A DNA stretch of 64,000 bases from Sipunculus nudus. Its lineage: Eukaryota; Annelida; Sipuncula; Golfingiida; Sipunculidae. This document shows, piece after piece, positions 1-64,000 of this stretch; position 1 is the stretch's first letter, and each line of letters starts with the position of its first letter. The position numbers were made by a program, and so were the translations under genes. The notes beneath the pieces were generated by a model. The model made no database searches. It had not been told where the DNA came from and worked only from the letters and a program-made list of their open reading frames with translations. Location: NCBI GenBank assembly GCA_026874595.1, contig CM049307.1, positions 30,915,079 through 30,979,078 on the forward strand, written 5' to 3'.

Positions 1-564
1 CTCCAGGCTGCCCACTAATTTGTCAACTGTACGGAAGCAGAATGTCTTCTTTTTATGAGAAGGAAATGTAGATGAGAAGAAAACCTAAACATTAGTATGT
101 TTTCATTTATAGGCTTGTCATTAGTAATCCTGGACATTTATTATGTTCCCATTACAATAATATTCCTACATACATATTCAAACAACGGTGGGGGGGGGAC
201 CTGAACAATAGCTTTGTGTATTTTCCTATTTTGGGTTAGTGTGTAAGACTCCTGGATATGGGAACAGTTGGACCTTGTACACCTGCACGGGCAGCCCTCA
301 CAGAGAACGGACTCCAGGAGTTGCAGTGTTTAAGTGTAAAATACAGACACTAGTAACAACCAAGGGTGATGTTATCTGAGATAGCTGGGTGGCAATATGG
401 GTCCATTACAACGTCAGTGACAGTAGAAAATGGCTTGCCTAGTGTGCTAGACATATTTATTAACACCTGTGACATCAAGGCTGGACATTACATGCTCTTT
501 CTGTTTATTTTTCATGATACATGTATATATATATTATTATTTTTTTTGCTCCTTTCTCATTCAG

Positions 565-729
565 GATTCACCAGAAACGCCCTTCACAGGTTTAAGTCGG
601 CGGAACACACCAGACTCTTTTTTTATTTTTTTTTGTTTATCAAAACATTGCATTGAACCAACAAAAATTATGATACCTCAGCTTTGTAGGTTTTCTGAAG
701 AACTGAAACTTTGTCAAAGTGTGTCCTAA
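565..729 (+). CDS. Candidate last coding exon of an upstream gene (partial)
   Basis: A pyrimidine-rich tract ending in TCAG (561-564) is followed by an open frame starting D-S-P-E-T-P-F-T-G-L-S-R-R-N-T-P and closing at TAA 727-729. A poly(A) signal lies 12 bases downstream. The first 18 codons look like ordinary hydrophilic coding sequence. After that the DNA is T-rich and the frame reads phenylalanine runs, so the true stop may be in another frame: a second reading ends after about nine residues, at TAA near 595. No family is recognised. The frame cannot be fixed because the preceding exon lies outside the window. The whole feature could also be chance. Confidence 0.3.
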   Translation, partial: DSPETPFTGLSRRNTPDSFFIFFCLSKHCIEPTKIMIPQLCRFSEELKLCQSVS

Positions 730-740
730 TTTTTGTTATC

Positions 741-746
741 AATAAA
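741..746 (+). terminator. Poly(A) signal AATAAA
   Basis: AATAAA is followed within about 40 bases by a T/GT-rich stretch, as expected for a cleavage and polyadenylation region. It would end the transcript carrying the candidate exon at 565-729. A lone hexamer is common by chance in AT-rich DNA; its position just after a stop codon and before the start of a repeat raises the odds. Confidence 0.35.
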
Positions 747-837
747 CTGTATCATGTTGTCCTGTACAAATATCTTGTTTTTAATATAAAAAAGCACACA
801 ACTGCCACGAATTTAGCCTATCGCTCTATTCTTGCCA

Positions 838-2280
838 TTTTTAGCTCAGCTGACTATAAGTCATCTGAGCTATAGTCATGGTCCATTGTCCGTCGTCCGT
901 CCGTCCGTCCGTCCGTCCGTAGATGTGGCACGTTTTGAAACCGTAAGACCTAGGAATCCAAAATTCAGCATAATGTAAGATGTCCCCAAGATCTCCTACC
1001 AAGCCGAAAACTGGGTCTTTGCAACTTCGTTCCTTTGAGAAATTAAGGAAAAACCTCAATTTTTTATTAAAAACCTATTTTCACACTTTAGGACTGCCTA
1101 ATATCAAAACCACTCATCTGTTTTTCCTCATATTTACCATAAATATTCCTCTATATAGTTCCTATGTACATGCCAGAAATTATGTCTGTATTATTTAATT
1201 TAAAAAAGTTCTGGGCCCAAACATAATGCATTTTGAAAAAAATAAGGAAAGATATTTGATCACTTAACACAAAAAATGTTAAAGCTGTGGACCTTTTTTC
1301 CAGTAATATAACTTTAATTAATCAAAATTAAATTGTATACCCAAAATAAGATGAAAATCTTTTAAATTTTTTAAAATATTAATAAAAATAAAAAATTGGT
1401 ACCTTAAATTTTGCCCAACTTTGACCATGGCACGTTTTTTTTCCTGTAAGTACTGTGGATTTAATTTTCACAGCATGTTTTTGTCAGCATTTCAACTGTT
1501 AACACCAAAAACCAGTTGATCAAAAACTGTAGATTTTAATCAAGTTTTCAAGCACCTTGTAACATATTGTTTACATCAAGCTAGTGTTATGCAGTTTGCA
1601 AAAGCTCAGCTCCCCAGCTTCAGCTCTAAGTTCCTTAAATTCAGCATACAGTTAGATGTCTCCAAAATCCCCTACCATGCCAAGAATTTGGTCACTAGGA
1701 CTTAATACCTTCGAGATATTAATGAAAAACTTCATTTTTCCATTAAAAAACCCATTGTTACACTTCAAGACTGCCTAATATCAAAACCACTGATCTGACT
1801 TTAATCATAAACAATATACATATTTTTCATTCTCTATGCACATCCCAGAATGATGTCAGTATTGCGTAATTGTTTTAAGTTATGGGCCCAAACATAATGC
1901 ACTTTGTAAAAAATCAAGAAATATATTTACTCCCTTAACAAGGGCATTGCTAGAGATTTTTTTGTCAGGGATGTCACATTATTCAATCAAGATTCAATTG
2001 AATACCCAAAATTAGTTCTGAATTTTTCAAGTTTTATAAGTTATTAGTATAAATATAAAATTAGTACCTTAAATTTTGCCCAACTGTGACCATGGCAAGT
2101 TTGTTTCTTGTGAGCTCTGTTGATATAATTTTCATATCATGCACACATAAGGATTTCAGCTTTTTAGTTTAGAAAGCTGAAAGAAATTGGCCAAAAATTG
2201 TAGCTTTTATTAATGTTTTTTATGAGACCCTGTCAGACTTTGGCTCTCTCCAGCCCCTCTTGAGTCACCTGTATGTTGAC
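838..2280 (+). mobile_element. Non-autonomous Helitron-like element with 5' hairpin and two internal repeats
   Basis: The left edge is a hairpin: AGCTCAGCTGA pairs imperfectly with TCATCTGAGCT (843-872). It is followed by TATAGTCATGGTCCATTG and a GTCC run. The interior holds two diverged copies of one block, recognisable by AAATTCAGCATA at about 963 and 1635, each followed by the same order of short matches (AGATGTC-CC, CCTACCA-GCC, CTGCCTAATATCAAAACCAC, CCAAACATAATGCA, CCTTAAATTTTGCCCAACT). The unit is about 670 bases. A related copy, sharing the left hairpin, lies at 33.6 kb. The right edge is uncertain. No transposase frame is present. Confidence 0.6.
892..919 (+). repeat. GTCC/CCGT tetranucleotide run
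   Basis: About seven near-perfect GTCC units sit just inside the left hairpin of the element that starts at 838. The copy at 33.6 kb lacks the expansion, so it is a local slippage product. Confidence 0.85.
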
Positions 2281-3409
2281 CTTGTTGACCTTTCATCAAA
2301 TTATGCACGCTTGAGGCGAGGCATACAGGAATCCAGGCAGCTTATGGCCAGCCACAGTTGATCCAGGTGTCCAACCCAACTCATCTAGTAGTTTTAACCA
2401 ACAACATAACAATAAACAACAAATTAATAAATTTTTATTGGTTGTTAATAACAAATTAAAGAAAAATAGAAAAGGAATTTGTTAGTTTATAATAACAGGA
2501 AATTAACTTGCAGTTACTGATGATATTAGAATCTTGTATCGAGGGGTAGAATGTCACATATTCCAAATAACACCATGCAGTCACCTATGGCATTTTTCAG
2601 TTCAATTTTAATGATAAAGAAGTAAATCATATTATTCATTACTAATCATTAGGGATCATATGAAGGAAATTAATGATAGACAAAGATGCAGTTGATAATA
2701 TTAATCTAGATTCCTACTGTGTCTAGTGTGAACATTGATGTGAAATTAGTCCAAAATGAATTTTTTACAGTTATTTTTTAATATAAATAAAAGCCATAAA
2801 ACCAGGTACTTATGATCATTATTTAAATGTGTGAATTTTGTATATTCTGGATTCTCAACATCATTGTTTGGTGAAAATTGAATAAATACCAGACATGGTG
2901 CAAATACTTTGTAATTGTATTTAAATACGAATATGATTATGTACTCCATTATAAAATTTCTTGCATAAAGAATGGGAATTCAGGTAAAAATGAAAGTATA
3001 TGAATACTCGTGCAAATACTTTCAAAATGTATTCATGAATGCATTCATGAATATATTCTTTAATATTATTTTAATAATCATATCAGTTATATTTCATTTT
3101 AAAAAATCATATGATTCTCTTATTATTTTTAATAAAAATTATATTTGGGACAATATTTGTAATTTTTTTTAATAAATAGTTAAACTCATATTATATGTTC
3201 TGCTTATATATAAGTTATATGGCCAAGTCAAAATCTGTGTGACAATAGCACTCCATTTGTTAATAAAATAAATGAAATCAATCCTCTTCCCTGTCTCCAA
3301 ATAAACTATCAAAATCATACATAAGCTAAACACCAACAACTCATAATAAAGCTTATATTTATTACCACACAAAACCAGCATATGCCTTTTTCCCAAATCC
3401 TATTTTTTA
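2281..3409. other. AT-rich intergenic DNA, nothing recognised
   Basis: Very AT-rich, with short open frames only and no splice-flanked coding-like block. Short frames near 2746-3530 are low-complexity phenylalanine/isoleucine/asparagine readings typical of chance frames. No RNA gene was seen. Confidence 0.6.
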
Positions 3410-4374
3410 TCATATATAACAGCTGTGCGCCGTGACCCATGGGTCCCTTGTTTATTAAAATTGGGGTCATGACCTTTCCTATGAGAGTGGCTTTGACCTT
3501 GAATATTGCCATATTTGGTGAAATTCGCACAAAATCATTAATATCTCAGTAAGGGATTTATGGAATGATCCAAAAATCAAATTGACCGAAGATCTTGGAT
3601 AGCTTTGTATTTTGCAGAAGACAGGTGGCGCCACCTTGTATCGTTTTCTTGTTAAAATGATGTTAACACAATAACTTTGTAAGAATTTGAGGTACAGTCA
3701 CCAAACCCACTGGTTTAATGCATCTTATCAATGCTTGGTCAAGTTTGAACATGGATGACCTTGATACATTTTTTCAAGGTCACAGCAGCGATTATGCTAA
3801 AATGATATTAGGGCAATAACTCGAAAAGAATTTGTGGTACAGTCACCAAACCTACAGTTGAGATGCATCTTATCAAAGGCTAAGCCAAGTTCGAATATGG
3901 ATGGCCTTGATGCATTTTTCAAGGTCACAGAGGCGATAACGCTGAAATGATGTCAACTTTAATATCTCTCTGAGGGATACATGGATTGGTTAAAAAATCT
4001 GATTGACATAAGATCTTTGATAGCATTGTTTTCTGCAGAAGACAGGTGGCGCCGCCTTATGTTGTTTCCTTGCTAAAATGATCTTTAAACGGAATAACTT
4101 TGTAAGAATTTGAGGTACAGTCACCAAACCCACAAGTTTGATGCGTTTTATCAACGGCTATGTCAAATTTGAACATTGATGACCTTGATACGTTTTTTCA
4201 AGGTCACAGCAGCGATAATGTTAAAATAAAATTACGGCAATAACTAAAGAAAATTGTTGGTAGGCCTACAGTCACCAAACTTACAGGTTAGATGCATCTT
4301 ACCAAGGGCTGGGGGGGGGGGGGGGTTAATTGTCTCGGGATACTATGGCACCTGCGGTGCCAAGAAATATCTAG
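3410..4374 (+). mobile_element. Non-autonomous Helitron-like element, 3' end CTAG
   Basis: The right end has the classic Helitron 3' layout: a GC hairpin (GGCAC-CTGC-GGTGCC, 4348-4362), a short spacer, then CTAG followed by T (4371-4375). The interior has two tandem blocks of roughly 415 bases (about 3540-3955 and 3956-4370). Each carries AATATCTC, GATCTT-GATAGC, a GGTGGCGCC palindromic core (3626 and 4045), CACCAAACC-AC and copies of TTCAAGGTCACAG. A G-run sits at 4309-4325. The left boundary is approximate; TGACCCATGGGTCCCTTGTT at 3436 may itself be the 3' end of a different relative. Confidence 0.6.
4309..4325 (+). repeat. Poly-G run
   Basis: A homopolymer of about 17 G inside the Helitron-like element. 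Its length is not reliable in any assembly. Confidence 0.8.
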
Positions 4375-4539
4375 TTGGGCTATGCATTTGAATCAAACAT
4401 TTTTATCTGTATGATCAATTCAGTAGTGTAGCAATTTCCTGTTGATATGGGGGTCAGTGGGTCAATATAATAAATTCTGCACCTTTTGTTTGACAGGTGT
4501 TTTTTTTTTTTTCAGAGTGCATATCATAATCGTATAGCA

Positions 4540-4830
4540 TCAGGAGCTTCCGCTTTATATCGAGTGAAAAGCTGACGAAATCTTTCATGGAACCTAAAAT
4601 GAGGTCTCTGTGACTACCCCGAGTTACAGGGTTAAGAGTTTGGGGTACCTTTCAAGGGGGTCATGGTCATAGGTCAGTTACTTGCAGTTTGGTTTCAGGT
4701 GTTTGTTCAAGGCCGAAATCATAACTTTATTATACCGCAACAGCTTCATATGAGGAACGCTACTGGTGGGATCTTCCAGGAGACCTGAAATGAGGTCACG
4801 GGGCTGTGTCAAGGCGCGAAAACACGGACT
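4540..4830. repeat. Degenerate two-unit dispersed repeat
   Basis: Two similar blocks contain ACCTAAAATGAGGTCTC (about 4591) and ACCTGAAATGAGGTCAC (about 4782), each preceded by a GC-richer stretch. The same phrase, AACCTGTAATTAGGTCTC, occurs in the element at 33.6 kb. This looks like an internal fragment of that repeat superfamily. No ends are visible. Confidence 0.4.
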
Positions 4831-5874
4831 TCGATGACCGCTCTTTCTTTTTAAAAATCCTACAAAAGGCAAGATTTACCACGAATCGCTGGCTGGAGAT
4901 CAGTGTGCTTCTTCATCCTGCAGAACTTCAGCTGCTTCATGAGACTAGTGAACTATATTCTCTCACTTATAAAATTAAGATAGCTTCCTCACATTCGGCA
5001 TGTAGCTCTTGTCCTTTTTAATGATTTACTTACACGGCTCCCAGTGATTCAGACATGATAAACCCGTGAATTTGATTACTTTCATACTGTAAAGGCCCGG
5101 TTCCCTCTTCCTACATATAATCAGGTCCTGCTGATATTACCAGTGTCACTCTTTTTTCTTTTTTTTTTCTCTCGCATAAGTTCTCAGGTGAAGTTCGGTT
5201 ACATTGTCACAGTTTGTGCTCACTAGCTTAGCGCCTTTGCCCAGGGGCCGCATGCTTTACACTTGTGGTATATAACCACAGAAAACCTTTGCATAACTAT
5301 AACAATGGTTATAGTGTGTTCAGTTAGTCCTGAACAAGTCACAGGGTAGGCACGTTCTTGTGCACCTTGGTTTAATTGCGTACTCTGAGTAAAGGTTAAT
5401 AATGTGGGGCCAAGGATGTTTTGTCTGAACAACGGCTGGTGAATCAGGCAGATAATCTTCATACGATAAATTATGGGGGTGCATGGTACAGACTGTTTAC
5501 GATATACACTGAGTTACACAATTCTTTTCACGCCAAGTTTTGCAAAACCGTTGTCTTTTTCCTTGTGATCTTGATCATTTTTTAATACAGTATTAAACTT
5601 CACTGTGTTAGTAGCTGATTATACTTGAAAGGAAGTATCAGCATTCATGTAGTGATGGCGAGTCTGTTCAAACTCTGAAATAAAATAATTTTGCGCTTTT
5701 CTGACAATAGTCGTGATGAAGGTAAACGTTTCTTAGCAATGACAGTTCTGTTCAGGTTGTTCTGAACTGGGCATGACAGGGTCCTCCGGTTGTTAGTGTC
5801 GGTGATGTAGGACGGGTTGCGCCACTCCCATTCTCCTTCGGCGATTCAGCTCGGGTTTGTGAGTGCGTTTTTTT

Positions 5875-5905
<31 letters not shown>

Positions 5906-6195
5906 GAGTATTGTTTATACTTCGAAATTATAGCACTCTGGACCAAACAAGCATTTTGTATTTTGAGCAAACTTTATCATACCATTTCTTTTAAAATGTT
6001 AGCAGCAACTGTAATCCATTACGATTGATCCATTTTGGGTAAAATCTATTTAGCGGATCTTATTACTCGTGATGAATATACACATGAGCATAATATTCGA
6101 TGATAGAAATTTGTCACATACGGGAATACAGTTCAGAAATTTAATATTTTGCTGTGAACGATAAATATATTTTATGATTATCCACAGATATCTCT
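4831..6195. other. Intergenic, includes a long T-run/G-run
   Basis: No gene is recognised. A T run followed directly by about 22 G lies at 5870-5906 and is likely slippage-prone. Frames here are short and unlike any known protein. Confidence 0.55.
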
Positions 6196-6520
6196 CCGCA
6201 TATCACCAAACCTGACTAATACCCGGCTAAATCATTCCGTAATAAATTTTACACCCTAGAAATTGCGCCATGATTGCTTGCCCTTTAATCCTGAAATCTT
6301 GCACTGAAACTTAAATATAACCCAGCTGTGGCTGAAGGACACACTTGCAGTTTGATGTACACACAGAACACTGATCCGAGACGCTTTATCAGTTGTACAA
6401 GGCATGTGGCGCCACCTACAAATACTCCTGTTCATACATTTTCTTAAATATATACTTATCCCTGTTTGAACACAAGAAATATTTATATATTTCTCAAATT
6501 GAATCATCCACAACTAAACA
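6196..6520. repeat. Solitary fragment carrying the GTGGCGCCAC core
   Basis: A GTGGCGCCACCTACAAAT string at 6406-6423 is preceded by an ACGCTTTATCAGTTGTACAA stretch that parallels the arrangement in the Helitron-like copies (short AT-rich lead, then core). Boundaries are not visible. It may be a decayed monomer of the repeats described at 6.97 and 40.55 kb. Confidence 0.35.
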
Positions 6521-6969
6521 CCTGTCACAACACACTGCTGTAAATGTACAGGACTCCGACTGTATACAGTAAAACTCTGTACTGTAGGCTTGAAAATTTC
6601 CATCCAAACTCATTTTCTTTCAGGTCCCTCTCTATAATCTTTACTCTCTATGGAATTAATATACCGATCCTTGATTGGTTGACTGTCGTGAAAATTGCGT
6701 ATTTTTATCTCGAATTTATTCTTTTCTTTGACTATCACGGTCCCAGGGGTTCATATACATACATCTTTCACATTTTGTAGAGGTTTAAAACTGTGGCAGC
6801 TGTATGAAAACTCGAGCCTGTAACGATGGCTTCGTATTGAATAATACAAAAGAATAGCTGCCTTTTGAAATTATAGACCTGTAACGCCAGTAACACCATC
6901 TTTATATACAACATTTACCTTATTAATGAAGATTGATGGAAGATCTCTGTTTATCGGGTACCCTCTCTG

Positions 6970-7873
6970 AATAATTGTATCCGCCAAAACGAAGTTTTGC
7001 GGATACTATGTTTTTGACCGGGTTCCGCCGCCGCCGCGTTCGTTTCCGGAGAACTCCTCTGAGACTACTGGACGGATTTTTCCGAAACTTACTCAAATTA
7101 TCGGGTCACATGTGAATTGTTGCCTAACCAAGTGACCTTGACCTCTGACCTTTCCTCTCTGCCCAGCGTCCGTTTGTGCGTCTGTTTCCACACATAAACC
7201 AACATATCTCGGGAACCGTTTGACCGATCAGGAAATTTTTTTACACAAATGTAGCCCTTGGATAGCTTTATAACATACACAAAAAGGTGGCGCCACCTGC
7301 AACCATGTTTGCACAGTGTCTATCTGTTCGTCTGCCTTGGGTTAAAGTCATTCATATCTCTGCAGTGGTTTGACTAATTCACCTGAAATTCGGCATGCTT
7401 ATACATCCTGGTTAGCTTTCCTGATTTTATGACAGGTGGCACCACCTACATTCACGTTCACGCTGCAGACATCCATGCTAATATCTACGGACTGGTTTGA
7501 CGTATCTTCCTGAAACTTTGCATGTGTTAAGATCTCACATAGCTATTTATCATACAAGAAACTGGAGGTGCCACCAGCATCCATTTTTGCACAGTGTCCA
7601 TCTGTTTGTCTGCTTAGGGATAAAATCACTAATATCTCGGCAGTGGTTTGACTTATTCACCTGAAATTTTGCATGTGTATATATCTTGGATAGTGTCTCG
7701 TTCAATTTACAGGTGGCGCCACCTACAATAATGTTTACGTGGCAGACATCCATGCTAATATGTAACACATCTAACTCTATTTCCCCTTGCCACTCAATCC
7801 ATGCCTCACTTCACCCGTCCTACTCTGATTTTGGCGGATACACGTAGTCGCTTGTCGACTACCCGTATTCTAG
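6970..7873 (+). mobile_element. Helitron-like element, short copy (same family as 40.5-42.5 kb)
   Basis: The 5' side begins AATAATTGTATCCGCC and folds on itself: GTATCCGCCAAAAC (6978) pairs with GTTTTGCGGATAC (6995-7007). The 3' side reads GGCGGATACAC, then a hairpin GTAGTCG-CTTGT-CGACTAC, then CCGTATT and the terminal CTAG (7870-7873) followed by TT. Identity with the second copy stops right after CTAGTT, so the 3' end is well fixed. The interior has about four monomers with AGGTGGCGCCACCT or variants (7276, 7436, 7566, 7711). No Rep/helicase frame is present, so it is non-autonomous. It sits directly at the left edge of a 170-bp repeat array. Confidence 0.72.
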
Positions 7874-9180
7874 TTTATAACATGTTAGAATGTCCATGCA
7901 TTTGGTGTCACATCTTGGGTCGAGAAATGCATATTCCATACTATGCGCCAAGGTCATATTTGGAAGAAAAAAAGCAATCGCCATTGAAAGTATTTTTAAA
8001 GAGGCCCAATCACCTATCTGTCCTTTAAATTAAACTAAAGATAATCCCTTGGAGCTTTAGGCAAGAAAACGCGGATATCACCGCACACAGGCTACTTGTA
8101 TTGTTTATATCAACGTGTTTATAATATTTGGGGGCCGCCAAAATGAAACAAAATCAACAAGGGCATCTGACAGCAAGTCATATAAGCCAGAGCTTTCCAA
8201 ATGCCGTTTTGCAACAAGTGACCTTTCTATCTCAGCATATATGCAACCTACCACCTAAGGTTACATGTTTTTCCCGTTTGTCAACATTGCTGTGTTAACA
8301 TATATGTTGTTGAAAAACGAGTTCATACAGAGTACAGACTTCACGAAAGCATTATAAGAACTTTTCACAACCAAAATTACACAGAGGAAGCCAGAAATCA
8401 AAAATTCTTTTTCAAAAAGTAGGTAAATTGGCTTCTTTAATTGAAGCGGTAAAGAAACATATTTTAAACTTAATTTCTGACTTCAGCTTGTTCATTCATT
8501 TTGTGATACTTTGAGATAATAAAAAAGTACCTATCGAACAATATAGTTAAGGTTAATGCCAAACTTGGAAGAGAAATAGCAGCAATCGCCATGATATAGC
8601 ATGTTTCACAAGAAAGTCACACAGAAACACATTCAATGGGCCTTTTTCATCTACATTTAGAATGTACATATATTTGGTGATAGTTTTGAAGCTGGGAAAG
8701 GTCCATATCATACATAAAGGTTAAGTTTTTTTTGGAAAACAGCAAAACTACCAATGATATGGCAAGTTTTTGCAATAAAGTGACACATATAAAATATTCA
8801 AAGGGTCATTTCCATCTAATTTTTTAATGGTCTTTCATTTGGTGACAGTTCTGAGTCGAGAAAAGGTTCATATCTTGCATTGAGGTCAAGGGCATTATTT
8901 TTTTTCAAAGAAAACCGTCAAACCATCCATATATATAATGGCATTATTTGCAAGAAAGTGACCTAGAAAAACATTAAGGGTATCACTTCCATCTGACAGT
9001 ATTATTTTCACTCATTAGGTGATACCTTTTACGTCATAATTGAAACATATCATGCATAAAGTTCAAGGTCAATATCAAATTTTGTAGGAAAAAATAGGCC
9101 AAACTCGCTATGATATGATACATTTTGGGAAAGTATAACACCAATGCCATGTGTGTAGGTCTATTTACCTGTCACTTTGA
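7874..9180 (+). repeat. Array of ~170-bp tandem repeats, forward orientation
   Basis: Units are recognised by GATATxGCATxTTTxxCAAxAAAGTGAC-like phrases at about 8593, 8756, 8936 and 9112 (163-180 bases apart). Each is followed by TTTCATCTxAxTTT and ATTTGGTGATAGTTxTGA, and then AAAGGTxCATATCxTGCATxAAGGTCAAG. A partial unit abuts the Helitron-like end at 7873. Part of 8000-8500 is more diverged. The reverse-oriented counterpart lies at 11.6-12.4 kb. No coding potential is seen. Confidence 0.6.
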
Positions 9181-10453
9181 CCATTTTAATTTGCCCAATC
9201 ATCGAAAACGGTAAAAAAATCACATGCGCATGTTTTAATACGTTTTAAGAATATATTAATATGAATCTTACCATATAGATGCATAGTGTAGTGTATGTTC
9301 TACTAAACAGGTTGGGGACCTTCAGCATCAACTTCTTCATGCGTATCCCTACTCCAGTGTTACATTCATGCAAGCAATTTCTTACCACTGGCTACATACT
9401 GGTACGTGTAACAGCAGTCCATTATTACGACAGGTTAACGGCAATGGAAGGTGATTTCAACCCCACACCCCAGGGGGATGCTGGGGAGTGCTTGGACCTG
9501 ATGAGGATATCAAGGCGAATTGATATTTGTCAGAATAAGCCGCTGATAAAGACACCGGGGACCCATCTGAATTTGTACCCCGATACATTTTTGAATGGGT
9601 TAAAAATTAGCGTCATTAATACCAGTAGCACATTCTGAAAGGTATCAGTGATATGCTTTGCAGAAGAGATGGTCTGAGTCGATATTTCTGGTAAGCACGT
9701 AGAAGGAGATGCAGGCTACCTAATCTGTACGAAAGCGTATACATATACTTATAACCTATATTTCTGCTACTGAAATGCAGACGTGTTGTTGCAGAGGTTG
9801 CTGATGCATATATATTACATACACAGACCCTATCCTGATACCACAGGTAATACAATGTAGTTTTAACCTGTTCATGGTAACATCAAACCAACAATTTTTA
9901 TAGTAACATGGAAGAGTATAGTTAGATTTTGACCTCAGGAAATGACGATTGTGTCTGCCTTTTTAGGTTAGGTATAGATGCGATACCACCCGAAGGCCAC
10001 GTGGCATTGACAAAGTTCATTCTCCCGGAGTCATAGCATATATCATCAGGCCTAAGCATCTCCCTTTTAGCTTAGATGAGTGGTTTGAAACCATCCTCCC
10101 TGCTCATCAGAATTACACAACCAGCATCAACTAACAACTCGACAGGTAATTTATTGTATTGTATGTTTATTTTATCACATATACCCCTGTAATTGCCCTC
10201 AATTATTTTGACACGTTTAGTATTGATGGAAGTGGAAGTACATAATCTGGAGAAGTGAACACTCTGAGCTGAAACTTTGCAACTCGAGCTGATGTGCGGT
10301 TTGGTGATGCGTTTCCTTACATCTCAAGTAGAGCTTGCTCGATCTACATGCTTCTCATTCTAATATACCTGGGTGATTTGGAGACATGAAATTAGCAGCT
10401 GTTTTTTTTTCTGTGTGATGCATATATATACTGTGAGTCACTGATGTAGTATC
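9181..10453. other. Intergenic, nothing recognised
   Basis: The longest open frame (9279-9638) matches no family I know and has no flanking signals. This is the central part of the stretch bounded by the two inverted ~170-bp arrays. Confidence 0.5.
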
Positions 10454-10658
10454 CAGACGCTGAACCGGGGGGGGGGGGGTCCAGGGGGTCCGGACCCCCC
10501 CCCCTTTTCATCAGAAACAACGTTTTTTAAGGGCTTCAGACAAAATTTTGCGGCCTGGACCCCCCTTTTCCAGACCTGGTGACCTTTTTTAGGGTTTTCA
10601 TTAGTCCTCCTGGGTTGGACCCCCCCCCCCCCTTTCCTAAATCCTGGATCCGCCCCTG
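10454..10658 (-). mobile_element. CAG...CTG element copy 1 (hAT5-like MITE)
   Basis: The right end reads AATCCTGGATCCGCCCCTG, the reverse complement of the CAGGGGCGGATCCAGGATT start seen at 19000. The left end starts CAGACGCTGAACC. GTATC directly flanks both ends (10449-10453 and 10659-10663), a 5-bp target duplication. The interior has poly-G/C runs and is about 205 bases, with no frame of its own. Confidence 0.65.
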
Positions 10659-10663
10659 GTATC

Positions 10664-11595
10664 GCAACCACTTACTTCCAATGACACAGAGTAGACCTTT
10701 TGTGGAAGCTTCTTCAGTGTAGCTATACAATTTGACTGTTTTGCTATTACAGTGAAGAGGTTAAAACTATTACCTGTGATGTTAGCATGGTGTGTGTAAC
10801 TTAAATAGATCAGAATAATCGGCAACAACAGCTTTTGGAACTTTAGCCAAAAGTTAAGCCGTCCCATATCTCGGCATTTCTTTCGGCATACTCAGCAGAA
10901 ATATCTGCTTTGACCATCTCTTCGTCAAAGGATCTCACGCAACCTATCAGAATCAACCATTGATAAAGACGCTAGGGTTTAACCTTGTCATGTATGCTTC
11001 AGGGGAACGGTTTCCAACTTCCCTGGGTCCTTTGCCTTTTGTTTGTGTACACAACAAGCAACACGTGAACATTTAAAAATAATTAGATGCAATTGTAGGG
11101 GTTATTTGATAAAATAAACGTACCTGTCTAAAGATATTTTGATGTGTTCACCAGTATGTTACCAGTGACAGTAATTTGCTTCTTTGCATTGAACACAAAC
11201 TAAGAGGAGGGATGAGGATAAGTGATTATGATGGTGAGCATGATGATGAAGAAGAAGATGATGATGTTTTAAATGATGAACAGGTTCACAGCTTCATGGG
11301 ATGTAGATGGACTTTACAATACGGTAAATTCTTGAAATTACGACAACCAAATGAAGCTTTTTAAGGTGGTAGACTTAAAGAGGTCCTATATAATAAGCAA
11401 AATAAAATCGGAACCATGAACAAGGGGTCGTTATTTTGAGGTGGTCACTAAAACGGTTTGGTTGTTAGGCGAGGTTTAGCTGTATAAGGAATGATAGATT
11501 CATATCAAATTCTTAATCAAATGTATTGTTACAAGCACATGTTAAGTTTATTTTCATTGACTGGTTATAATTCAAAGTTGCAGTGACATATCTTT
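10664..11595. other. Intergenic, nothing recognised
   Basis: No gene is supported. A GAT/GAA-rich patch at about 11215-11280 reads as an aspartate/glutamate run but has no start, splice or domain support. Confidence 0.5.
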
Positions 11596-12425
11596 ATATC
11601 ATTGGTGTCATTCCCCCCCCCCCCCCCCCAATACATACCATATCATAGCGAGTGTGGCATTTTCCTGTCAAATTTGGCATTGGCCTGGACCTTGATCATG
11701 GTATGTATCTTTCCTGATCCCAGGAGTGCCACCAAATCAATGGTCATTGTAATGTTAGCTAGAAAAGACACCTTAAATGACACTTTGTTGCAAAAACATG
11801 CCATATACTGGACAGTACTAGTGTTTTTTTCACAATTTAACTTGATCTCAATGCATGATATGAACCGTTCCTGGTCTAAGAATTATCATCAATGGAATGC
11901 GCAATCTATTTTTATATGGAAATGACCCTTTGAATTTGTTTCTATGTCAAGTTCTTGCAAAAGCATGCCATATCATGGCGATTATTGTTTTCTTTGTTTG
12001 ACCTTGACCTTGATGCATGGTATGTACCTTTCCTGGCCATAGAAATACAACTTTTTTAATGCATGAGCATTACCAAGTTAATTGGAAATGACATCTAAAA
12101 TGCATTTCTATGTTATTTTTTTGCTCAATCATATCATCTCATGGCAATTGTTGCTTTTTCCTTTCCAGGTTTGACATTGACCTTAACCTTACAACATAAT
12201 ATGTACCTTTTATTACCTCAAATGAATTCATAACCTAATGTCAAATGGAAATAAGTTTGGCTTATTTTTTTCTGCCAAAATGACCTCAATCTTAATGCAT
12301 GGTATGTACTTTTTAAAACCTCAGAAGTGTCGCCAAATGAACGGCCATCCTAATATTAGTTGAAATGACAACTGAAATGTGTTCCTATGTCACTTAGTAT
12401 GGAATTATGGCCATTTAAATATTTC
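11596..12425 (-). repeat. Array of ~170-bp tandem repeats, reverse orientation
   Basis: Units show CATGCCATATxxTGGxxxTTxTTGTTTTxxC, then TTGACCTTGACCTTGATGCATGGTATG, TACCTTTCCTGG and CCAAATxAATGGxCAT (key phrases near 11791, 11957 and 12126). This is the reverse complement of the phrases in the 7.87-9.18 kb array. A C run lies at 11613-11629. The two arrays form a large, imperfect inverted pair around 9.2-11.6 kb. Confidence 0.6.
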
Positions 12426-12799
12426 ACCCCTTATAATGGATTTGAGGTGAAAAAGACACTTGCAAAGGGTGGAATCGGGTGGGGTTTTATTTGTGCACAA
12501 AGACACCACAAACGAATCTTTTTCAGGTGATAAACCTTTGATAACTTTTTGTCCAACCTCTAAAAAGATCGTTTTTTGCATAGACTGCTTGGCATGATGA
12601 CTCGGATCGTAAAATTGTTTAAAGAGGCTTAACCTTGAGGGCGGCTTAACTCTGAACAGGGCACACGTCGTAACCGTAAGGTACATCCTTATGTTCAAAC
12701 TTCACATGCTGAAAGTATTGGTTGGTCGTCTGTAGAAACCAAAAACTAGGTCACTTTAACCTATATGTTCCTAGTTTTGGCGCGAAAACTTATTTCATA

Positions 12800-13830
12800 G
12801 TATAAATGTTCCGTTTTCTCTGAATGGCTGGTTGGGTTGTCATGAAATTTGGAGACTATAATATCATGGGATACATAACCGCTGTAGAAGACTGGTTGCG
12901 CCATCAGCCTAAAAAAATACAGATTACAGTCATTTGTCTAAACTTCAGCAGGACACAAATTTTAAACACAAAGCTTAGGTTTTCAGACTTTACATGCTGG
13001 CAGGCCTGATAAGATCACTGTGATAAAACAAAATTATCGAGTCATTATTACATATATTCTCCGAGTTACAGAACGGAAATCCACGTTCAAGCCTGTCATA
13101 AACTTCTGTTAGTAAATATAAACTTTATTTATTTTACATGGATTGTACAACAAGTTATAATAACTAATACGAGGCACGCTCCATGGCATGGATAATGGAC
13201 TCGGTAGTCGGTAAGGGTGGAGGAAACCAGAGGACCCGGAGAAAACCACCGACCTTGGACGGGCCACTATAACCCACTCTCATAGCTACATCGGGAATCG
13301 AACCCGGGTCGCCAGCGGAGAAGGCCGAGCGTTTTACCGCTCAGCTGTCCAGTTCCCACTCAGCTGTCAAGGTCCAGTAAAAAGTCATCTGAACTTCTGT
13401 ATGACACAAATATTTACTGTAAGGCCTAGGAATTAATGCTGATAAATCCAAATTGGCCCTCTGTGGATTTCCATAATTAATTTACTGTGATATTCATTCT
13501 CCGAGTTAAGGAACAATACACGTCTTCGCACACATCAGAAACTCGCTTCCGAATTTGGAAAATTCATTTCAGAAGTCCGTTAAAAATGTCATATATATGC
13601 AGAAGATTAGATTTCTCAAGAACAGGTAATTGGATTTTCCTGACAGTCGGATTACTGATCTTGTAGAACTCTAACGGCTGCGGAAGACTGGTGGCACCAC
13701 CTACAAATTTTCTATTTTTGTGTGTATTTTTGAGGTTGACAGATTGCAGCCATATCTGTGTGTAATCAACAGGACACAATTTCAAACGTGACCAGCTCAC
13801 AAGTCCTGACAGATCCTCAAAGGAATTTGG
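12800..13830. repeat. Two-unit repeat family interrupted by a SINE
   Basis: Matching landmarks occur twice: GCTGTAGAAGACTGGTTGCGCCATCAGC (12881) versus GGCTGCGGAAGACTGGTGGCACCACC (13677), CAGGACACAAATTTTAAAC (12949) versus CAGGACACAATTTCAAACG (13771), and ATTCTCCGAGTTACAGAAC (13056) versus ATTCTCCGAGTTAAGGAAC (13496). The SINE at 13108-13360 splits one unit. The GGTGGCACCACC core is a variant of the palindrome found in the Helitron-like elements. No coding sequence is present. Confidence 0.5.
13108..13360 (-). mobile_element. tRNA-derived SINE
   Basis: Read on the minus strand, the head has RNA polymerase III promoter boxes of a tRNA: an A box with CAGCTGAGCGGTAAAACG (about 13333-13350) and a B box GGGTTCGATTCCC (13293-13305). 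A conserved body follows, including GGTTTTCTCCGGGTCCTC and GGTTTCCTCCACC, a phrase seen in many invertebrate tRNA-SINEs. The tail is AT-rich and ends near AAATAAATAAAG. The head no longer folds as a full functional tRNA that I can verify, so this is a retroposon and not a tRNA gene. It interrupts a two-unit repeat. Confidence 0.8.
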
Positions 13831-13858
13831 GAAAAAAGTACAGTGTCACCTTTTTTCA

Positions 13859-14079
13859 CAGGGGCGGATCCAGGATTTAGGAATTGGATTGGTCCAACCC
13901 AGGAAGACTATTAATGATAAAAACTAAAAAATGAGCCCCAAGTCCGGAAAAGTTGGGGGGGGGGGGCGGCAAAAACTGATCTGAAACCCGTAAAATGGTG
14001 GCGGCGGCTGAAAAAAGTTGGTGCGGGGGGAAAGGGGGCCCAGACCCCCTGGACCCTTTCTTTTCTGAAGCTGCTTCTG
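13859..14079 (+). mobile_element. CAG...CTG element copy 2 (hAT5-like MITE)
   Basis: It starts CAGGGGCGGATCCAGGATTT and ends GAAGCTGCTTCTG. The interior G-runs and the phrases GTCCAACCCAGGA and CCCCTGGACCC match copies 1 and 3. Flanks are TTTCA and CATCA, so the 5-bp duplication is imperfect here. About 221 bases, no frame of its own. Confidence 0.62.
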
Positions 14080-14223
14080 CATCAGTTACAGAGTCTCAGT
14101 ATGAAAAACACGTTTAAGCAAATCTAAACTTTAGACTTGTTATATCAGGGTCGTCAATATAGGGGGGATGTGGGGTATATCCCCCCGCCCACACTGTTTA
14201 GCAAGAGGGGATTATTACATTAA

Positions 14224-14262
14224 TCACCCCCCCCCCCCACACACACACACACACACGCACAC
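14224..14262 (+). repeat. Poly-C then CA dinucleotide run
   Basis: A C-run passes into CA repeats, interrupted once by a CG. It is a slippage tract in AT-rich DNA. Confidence 0.85.
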
Positions 14263-14517
14263 AATTCGGAGAACATTATTTATATATTGCAGTTAAAATA
14301 CAGTAATAAATAAAATTATAAACTTTAGTTTCAGTTATGAGTTTATTATATGAAACATTAAATCTAAACCTGGTTTAAAATTAACATAATACCTTATTTT
14401 CTAAAACCTTATACTTAATTGTAGTTTATTTGAACTGTGATTAACTATATATTTGAGAAGTGTCATACAGACACATATATTTGAAATATGTCATACAGAC
14501 GCTTAAAAGGTGAATTT

Positions 14518-14518
<1 letters not shown>

Positions 14519-14578
<60 letters not shown>
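14519..14578 (+). repeat. TA microsatellite
   Basis: About 30 perfect AT/TA units are followed by a short TG run and a C-run. A second TG run is at 14687-14700 and a G-run at 14742-14753. A tyrosine-isoleucine frame read through it is not a gene. Confidence 0.95.
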
Positions 14579-14582
<4 letters not shown>

Positions 14583-14934
14583 TGCGTGTGTGTGTGTCTG
14601 CGAGTCACCCCCCCCCCCCCACTCTGAAAGATAAATTTATGCCACTCGGTAATAGTAAAACTAATGCAAATGCCAGGATTTATCTGTGTGTGTGTGTGTG
14701 TTGAGAGGGCATGTTAAAATGTTTGAGCGTGTTTGTGTGTCCGGGGGGGGGGGGTATATACATAAATACATATAGCTTATGAATGAAGTACAGATTATGA
14801 TCGTGTAACTGGAGCTGTGTGTTGCCGTGTATGTGTGTTTGATATCATGTATCAATGTACTTCTACAGCTTGTATTAAATAAATATAGCTTGAGTGGTGA
14901 AGCTGTAAAGGGCACCGTGACAGTTTGCACGTAA

Positions 14935-17900
14935 TATTGAAATCAGGCTTGGCAGGTAAATATATATTTCATGGTTAGCAAACTGAGTGTGCTGGATTGT
15001 AGTCAACTATTGCTTAATATCTTAAGGTGGATTGAGTGTTTCTGATCTTGTGTAGCATATATACAGAATTATCTAAATATGTCAGCAAAACCCACCTCTA
15101 TCATACGAGGGATATTAAGGTTGTTTAGCGATTTTAGCGATTTCTTTTACTAGAACAGTCCTCATCCCATTTGTCACACGTCATAAACACAGACGAGACA
15201 GCTGGCTTGGACAGCTCACTCACTGTAATATGATTGTCCTTACAACTGGAAGCTTTACACCTGGTCGGAAATTGTGTGAAAGGCTTATCATTATGATGCT
15301 CCTTACAACTTGATAAATTCCAGTAAATCTTTTATATCGCATTCTTGCAGGGGTCTTCTTGCCAAAGGACCCAATATGATAATTTTTTTGGTAATACTCT
15401 TTTACTTGTTATACATTTTTACGTGTTAGCATAACATGGTCTTGGGAGGGAGGCCCTATAGCTGTAAACTTGGTCAGGTATTACTAAAGAGGGTCAGAGA
15501 CCAATACTCGTCATTGAATAATAGATTTCCTGCATATTTTGCAATAACAATTGTACAGACTCTTTTAAGACATAAACTGTAACTAAATATTCAGTATCTA
15601 TGAAAATATAGGTAGGTACTCTCACGAAAGGTTATTTCGGCGCCTGTTCATAGCAAGGTATTCTGGGAAGGGTCTATTCTGAAGTTGTGGAAAGTCATGT
15701 TGACCGATGTGGGAAACCACCACTTGTTATGCAGTGTGTTTTGAGGTAATTTGCTTACACCCCCTGTTAATTTGTATATGATTCCCTTTTGGAATCCGGT
15801 CGAATCATATAGGAGCATCCCAACCCTTAAGATCTACCTTATTTACGCTGATGTCCGTGTTATAATGCAGACTTTGGACAATACTTAAAACACCTTGTTC
15901 TTTAGAATCGTAACACAGAGGGGTTAAATTTCACTGCCATTTGAATAAAATTTCCTAAAAAAGTTCTAATATTACAATTATATGACATCTTAATGCATTT
16001 TTACCTGTATCTTTATACTAATTTTTTTGTATGCTGCAAAAATACATCAATTGTGCCGGTTTCTCAAGAGTGAATTTTAGTATTTTTACTATTTCTCGTA
16101 TTTTTTGAGAATGCCAATTGTATCATTTGTGTATGCTTCTCGAAACGGTTCTGGTATTTCCCTCAAACTTTATATTTACATTTATTGTGGGTATAGTTTT
16201 ACCAGTTGAAAAGGACTGATTTATGGGATACATTTTATTTGTATTTTAAACTGACAAGATGCAGCAGTCATGTTTTTTTTTCTACAATATGGGTTCATTT
16301 GTTTCCCTGCATCTGGGTATATATTCAATATATTTAATATAAACAGATTGATTCAAGATTGATCATGCCACCATTCTTTTTTTTTTTTTATTAATTATGC
16401 ATATTCACTTTGAGTAGGATGCATAACATAAAAAAAGCATCTAATACCTCATGCATCGAAATATGGCATAATATTTTATCTTAAATGATTAAAACAATAT
16501 CTTATGACAACGTGGTGCTATCTGAAACTTCTTTTTTTTCCCCTTCTTTTTTTCATGTTTAATGTCCATTTTGAGACTGACATTTGTCAAGCCACGTCAC
16601 AAGATAAACTCATGTTAACTCCCAACAGAGACCATCAAGTAAATGTTTTTAACTATAGACCTTTGCTTTTATCGTCCTACATAGTCTAACAAAATTGGCA
16701 TGAAAGTTTTGAAGAAAAAAATTGATAAAAAGCGTCATGACCCATGGATCACTTGTTGTTTTTGCCTCGAGTATCGTGGGCATGCAGTTTCTTAATTGTC
16801 TTTCGGAGTCTGCTGTAATCCTACATTCAAAGTTTTGTTTTAATTACTGAATTAAAAAGAAAGGAATACCAAATGATTTATTTATTTTGAATTTAAGCAT
16901 CAATTTACAATTTGAATTGTTAATTTTTTTCAGGGCCAGGAAAATACATATATTTTCTGGATCAGAGAAAAAATTTAAAAGAAATTCCTTAATAAGCGTC
17001 TTTCCTTATAAGATGTTGCATTTAAATGACTTGTCAACCCCACCTGACGTGTAAACAGAATCGCAGGTATACCCTGAGAAAACCAACACATTGTTCAGTC
17101 ACTGATTGGCTTTTGATTAATTGATCTTTATTCCCCTTCACATAGAAAAAGTTCAGTACATGTTACAATAAACGATTAAAAAATCGAGAACACCCTTACA
17201 TTAACTTGTGTATATAACATACTTTTCATTAATTGTGATGACAATATTAATAACTGCATTCATATATATCCAGCATTTCCCATCCCTCTGACACATACTT
17301 TGTAGTGTCACAGCTTGTGGACATGAGCTCAGCCTCTGACACTTACTAGCTTGAAAATTTTGCATTAAAATCACAGTTAGCATAATATATGGTAAAGAAT
17401 AATTCAAGAGGGGTCGAAACAAAATCAAATCAGAATATGGATTCATATCATACTACTGTCACATGCATTCACATTTCAGATAGCCAACTAGGATAAAATT
17501 ACTCAAACCAAAAAGTTTTGTTTCATTTCCTCAAAACAGTATGTATCAAACGATTAGACCATCTGCAGAGGGATATTTCGCAGAAACTCACAGGAATAAA
17601 GCTATCAAATTTTGCACATATGTTTATGAACATGTAATATAAAACTTTCTTCCTTTTTAATATATTTTCACATAAAGCAGTTACAGGCCATTTTGAACAA
17701 CGAATCATTTGTTAGTTTGTAAAAAAAAAATTGTTAACATGTAGCAATGATGAATATAAAATTACAAACAAATCTGGAGATATGTTTATGTATTTTATGA
17801 TGTTGCTGTTATATGCATGCTTATACTGCCAGAGGTGAATTTTTCTAATATCTTCATAACTTTAAACATAGCAGATTTAATTAAGGATATTTTGAGGATT

Positions 17901-18190
17901 CCAAATGCATATATATCATTGGGTCTAAAAGTTATTTTATTATATATTTTAAAGTCAAACTGAACAAAGGTAGTTTGACGATACCAAGACCTTTGTCGTT
18001 CAAATCCGATCACACCGGCAGTTAATGTATGCATGGTTTCTTTTTAGGCGCCGCGCTGTGGTATCTTATTGAAGCAGTTGGAACTTGGCAGTTACGCCAT
18101 GAGTATATACATCAGTGAATATGACTGAACTAGGCTGATATGACTTTTACAAAACATGGGCGCACTTTGGTGATGGAGACAGGGGATGCA
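14935..18190. other. Intergenic, nothing recognised except one repeat end
   Basis: No coding-like block is seen. GTCATGACCCATGGATCACTTGTTG at about 16735 resembles the right end of the 33.6-34.26 kb element and may be a decayed copy of it. The remainder is AT-rich with only short frames. Confidence 0.5.
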
Positions 18191-18193
18191 TGC

Positions 18194-18226
18194 CCCCCCC
18201 CCCCCCCCACACACACGCACACATAT
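18194..18226 (+). repeat. Poly-C / CA-rich run
   Basis: A C homopolymer passes into CACACACGCACACA. Low complexity. Confidence 0.8.
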
Positions 18227-18756
18227 ACTTTTTCAACCAGGGGGTACAAACCATGTTGCCCCACTCCCATGTGTTTTGCTAGTTAAATGAATGTAGTTTT
18301 ATAATTAAATACAGGCTCTGACTGCAATTAGTAAAATATTCAAGTTGTTTAGTAAAAGTATGTCACAGTGTCGCAAATTTCTTCAAATATCAATGAAATG
18401 ATATTAATAAAATAGGAAACAGAAATGAGTGGATAAAATAGGAAAATGCAACTGGCCAAAATTGGCAACTGTTTTGTTTAGATTCATCCGATTTACAACT
18501 AATGACTTTTTAAATTCCTTAATGTTACATGAGAATAGTGTAGGCTTATTTGTAGTATATTTAATCAAGTGTATTCGTCAGTTAATGTGGGAATTAATAC
18601 AAACATTTTTATAATATATGTTGGCGGGTTGGGTCTGTCGGGGACTGCCCCAGGTTCCCATGACCGCTCGGTTAAGGACGGAGCTGTACAGTGGTCTGAA
18701 TGTGTCACCTGATATCCCTGGCCCTGCTAACAATACCCAACCCTCTCTCTGTCTCT

Positions 18757-18889
18757 CTAGGACACGTCCAACACCAGCCAGACCTCTACCCTTACGCTGA
18801 CCTCTGATCTGGTCTGCATCTGCATTGCTAGCACAGGCATCGCGCATGAAACAGCAAAAACGGCATTGTTTCTGCCTTCTAACGAAAAA
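18757..18889 (+). CDS. Candidate isolated exon, unknown product
   Basis: A strong acceptor precedes it: a branch-point-like TGCTAAC (about 18725-18731), a long CTCTCTGTCTCTCTAG tract ending at about 18760, then an open frame D-T-S-N-T-S-Q-T-S-T-L-T-L-T-S-D and on to ...L-P-S-N-E-K and TAA, with AATAAAAC immediately after. The 18602-18890 block is GC- and CpG-richer than its surroundings. It could be a short last exon or a decayed retrocopy. No family is recognised and no partner exon is identified. Edges are accurate to a few bases. Confidence 0.2.
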
Positions 18890-18999
18890 TAAAACTTTCT
18901 ATTGTGTAGTTAATCTAGCTTTAATTATTATATTAAATACATTTTGCTAAATCGATACACTTAATAACATTTATACACATGCAGGGCTCAAACCTGGAG

Positions 19000-19216
19000 C
19001 AGGGGCGGATCCAGGATTTAGGAAAAGGGGAGGGGGTGGGGGGTCCGACCCAGGAGGACTAATGAAAATCCTAAAAAAAAGGTCATCACGTCTGGAAAAG
19101 GGGGGGGGTTCAAGGCCGCAAAATTACGTCTAATACCCCTTAAAAAAGTTGCTTCGGGTGAAAAAGGGGGGGGGGTCCGGACCCCCTGGACCCCCCCCCC
19201 CCTGGATCCGCTTCTG
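19000..19216 (+). mobile_element. CAG...CTG element copy 3 (hAT5-like MITE)
   Basis: It starts CAGGGGCGGATCCAGGATTT and ends CCTGGATCCGCTTCTG, so the terminal inverted repeats pair over about 16 bases with a few mismatches. TGGAG abuts both ends (18995-18999 and 19217-19221), an exact 5-bp target duplication. About 217 bases, with internal G- and C-runs. A 5-bp duplication with CAG/CTG ends points to the hAT5 branch rather than classical 8-bp hATs. Confidence 0.75.
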
Positions 19217-19221
19217 TGGAG

Positions 19222-22150
19222 TTATATGAGGCTCGAAGATAATCTTATAATACTCATAGTATTATTTATCGTGCTTAATCGTGCAAACTGCGTCATAGGC
19301 CTAGAAAGTATTATTATTTTGGCCCCGTAAAAACAGGTTAGAGTGATATGAATGTCAGATTTGCAAAAAGCAGTATTCCGCGCGCTGCATGGTCGTTTGG
19401 GTTTTGCCAATTATAAGCCTCGTTAAAAACAACCACAGGGTTTACTTCCTTTTTTTACACAGCAGGTTAGATCTGCTCTGCCGGTATTAGATTTCCACAG
19501 GCTCACTCATAAGCAAAAATGTATTAAAAGGAGAATTAATCTTTATTTCACACCGTACAAACCCCTTTCCCTAGTATTATTTTCTTGTATTTAAACACTT
19601 TAGGACTGTTGTTATCTTTTAAAACACCTTGCGTTTGGTACCGCCTTCACAGCAGTTCATTATTCATTCTGTAGTTGTAATCAACACGCATCCCTGGTTA
19701 ATAGAGGACAGGTTGCAAACGCACTGGTCGCTCACGAATATAAAGGGTTTTCAAATGGCACTAGATGTCGCCACTGCTCGGCGAAAGGGAAGGCGCACGA
19801 ACAAAAAAAAAGTGGCCATGGGCCTATTTTCGATGAAACGTAAATGTATGTCCTATTTCAAGACCTATTATATGATTTTTAGTTTTGTCATTTCGTGAGT
19901 ATGTATAGCACGTCGCAGATGACCAATTCCAATGCAATACACTGGCATGGGCCCTTGAGTTCGTCCTTAATAATGCTTAAATATCCTTGACATGTTGAAA
20001 AAAAATCAAGTCACCTCACTGAACGGACAAGTGTTAATGTGGTTCGTCCGGCAAGGTATAATATCTGACTTTTTTTTAATTTTTAAATTAACACCAGCAT
20101 AACCAATACATCATGTTTTATTTTCAATGTATCAGAAAATATTGTTGTCTAATCTGGTACCTAAGTGCTACTATGTATATGATTGCTCTGATTACACGTT
20201 TGCCTGCTCAAAAAGGATTTTCAATGCATATATATTTACTTATTTGAAGATAACTGAATAATTTTTTAAAAGTATTTAAAAATGTATTAATTAAACTGTC
20301 AGATTATGTAATTTAAATAGCTTTGCTGATACACCTACTTTATAAAACAAGCAAGCATCAAGAAACTGTCTCTGTTAAGCCAAACAGAAAACCATCCACC
20401 ATCCCCAGAGAGCATACGTCACACAGGTCGAATTTGTGAAATTCTAACCGCCAATGATAGACGTAAAATGATTGAAATATAAACCACTCGCGCATGTTTT
20501 CGGCAATAGCGGAGAAAAGTTTCTCATTTTCTCTACTTTTGTTTAACCCAACTTTAATGTAAATTTAAAAGTGCATGTCCTCAGTATTATTTGACATTCA
20601 GAATTACTGACGGTCTTGTTTCACCATATATATCGCAACAGTATAGCATAGCGTTTAGCTTTTACAGGCATCTTGCAGATTGCGAATCAGCCATGCATGG
20701 TCATGTAACACTGATGACGGAGTTCCTGCCCTTCACTCCCCGGTCCCGTTAGGACGCTTTCATACAGGACGCAGTTCATCAGATCGGACATATCCCATTT
20801 AGAGGCAAATCTCTTGTAATCATTACGAAAGAATGTGACGGATGAAGGAATACTTACATGTTATTAACAGTGCAAAAAAGTCGTAATATATTTTAGGCGA
20901 CCACGTGTTATCAAATTTATTAAAATTGTTCTGTTTTATTTTCATTTAACATTAATAATTAAGCAAAATATGTTGTATTATAATGATGATGTAAACGCAG
21001 GGTGTCTAAAACATCACCTGGTAAAATGGTTTTCATGCATTTTTATCGTTGGCCAAATATGCAGATTTATTTCCAAATGCTCAACGAGTGTGACCCCAAG
21101 GCACACTAGCGCGTTGATACAGACACGTGACGTGACGATGTGACGATGTGCACCAGTCATTATACGTCATATTGCAAGGGCCAAGATTCTTGTATCCGTG
21201 GTTGATTAATTATTAAAGTATTAAACACCAAACGTGACTAACGCATAAAACTATTACTTTAACACTTAATTAAGGGTCGAGGGCCAGTTATCGCTCGTGA
21301 AACGATTTTTTCTGAACTTTTATGATTTTTTAGCGTTAGTGTGTTTTGGCTTTGCGTACGTCCTTGCAACTTATCGAAGAGCGCCCTCTAGATATGCTTG
21401 ATCATACGTGCACATATGACACATGCATACATATTCAAACAGCAGACATATCAGTTAGGTATTCCACAAATTTATTGCATGATTTAATTGAGTAGTAAAA
21501 TGATAAAAACAAATGTGAATGTTAGGAATTATTATTATTTATAAAGTACCGTACATAAAGGTTTTCTTTAGTGGAATACAAATATTCAAGGACAACTTTC
21601 AGAATGCTTATTCTTGTTTGGAAATTTCAAATGAAACGCTTTACATTTCGTACTTCGTTTTCATTCAAATTTGGCACACTGGACTAGGCCCTATTTCTTT
21701 AAACCATTGTGTTTGTGCACCATCTACTTCCTTAAAAATAAAACTGCAGTTTCACCGATAAACATAAAAATATAAATAATTATAATTGCTAGAGGTTGTA
21801 ACATGCAAGTATGACTCTTAACGTTTACTAAGGTAGGCCTTTGCAAACTTGGTGGGTACTAATTCACGTTGCGAATTTCGAGAAAAAGGGTGATTTTTTG
21901 TTTATATCGCAACAGAGGACCGTAAAATTAAAGGGGCAAAATTATCACCCTCTGGTATTTCAGCTATTGTTTATTCGGAAAAGGAAATACCAACAGAAGC
22001 TAAAGAAATTTTAAATAATCAAGGAAGGTTTATTTCATTATTGTTTTAAATTCTTATCTTAATTAATTATTTCTATTGATGTTTTATTTATATCTTTTTC
22101 ATTTATTCGCGGAGATATTATCTAATAACTTTTTCTTTGTTAAAATACTT
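19222..22150. other. Intergenic, nothing recognised
   Basis: AT-rich, but with noticeably more CpG than the DNA to the right of 22.8 kb. Scattered short frames only. It probably contains the upstream regulatory region of the gene beginning near 22.2 kb, but no site can be defended individually. Confidence 0.45.
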
Positions 22151-22158
22151 GCAAATGA

Positions 22159-22165
22159 TATATAA
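22159..22165 (+). promoter_or_regulatory. Possible TATA box
   Basis: TATATAA lies about 30 bases upstream of the point (around 22190) where GC- and CpG-rich sequence begins and runs into the putative first exon. Position fits a core promoter; a TATA hexamer in AT-rich DNA is weak evidence alone. Confidence 0.25.
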
Positions 22166-22189
22166 CTGCATACATGCAGCGTCGGTATC

Positions 22190-22583
22190 CAGGGCTGCAA
22201 AAGATCCTGATACGGTACCAAAGTTTAGAACGTCTCATTCCCAGCAGAAGGCAGCACCAGTCAAGTAATCGATGGTCCGCTCGGCTTGTTAAATATTAAC
22301 GCCTTGGAGGGAAAACAGAACCGGGCGGTGTCGATACGCCATCGAACCAAAAGCAGGGAGCTGAAATCAAAGTCACTGAAACAGGAATGCTCGATCAGTC
22401 GCTGATTGCTGAAGTAGCACCCCTCAGCGTGTGAAGTGGTATCGCCCTCAGTGTTTGGAGGCCATATTGAATATCCAAGCACAGTCTTGGAGAGGGTGGA
22501 CAGACTGGTGTTTGGAGACAGAAGCTGCAAGGCTGTTCTGCCGGTCAGAAGCAGCGCTCTCTCTGCTTCACTAGGCGCCATCG
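22190..22583 (+). other. Putative non-coding first exon (5' UTR)
   Basis: A GC-rich block of about 400 bases ends in GCGCCATCG followed by GTGAGT, a consensus donor (intron begins 22584). The next strong plus-strand acceptor with a coding start is at 25022, where the exon opens six bases before an ATG. Joining the two gives a 5' UTR exon, a 2.4-kb intron and the signal-peptide exon. CpG density drops sharply to the right, as expected at a mollusc promoter/gene-body border. The only ATG frame I see in it opens at 22386 and closes after 15 codons. The start coordinate is inferred. Confidence 0.45.
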
Positions 22584-22888
22584 GTGAGTCATTCGTTTTT
22601 AACATTGAAGCTGTTAAATATTCTCAGGGATTTATTTAACATCCGGCAAAGCACCGGTACTTTGTATGTGTGTGATATGCCGACAGCAGACGACAGGTAT
22701 GGATGATTGACAGGTCTCCTAGAAGTGACCGGGAAGACCCCGTTATGTAATATCCCGAAACCACCTCGCACCAACCGGGTCGTGGCTTCCACATGGCATT
22801 CTACTATAACAATTTTTATTCAACCATCTTCCCTTTTGAATTATTTTTATTTATTTCATTTTTTTAATTATTTACAGATAAATTGATA

Positions 22889-22889
22889 T

Positions 22890-22951
<62 letters not shown>
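22889..22951 (+). repeat. CT then TA compound microsatellite
   Basis: About 18 CT units are followed directly by about 12 TA units, in the first intron of the inferred gene. Confidence 0.95.
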
Positions 22952-23559
22952 TCCTAATCATTGTTTTAATGTTGGTCTGATATTATATGTAAATTGAATA
23001 TATAGGTGTCTTAATGTTTATATGCTTTTATGAAATGTGATTTGGAAACCAACTTTTTCTATTTGATTAATTTGTAAATATATTGGTTTTTTTATCAACT
23101 CAAATACAGATTTTCTGCAAAAGTGTACAACAAGTTATTGCAGTGACTTTAGGCCAGATTTTGTCCCTGAAAGTGCCTTTCTTTGTCAATAAACCATATG
23201 CCAAAGCACATCAGGACAGCTGGGAGCTGAGCAGTTTCTATGGTAATAGCACATTTCTGGTTTTATATGCAGTATTGTTTGAATACTATATTTGGGCATA
23301 GAACTAGGCCTATATGTATTGATTTCATGTGTAGTTTCAATGTTGAACAAAATGGTATAGATACCACAACCAGCAAGATTTTATAAAGCAGTATATACCC
23401 ATGATCAATTTATTGCAAAATATTAATTTACATTAATTATAAATTTGAAATAATGCCACATTATTCCCTTATTCATTTATCATTTTATACTTCACTGCTG
23501 TGGTCTCACAGTAACAATGAATCTTTTAATATTACTTAATTTATTATAATTATTAGGCA

Positions 23560-23850
23560 AAAAAGGTATTGTTCTCAGGCACTTTTTTTTCAGAAATCAG
23601 ATCAGGCCTGCAATATTCTAATATTACTTGTTTTTCCCTTTTTTGCATGTTTCCATAAAATAGTCATATGATCAGGAAAAAGCATGAAAATAACAGATCT
23701 TTTTTTGCTAAACAGGTAAAAGCACTACATAACAAACAAAATTTTATCAGAATTGTATTATTTTATCTTCTTGAAAGATTTAAATCAATATTAAATATTT
23801 TTTATGCAGGGGGTTAAAATTGACGCGGTGGCTGCCTAAGCACTGTACCC
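23560..23850 (+). mobile_element. MITE with TTCTCAGGCAC ends, copy 1
   Basis: It starts GGTATTGTTCTCAGGCACTTTTTTTC and ends near GCTGCCTAAGCACTGTACC, an imperfect inverted repeat. It shares with the copy at 49.2 kb the phrases TTTTTTTCAGAAATCAG, AGGTAAAAGCACTACATAACAAA, TTTATCTTCTTGAAAGAT and TTTTTTATGCAGGGGGTT. About 290 bases, no coding. It lies in the intron between the putative first exon and the signal-peptide exon. Confidence 0.65.
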
Positions 23851-25022
23851 TTAATTTTTTTTGCCTTACTTGGTTTTATTTTGAATTACAGACAAAAGAC
23901 ATCAACTTAGCACAGTTTGCATTATGTACATTTATGAGTTTTTACTGTAAAATATGTTATATCAGTTTAAAGCTTGGGAAACCCCATAATCATTGTCACT
24001 AAAATATACCAAGCATCATTATAAATACTATGAAATGCTACAAAATCTAGGTATAACTAATGAAGTACAAAATACATGCAATGTACAACACTATGTATGA
24101 TACACAATAAATAAAAGACCCCATCACAGTAAGGACATCCCAGCTCTATCTATCACATCTCTCCCCATCTCCCTACACACAACACAACACATGCTGCCCC
24201 ATGTTCAGACTTCATATTCAAATGAAAAAAAAGGATTTTAGCAATTAAAAAGACCATTTGTTTAGAGAACCAGTAACATTCTACTCCATCTGACCCAGTA
24301 GTTGCTCACAAAAAAAAAAATCCCATTTATTGTTTTCTTACCCTTCATACCTATGTTACCCACTCAGTCAATGGACTCTCTTTAATCACTGGAGAGTATT
24401 AAACATTTAATCCAGACACACTTGTGTTGATTAAGGATTCCATATGAACAATAATGTGATCTTGAAGTCATCTTTTCAACATGAAAGGTTTCTAGCCTGG
24501 TGTTGGCATTATGGAAACAAATGCATTTAATGAATGAAACATTCTGAATGTAAGAGAATTACAAAATACTTTATTGGTTAAAAATTATGGGGTTTCACTT
24601 CATGAAGTAATTTAATGCTAAGATTTCACAAAAATTATGCCTGCAAAAGGCATATTATTTCTGACTGATTATAGCTAACTGTCAGAGTTCAGGTAAAATT
24701 GTCAACCTTCAGTTAGACTAGATGTTCAGTTAATTAAGTGAATACTTTTGTTTATCATAAATCAGAGTATATAAATGATTCATCGTTAAATTTTTATGAA
24801 GTGTCATTGTAAAATAATTATCATCTAATTATCAGTTGTACGATGTGTTTCAAGTAAGACATCCATCCATTAAAAATAATTTTTTTATTTTAAATTTGTG
24901 CTGATTGATAATCCCAGAAATCTCTTAATTTACAAACCCTGTGAAAAAATCTACATATTCATAAATCAACGAATATTATGATTTGATTTGCATCATATTC
25001 ACATTTGTGTGACTGGTTGCAG

Positions 25023-25103
25023 GACAACATGGTGGGCCAAAGCCTGTGTCTATGTATCCTGCTGGGGACTACTCTACTCACCAGTGCCAAGCCCCACAGC
25101 AAG
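25023..25103 (+). CDS. Signal-peptide exon of a secreted or membrane protein
   Basis: The acceptor GGTTGCAG ends at 25022. The exon opens GACAAC and then ATG (25029), giving 25 codons: M-V-G-Q-S-L-C-L-C-I-L-L-G-T-T-L-L-T-S-A and then K-P-H-S-K. A hydrophobic core of about 13 residues ending in T-S-A fits a cleavable ER signal peptide with cleavage after Ala20. The exon closes in phase 0 at AAG followed by GTACGTG. The next compatible exon is at 48311, also phase 0 at its start. Signal peptide plus phase-0 junction plus an acidic hydrophilic next exon is a coherent N-terminus. The rest of the protein is outside what I can identify, so no family or symbol is given. Confidence 0.75.
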
Positions 25104-26211
25104 GTACGTGATTACTCATAATGCTTAACGAGAACAACAATCAAATACCTGCAGGGAGTATCAGGCCTTATTGTACTGGAGTAGCCAAGGGGTCAGAAAA
25201 GAGATAATGAAGACCCAGGACCACAGGAAATGAAATGTTATTGCTGTATATATTGCCTTGACTTATATGTATAGAGGATTACCTACCATAATGCTAAGCA
25301 ATTCTGTTAGTATATTTAGTAATTGCCAAGAGAAATTTTAATATTTTTTGTTATCTCTATCAATTATCAGTCAAATTAAGGCTGACTGCTATCAGAAATG
25401 TTATTATAAATTATTGGTAAGGGGTTATTTTTTTACAAAAGAGTCTGTAAAATTTATTTAAATAACCACATCTGTGAGCTATGTAGCTGCGGTGGATGAA
25501 CAATTGAGAAGTGGTTGTAATGTCTTGATTGAACCTGCAACAAGGCTACATAAATCAGCTGTATTTGATTTACCCTGAAATATCTTGAGCAATAGACACT
25601 AGCTAATGCAATGATTTCTGTTTTATTGAGATCAGGAACAGTCAGTCTTATATTTCAAAAGAAATGTGATAGACACAATTCAGATAATCATAAATATGGA
25701 CTGGTTCTATGCCTGAAATACTGGTAATTAATCTTATAAGAATTCTCTGCACATTTCTCAATGAGGGGTTTTGGTGCATGAAATACATTTTTCACTTTCT
25801 CAGAAATTTCATATGCAGAATGTTCAGTGGTGAGCATTGGACCCTTGTGGCCTTGTGGAAATGAAACTAGACCTTGGCTGGCTGCTAATCTCTTCATTAA
25901 GGGTTTTGGTGAATACTGGTACCTTGCATTGGCCAGCAGCTGTTGCTGTCAGATTCCAACCCATACCCAGCTCCTAAGACTGAGGTGTGTGACATTCCAA
26001 CCTCTGGACTGCCAGGACTGGCCTTCACATTCGCTATTTCTTTGTTATTTGTATCTTCAGTGTCATGTGAGATGAGGCAGTTTTTGTTGTTTGTGTTGTT
26101 AATTTGAGGTGGATTTCTTTGTTCATTCATCAGAAATTTATTGCAAACAGTGATACACAAGTGATTTTTAAAAGAAGCATCCATTATCTCATGAAGTATT
26201 ATAGATGTGTG

Positions 26212-26218
26212 TATATAT

Positions 26219-26273
<55 letters not shown>

Positions 26274-26295
26274 TATATTTATATATATATATATA
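26212..26295 (+). repeat. TA microsatellite, interrupted
   Basis: Three TA blocks are separated by single AAA/CAT/TTT interruptions, in the long intron. Confidence 0.95.
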
Positions 26296-29200
26296 AAGGT
26301 CATTTTAGTTTTTAAGGAGTTTTGGCTGAGGAGGTGTTGTTTGATATGAACAGGTACATCAGGTGGATAGTAATTAAGAATCTGATCATGTCTGATTAAT
26401 ATATGATGATTCTAATCAGACTCTTGGCAACTGCTGGTGTAACATGATCCCTGTGGAGTTGTAGATTTACATGTAATTACCATGCCTTACCAGCCTTCTG
26501 GTCTCTTACATAAGGTTTTAACATATCCTACTTCGTTCCTTCGTACATATACCAGTAATAATTTTATGAACCATTGCATGCTCAATTTTACCACCTGATA
26601 TTGTCCAGAAATGCGTATCATTTAAAACATTGGGATTATGGAGAGGTTGTTTTTTGTACAATACAGCCACAAATATACTTACAGAGAAAAAGCAGTTTAC
26701 AGTCCTGACCAAAACATATTCCTCCTCATAACAGGTATCAGTGTGTGACCTCTAGTTAAAATGATGATCTCAGGATGTAGAAATAGTTTCCTGAAATTGT
26801 TTGTCATTAGGATTAGCTTGGGAGAAATGTTAGTCTGAGTTATTGGCACAAAATTTGATTAAAATATAAAATTAATGTAAAAATCCTGTCTGGCACTACA
26901 ACATTGCCACAGTTAAGCAGAAATATACGTACATGATTGTCTTGGGGAAGCCACAATAAGACTGGATGTACCAAGTGTATTTATTTAACTTTGAAGTTTG
27001 AATAAAATACCAACGATATTAATCTTTTTTTAAAGTGTTCTTCATGTGATACAGATCAAGAATAAGCTAAAATCCTTTTATTTCTATTTTTCTGCTAGTT
27101 CATGAGGATAAATTCAATTATTATTTTGGGTTAGAGCCTTCCAAACATTGTAACAGCCCTTGTCAGTGTCATAAACAATCACATTGCTTATATTTTTTAG
27201 CAGGTTCCAAATGACAATAAAGTACCTTAGGTTAATTAAAAGTTATGAGGTCTCTGACATATAACTAAATACCATATCTGAATTGTTATGATTTGAACCT
27301 GCATATCTTAGGTAGATGTATTTGGCAAGGAACAGATAAATATTTAGAATCTCAAGGGAAAGATTTTTTCACAGTTCCTATTAATATTCTATAGAAACAT
27401 GTATTTTAATTGTTTTGACATCTTGAAGAAATTTTTTTTTATGTGTTACAAAACAAAAAAAAAATCACAAATGCACAAAGATTTTATGTTCAATTTTCTT
27501 TAAACTATATATGTTTGAAGGTTTTTTATACTTCAGGTTGTTGCATAATGTCTGTTTCTTCTGAGGTCCAAAATGGCAGGGCATAAATGGTGGGCTTCTT
27601 TACAGGCTCATTATATATCTCCAGGAACCTCACAGAAGGTCATATCCCCTCTGTATGTTGTTAACAGCTGGCATTTTTTTTCTGAAAGTCTTTGGGGCAG
27701 GTGTGAACACAGGTGTTTATTACCAAGAGGAAATATCTTATGGTGACTGCAGTGCTTTCCTGTGGAGGCACCATTGTTGAAAGGTTGCCTTGGTTGACAT
27801 GTGACATATTTACATGTCTGAAGCTTTCTGTTATACTTACCAGCAGACTGGCCAATTTCCTGTTAGGCCTTGAGAGGGCATCAACTGACGAAGTTCATTT
27901 TCATGTGTGGCGAAAAAATAGGTTGAACTGACATTAACAAATGCAAGGAGCATTAGACCTGAAAATGACATGAACTGATCAGGACTGGTGTTGATGATAT
28001 ATGTTCATCTTGTATCAAGTGTGATGGCTGATGAATCTAGATAGACCAGCCCCACTAAGGCTGCTGTCATATTGGTCAGTACCAGATGGACATCTTCCAA
28101 ACAGTCAGATACCTACCAAACTTGATTTATGAATATATTTATAAAGTCATTACTGTATATTTTGATGATTCTGTGATTGAGTATCATTATAAGGTACACA
28201 TGTTTGTGTATTATTGACTATTTATGCAGCCTGGCTGGCCTGTATTTGGACCAGGTGAATATAACAATTTAATGTCATTGCTAAGGTTGTAACAAAATGA
28301 ACATGGTAGAGTGACATTTAAGTACATGGATTGGAAGGTTATTTTGTTTTGATAAAAAAAAGGCTACCTGTAAAGACAGTATTAACATCACCAGTATCAG
28401 TTTTAGTTTGACATTTGTTCAGATGAAAGGACAAACTTTTTAATTTGTGGCAATGCTGAAGGTCAAAGATCTTCTCCTGATTCTGTTAAATCAGATCTTT
28501 CTCTTTCTCCATTATTATCCGCCTCCAGTCCTAATGAAAACTTTCTTTTAGTAAATTTTTTCTCTCATAAAGTACCTGTAAGTCGATCTCATTGGCTATG
28601 AGTATGCAAATCTATAAATAATATCAAAAATTTAAATAAACTAGGTCAGTGAAACATTCTATTGATTGTATTTGGATACATAAAAATGTTGTTTTCACAG
28701 GAGTATAATATGAATATACTCTGGTAAAAAAAATCTTGTAGCAAATGAAGGATAGCCTGTTGGTAAATATGTATCCAAGCATTTAATTCTAATGCATTCA
28801 TGGTTTCATGTCATATTGTTAGAATATCTATATTGTTTTTTGAGCTGTAGAACACACCACCAACAGAAAGCTCATTTTCATGGTCCTACTCAGAGGAGAC
28901 CCTGCAACTATTGTTGTTATTGTACAACATTACAATCAGCTGGTGTGATGATATACAGACACTGCATGCGCTTTCAGAGCTGCCAGGTTAATCTATATTC
29001 ATTGCTCAGCTAGTCCCTATATCATATCCATATGGCAGTCAATAGGGCCATTTTATGTTTGATAACACTTGTTGAATTTCTTTGATCTGGGTGGCATTAG
29101 GTACAGTTTTCCTTAAAAATAACCATATACCTTGAATATATCAGTGGGGCCACAGTCCTTCCTGTCTGAATATGTTTGTTTTAATGATTATTGTTATGTT

Positions 29201-31029
29201 TCATGATAGGGCCACTCTTGAAAAAATGGCAACTTTATTACTCTTTATTTTTATTAACATGGAAAATTGATATTCTGTCAAATCAATTTGGGAGAAATCC
29301 ACTCCATGCAATTTTGTTACATTTAGATGCAATTTGTGATTCCTTTAAAGATATGTCCCGGAGGACTTTATGTGAATAAACATGAATCATAAAGCCTGTC
29401 TCTGATGAATTAGCTTGGCAGTTCCTGTATCCAGGCGCTTTGATCATTTACAGTTATAGTTATAAGCATATCAGCAGTAAGCTGAGCAGAGAGCTTGAAA
29501 CAGTGAACGCAATTATCTTCAGTTGTACATTTTTTTTCACACAGGTGATTTCGTCTGGCCAGGTAAAATTATGACTCTCCATCAATCTTTTATTGGACTT
29601 TCTGTCTGGATGTCTAGCCTGGTGACATGGTTTACGCCTTTCAAGACCAAATCTTGCATTAACATTCAGAGACACTGTGAGTTGAATCAGACAGGGTTAT
29701 TTATTTGTGGAAGTCATGAAGGATGATTTCTTTTCATTTTTCTAATGTTTTTTTTAACCTAAAATATGTTAAGGTACCTTGATGTTTATAAAACTCCTGA
29801 ATATTTAAATGAAAATCTAAAAAGCATATGGGACATGGAAGTTTCTAAAACAAACTTGTTTAAAACCTTTACTCATAGTTTGTTCTGTGGAAAATCTGTA
29901 TTTTATCTGCATTGATTTGTTGTAATGTTTATCTTTATAATAAACTAGGTGTAAGTCAACTGAGGCAAGATATTAACTTATGTCTGTCCATCTGATAGTT
30001 TAGTTTGCTGGTGCCTCTACAACCTAAATTTTGAGTGTAGCTGATTGGGCAAGGTTTCTTACCATGCTTGAATCCTGATCACTGTGACCTTGTTTATTTA
30101 AAACGTAGGCTTAACTGGTCAGTCAGAATATTGAAACCTGCCTCATTCATAAAATACATTTGCTGAATTCTTACAAGTTAGTATTTAGACAATTCTAGTT
30201 AAGTCAGTATTGGTAATTTGGGCACCAAGAAGTCATTTAAGGGGAATTATGGTATATATTTAATCACTGTGTCTTGTCTCATCAGCAGTGATAGTTTTAT
30301 CAGCTACATAAGTTGGGTGTCATTTCAGATTACCAAAATTTTTATTTATATTCTGTTAGTACTTACAGCTGTTGGGAGTGATATTGAATCAGTTTTAGAA
30401 AAAGGAATTATCCAGACTCGGTTCATAGGAAATGTTGTATATACAGTTGTGTCATTTTAAATTCATTTATGGACTATAAAAATTGTATCAAATTGATGAC
30501 AAGTTGCTGGGAAGAGAGGATGCTTTTAATTATCTGTGTCACAAATGTCTGTGCCATTTAACCTTATTATTTGGAAGGTCACATCTTAATGTTAGAGGAT
30601 AAAAGATCAGTGTCATGGGTTGTGCTCGTCAGCTGATCTCCATGATGCTTGTATGAAAGTTACGAAAACATAATAATGCATAAGATATGCAAAGATATAC
30701 AGGGAATCACAGAAAGAGTGAAGGGAATGCCTTTTATTTAGCATTTTGAACAGTATTACTATTTGTGATTTTTTTGGGAGGAGACTCATGGAAGGGTAAA
30801 GAGAACTTAGATATTTTGAGTTCTAAGACAAAGAATGATTAGTCTTTTTTTCAAAATGTGTCTGATTTATTTATGAGCTGGAAATTTTTACCTTGTTTAA
30901 TACTGTAATTAAAAAAAACACTGAATTAGAATTAGTTTCTGTGCATTAATTGCAAATATTTTTGTCCAGCTATTGCAATTCAATTTTATCACTTTATTGA
31001 TGGAATGAAGACACAAATCTTGACATTAC

Positions 31030-31470
31030 CCCATTAAAAGTTCTACTTTTTGGCGACCCAAAAATAGATGACAAATCAAACAAGGAAATATTAATCGGTA
31101 GCAAACTTTATTGAAAACTCAAACAGATTCTAACATAAAATAATTTGACGTTTTTGACAAACTCATCCCACACCCACCAAAACTCTCTCTTTCCTCTCAA
31201 CTGGCACCTTACACTTTCCAAATCACAACTAAAAACATAGTCATTATGCTATCCACATCTTCCATGATCCTTCATTTATCAATATGTTAACATCACACCC
31301 CTCCTGCCATGCATTAGAAAATTATCACTTTAGAATTCAGGAGCGAGCTTCATAAGCTTTAAGTAGCTTGCCCTCAATCTATTAATACATGTTTATATTT
31401 ATATATGTGCTTAGGTAGAATACCACATGAATGTACTTACTATGTATTGTGTCAATAAATCATTCAAACA
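31030..31470 (+). repeat. Possible non-LTR retrotransposon 3' tail
   Basis: A C/A-rich stretch reads like decayed coding sequence (CATCCCACACCCACC, then CCTCTCAACTGGCACC). It passes into CTTAGGTAGAATACCACATG and ends in GTGTCAATAAATCATTCAAAC, an arrangement typical of a transcript end inside an intron. No reverse transcriptase motif remains, so the class is unproven. It could instead be ordinary intron sequence with a chance AATAAA. Confidence 0.25.
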
Positions 31471-33621
31471 AACATCTTGACATATATACAAACTATGTAT
31501 TAACACTGACATTAATTCTTAAATTGTGTGATTTAGGAAACAAAAATTTCACTAAAAACATATGAGTATGATAACTCCTGCTTCATGGAGTGGCATGATT
31601 TACTTTCAGGTTTGTACCAGTTGGACATTATGCTTGCAATATAATATAAAATATGTTAGGAGTGTTTCTAGGCAACAAAAGGTCACCTGTGATGGTTTTA
31701 AGCAGGGATTAATTTCATGGGTCTGTTACTAGGCTGAAGGAACACTCAGCCAAGCACTGAACTGAATTAGCGCTTGATATATGATGGTGGGTTAATGGAA
31801 CCAACGCAAAATGGCTGTCCACACACAACATGGTATGAAGTAGAACTGCTTAGTTCTAACACAGATGTGATCGGAATATTAGGATTTTTTGTCGGGAAGA
31901 CTTCACCTTAGGAGTGAATTTTTTTAGAGAAGCTTTGTGACTTTTCAGTGACTGCTGGACTAATTTTCTACCATTAGCATCTTTAACTGACTTTTGCAGA
32001 AAAGTAACACAAACTTAATGAGAGGATGCCTAGGCTGGATGGTGTGGGACCCAGCAGCTGATTAATAAAGTTAAGGGTGAACAGGTTTTTAACAGAAATC
32101 TCTGATCCTGATCAGTAACAATGTATTAATGTATTTTTTTTTTCATTTATGTTGTACCTTTACTGGTGATCAACTTGAAAATCCAAGTTGTGTTCTGAAT
32201 TATATTTAGCTTAGAATCATGCACTGTACTAGATCAGTGATAAAATGTCTGAGCCTGACAGTAAAGGGTTTATTCTTTATATATGTTCATACTTGTGTCA
32301 TTTGTGTGCAGTATAGCCAAGTATGAGCTATATAAAACCTTTTGCCAAAGTAAAAGGGATTAATGGTATGCTTGACACATCCAGGCTCCAGCGCAAACAG
32401 GTTTTATGTACATGGTGATTATGTAAATGTTTTGGTCCTGATGTACAGTTTCTTAATTCAACAAACACAGGGTATCTGACACATCTGCATGAGCTTCACA
32501 TCCAAGCCTTCCAGAACCAAACAGGTATTACTTTGTCATACTTTAAATGATTTTGGTCCTGACATGCAGCTTATTAATTGAACACCAGCTGGGTCTATGA
32601 CATAAAAGAGTTTGGCACAACCAGGGTTTGACTGTTCTTGAAAAATATAGACACCGAGAGACTGGTCATCTTTTTATTATCCTTTGGTGATAGGGCCAGT
32701 GTTTAACCTGGACTGTCTGCCGTCTGTTGAAGGTTTTCATTTTGTTTACATATAACATTGTGTAATCTGTGTTATTTTCTTTTGCTGCATGTAGGGCATT
32801 TTTAAAAGTTTAATTTATCAGTTAAAGTACTGCATTGGCAGTCACATTCATTACATTTTGGTTTACTTTCACATTTACATCAAATGTATGTTCATGGAAT
32901 GAGAAATCCTGTGATCACATAATATTGTGAGTGTGTAGATGTTAATACAGAACTTTGCTATATTAGGTGTCTTTAATTTTTTTTGTACTAAATATTTTCA
33001 TCTTTGGTACTAATTATGTTCATCCTTGTGATTTACTTCCTTTTGATGTCTTGCTATTTCATATATAGATCAGGCTTCAGAACAAACATAAGGATGGAAT
33101 TAATCAAATATCTGTATCAAAATCTATTAAAATGTTTCAATATGTCTCATAAGTCCTGTTTAGTCTGGTCAGCAATTACAGGCATCATGTGTTTATGTGC
33201 CATGAAACAGACTCTGAAGTCAGTCATTGCTTTTATTTCAAGCACATTCCAATTAATGACAGTGAGCTCAGCAGACATAGATGTTTCTGCTGTCATTGAA
33301 ACCTGCTGGTCCTCATAAAAAATCAATGGAGGATGCTTGTGGAGAAAGATGTACTCTGTTCACAAAAAATGGGATCATCTGCCTGACATTTGATAATAAT
33401 AGAATAAAATAAATTTAATTCAGCAGTGTTTAACTCAACATCTGTACTTATTATTGTAGACAAACTGAGTGTAGACAAGAGATTGCTATAGGGAGTCATT
33501 GACTGCCACTAGAAATGTCCTTGAATGAAGATAAAGGTCACGGAGAGCACAGCTCCATCACTTTGAGTGCTCTCATGCCACTTGGTACATGATTCCGGTT
33601 TTTGTTAAATCATCTTAGGAC

Positions 33622-34256
33622 TTGTGTCAGATTTTTTAGTTCAGCTGCCTGAAAGTCACCTGAGCTATAGCGATCACTCCTTTTCCTTGGTCCATCTTTC
33701 ATGCCATCCTGCAGTCCGGCTGCAAGGAACAAACAGCTAGACCTAGAAATTTCTAACTGTACATCGAGGGGGGTCAATAAAAAATCTCCTAGGAAACCTG
33801 TAATTAGGTCTCTATGACCCATATCTTTTGAGCTATTGGGCTTGTAAGTACCCCCCCCCCCCCCCCCCCCCCCGGAAAATTTAATACAAAAGCTCCAGTA
33901 TCTGAATTACTAATGCATTGATCGCCACGATTCTTTGCATGCACATTGATCATGGAGTGCATGAGTGTATTTGATTAAGATCCAGAGAGGTTCCTGTAGG
34001 AATGTCTTGGAAATTTGAAATAGTGTCACTGTGACCTATATTTTGTGAACTGTGTGAAAGAACATGATTTTAGCACTCTGTTAGTTAGATGGACACAGGT
34101 GGTAGCAGTTTGGTTTAGAATTAAGTCACTGTAACCTATATCTGAGGTCTGAAGTATTGGCAAAATACATGATTTTGAGCACTCTGGGAGTCATTTTACC
34201 CATTGTTGAAGATTCCTTGAATTCAGCTTAGTGTCATGGCCCATTGGCCACTTGTT
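33622..34256 (+). mobile_element. Non-autonomous Helitron-like element, hairpin-bounded
   Basis: The left hairpin TTCAGCTGCCTGAAAGTCACCTGAGC and the following TATAGCGATCACTCC match the start of the element at 838. The right end has the hairpin TGGCC-CATT-GGCCA followed by CTTGTT (34237-34256). The interior has repeated phrases (TTAGCACTCTGTTAG and TGAGCACTCTGGGAG; CACTGTGACCTATAT and CACTGTAACCTATAT), so it is internally duplicated. A C-run of about 23 bases lies at 33850-33872. No transposase frame. Confidence 0.6.
33850..33872 (+). repeat. Poly-C run
   Basis: A C homopolymer inside the element at 33622. Length is uncertain in any assembly. Confidence 0.85.
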
Positions 34257-37200
34257 TTATTTCCATCATTAAGATCTGTTATATGATCAGCCATGTGCTC
34301 TGTTTCCATAGGCTTTATAGCTGGTTGACAATGACCAAGGTGTGCATTCAGTAAGAATGTACCCATAGTCGAAGTTCATTCTGAGCCATGTTTACAATGT
34401 TTCAGCTCAATAGTTAGATATGTCTTAACTTGTATTCAACAAGTCTTAACTTTTCACGGGTGAAATTAGTATTTTCTGTACATTTGCTCTGGGTCTAACT
34501 TCCCATGTGATAAGAAATTGATGTGATGCAGTTTACAGAACCTAAGTTTGACGACAAGTTTATTTTGTTTAAAATAGCTATATTATTAAATACACATATG
34601 TCATTGGTTATAAAGCATAATTGTTGTCTTTCATGTTTATAAATATGAAAAAGTAGGGGTTATAGACTGATGACTGATGATATCAGTCTTATTTGACTGT
34701 ACACCTTGTATTTAATAGATTTTACGTGGCTTTTCCATCATTTATCTGGTAAATGGAGTTTGCGGTGTGTCATGTCATCACAGGTTATGTACAATTATAC
34801 AGGAGCATCGGATTTCTGCATCCATAATATGTCATTAAATTATAACTGTTTGATCATGATGTGAGTTTAAGGCTGTGATGCTTTAGACTTGTTTTTTTAT
34901 GTACCGTACAGTACAGATTATACTTCTGTGTAACTACTATGCTGGTCACTGTTTCATCTTTATTTAGCGAGAGTCCATGTATTATCTGTGAAGTGTACTA
35001 GCTGTGTGGTCAGATGCAACTGATCATAGTATTAAGTTAGTGTCTGAAATTTTCAGATATTCAGCTTAATTTATGGTCAAGGAAAAGTGACAGAGAAACT
35101 CAAATGCATGTGTGGTGCTGTATGAATACTTTAATGGTCCTTCAACCGGGAAAGGTCATTTACCTGAGGTAACATGTGTGATGGGGGCAGCTGTTGAGAA
35201 AATGCCACTATACCTCTGTGTCAGCAGAATCCACTCATGATGATAAATTGACATAGAAAACAACTTATGTTAGAGAGTATGATGCTGATGTCTACAAAGC
35301 ACCTGATGACTTCTGGATCTTCCTCCTTTTGGGATAGAGCAATCTCCGTCATTTCCAGATGCAAAATACTTGTACATACTGGTAATGGTTATTTAAGAAT
35401 TGGATTATGTACTCTTCAAGTTCAAGAAACATATCTCTTATGTGTAGGCTTCTTCTGTCTTTAAACCTTGAAGCAACCCAGTATAATGATTTATAAACAA
35501 ACTTAACAGAGATTTTAACTTTGAAAGTAATTACCGATGAAGGATGGGGCAGTAACCTTATGGACAAAATGGAAACAGAAGATAATTTCCAAGCTGCTTT
35601 TAATGTAAAACAACTGGAAGTTTGGAACTGTATGTGACCAAAACTATCTATATATACAGCAGTCCCTGCAAGCAGTCGGATACATTCATCACAAAAGACA
35701 AACACAATTATGACAGATACTGATTAAATACAGGTCTATATAAATATTTGCTCTCCATGTTAATATATTTTTTCCTGTATGAAATGGAAGCTGATGAGAT
35801 GGTTGTCCTTGCAGCAACAAACCCGAGGTGGTGCAGACCAGCAGCTGAATGACAATGCTTTTGTAGCATTGTTCCTCAGGGGATTCTGGGTATTTTATCC
35901 ATAAACACAGAACATCACCTCCTTAAAAGCAAAATAAAAAATAACAAAGAAAGGACACACAGGCACAAAGAGAAAAACAATGTATCTGAGATTAATACTT
36001 CTCTCTAAGTGTTAGAAATGGCAGTGATGATTGTTAAAGCTTTGTACTGCTGAATGCTAATTTAAAAAGCATGGGCTTTGAAGCTAGAGAATGCAGGATT
36101 TGTTCTCCCTCCAGCAGACTATGATTATGATGGATGGCACGTCCCTGAAACCCCTGCCACCTGACTGAATAGCAGATCAATCAAGGATGTTCATGTATAT
36201 ATACCAAGGAACGGGCAGGTCTGGTCGCTCTGACACAAATACAACAAGCTCTCTTTATGGCATATTACCATAATTTTACTATTAAAAGTAACTTTTTTCC
36301 TTTGGGAAAATTTTTACCATGGTTAAAATAGAAAAGTCTGATGTGGACATATATTCAATTTGACTTGGAAAGTTCCCAATGCACATGTTCAGTGTAATGT
36401 TTCCTGTTGGACATTTTAAAAAGACTTTAGCTTTCTGTATATTCAGTAACAATTCCATGCTTCTAATATTTTATTTAAGTACTGAAATATCATCTTTTCT
36501 TACATTTCAAGTTATTGTTCATCTACAGTTTGAAAACAATAATTTGAAAATTATCTATCATAGTTTTGCCTTTCTGGACAACAGTATTGTCTTCATCTCT
36601 GTAGATATTGGGGAAAAATATCTATATAAAATCATGTAAACTGTGCAGAATATCTAAATCATTTTAAATTTAAAGAATATGTAGTAGGCATCACTGTTTC
36701 TTTCTTGCTGACACTTATTTCTGTTTTCTCCATTGTCTGTATTCCAAATCATTAAGTTTCTGCAGCTCTTATAAATGTAGCCCTTCTTACATAAATATGA
36801 AGGACTTTAATCTTTAAGGCATCTGGTTCACAATGGACAAACAAAATGTTCAGTATAGACTTTCTTAGACTTCAGTGATAACTGTATTTGAATCAACCAC
36901 TTGTTGGGTATCTTAAATTACTTAATTGGCAGTAAATATGCAGGTAAAATGTAAAAAGACAGCTTGCTTTGTTGGTACCGGTAGGAATATTGCTACAGAT
37001 AGAACAAAGGTATGTAGACTTGACAGGGTTGAAGATGGATGTAGTTACACCTGAATGATGCAGAAGCTATGGGAACAACAGGTATAATTGATGTACAGGT
37101 AACATTCCAGGTGCTGTTAAGACTTATTTGACTTCAAAGCATTTAAGGTCTTCAGAGATGGCTGAGAGAATCGAACACAGGAAGCTGTCTTTGTAGGATA

Positions 37201-40200
37201 AAGGAATACAAGATGCTATGGCAGGATTCAAATTTCTGTTGACATTTTCAAATGGCTTCATGAGGAGTTTTACCTTGACCTTCTTCTTTTTAATCTTAAT
37301 GAATGCTGTATTATGTGTCATTATATATGAGAGTCTGAACAAACATACCGTTATAGTCATTATGGAATAATGGTTATTGAGTATAACGCTTCCTCTTTGA
37401 ATATGGGGAATACCTGTATTGGGTTTAATGTACTCAGTATGCCCATTGAGATACACCTTGAACAAAATATAATTTGAATGGAAGGAATTTCAGCAATACA
37501 GTATTCATATATTTAGAGTTGAACATATCTTGGGACTGTTTTTTTTTTATTTTTTTCATATTTGTGAGCTCATTGAGTTTCATTTTAATTCATTTGAGCA
37601 TCATACTTGGTGGTTATCATGTTGTATATTGTCATGCAATAATGATTTTAATATTCATTTTTAAGCATGCAAGATTTGTAATGAATCAACTGAATATCAA
37701 GTGTATTCCATTAAACAAGTGTCAGATTTGTAAAACTTACATTATGGCATGGTAACAACTGTTTGTTGAATTATTAACATAATTGGTATGAAGTTGATTG
37801 ACATTGCAGAGCAGTTAGTGCATAATTTATAAATCTGTTCATTGTATTCTACTCATTGATATGGCAAATGCAATGCAAATTGCCTACACCACACTAAACC
37901 TAGTTATTTTTATGATTAAAGAAGGGTTTGTATATTTGTGGTTAATTTTTCAGTTTACTAAAAGTGTGTGTGCACAATATGCAACTGGATAATATTTTCT
38001 CAGGTAAATAAATGTTAAAAAGTTAAATGTATTGATTTCACAATCTTTCTTTAGAGATAGTTTTGAAAATCTCATCTATATTTGTTATATTAAATTATTA
38101 AACAGGAAAACTGAGATGATATATTCCACAAAGCTACATATGTGCTCTGCCCAGATAGAATTATTTAAATACACTCAGAGGCAACAAATATCAATACTCT
38201 AAAAACCTTCTGCCAGAGAATGATTCATATTGCTTTACAGAACTTTAAATGGACATGCTTTTGTGGAAATACCAACTTTACTTGACAGATTGAATTATCA
38301 TTTTACAAATTGAATTAAAGTTCTATTTTCTACTGATGTTGGTTTTCCAACAACTGAAAACATGAAACTCTACTTAGATTCAATCACAGCAGTAATGGCT
38401 TTACAGCCATGTAATCTCCTTCTAGGTTCTGTATATAGCATTAGATCTGTTTTAAAGTCACATTTCTTTTAATCATCTTGTCAGTTGGTCACCATGATTG
38501 AGTACTCTAGTTACTTAACCAATTGCTCTAGCTTGTAATCATTATCAATCAGTTTCATCTTATCTTCAATCTTATTGTATGATTGATGTTTTTTCATCTC
38601 ATCTGACTCAGAGCCATTCTGGCTCTCACAGACTCTCAATCTGTTGTCTGGTATATCTGACTGTCCACTGCATATTTTTTTCAAGGAAATAACTAGGACT
38701 GCATTATTATGAAAATTTGAAGATGTTTGCCCAAACCATTTTTCACACTGAAACATTGAACTTCTGACTTGAAATACTTAAATCAAAGCCTACCTCCAGT
38801 CCTTTTAATTCTTAGATTTCTTGTTACTTATGATTGTTTTCTTATTTTGAATTGAAGCCATAAACATGGAAAAATAAATATGCATAATTATCAGTTTTAT
38901 TTTTGTTTACACGGAAAAGTTTAAAGAAAATGTGGCATGTCAATTATGACTTTATGTCAGTATATGGTTAATAGACAATTACATGTCAGAACTTAAATCA
39001 CACATTTCCTCAGAACTTGCTGAAAATATCCTTTTATTTTTTTGTCAAGGATATTCTTTCTCTTTTGTAGTATTTCATGTATTTCCCCCAGAAAATATTG
39101 AGAAAATGGTAATTTTCTCACTTTTGTCGTGTGAAACAATATTCGCATTTGTAGCCTTGTTGCCTGTACTGTGATCGAGCTACAGATGACCAGACCAATG
39201 TTGCTCTAGGTGATGGAGTGTGGCTTACTTCCACGCGTCTGCACACTGATTGGGTCTTGTAGTGACAAATAGCAGCCACTTCCCTAATGAGGGGACTACT
39301 GGGGAAGAGGTTTAACTAAGGCTTAATGAACAATTCTGTCCTGATTAGCTGGGGATGAGCTGGTCAGGCAGGGTGAGACCATCACCAGACATCAATAAAT
39401 GGACACTGTCATCCATCCCATGAGACTGCAGGACCTTGTGTTGGGATGTGCCGTGTCTGATCCCGGATCTGTGACACAGCGGGACTCTTGTTCAACATAT
39501 GATCAGAATATTAATTCCCCCTAGTGGCCCATAAATGTTATCATGCTGAAATCCCAAGGTTGAAGTGACCTATATACTTCTGAAGTGTTATGTTTCGTGA
39601 AGTAAAGTTCATCCAGGTTCAACTATTCAAAAGTTAACTTATTGATAAACCTAGGACAAGTACAGCAACTTTATTATTATGTAAATCTTTCGAATTTCCT
39701 CAACATATTTGACTTCAACCTCTTTCTTATAAACCTTCAGAATTTCAACTGCATTTAGCAGTTTTAAACTTTTTCAAATTCTGCCATGTATATTAGACCA
39801 CAATGACTTTCCTCTAACATAAATCCCTGAGATTTCACCTTGTTTCACAAAGACATTCCAATGGTAGCAGTAGACAGCGTGGTAAATTTTGTGTGGTGTG
39901 AGCAGAGTTATGAATACCTGCAGATCACATCATCTATAGGCAATGATCCTCTGCACTGTATGCCAGTGTGTTGTTTCCTGTATAGTGTGTGTTACATGGT
40001 TTGATAACCAAAACTATATCTGCAACTGTAAACAGGGGTCGTAATAATATAAAGCTTTTTCCGCCTGTCTCAGACAGGCAAAAAGGTGCAAGAAAGGCAT
40101 TTTTCATTTTGTACCAATCTGTTGGAAAGGCCAGCACCCAGATGTTTTCCAGATTAATTGCTGAGTAGTAACAAGTATAGTTGCAAGTAGTAACAAACAT

Positions 40201-40548
40201 GACACAAAAATGAAATAATTCACAGAGGTGTTCCACTGACTCCCAATACTTCCTATATTTTCCTAGTAAAATGATGTATAATTTCTAATACTTTCTGGCA
40301 TCTGGCTTCTCATCTCCTGTTTTTTTCCTGTTTTTTTTTCACCTGCACAATTTTGTTTCTGATATAACAGTGTTACTATTGAAAACATTCATGTTTTTTT
40401 TTTTGCACTAAAGTGTGCATGTAGGTTGGCATGTAAGATGGCAGAATCAGGTTAACACTGAGCGAAGTTTGACTGAAAGTTTTATATGATGTTATAGGAT
40501 GCATCTTTAGTGGAAAGGCAAATTTTTTTGCGGAAAGACAAACATGAA
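34257..40548 (+). other. Long intron, middle part
   Basis: CpG-poor intron. The segment 39175-39500 is less AT-rich, with several homeodomain-type TAAT/ATTA cores in non-repetitive sequence, and could be a conserved regulatory element. A short palindrome GCCTGTCTCAGACAGGC lies at about 40063. No exon is recognised; the 118-residue minus frame at 35349-35705 looks like chance. Confidence 0.5.
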
Positions 40549-42531
40549 CTAGAATACGGGTAGTCGACAAGCGACTACTTGTATCCGCCTAAATCAGAGT
40601 GGAAAGGGTGAAGTGTTGCATATTAGCATGGATGTCTGCAGCCAAATTGTGTATGTAGGTTGCGCTACCTACCAAAAAATCCAGAAAGCCGTCCAAGTTG
40701 TATACATATGCAAAATTTAAGGCAGATAAGTCAAACCACTATATTGTATATGAGTGATTTTTGCCCTTGGCAGACAAACAGATGGACGCTGTGCAAAAAA
40801 GGGTTGCAGGTGGCGCCACCAGTTTAGCGTATGATAAAGAGCTTTGTGAGAACTATACACATGCAAAACTTTGGCCCAATCGGTCAAACGTTTCCCAAGA
40901 TATGAGCTTGGATATCTGCTGCATAAACTAGAATGCAGGTGGCGCCACCTGTCATAAAATCAAGAGAGCTGTCAGGGATGTATAAACTTGCAAAATTTTA
41001 GGCAGATATGTCAAACCACTGCCGAGATATGAGTCATTTTATCCCATGAAAGACAAACTGACGGGAGCTGTGCAAACATGGCTGCAGGTGGCGCCACCAG
41101 TTTTGGGTATGATAAAGAGCTATATGAGATTTATACACATGCAAAATTTTGGCCCAATCGGTCAAACCGTTCCCTAGATAAGAGCTTGGATGTCTGCACG
41201 TAAACTTGATTGTAGGTGGCGCCACCTGTCATAAAATCAGAAAAGCTATCCAGGATGTATAAGCATGCTGAATTTCAGGTGAATTAGTCAAACCACTGCA
41301 GAGATATGAGTGATTTTAACCCAAGGCAGACGAACAGATGGACACTGTGCAAACATGGTTGCAGGTGGCGCCACCATTTTTTGTGTATGTTATAAAGCTC
41401 TCCAAGGGCTACATTTGTGCAAAAAAATTTTCCTGATCGGTCAAAAGGTTCCTGAGATATGAGCTTGGATGTCTGCAGCGTAAACGTGAATGTAGGTGGC
41501 GCCACCTGTCATAAAATCAGAAAAGCTATCCAGGATGTATACGCATGCCAAATTTCAGGTGAATTAGTCAAGTCACTGCAGAGATATGAGTGATTTTAAC
41601 CCAAGGCAAGCAAACAGATGGACACTGTGCAAACATGGTTGCAGGTAGCGCCACCATTTTTGGTGTATGTTATAAAGCTCTCCAAGGGCTACATTTGTGC
41701 AAAAGAATTTTCCTGATCGGTCAAACGGTTCCCGAGATATGAGCTTGTATGTCTGCAGCGTAAACGTGAATGTAGGTGGCGCCACCTGTAATAAAATCAG
41801 AAAAGCTATCCAGGATGTATACGCATGCCAAATTTCAGGTGAATTAGTCAAGTCACTGCAGAGATATGAGTGATTTTAACCCAAGGCAGACGAACAGATG
41901 GACACTGTGCAAACATGGATGCAGGTGGCGCCACCATTTTTTGTGTATATTATAAAGCTCTCCAAGGGCTACATTTGTGCAAAAGAATTTTCCTGATCGG
42001 TCAAACGGTTCCCGAGATATGAGCTTGGATGTCTGCAGCGTAAACGTGAATGTAGGTGGCGCCACCTGTCATAAAATCAGAAAAGCTATCCAGGATGTAT
42101 ACGCATGCGGAATTTCAGGTGAATTAGTCAAGTGACTGCAGAGATATGAGTGATTTTAACCCAAGGCAGACGAACAGATGGACACTGTGCAAACATGGTT
42201 GCAGGTGGCGCCACCATTTTTGGTGTAAGTTATAAAGCTCTCCGAGGGCTACATTTGTGCAAAAAAAATTTTCCTGATCGGTCAAACGGTTCCCGAGATA
42301 TGTGGGTTTATGTGTGGAAACAGACGCACAAACGGACGCAGAGGAAAGGTCAGAGGTCAAAACAAAATCGGGGCGCAGCAGTTCACATGTGACCCGAACA
42401 TAATCCCGGGTTTCGGAAAATTCCGCCCAGCGGTTACAGAGGAGTTCTCCGGACACCTACGCGGCGGCGGCGGCGGCGGCCAGCTGAAAACATAGTATCC
42501 GCAAAACTCTGTTTGGCGGATACAGTTATTA
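40549..42531 (-). mobile_element. Helitron-like element, long copy with 280-bp higher-order repeats
   Basis: This is a second copy, on the minus strand, of the element at 6970-7873. Its 3' end (low coordinate) is CTAG at 40549-40552 preceded by the same hairpin, CGACTAC/GTAGTCG. Its 5' end has GTATCCGCC with a subterminal fold-back (42495-42524). Between them lie about five and a half 280-bp units. Each consists of two diverged monomers of about 131 and 149 bases with AGGTGGCGCCACC at or near the monomer end (starts 40808, 40937, 41086, 41214, 41363, 41494, a variant at 41643, 41774, 41923, 42054, 42203). CpG-rich against a CpG-poor intron, so probably young. It has no Rep/helicase frame and is non-autonomous. 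The open frames read through the units are repeat artefacts. Confidence 0.78.
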
Positions 42532-43806
42532 CATTTCTGTCAGAAAGATGAGAATTTCAAAGTATTATAATCCCTCATAAACAGCTGTGTACAGTGGAGC
42601 ATAATCAGGTCTAGTTCTAAAAATTCTATGGTAATAGGCATTTTGACAAAGTTGTATTATCAACATCATTAGGTAGAGTCTGTCAAGGAGTTATTCATTT
42701 TTAGCAGTTAAACCTTCCCAGAAAAAAATAAATTTTTAAAAGATGTAACATTGAGAAAATATTTGACAAAAAACAACTGCAATATTCTAAATAGGCTAGT
42801 TTGAAATTGTGCAAGGAAAGAGGTCAGAATGGTCAAATAAAGATGTGCAATTATGTAAATTATTAGTTATTTGATGTTAAATCTTTACACGTAGTATGAT
42901 AGGATAAAGCATATATTTGTTTTTTTATTGGGACTTATCTGCTTGTGCAGCCAACAGGAAACACAAAAAGTACTGCAGCCCAGCCAAACTAAAATGCTTG
43001 AAAATATTTTGGTGCAGTTAAAAAAAAACAACTACTTTATTGAAAAAAATACAGTAATAAAAAATGTGATTTGAACTCATCTTAAACCTTCAGCAGCTTA
43101 AGTCAAGGGTATCTGACAAGAGACATTTGTCCATGCAGGTTTTACAGAACTTTGTTCTGAGCTTTTAAGCCATTTAGTTATGTTGGTGTATGTAGCTGTG
43201 CCAGTCGATGAGGCTGTCTGGCTAGTGTGTTTTATAACTTTAGGACTAGGCCATTGTTCATACAAAGCCAGTCCCTGTGGCAGTAGTGAGAGCCGAGCTG
43301 AGCTATTGATTCATACTCAGAGGTGGCATTGCGGATAGGTGCATGATAGTCTAGTGGAGTTTAATCAAACTAGTATTTGCAGTCCAGGGATCATTAGAAA
43401 TGACAGGGAATTAAATATTTTTACCTTGCTGTGAGCAGGTCATGCCACACTTCAGTCTGTTCGATGGATGTTATTGAAAACTGACTGACTTGTCTGGTAT
43501 TTTGTATGCCCTGAGCACTAGCTGACTGTATTGTTCAGTCCTGATTTAGTCCAGAAACTGCTGGGTTCAGCCTGAGACACTTCTGGCAGTAAAGATGCCA
43601 TTCCTCTAGAGTCTGCACAGCTACAGAAGAAAATGCTGGTCTGTCAGCCATCATAAGATGTACAGAGATTCATCAGATTTATGTCAGTGAGTGCAGCAAT
43701 GGAATCTGTGTCTTGTGGCTCTCTAGATTAAAACATGCCCTGCCAAAATGTACTAAGATGTGTCAACTTAGTGTTCAAACATGACTCCATGATAAGCAAT
43801 GAAGTT
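42532..43806 (+). other. Long intron, no feature recognised
   Basis: CpG-poor, AT-rich intron between the Helitron-like copy and a cluster of three small inverted-repeat elements. Confidence 0.55.
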
Positions 43807-43911
43807 TCCAGAGGGGGTTTAAGGGTTAAGATCAATACCTTCACCCCTCCCTTACTTAGCGAAATTACCTTTTTGCAGTTTCCCCTTTCAGTCTTAAAAC
43901 CCCTCTCTGGA
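43807..43911. mobile_element. Small fold-back MITE (CAGAGGGG ends)
   Basis: TCCAGAGGGGGTTTAAGGGTT at the left pairs with AGTCTTAAAACCCCTCTCTGGA at the right over about 20 positions with a few mismatches. Total about 105 bases. CAG/CTG-type termini resemble short hAT derivatives. It accounts for the G/K-rich part of a 134-codon minus-strand frame here, which is not a gene. Confidence 0.5.
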
Positions 43912-44140
43912 TTTGTGGACTTTTTAGGAGTATTATCCCATGGTAGAAAATGGAGGGCCTTCCCTTCCCCAAATCCTTGATACTTTGGTTGGGTATTGGT
44001 CAGCCTAATTAGGTACAATATGAATTGTGATATAAGATACATATTTATGATTTGCTTCAATTTTAGTCCCCCTCCAAAAGAGGGAGGATTAATAAATTGT
44101 CCACTTCTGTCCATCCATCTGACATCTGACATTTAAACTA

Positions 44141-44320
44141 CAGTGAAACTGCGTTGTTTAGAAGTCGAAGGGACCCTCAGAAAACTTTGACAAATCCAAG
44201 GTTTGACATAAGTGGGTTAATATGGCAATAATTTAACCAGAGTTGTCGAGAATATTGAGTCTGTATCTTCAACATAAGTGGGGTATTTGATTTAAGCGAG
44301 CTCGACACGAGGTTTCACTG
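44141..44320. mobile_element. Tc1/mariner-type MITE
   Basis: Ends are exact inverted repeats, CAGTGAAAC at the left and GTTTCACTG at the right, each flanked by TA, the Tc1/mariner target duplication. Length 180 bases. The subterminal CTGCG / CGAGG region is also loosely inverted. Ends of the form CAGTGAAACCTCG are common in pogo/Tigger derivatives. No frame of its own. Confidence 0.75.
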
Positions 44321-45196
44321 TATATCATTCATACACCTTGGTCACATCTATCATGGAGCAATTAAATGCAAATGACTGAAATATGCATTTAAACAAAAAT
44401 AAAATGCATGTGATTGATTTATTGTATCCTTAGACTCAGAAGTCAGGGATATTAGGGTTTTGATATGGTGGCGTTGCCACAGACAAATCTTGTGAATGAG
44501 ATAACTCTAGAAGGGTTTGACTGATCTTTTTTACATTATGCAAGCACTTAAATACGGGCCAGAGGATGAAGCTTATTTAAAATATATTAGTATATTGATA
44601 TAGCCCAACTGGATACCCTGCTGATTAGAGCATTTATAGTTATGAACTACATGTAACTCAGTGGCATCATTAATTGAAATGGGGATGATAGAGTTCAATA
44701 TCAGTCCAGGGGTACTAGGTTGAATGAAAATACTAGGTTGAGAAATTGGAACAGAAGGTGTAAAGCTGTGCATCCATGTATCCGCAAATCTTGTATGTTT
44801 CGTACCCAAAAAATCACATCCTTTTTTTAGATGAACTGTTTCCATGTGTACCTTTTAACATGCTATAGACTAAAGTTCAGTTCTAGACAAAACATAACTT
44901 GGGGGTTAATTTATACTTAGATAAGTAAATGGGTATTGATATGAGAAACCAATCACATATCTTCTGCTTGTGTATTGAATTGTAAGGGTTGATTGCTTAT
45001 TTTGTGAAGCCTTGTCAGTGATTATTAGTATGGTCATATGATACTGAAAGGATTATCTGAAAGACCAAATATGCAAGGGGTTTTAGGGTGTTACAAGGTC
45101 TCAAGGGGACATATGTCCAGGGTCTTTCATACCGCTTCAAATGAAGTAGATGTCTTGGGTTCCAACATAGCAAATTAATACCATTGAAGTCTTTAT

Positions 45197-45270
45197 CACA
45201 GGCGAAATCAAAATTTCAATCTCGCCTAGGTGGATTTTAAATCCGCCTGGATTCTAATTTCCCCTGTGAC
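45197..45270. mobile_element. 74-bp fold-back element
   Basis: TCACAGGCGAAAT at the left pairs with ATTTCCCCTGTGA at the right, and the centre holds AGGTGGATTTTAAATCCGCCT, a second palindrome. The whole piece would fold into one hairpin. Too short to carry anything else; likely a minimal MITE. Confidence 0.5.
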
Positions 45271-45274
45271 ATCT

Positions 45275-46450
45275 ACATTACATGTACTGCACAATATAAT
45301 TCCAAAGCTCAGATATTTTTTTGGTATGTTTTTTGTGAGGTAACTACCTCCATGTTTTAATACTGACTTATCTCATTCTTAAGCTAAGTATTTACATCTA
45401 CAGAGTTCCATTTCAGTTTGGGACTATGTGACAGGACGGTAGCACTGGCTTCGATCCTTTCATTTTATTTTTATATCCTGCATGGTCTCACCCAGGCCTG
45501 GAGTCTACAGCACCTGTAGGTCCTGGGTGTGTAATCATCCTCATTGCTTGGTCATAATACTGAGGAACCTCCCAAAGATGCACTTGTTTGTGAATGATAC
45601 ACAGCTGTGGGGTGGAGCCTTCCCATTAAGCCTGCAGAGTGCTCACCCTAGCGCTCACACTTTTCCTTAAAGCAATACATCTTTAGTCCTTATCTAGGCT
45701 AACAAACTGTCCATTTCTGGAAAAGAACATCTGTCATGATTTCTGATGCCTGTGGTAACTTACTAAAACACCTTATCTTGCATCATGGCCTATTTATAAA
45801 TGTAACAGACCACTAGGAGGTTTTACTCTTTCATGATTGGCTATATTGTTATATGCTCACTTGGTATATGACAATTTATACCCCAACACAAACAAACTTC
45901 CGTACTCTAGACATATAATGATACTTTAGCATCAGTGTCAAAGGGTTTTACTGATCTGATTTAAATGTCCTTGGTAACAGCATCACTGGCTAAAATATCA
46001 TGGTCGTGCTTGAGATTCATTTCCAAAACCTCCTGACAAAAGATTTCTGTGTTGTTTGAGGCAATTTATGGTTTAACAGAACCAGCACCAGTCCTTGGTC
46101 ATAATAGTAATTAGCCGTTTTCCTTAGTTAAATGACAGACAGCTGTTTTGCTACAAGACGTGGCTTAAAATTAATGTATGGCTTACAGCAGTGTTGTGAT
46201 GACATGCACATATATATGTGACTCTGACTTAACAAGATGTCTACAGATGTTGTGTAATTCCAATGAAGGCATCCTTTTTTTTTTTATTCAGATGTCACTG
46301 CTTTGTGACATAGGGCAGGCGAGGACCAGTTAAAGTAGTATTACCCAGGTGATTGAATATTTGTGAGAGCTTTATACGACTTAAACTAAAAGTAAATCAG
46401 TGACAGATCAACCAGCTTGCAATATGTAGAAGAATCACTAGACATGCAGA
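45275..46450 (+). other. Long intron, no feature recognised
   Basis: CpG-poor intron with only short chance frames. The right edge meets the CpG-richer segment that may be an internal promoter. Confidence 0.5.
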
Positions 46451-46459
46451 TATTCAAAT

Positions 46460-46759
46460 GAATAAGCCTGGTTTGCCTACGCTCTTTACACAGCGCTTTA
46501 ACTATAGGCCTACCCCCTATATCTTAAGTGCTGTTTGTTATGACCTTGTATCCGGAATTGCTACACCAGAGGGGAGCACTGTATTTTTGTCCAATCAGAT
46601 GAGACCTTGTGCTGGAAGACACTGCCAAGTGAGGGAAACACGGAGCCAATCATGTTCATTTCGTTTTGAGGGACAGTTCATCGCCCCGGTAACTGCCCAA
46701 CAGGCCACAGGCTCAGACGTGGTTTGCCTAGGGCCTTGGGCACATAGGATGCCCGGCTG
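46460..46759 (+). promoter_or_regulatory. Possible alternative promoter and first exon
   Basis: Within the CpG-poor intron this stretch is CpG-richer and holds two CCAATCA boxes (about 46591 and 46645). A GGGCGG box follows at 46965, and CpGs stay frequent to about 47140. GCCCGGCTG followed by GTGAGT makes a consensus donor at 46759/46760, the same kind as at 22583. It could splice to the acceptor at 48310. No in-frame ATG leads into that exon, so translation would start inside it, giving a form without the signal peptide. A young unrecognised transposon is the alternative. Confidence 0.3.
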
Positions 46760-48310
46760 GTGAGTTGTAATTCAAACGAAATGTAACAATAAAGGCTGCA
46801 TGCACACCTCGCTGGCTGGTTTCAGTTCTGCAGACAACATATACATGGCTATGCTAACACAGTCATAATGTCATAATCGAATCAGTTGATGTTGTGAGAA
46901 TACAGAGGGAGCAATTAAAATTCAACTGTAAACTGTCTTCAAACAGTGCTTGAAGCGCAGCTATGGGCGGAGCCACGATGCCTGTTGAGTGTTTGTTTAC
47001 TGGCATCTGGTTGGCTGCTTGTCACATCATACGCACGTTTTTTTCAGCGGACAACATACCGCCATCTGGTGTCTAAATATATCATAAAAGGTCAAAGCTG
47101 GCAACATGAAAATCAGTTGCTTCTTTAGAAGCGCAAGATTTCCGCTGCCTTGGGAGCCTAGGTTTGCCAAGAGATGCATCAGTTAATTTTATCAAAATAA
47201 GACAAGGTCAGATTAGCCACAAAAAGAAAAGTTATTTTTGTTTTCAAAATTAGTATTATGTCAGTTTTGTAAAAATAAGGGTCTGATATGTAGAAAGAAG
47301 ATTGTGTCAGAAGCAAATATCGTATGAAGCGTATTTCATTTTTGTCAACAACTTGGCATAGTAACAAAGTATAAAGTCTTGATAATATGTTTTTGGTTCT
47401 GTGACTTTTTCACAGTAAAAAACTCCTTGTTTTAGACTTAATGTCATGCACTGTTCTATCTGTAACATATGATACCATCAATACAGATATGAAATCTCAA
47501 TGTGGTCATTTTATGGCAACAATTGCGTCATTTGTGTAGTTTAACTTTTATAAACATGAACCACTGAGTTGTAGATAGTCATCACAAGGGTGAATTTAAT
47601 GTGGTAATCAGACATTATTAACTGGAAGTTTGACTGTTAATCATTTTGAGAAAATAGCTGTAAGTCATCCAACAGCAGGATAAAAGACATCATTTTATTC
47701 CTTTTATTCCACTTTCTGAACAGGGAACCCTGGGAATGATGTAAAATTTGTCTTTTCTTTGATGACTGTTTTCCATCCAGTTAAATTCAATTTATGAATC
47801 AGATGTTTTAAAGCCTGTCTTTCCCTTTGATATTAAAAATCATTTTTGGTTACATCTAGTTTTCTTCTTGATCACTCGGTGGAGCTTCATTATTCAGCAG
47901 TAAGTTATCTTTTAGAATTGTTGGATGTCAGTGATGAGTTTATGTGATGAATATTTTCAGGGGAAATGCTATGAAGCCACAATAAACTTTGACAGATTAA
48001 GGGGATATTTTTTGTTCTATTTTGGGAATCACTTGATTTGTTATTCTATATAAAGAATGAATAATTTTAATGATTTTCCCTAAATGGGATATTAGGAAAG
48101 AAATATAGTCACAAGCTGAAATTGTTCCAACCCAAGTGCTATGAGCTGTACTTTTCATGACAAAGTATAGAATCAATCGACTTTGATACTGATCATGATC
48201 TTCCCTAGTATAAGAAACCAAAATTTAACAATTTATATAATCAAAATAAACTTTCCACCTTATTTATAAGGAAGGAAGAGAATTACTTTGCTCTGTTTGT
48301 TTAATTTCAG

Positions 48311-48566
48311 GACAAAGACAAAAGCACAAAGCTGATCTTGCCTCATCCAGAGAAAGTATTGTCTGCTGATGGGGTGTCATGGACCAAAGGTCAAGAGTCA
48401 AAGTTCAAAGATCAGGCCAGCATGGTCAGCCAAGCAACAGAAAAGAAAGACAAAGAGCCATCAGATAGCAGTTTGCTGTTTGATGTTTTGACGGATACAG
48501 ATAAAGATGAGAAGGAAGAAGCCATCAAAGATGGAGGGTCAGATGATTTACCTGCATATGAACAAG
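48311..48566 (+). CDS. Acidic, lysine-rich internal exon of the same gene
   Basis: The acceptor TTAATTTCAG ends at 48310. 85 complete codons plus one base run to CAAG followed by GTAGGT, so the exon enters in phase 0 and leaves in phase 1. The product begins D-K-D-K-S-T-K-L-I-L-P-H-P-E-K-V and is hydrophilic: K/D/E-rich in the middle (T-D-T-D-K-D-E-K-E-E), one short hydrophobic patch S-L-L-F-D-V-L, ending D-D-L-P-A-Y-E-Q. No cysteines and no N-glycosylation sequon. Codon content is clearly coding-like against the AT-rich intron. It follows the signal peptide at 25023-25103 as a mature N-terminal, probably unstructured, segment. Such segments occur in many ER-resident and extracellular proteins, so I do not name a family. 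Confidence 0.8.
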
Positions 48567-49215
48567 GTAGGTATTACAAGGCTGGAAAATATCAATATAA
48601 ATTCACTTCTAAATCTTAGTTTACCAAGTGGAGCCCATTTGTGTGTTCAGATATATTTTAGTGAGAGTTTATAATGAAAACACAACTTGCATAGGTATTA
48701 AGAACTCAAGCATTAATCTTGAAGGCAGCCAGTACCATAATCTGCAGATAATTGGAATGAAACATTTTATACTTCAGAAAGCAGATCTTTTTGTTTGTGA
48801 TATGACTAATATTAAAAATGTCATGCTTTTAGATTTCTAGATAGTAAATGGTATCATCTAATGAACACACAAAGCTACGAGTTTTAGTGTTTAATGCATT
48901 TATATATTAAAAATTTAATGTAATGTTTGATCTGGTTATCTCAAATTCCATCAAAACCCATAGTTTTCTGCACACATTATGCTAAAAAACCCTTCTTTCA
49001 GGTATCATGTTTGGTTACTCTATTCACAGATGAAGAGTAAATCTGTGCTTTTCTAACAAAAATAAAATAATATTAAAAATTACAAGAGAAAACTGTCCAT
49101 ATCAATATATTATAGCAGACCTAGTTGCCTAATATGTTATTAAATATTTGTGATGATATTCTTGCATGAGGAAAGATTTGAAGAGCTTAGTAACAGAATG
49201 CCCTCAGAATTAGGT
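48567..49215 (+). other. Intron 3, first part
   Basis: The intron begins GTAGGT at 48567. No exon with a phase-1 acceptor was found between here and the right edge that I can defend, so intron 3 may exceed 15 kb or the next exons may be very short. Confidence 0.5.
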
Positions 49216-49221
49216 GTACAA

Positions 49222-49510
49222 ATAAGGCGAAAAAAAAGGTGTGATTCTCAAGCACTTTTTTTCAGAAATCAGTGCGGGTGGATGATATTTTATTGTTGAA
49301 CTTTTTTGTAGGTTTTGATAAAAATGACATGATTAGGGAAAAACATGAAAATGACAGAATTTTATGGCTTAACAGGTAAAAGCACTACATAACAAAGGAT
49401 ATCTTATCGAAATTGTATTGGTTTATCTTCTTGAAAGATGAAAATCAAAATAAAAATTTTTTATGCAGGGGGTTCAAATTGACACGGGCAGTGCCTGAGA
49501 ACCATATCTT
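49222..49510 (+). mobile_element. MITE with TTCTCAGGCAC ends, copy 2
   Basis: It starts GGTGTGATTCTCAAGCAC and ends AGTGCCTGAGAACCATATC, an inverted repeat of about 18 positions with mismatches, flanked by A- and T-runs. The interior matches the copy at 23560 in the same orientation. The two copies sit in introns of the same inferred gene. No coding. Confidence 0.68.
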
Positions 49511-52500
49511 TTATTTTTTTTAGTCTAAAGTTGATTATTTACTGCAGAGGGATCGAATCTAATTTTGCTACAGTGTGGAGTAGTCTTAAAGGAAAAGGGT
49601 TGTATTGTAACTGAACTTTTCTGTCTCTCAGATATAAATTATGATAAATTTACCAACTCCATGCATTCTTTTCTTACCAAACCAAAGTTCTGTTCCTACC
49701 ATTAGAACCTGTGATACATAAAACATGGTATATTTTATTGTAACTGCAGACATGGAGAGTACCAAGTAGGCTTTTAAACTGGGTGGTGTACCCAAGCCAG
49801 CATTATAAAACCATTTCTGTAGACAGCAGGAAGCCAAAGTCTACTAAACTTTTAGTATGAGGTTGTTGTGTGAATGTTAAACACTGTGTCCTCACACCGT
49901 GCAGGCCTGATGATAAGCCTTATTCAGAAACCAAATGTGGTTAAAATGTTCAGAACTATTATATTTTATGATGTTTTCTTGCAGGTTTAGCTGCAGAATT
50001 TTATTGCCATTGTCATAAATAGCAAACCTCTGTTTCTGGTCTGTTTCCTTAAGGAAATGTGATCTTGAAGAGGAGAATGTGCTGTTTGGTTAAGGGAATG
50101 CCAATAGGAGCTTATTGTCAAAGATCAATCCTGTTAATGATATGTTATAGCTTTATCTGGTTCGAGAATCACTTAAATGATGATGACGACTTATGGATTA
50201 GAGAATCACCTTAATGCCTTAATGTTGATGATGACTTATAGATTATTTGAGCCTTGTTTGTCATTATGAGTTACACCCAGAAGCCTTCATAAGAATATTT
50301 TTGATCTGAGTCATTTGGACACCATCATCATCAAATTATAATCTGTCACATTTACTGATGAAAGACAAAATATTAAAATACAGCTTACATGATTGTTCTA
50401 TTCTTAAATTGGAAATACAACGACTGGTTAAAACAGAAATTATGGCTACTGGTTTTCTGTTTGGATCAGCTTTAACATCAGTGTGTAATATCTATTGTGA
50501 AATTCCTAGGCAAAATTACCCATTTCCTTATTGTCACATATTGGCCATCATCTTATTTTTCAGCTGCGCTGCTGCAGGGAGTTTTAGTTATTTACTGGTG
50601 CAGAGTGTCAGGAGCTCTTTGGTAATTGCCTGTTAATTATTTGCCCAGGAATCCATGCGAGCAATGGATCCTGGAGATGAAATCCTGTCTCATTGTAAAT
50701 ATGAATTTCAATGGAAAGTCCCTGTACCTCATTGGGAGACAACTCACCTCACAGCATCAGCTTCATTTATGATTAAGGATTGTGGTCCAGGCCAGCAAAG
50801 GACAGTCACCTAGCAACACATCTTCATCTTGTGTCACAGTCATTTTCTTTTTGCTGTAAAAGTCACAGATGATGGTTCATTATGTGTATTGAATTTATCA
50901 AATTATTATACTTTTTGTCACATATAAAAGTTACTTTTTAAACATTTTAACAGTTTTTCATATATTGTAAATTCTTTAATTTTAAAGGTATCTTCTGTAT
51001 GGTAATTTAGACGAGTCTATTTCTATAATAAATTGAGATTATTGATATAAATATACACATATATTGTGAGATTGAGAGAGATATTTTGCTATTTTCTGCA
51101 CAGATGACATTCATTTAATAAGGGTTTCGGCATTGATATTCATCTATCCAAAACATAATTATTGAATGAAGAGAATCAACCAAAACATATCATGTCAACA
51201 AGTGAATCTGTCATTCCTGATGTTCATTCAGGCATACCCTGACCACTGTTTGTTTTTAAAACTATCTTTTACCAGTCTGTCATCTGCAATAACATAAACA
51301 TATTACCCAAAATATACTCTGTGCCTTTATAAAAATTCACACCTTTATCTGAAAAGGTACATTTATCTCAGACAGTATGTATATTGTATAATTAATTATA
51401 ATATTAATCATATTCACTGTGTTAAGAAATAAATTCACCAACATCATTAACTTGAAGTTGCAGTATTTGAATATAAAACCACTTGATGCAGTTCCAAGAG
51501 ATTTATGACCACTGGCTGCAGTTTTAAGAGATTTATGAGGATCTATTCCACTGAGATTAAATCTGATTCACTCAACCATTTCTTTCTCAGACCATTAGGT
51601 TATTCTTTATAGCAAAAGTACACATTATCAACCAGAGTCCCTCGGTTGTATCATATTATCTTATTTTAAGTATCTCTTTTTCCAGCTTTATGCAAACACT
51701 GATTAGTCTTATGCAGAAAAAGGAAAAAGAATATTTAAAAAAATACTGGGATGGTTTTCTGATTTCTTGCTCACTTTTGACACTTTAAAAGTGAAATGAC
51801 GTCACCACCTCCTTGCTTGTGCCATGACTCATCAAGAATGCCAGTGTCACTGAATAGACTGCCTGAACATTGCTCAACTTAAGCTGTCACCGAAGTCATA
51901 GGACCAAGCAGAGGAGTAGGGCATCTCAGTGTTAATCATATGGTCCTGTCAAACTTAATGAACTGCACGTGGTGGCGAGGTTGTTGTTCAGATATTTGTA
52001 GGCAGAAAGAACCTCCACTCAGCATGGAGCTTTTTCTTTTCTTCTCCCTGTTACTTTAATGCATATTTGATGTCATTTTGCTGGCTATAAATTTTTGACG
52101 GATGTTTGATAAGGCAGCAGTAAACATTTTATTGCAGACCCACCTGTGTGTGCAGTTAGCTGTCTTGAATAAAGACAGTTTATGGTGCTTTGCCAGAGTG
52201 CTCTGTCAAACATCTTCCAAAAGGTATATAGCGATACTACCTTGGCACTTGACCATGGTATAAAAAAGATTGACTATGGTTCACCAGGTGGCATTGTAGC
52301 AGGGTGTGTTCTTGGCTTTTTACTATAAGTATTATCTCTTGTTGAAGTAAGCCTTCAGTAGAACTTGGCACTGCTTAAATGCTTCACAATTTATCAACAA
52401 GTTCTGAAGAGCAGAGGATATTAACTGCCAATATTTGGCAGATTTTTACTGCAGTTCTTTTAGCATTTGCATTTCCATACAAAGTCTGCAACACATTAGT

Positions 52501-52755
52501 CAAGGTATATGTGGCTTGGCACTGAAATACTGCTTGATTTATTGCTACTTATTGGCAGTCTGGTTGGGATGATTTACTACTAGATATAATTGCTACTCGT
52601 TTAGGCATTCTTAAGGCGCTGAACCTGTTGCCTCCTGTATACCCAACAAACAGTCATTGATTTCTACTGTGAGAATAGATTTGATTTCCCTGGAGAATAT
52701 TAGGGTAGCTCGATTGACCCACCTGGCATGCTCTCTGACCAAGTAGAGTGTGAGA
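49511..52755 (+). other. Intron 3, no exon recognised
   Basis: CpG-poor. The 50640-50840 and 51780-52020 segments are less AT-rich and non-repetitive (one contains CCTAGCAAC, an RFX-like half-site, and one ATGACTCAT, an AP-1-type site). They may be intronic regulatory DNA. The 92-codon frame at 50358 has no splice support. Confidence 0.4.
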
Positions 52756-52756
52756 G

Positions 52757-53830
52757 TGCTGCTATAGATACACAGTTACAGACTTTAAATAGTTACCCAT
52801 CTGTATGATCAGATACTTGGTGTATATCAGAGCTGCTGTAGATACAAAGTTGCTGATATTTAATAGTTACCCATCTGTCTGATCAGATACTTGGTGTATA
52901 TCAGAGCTGCTATAGATACACAGTTACAGACTTTAAATAGTTAACCATCTGTATGATCAGATACTTGGTGTATATCAGAGCTGCTATAGATACACAGTTA
53001 CAGACTTTAAATAGTTACCCATCTGTATGATCAGATACTTGGTGTATATCAGAGCTGCTATAGATACACAGTTACAGACTTTAAATAGTTACCGATCTGT
53101 ATGATCAGATACTTGGTGTATATCAGAGCTGCTATAGATACACAGTTACAGACTTTAAATAGTTACCCATCTGTATGATCAGATACTTGGTGTATATCAG
53201 AGCTGCTGTAGATACAAAGTTGCTGATATTTAATAGTTACCCATCTGTCTGATCAGATACTTGGTGTATATCAGAGCTGCTATAGATACACAGTTACAGA
53301 CTTTAAATAGTTACCCATCTTCCTGATCAGATGTTTGGTGTATATCAGAGCTGCTATAGATACAAAGTTGCTGATATTTGATATTTACCCATCTGCTTGA
53401 TAAGATACTTGGTGTATATGAGAGCTGCCATAGATACACAGTTACTGATATTTAGTATTTACCCGTCTGTCTGATCATATACTTGGTGTATATGTTAGCT
53501 GCTATAGATACAGTTACTGATATTTAATATTTACCCATCTGTTTGATAAGATACATGGTGTATATGAGAGCTGCCATAGATACACAGTTACTGATATTCA
53601 GTATTTACCCATCTGTCTGATCATATACTTTGTGTATATATTAGCTGCTATAGATACAGTTACTGATATTTAATATTTACCCATCTGTTTGATACGATAC
53701 TTGGTGTATATGAGAGCTGCTATAGATATGCAGTTACTGATAATTAATATTTACCCATCTGTCTGATCAGATACTTGGTGTATAAAAGAGCTGCTTTAGA
53801 TACACAGTAACTGATATTTCATACGAGACC
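52757..53830 (+). repeat. 74-bp minisatellite, about 15 units
   Basis: The unit runs CTGCTATAGATACACAGTTA, CAGACTTTAAATAGTTACCC, then ATCTGTATGATCAGATACTT and GGTGTATATCAGAG. Two variants alternate irregularly at the left (ACACAGTTACAGAC versus ACAAAGTTGCTGAT). At the right a two-unit block (with GATCATATACTT and GATAAGATACAT) is itself repeated, a sign of higher-order duplication. Left units are nearly identical and right units are diverged. No coding. Confidence 0.92.
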
Positions 53831-54205
53831 CATTTTTGGCTGTGCATTGCGTAGACAATGTGTAACTTGTGTGTGTACAGTGAGTGAACAGGCTGCAAAC
53901 ATGGCTTCACGCTCTACTGTGTTGCATCGATAGGCATGCAGCCCTAGCCAAGACACATTGTGGAGACAAAAATCGTGCCAGTGTCAGGGTGGCATTACTG
54001 ATATTTAATATGTAGTTATTTTTCATATTAGATATATGCTGTTTTTAAATGATGCATTATAAACACACTTACTGATATTATAATGATGACTATATTACTT
54101 TACAAGTTAATTTTTTATCCTGAGTTTCAGGTGTTGTATATGATTGGTACAACCGTTATTATAATTGACAGTGATGGCACTCAACCGCTGTCAAGCAACT
54201 TATCT

Positions 54206-54450
54206 GTGGCTACTGGGTATGCCTCAGAAATTCCTATTTTTGATCTTAAAGTGTTGGCTACTGGGTATGCCTCAAAAATGCCTATTTTTGACCTTGAAGT
54301 GTTGGCTACTGGGTATGCCTCAGAAATTCCTAGTTTTGTTCTTGAAGTGTTGGCTACTGGGTATGCCTCAGAAATTCCTAGTTTTGATCTCGAAGTATTG
54401 GCTACTGAGTATGCCTTAGAAATGCCTATTTTTGACCTTGAAGTGTTGGG
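54206..54450 (+). repeat. 48-bp minisatellite, 5 units, open in two frames
   Basis: Unit GTTGGCTACTGGGTATGCCT plus CAGAAATTCCTATTTTTGAT plus CTTGAAGT. Because 48 is a multiple of three, each unit reads as 16 codons (L-A-T-G-Y-A-S-E-I-P-I-F-D-L-E-V), and a second frame also stays open. An acceptor-like TTTCAG ends at 54130, but its frame does not fit the phase-1 end of the exon at 48566, so I treat this as a non-coding minisatellite. Confidence 0.85.
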
Positions 54451-54840
54451 AATGAAAGTATTTGTCTACTAAGGGGTTCATTTTCCATATTTTCCTTGTC
54501 TTGAGGAATTCTACATTATTTCTGCAAAGGGTCTATCACAGTGCTATCTATCAGAAATTACACCAGAAATTACAAAAGTTAACTTGACCCATGTCAACTT
54601 GCCCCTTCATAACCTGTCCCAGACAAACCTGTCCTAACACAAGAACAGGAAAAATGCCAGGTATATATAATTAGCCTTAAAAATTCACTTTTGGTTATGA
54701 TGACCAAACAGGAAAGGCATTTGACTGATGTGCTATTTTTCCCTCTGTAACAGCTGATGTTTATTCCATAATTAATTTTTTTCTGAGAGGAATACGTGAC
54801 AAAACTATGTGTTGAGCATAAAGTCATTTCCAGTCATAAT

Positions 54841-57640
54841 TACCGTATTTACTCGTGTATAGGACGACCCCGTGTATAAGACGACCCCCCCCCCATTTTA
54901 AGCCTCAAATTTGGGTACAAATTATTTTTCAGCACCATGGACCTGCCAGCTACTGAATCACTATTTGTCATGATCATGTAAAACGATGATTAAACTTGGC
55001 TATTATAACATTTCATTCTTCAAATGTTCAGTGGTATATTTCTTTTTATTAGTAAAAAAGTGAAAATAGGAAAGTTAAAAGGAAATGTATGATGGAACAG
55101 ACCAAAACAGGATTTTATTAAATATATGAATGAATGTGTATATACAATTCAAAATGATGTCATAAGAAACACAAGATAAAAATAAATTAGGCACTGAATT
55201 CGTCTGATGCATTTCTGTGGTTGCCTAACTGACAAAACAAAATGATAAAAAATTCAAAAGCTGTGATGCAATGAAAGTATTTTAAATACTATAAATATTG
55301 CAAACTGTTAACTAAATATGAATAACAATAAATTATAACTTGCGTGAAGGAATGTTTTTTTTTTTTGGTTTTCAGTCAAACTTAACATACAAAAAATATG
55401 TGTTGATACAAAATTTCAAATTGATGTAGGTAAGAGATTGCATAAATAGACAACATTAAGCAATGAATTAAGCACTATGGTTTGCAGGCTTTGGGGCTGC
55501 AGGAATCGACAATTCAACTTGAAATCATAAATGATGAATTCAACACCTGTGATGATATTAACGTACTTACAAAGCGATTAACTGAAATAATCATCATCAA
55601 AGCACTTAACTACCGGAAAATGCTTATAAACACGTCACATTTGAAAACAAAATTACATGCAAATGTTCTTTCATCATAAATGTCTAACACACTGTTAAAC
55701 TTCAGCCAAACTTCTGACAAACACTGAGTTCAAAAGCCTTCAAAGTCTGACTGATCATCGTCTGATGGACCAAACAAAGCCTCCCATTCGTCTGCCGCAA
55801 GCGGGTGATCGGCATCCCAGTCGCTGAAGTCTGTGACATCGTCGACGTCAATCTCCTTTTCATCACCAGGCTCTGCCCACAATGCATCGTCTTCTGTTCC
55901 GTCGAGCGCGTTTGCGATGCCGGTCTTGAGAAAACTGCGTTCAACCATCTCAGCAGGAATGTCATCCCAAGCGGACTTCACCCATCCTGTTACGAGTCCA
56001 AGGCCTGGTTTCTTTAGGTTTCCTCGAGCAGTTTTCTCCGCCTGACCGTCGGCCATCCACTTGAGCCAGTGCTGCCTAACGCGATCTTTGAAAGGTTTAT
56101 TCAACACTACGTCGAGGGGCTGCAACACGCTTGTCAGGCCGCCAGGAATAACGGCCTGATGAGTCCGGCATTGCTTGACAGCAGCCTTGATGGCGGGGGT
56201 CAGGTGTCCCCGGAACTGGTCCCACACGAGCAGACATCGTTTCTTCAGAAGCGCCCCGGGTCTGGTACACCAAATCTGAAACATTCAACAAAATAATTCA
56301 TAAGACATGTTTTTTTTTGTTTTTTTCTTTGTGCGACAAGGTTTTGTGTTAGTTTTTATAAATCTGTTCATCACAACACAGCTTTATTTGAATGCCGTCT
56401 ATTACTGTTACTGTATGTTTTATTACATAATGGATAAACAGCTTGTTAAAATTAGCGCCTGCATAAAATTGAATGAGATTTCAATCCTGAATATCCAGAT
56501 TTTTCAGCATCCGATACACACAAAATGTGACTGATGAGTTGTTTATTCGTTTGTTTTACCTAACATGTGTGCTACATTAATTAAGTACATTCCCTGATCT
56601 TTAACCATACTTTCTAAATGTCGCATGATTGTCAGCAAGTAATTTTAAATATATCATTATTATTGGAACCAATTTGCTTTGATAATGTTGGTGTTAGATT
56701 ATTTTTTTATTAATCTGGTCATATTCCCATTAAGCATATTATTTTTTAAAAAGTTTCACAGGTTCAAATAATGAATATATTATATATCCGGCCAATTCTT
56801 TGTTAAGTTAAAACTTTATTGCATGTTTTCCACACAAAATTCATAGCCATTTCACCACTTTTTTTTATCCAGCCAATCCCTTTGTCTGTTGTAAAGTTTA
56901 CTTGCATATACATAATTTTGTTGAATATTTAATTACCCATGAAATTAATTGTGTGATCGTTGTTCCAAAAAGCGCTTTTAAATGTGCTCCCTATTTTGAC
57001 CGTTTAATTACTGTATGAACTTATTCACGTAAAATAAAAAGTAAGTTTACCACATACCTTATCGAGCCAGAGTTTGACACCATCTTCATCCATCCAACCT
57101 TTCGGGTGGACATGGACCAAAACACCCGATGGAAATTTCTCCCCTTTCGGTATAGTTTTTCTCTTGAATATCACCATGGGTTTTAATTTTGTGCCGTCCG
57201 CCATACAAGTTAGAACCACAGTAAAATGAGTCTTTTCATGTCCTGTAGTACGGACGTACACTGTCTTTGTCCCACTGGCGTCAACTGTACGCGCTCCTGG
57301 CATATTAAAGCATAGCAGGCTTTCATCCATGTTGCCCATCTGTGAAAGCTCAAAATTGTAATCCTTCCGGAGCTTTATAACATACTGGTGAAACTGAAGC
57401 ACCTTGTCCTCCAAGTCCGCTGGGAGCTTTTGTGAAATTTTCGTGCGTGCACGTAGCGATAGAGCATGCCGCCTCATAAACCTCACACACCAACCCATAG
57501 AGGCTTTAAAACTGCTGTCCACATTGAAACAATCTTCTTTAGCAAGGGATTTCGCTCTGATCCATATATGGTAAATCAATAATTACCATGTGTAATGCAG
57601 CATTATTTAGGTAAATTTCACATCTCAAGTAAATCTTACC
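54841..57640 (-). mobile_element. pogo/Tigger-class DNA transposon, 5' end not found
   Basis: The low-coordinate end is TA then CCGTATTTACTCGTGTATAG, with GTGTATAxGACGACC repeated twice (54856-54888). This is the terminal-repeat style of Tc1/mariner-superfamily pogo relatives, with TA as target. The transposase lies on the minus strand at 55730-57579. I searched rightward to 64000 for the matching inverted end and did not see it, so the 5' end is lost or diverged. CpG is high compared with the host intron, suggesting recent arrival. The right boundary is a guess. Confidence 0.65.
55730..57579 (-). CDS. pogo/Tigger-like DDE transposase, spliced, N-terminus missing
   Basis: There are two coding blocks: 57579-57058 and 56275-55730. 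The first ends AAG followed by GTATGT and the second starts after TTTCAG; removing the 782-base intron keeps the frame and joins L-D-K to I-W-C-T-R-P. The product is about 355 residues. In order: the end of a CENP-B-type DNA-binding domain (F-K-A-S-M-G-W-C-V-R-F-M-R-R-H), then a DDE-1 endonuclease domain with Asp85 (N-M-D-E-S), Asp193 (V-W-D-Q-F-R-G-H) and Asp229 (L-Q-P-L-D), a DD35D spacing, then a very acidic tail. The full catalytic triad is present with no internal stop. The N-terminal helix-turn-helix is missing: an in-frame stop lies three codons before the frame opens. A CAG/GTAAGA donor on the minus strand at 57640 might mark a further upstream exon. Opposite in strand to the host gene. 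Confidence 0.82.
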
Positions 57641-59585
57641 TGTGGCACTGGTGATTGATTGATCCTGTGAGACTTTATATAGTTGTGGTGATAATCTTCA
57701 CAAGATCATGGAGAGGTCTGTTTACCATGCATAACAGTGCATATGCAAAATAGTGTATTCTCAGTAAGATATTTGACACTTGCATGCTGTCAAGTGACTT
57801 AATATTACTTTCCTGTTTTTCCCTCCTCTTCTGGTCTGGCCTTATTTACCTCCTTTTCTGTGAAAATTCCTACTGTTTCCTACATTTTTGTTTTGCACTG
57901 TAACATACAGTATCAAAATGTTTTGTGAAATAATCCTTGTGTTATTTATAAAGAAATGTTTACACCACAGAATCTCATAACTACAGGTACAAACTGAGAG
58001 GCCACATAAAACACACTAAAGTGTGGAATTGATAATATAACTTTTTCGATTTCATATTTGTTTAACAAGTATAAGCATGAATTTGTATGGTTTTTCTCCT
58101 ACTTTTTGACCTACATGTTCTATATTTTCAGTCCTACTTATGTCCCATTTTTACACAGTGTTGTGCTAAACAGCCTGGACTTGGAAGTTTCCACCAGGAC
58201 ATGGTGTGGTATAGATCAAACTCACAGCATTGCATGAAGAGCTATTTCTTACTTGGTGCTAGATAAGTTTTGGAGTGTGTGGGGAAGGGTTTAATATTTT
58301 TTACCTCATGTGTAGTCACAATGACAGGATGTCAGTCTACAAAATGGAAGAATTACATTGAACATGTAGAGCTAAGCTTGTGGCCAATATCAGATCGACC
58401 CAGCCACACACTAGAAAACTGTCTTGTAGTTCCTCTTCCGGAGTCCTAGATAAAACTAAGATTTCTATTATTTTGAATGTTCAGTGAAACACCAGGCAGC
58501 AGACAGTGACAAAACACCAGCTGAGATATTGGCATTTGAAAATGGCTCTGCATGCACAACATTTTCATAAAAAAATATCTAATGATGTTCTTTTGTTATT
58601 CTCCACTGTTGTATTGGTTCTCTGTCCATGGATAGAGTCAGGTTTGGAAGAAGAAAAACCAGCCATTTCTGCATTTAGATGAGGCTTTGTGTCTTTCATA
58701 AACTTCAGGACTGTTTTAGTTGACCTTTTGGGCTGAGTTTTATAAACATTAAGGAAGAGGTAGTGACAGCTCATCTTCAAGGGATTGACGGATGATACCC
58801 GTTGGTTTAGATTTGGGCAGATGGTATGAATAACAAATGCTTTATCCCACCTATTACATGACCATATGGTGGGGAGAGTGGGAAACCAACATGTCCCATC
58901 ACCTTTATATTTTTGGTTCAGTGTTTACCTTTTTACATTGAAAGAATGTTAAATACTTTTCAGGATCATTGAAAGCCATTCAACAAGAATTTATTGAAAA
59001 ATGAATTAGTCAATTATTAATTATGTTAAACCTAGAAGCAGAGTACATTCATTAACTTCCTGCTTTAAAGTTTTTTACAGTATTTATGTAACATGGCCAT
59101 GATACCATGACTCATGGAGCCTTTTAATTTGGCCTTGAAATTAGGATAGCATGCTGCCTACAGGGATTGTGAAGGCAGTGAATCGATGCTTTTATCTGAA
59201 CAACAATGGTAATCCATACTTTTCCAGATGTATGAAACGCTGCATGTACAGCTGATTTTTTATATTACTTTTTGAGTGATAAATACCTGCAAAGACACGT
59301 GAATGACCACAAGTCATTCCCCAAGTCTCATCTGCATGCTGACCACCAATGTTTCCCAACAGCAAATGATTTGTTACAGCATATCAAACTATAACAGAGG
59401 CCATGGGAGTTATTCTTGCATGAAAGAAACTGTACAAACAAACATAGAGATCTGGCAGATGCTGTCAGAAAATAATCATATGTGTTAAGTGGCAGGCTGA
59501 TCTGTTTCGAGTACCAAGGTACCTGTAAAATAGCTATAAGTAAACAGTCCTAAATGAAAGTTTAGGTCTTCCTCCTATCACATTC
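57641..59585 (+). other. Intron or intergenic, nothing recognised
   Basis: CpG-poor and AT-rich. An acceptor-like TGTTCAG at about 58487 is followed by an open stretch (V-K-H-Q-A-A-D-S-D-K-T-P-A-E) in the right phase for the exon at 48566, but no donor or plausible stop context follows. Not called as an exon. Confidence 0.4.
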
Positions 59586-59589
59586 CATA

Positions 59590-60790
59590 TTGAAAAACAA
59601 AGATTTGTCTCCTCTTTGGGATTTTCAAAATGAAAGTAAAGGTTTGTCTTCTCTTTGAGATTTTCAAAGTGTAAGTAAAGGTTTGTCTTCTCTTAGAGAT
59701 TATCAAAATGATATTAAAAGTTTGTCTTCTCTTTGAGATTTTCAAAATGAAAGTAGAGGTTTTTCTTCTCTTTGAGATTTTCAAAATGAAAATGAGGGTT
59801 TGTCTTCTCGTTGAGATTTTCAAAATGAAAGTGCAGGTTTGTCTTCTCTTTGAGATTTTCAAAATGAAAGTAAAGGTTTGTCTTCTCGTTGAGATTTTCA
59901 AAATGAAAATGAGGGTTTGTGTTCTCTTTGAGATTTTCAAAATGAAAGTGCAGGTTTGTCTTCTCTTTGGAATTTCAAAATGAAAGTGAAGGTTTGTCTT
60001 CTCTTTGAGTTTTTCAAAATGAAAGTGAAGGTTTGTCTTCTTTTTGAGATTTTCAAAATGAAAGTAAAGGTTTGTCTTCTCGTTGAGATTTTAAAAGTGT
60101 AAGTAAAGGTTTGTCTTCTCTTAGAGATTATCAAAATGAAATTAAAAGTTTGTCTTCTCTTTCAGATTTTCAAAATGAAAGTAAAGATTTGTCTCCTCTT
60201 TGAGATTTTCAAAATGAAAATTAGGGTTTGTCTTCTCTTTGAGATTTTCAAAATGAAAGTGCAGGTTTGTCTTCTCTTTGAGATTTTCAAAATGAAAGTG
60301 AAGGTTTGTCTTCTCTTTGAGATTTTCAAAATGAAAGTAAAGGTTTGTCTTCTCGTTGAGATTTTCTAAATGAAAATAAAGGTTTGTCTTCTCTTTGAGA
60401 TTTTCGAAATGAAAGTAAAGGTTTGTCTTCTCTTTGAGATTTTCGAAATGAAAGTAAAGGTTTGTCTTCTCTTTGAGATTTTCGAAATGAAAGTAAAGGT
60501 TTGTCTTCTCTTTGAAATTTTCAAAATATATAATGAAAGTAAAGGTGTGGTGTCTCTTTGAGATTTTCAAAATGAAAGAAAAGGTTTGTCTTCTCTTTGA
60601 GATTTTCAGAATGAAAGTAAAGGTTTGTCTTCTCTTTGAGATTTTCAAAATGAAAGAAAAGGTTTGTCTTCTCTTTGAGATTTTCAGAATCAAAGATAAG
60701 GTTTGTCTTCTCTTTGAAATTACCAAAATGAGAGTAAAGTTTTGTCTTCTCTTTAATATTTTCAAAATGAAAGAAAAGGTTTACAAGTCT
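59590..60790 (+). repeat. 39-bp minisatellite, about 30 units, open on both strands
   Basis: Unit GAAAGTAAAGGTTTGTCTTC plus TCTTTGAGATTTTCAAAAT. 39 is a multiple of three and the unit has no stop in several frames, so long frames result on both strands: 13-residue repeats M-K-V-K-V-C-L-L-F-E-I-F-K (plus) and F-I-L-K-I-S-K-R-R-Q-T-F-T (minus), the longest 207 codons on the minus strand. Variants (TTGTTGAG, AAATGAGGG, TTCGAAATG) occur in blocks, showing multi-unit duplications. Complementary open frames, no splice signals and smooth unit drift argue for a non-coding minisatellite. Confidence 0.88.
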
Positions 60791-63700
60791 CCTCTTTTGA
60801 GAATTTTCCTCCTCCATTTAGATTTTCACCAGTGCTTTGGATAAAGCCCCAATTGTCCTCCAACACCTACAGAGTGAAGGTTCAACACATTTTTTCTAAA
60901 CTCTTGATTCTAACTGTGACCATTTAGCTGCTCCGAATTATAACTGTGTGACTGAGATTTCACCTGATTCATTTCAACCAGAGTTTTAAATATAAAGTAT
61001 GAGGCCAGGATAAAATTTCAGTGCCTGCATATATAAGGGACATCAAGTACTGAAATGATGAATATGAGTAAATTTTTTAATGCAAAAATCAGCTACTGCA
61101 CATCTTCACATAAAAATGTTAAGGCTCATGAATATCAGATTTTTGGGTCATTAAATTAAAAAAAAAAATGACCTCATTTGTTCAAATAAAAACTTTACCA
61201 GTGTCACAGAAAGAGAGAGGTTGTCTGTAGCAGGAAGGTCAAACAGTCATAGTTTATAGATGGTAACTGTCATCCCTGTACAGAATTGATAAGGACAGGG
61301 TGACAGATTGAAATGTATTGTTTTACTCTTCCATTGATTTAACACACAGCTGGGCTATGGTCATCCTCATGCAAATTCTGCTTTGTCAGATACGGTAACA
61401 TTAAGAATTGCCTTCTTTGCTTGTTTTGAGAAGATATTTTACACCAAAATGCAGTTGTATATTTGAGTGAAAGTATATTTGTTGAAATCCAATTATTAGC
61501 TCACTTATAGTTCATTGTGGTTCAACAGAGTTGAGAGGGATACACAGGACAAGACAATCTGGTAAAATATGGCTCTTTGTGACATTGGATTAAGCCCTGG
61601 AACACAGTGAAAAACCTGAAACCTTGGAGGCCTCAATTTTCAATGGTGTAAATATATGTCACATGATAGGTCCTTTTTGTACTGTCATAGTTAAGAGAGC
61701 ATCCAGAGGTAAGAGAGTGCCAGACATAGCACATTTAGATGAAAACCCCTTCAGATTTCTACTGCTGGTATATTTTGCAATTCTTCTTGCTGCTACGCTG
61801 CTAATTATCATTATGTGTTAATATCCTTATCATTGGTGCTCTCCTTCTAAAAACAAAAATACATCTAATCTTTTGATTGTTAGCCTTGAATGTTAAATAA
61901 GTTGTCAAAAACCACCAGATTTAGTTCAGGAACAGCTGGATGAATAAATCTAAGGAGGATTAAGAGGTGCATTTTCAAAATCATTCTGGCCCCATCAGTT
62001 CTGCATGAGGATAACACATTAAGTTTGAAGTGAATCAGGCTAATTTAGTTACTGACCATGTCTGAGTTTGGGGTTCAGGGTCAGATGTCAGCAAGATGTG
62101 GAGTGGACAGAGTTTGATGGCAATTAAACCTGTATCCTCCAAGTAGAAACTGGGGGAACACTCTGGTAATGACCCTGCCCTCATCTTCAAATACAATATT
62201 CTGCAGGGGAGGATCAGGGAGGTCAGCACAAGATGGAAAGAAAACAAATGAGTCATTGAAGGAGTATTTTGTGTCTTGCTTAAATATGTACAAGGTTATG
62301 CTGAAAAAAGGAAATAACCAAGCAGCAACTATGTAATGATAAAGCTTATTGAAGTGTGAACTCCAACGATTTACAGAAAATAATATGAGGAGTCAGAATA
62401 CAAGTACTGCAGGGCTGTTGATTGGCTGTGGCTTGACTGCATCTGTGGTGGTACTGCAGTCTGTTTATTGTCCTGTGAAAGCCCTCCATATCTGTTTTCC
62501 AGAAGTACAGTCACAGCTCGCTAATGGAAGTAGAACATTTGTGATAATCAAGTTTAAGGATGGGAATTTGTCATGGGGCACCGATAAGAGGTTCTCTCCT
62601 GCTCAGACCCCTTGGTCTTAATGCACTATTGATTCTAGGTGAAGGGGATGTTGGACACTGTAGAATGTGGTGGTATTAGCACATACCCTGAACCCTGCTC
62701 TCCTTCAAGCCGTGGTCATGTCTGCATGTATTCCTTATTGATCCCAAGACCATGTGCTTCGGTTACTGCTACCTAATCCTTCAATAACAACTCACCAATA
62801 TCATTAATTGGGAAGAAACTTTACACTTGTCACAACCGACATGCACTCTAATTGATCATAGTGGATTTTCATAAGAGGACTGATATCTTAGGTTAATAGC
62901 AGATGATTGCCTTAATAAGCATATAGCCTGTGGCTGCTGGAGATAATGAGATCAGCCTTTAATGCAGTTGTCCTCTTGATGACTGCAGGTATTAGCTTAA
63001 TTGTTTCTCAGGTTAAGTATTTGATAACAGACATGCTGGATGCTGTGGTGTTAATTATTTCTAGGTGATGTTATTACTAATTATATGTCTCTGTCACATG
63101 TCAGTCCCTTAACTTGGCCTTCAGTGAGTCAGTCCAGCTTATGTAGTTTAGATAGCAGTAAAAATTAAATTGTTGTGAAAAGGTTTTTGTATTCACATTT
63201 TGCCTTTAAAATAACTTATGTAAAGATTAATAAAATGAATTATTTTTTAAAACATGCTATCAAATTGTAATAATCATATAGAAGAGTATTTAAGATATTG
63301 TCTTTTATACAGAAACAAATTTATACACATGACAATCTTGTAAAATCTCCAGAAACATTTTTACAACACAAGAATAGGCCACTGGCACACAAGGTAGCTT
63401 TGCTAGCAAAATTCCCTAAATCTAAAATTAATCAAAAGGCGGTTTCAAATGCATATGAGACCCATATAAGGTATATATCATTTTAAATATGTTAAAATTT
63501 CATATTAAAATGAAGGTGAATTTTGTAAATACAAAGACCATTGTAAAGAGCTCTGTACCTGGTTTAAAATGATATATACTTTATAGGTTCTAATATGCCT
63601 TTGAAAGATTTATATTTGATTTTAAATATAAGGGATTTTGCAGGGATGCTACCTTGAGTATTTGTAATACAGGTATATAAAAAGTATTTTTATGATAAGG

Positions 63701-64000
63701 TAGGTTAAAGTGGAAATAGGTTCACATTCAGAACAACCTTGACTTTCTGTTCTTCACATTGCCACAGTTCTAGATCAGAGACTGCACAGATCTCATGAAA
63801 CAGAAGTGAGGCCTAGATATGACAGGTTACTTGTATTTCTAATTTGCCTGTCAAGCTAGTTTTACAAGAATGTTTTATGAGTCACCTAGTACTTGGAGAG
63901 CCTCTACAAGCTATCAGAAATGTGTAGACCTTTTCAGAAGCAGAGTATTTTTATCTGACGTTGGCAGAGTAACATGTACTAGTTTAGTATCAGAGGGAAA
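60791..64000 (+). other. Right end of window, no exon called
   Basis: CpG-poor and AT-rich, probably still intron of the inferred gene. 62.7-63.1 kb is less AT-rich and rich in TTAAT/TAAT cores. Two acceptor-preceded open stretches were considered (62510-62621 and 63313-63470) and not accepted because phase or downstream signals do not fit. Confidence 0.4.

Follow-up and report, generated by a model that had tools for sequence, protein, structure and literature searches.

In the 64-kb stretch of Sipunculus nudus DNA analysed here (the window), a palindrome of 12-13 bases recurs in several repeats. It lies in tandem arrays inside elements whose ends can be located, HINE-type elements and a second element at 3.4-4.4 kb have a module upstream of it in common, and between their lineages this core is kept better than the sequence around it. 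Our preferred reading, to which we assign about an even chance (probability roughly 0.5), is that a single old satellite-like module of ~140 bp, now diverged, underlies these repeats, with the palindrome as its best-conserved box; the core would have been kept under constraint as a duplex protein-binding site.

Copies of the core palindrome

Searching GGTGGCGCCACC with at most two mismatches gave 22 matches in the window against 0.46 expected, the latter being the mean of 100 dinucleotide shuffles, whose maximum was 4 and none of which reached 22. Thirteen copies in the window are perfect. The recurrence claimed in the initial annotation is therefore real, and its positions are recovered exactly or within 10 bases (3626 is found at 3624, 4045 at 4045, 6406 at 6405, 7276 at 7286, 7711 at 7712 and 13689 at 13690). 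The core was picked for its conserved look, most copies were found by way of the core, and all cores studied are copies inside the window. The following were located by match to GGTGGCGCCACC.

3624-3635, + strand: perfect core
4045-4056, + strand: core GGTGGCGCCGCC, one mismatch
6405-6416, + strand: solitary core fragment TGTGGCGCCACC, followed by TACAAAT
7286, 7435, 7564 and 7712, + strand: cores in the short HINE-type element
12894-12905, + strand: degenerate core GGTTGCGCCATC of the 12.8-13.8 kb pair, in a unit with local similarity to the second
13690-13701, + strand: core GGTGGCACCACC of the 12.8-13.8 kb pair
40658-42215, − strand: 12 cores of the long HINE-type array

Three of these, at 7435 (GGTGGCACCACC), 7564 (GGAGGTGCCACC) and 12894, were absent from the earlier list. 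Within the long array, 10 of the 12 cores are perfect. The remaining match, at 5815, has two mismatches and surroundings without a module recognisable by eye; it was regarded as an apparent chance match and left out of later core counts, which refer to 21 cores.

A family of HINE-type elements

The copies initially annotated as a short and a long Helitron-like copy are one family of HINE-type (non-autonomous Helentron) elements, 55 of their last 60 bases being identical.

6977-7873, + strand: short HINE-type element with a central array of four monomers, both ends located
6977-7006, + strand: 5' subTIR and adjoining inverted repeat, GTATCCGCCAAAA..TTTTGCGGATAC (DNA fold of 6968-7050, z = −2.69)
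7829-7862, + strand: 3' subTIR (7829-7841) and 3' hairpin (7844-7862; fold of 7795-7880, z = −2.23)
40549-42523, − strand: long HINE-type element with 12 cores in a 280-bp dimeric array, same family as the short copy

In the arrays, monomers A and B alternate, each of ~140 bp and with one core, and the core-to-core spacing is alternately 148-151 and 128-131 bp. TRF reports a period of 280 at 40620-42302 in the long element, with 6.0 copies. The left module of both copies consists of a GTATCCGCCAAA..TTTTGCGGATAC inverted repeat beside the 5' subTIR, followed by a GCC microsatellite, and the right module of the 3' subTIR, a hairpin GTAGTCG..CGACTAC and CTAG followed by TT. The fold score given above for the 3' hairpin of the short copy compares with z = −1.30 in the long copy. 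The 5' and 3' subTIRs of the short copy agree exactly over 13 bp, those of the long copy over only 9 bp, so that the length of ~11-15 bp described for HINE subTIRs is found in the short copy only; the 5' ends of the two copies have 12 bp in common. Both copies end in CTAG|TT, and HINE insertion is expected in T-rich or TT sites without target duplication. The single frame of at least 110 aa overlapping the two elements (42124-42456) is without a Pfam match, and none of the 17 frames in the window that reach 110 aa encodes a Rep/helicase, as would mark an autonomous Helentron partner. SubTIRs, a 3' hairpin, an inverted repeat with microsatellite and central repeats, without Rep/helicase, together make up the anatomy of a HINE. 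Assignment to canonical Helitrons was rejected: the 3' CTAG fits CTRR and T comes next, but the 5' end, at our putative boundary, begins GTATCC and not TC.

Other repeats carrying the core

Two further features bear on the module.

3538-4374, + strand: 3.4 kb element with core-bearing modules from 3538 and 3959, each opening with AATATCTC
44465-44560, + strand: candidate relic, with GGTGGCGTTGCCAC at 44467, then a stretch resembling the upstream module (nhmmer, 44501-44552) and no core after it

In the 3.4 kb element the core modules are interleaved with units of ~145 bp, and the 3' end carries a hairpin (4346-4362) and CTAG|TT (4371-4376). A matching 5' subTIR was not found, the best match to the presumed 3' subTIR having 4 mismatches in 11 positions; the element is possibly truncated. 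It appears to be another Helentron-like element carrying a diverged version of the module. The stretch at 44465-44560 may be a further relic of the module, in which two half-sites are spaced by 3 bases. The solitary fragment at 6405 has a run of 15 bases in common with the consensus of monomer A.

The repeat pair at 12.8-13.8 kb is split by a tRNA-derived SINE-like insertion (13130-13365, − strand), with a B-box-like GGTTCGATTCC at 13294-13304; ARAGORN calls no tRNA there.

A common module upstream of the core

The core had initially been described as embedded in at least four otherwise divergent families. This overstates their independence, as the short and long copies are one family and the HINE monomers can be aligned with the 3.4 kb element even when the core is excluded. 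A core-free nhmmer profile, built from the sequence upstream of the core in 16 HINE monomers, matches the 3.4 kb element at 3531-3617 (14.0 bits, E = 0.0017) and the candidate relic at 44501-44552 (15.1 bits, E = 0.00082), against a best match of 5.1 bits in a reversed-window control. With this profile the second unit of the 3.4 kb element is not recovered whole (4011-4035, 1.3 bits), and there is no significant match over the 12.8-13.8 kb pair or the fragment at 6405.

Pairwise comparisons of the upstream sequences were made by alignments anchored beside the excluded core, with 300 shuffles each. For the 3.4 kb element, none of the 300 shuffles was as good against A, against B or against the 12.8-13.8 kb pair (copy at 13690). 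The pair itself was matched by 22/300 shuffles against A and 44/300 against B, and by 51/300 and 213/300, respectively, when aligned locally. The 6405 fragment resembles the 12.8 kb pair (0/300) and the 3.4 kb element (3/300 anchored, 87/300 local), and is weakly similar to A and B (20/300 and 24/300, anchored). No resemblance between any two groups is seen downstream of the core, where the lowest value is 61/300 shuffles. An ungapped comparison of flanks had given z > 5 in some pairs only, for example between the 3.4 kb units and two B monomers; small indels hid most of the similarity from it, and it was superseded by the gapped alignments.

The profile and the pairwise tests therefore define a common module that starts at ATATCTC and comprises ~85 bases and the core; the HINE arrays and both modules in the 3.4 kb element start at this sequence too. 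The lead-in CTTGGATAGCTTT, noticed earlier as common to two of the repeats, is indeed present at 3594 and 7257, 30 and 29 bases before the core. The families are thus not independent, at least not fully, since HINE and the 3.4 kb element have this upstream module in common, and the 12.8-13.8 kb pair is linked to the 3.4 kb element and weakly to HINE.

Relatives elsewhere were sought by scanning two core-free and two core-bearing patterns in a viral contig collection, with 2, 0, 0 and 2 loci, and one core-free pattern in genome contigs, with 4 loci. The six loci from core-free patterns have no exact core, and the two from core-bearing patterns are without the upstream module by eye. All eight were read as chance, and the scans therefore supply no independent copies.

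Conservation of the core relative to its flanks

Between deep lineages conservation is much stronger in the core than in its flanks. Upstream identity among A, B and the 3.4 kb element is 49-54%, and every pair agrees at 12 of 12 core positions. The longest common runs all lie on the core, with 17 bases for A and the 3.4 kb element, 13 for B and the 3.4 kb element and 13 for A and B; outside these runs the three lineages are 43-49% identical, while GGTGGCGCCACCT is unchanged. Simulated probabilities of such runs are 0/5000, 0.001 and 0.0056, respectively. In a three-way MAFFT alignment, which included the core and is therefore partly anchored on it, 51 of 144 columns are identical, the core is so at 12/12 and the longest run is GGTGGCGCCACCT. 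Among 20000 column permutations, a fraction of 0.0001 yielded a fully identical window of 12 columns at any position; the procedure ignores correlation between neighbouring columns. Pairs with the copy at 13690 have no such long run on the core; their longest runs measure 7 bases, outside the core (P = 0.34), 9 bases, at its edge (P = 0.026), and 7 bases (P = 0.14).

Inside the younger array, the evidence for extra conservation of the core is suggestive only. In an age-matched check, 3 of the 12 core columns vary in each monomer class, against 67/125 columns elsewhere in A and 66/130 in B (p = 0.07 and 0.13, not significant by columns), and 8/140 and 6/140 windows of twelve columns are as conserved as the core. 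The earlier claim that the palindrome stayed while its surroundings diverged hence holds between deep lineages and is only suggested inside the array.

The core CpG is the only CpG column common to A, B and both 3.4 kb units, and it is retained in 18 of the 21 cores, in a window whose CpG observed/expected ratio is 0.41. Three of the 11 core changes fall on the CpG, which occupies 2 of the 12 positions; as this is no clear excess, CpG decay was rejected as the main source of core changes.

These data also bear on a reading by common descent without constraint, in which survival of the core, and not of another box, is a matter of chance, or in which the copies are younger than they appear and the flanks evolved fast by replacement of monomer segments. 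It is consistent with the weak excess within the array and with the boxes ATATCTC and AGCTTT, which are likewise common to the lineages. Moreover, cut-and-replace of satellite segments is described for oyster Cg170 in the accessible text of PMC5139131. Against this stand the core runs of 13-17 bases, improbable at 43-49% identity, and the retention of the CpG, and we consider such unconstrained descent somewhat unlikely.

Fold-back, E-box and CTCF readings of the core

The palindrome could instead act as a replication or recombination signal that extrudes or folds single-stranded during rolling-circle transposition and promotes template switching, arrays growing where it is kept. Precedents can be named from the available passages of two papers, in which palindromes and stem-loops are suggested to help Helitron segments become tandem (PMC12628747) and a conserved palindrome is reported near the repeat junction in DTC84 of Donax (PMC5139131). 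In the window, however, the folding of two core segments as single strands does not surpass that of most shuffles (z = 0.36 and −1.35), and none of the 11 core changes was seen to be compensatory; in the core at 40658, one pair has changed on both sides, to A and A. Additionally, the array edges in both HINE copies are found at ATAT, ~80 bases before the first core and ~40 after the last, and not at the core. The fold-back function suggested in the initial annotation is not supported, given the weak folding and the missing compensation, and we judge a replication signal very unlikely. Rfam gave no match and ARAGORN no tRNA.

The same annotation had pointed to the flanking hexamers CAGGTG and CACCTG as E-boxes. 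Among the 21 copies, the left box is present in 9 and the right in 7, with both in 1 and neither in 6. The flanking CA and TG fall outside the conserved unit, and the E-box reading was dropped on account of these varying letters and counts. E2F sites are of the GGCGC type. A wider reading, that the core is a dispersed regulatory site for a named factor, be it CTCF, E-box factors or E2F, draws on the fit of AGGTGGCGCC to the 3' part of the CTCF consensus; in particular, AGGTGGCGC fits the AGRKGGCRS part of the human consensus, CCASYAGRKGGCRS, as given in the accessible text of PMC6746451. The parts available of PMC10658182 and PMC9023564 report CTCF orthologues from molluscs and, at domain boundaries in squid, a CTCF-like motif. 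The five bases of the CTCF 5' part, however, are near background in the window, with a mean fit of 1.76 (forward) and 1.57 (reverse) out of 5 against a background of 1.53. The best core scores 13/15; across the window that score occurs at 8 sites, and 2 further sites score 14. A full CTCF site, CCASYAGRKGGCRS(Y), was rejected as only its 3' part fits, the consensus being the human one. Given also the E-box counts, a site for one of these named factors seems very unlikely.

With the fold-back, E-box and full-CTCF readings failing, recognition of the duplex by a putative protein or chance survival of the core remain.

A proposed role for the core

Under our preferred reading, a constrained site in an old module, the module would run in the order ATATCTC, a TTTGA/AAATTT stretch, CTTGGATAGCTTT, 29-30 bases and the core GGTGGCGCCACCT. 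It would form the central tandem repeats of the HINE-type non-autonomous rolling-circle element, with diverged versions in the 3.4-4.4 kb Helentron-like element; the 12.8-13.8 kb pair and the 6.4 kb fragment probably hold such versions too. We infer a double-stranded, two-fold symmetric site bound by a putative protein of the host or of the element. Binding may help the element or array to persist, for example by opening chromatin or by aiding amplification, and elements losing the site would have left fewer copies. An extension that we regard as distinctly unlikely is that HINEs spread a near-unchanged symmetric putative protein site in arrays of 4-12 copies, thereby seeding clustered sites genome-wide for one host chromatin or transcription factor.

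Relation to known elements

The element type is already described in bivalves and insects. HINE anatomy of non-autonomous Helentrons is set out in the accessible parts of PMC4067079 and PMC7492417, and HINE or pearl central satellite repeats with conserved boxes are known from bivalves (excerpts of PMC7492417, PMC5139131 and PMC12628747). Compared by description only, the elements of the window resemble Cg_HINE of Crassostrea gigas, for which the available text of PMC7492417 gives a left module with subTIR, adjoining inverted repeat and microsatellite, central satellite-like repeats of ~140-180 bp, a right module of subTIR and palindrome, no coding capacity and T-rich insertion sites. That text reports two motifs common to divergent monomers, whereas a palindromic box in the central repeats of several families goes unmentioned in it.

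The pearl family and DTC84 of bivalves, likewise compared by description only, are small modular elements with a few central repeats of ~160 bp, and DTC84 is reported to have a conserved palindrome near the repeat junction (passages of PMC5139131 and PMC7492417); here, in contrast, the core is internal to the monomer and distant from the array edges. BIV160/Cg170, as described in part of PMC5139131, similarly comprises old diverged monomers with two conserved boxes, linked to Helitron-type elements; it differs, on description only, from the ~140 bp monomer in a 280-bp dimer found here. DINE-1/HINE elements of Drosophila and mite have subTIRs, an inverted repeat near the 5' subTIR, a 3' stem-loop, a microsatellite and optional central repeats (accessible text of PMC4067079), but within the window no autonomous partner was found.

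In a literature string search of mostly non-subscription text, GGTGGCGCCACC occurred only in a chitinase paper and in no such element, AGGTGGCGCC was not found together with CTCF, and the matches listed for five element strings were unrelated by title. For the question of why satellite monomers in mobile elements retain short boxes for so long, a 13-bp palindrome outlasting its flanks offers a defined target on which a binding protein can be sought.

Other features of the window

Pieces of a pogo/Tigger-like DDE transposase (Pfam DDE_1 and HTH_Tnp_Tc5) are found at 55730-57582 on the − strand. Tandem arrays at 52607-53864, 54207-54449 and 59483-60880 have periods of 74, 48 and 39 bp, respectively, and are unrelated to the core as far as seen. 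An imperfect direct repeat, roughly 80% identical and with a spacing of ~665-677 bp, occupies 1069-2106, and two copies of an interspersed repeat, 80-83% identical, lie at 23700-23862 and 49360-49521.
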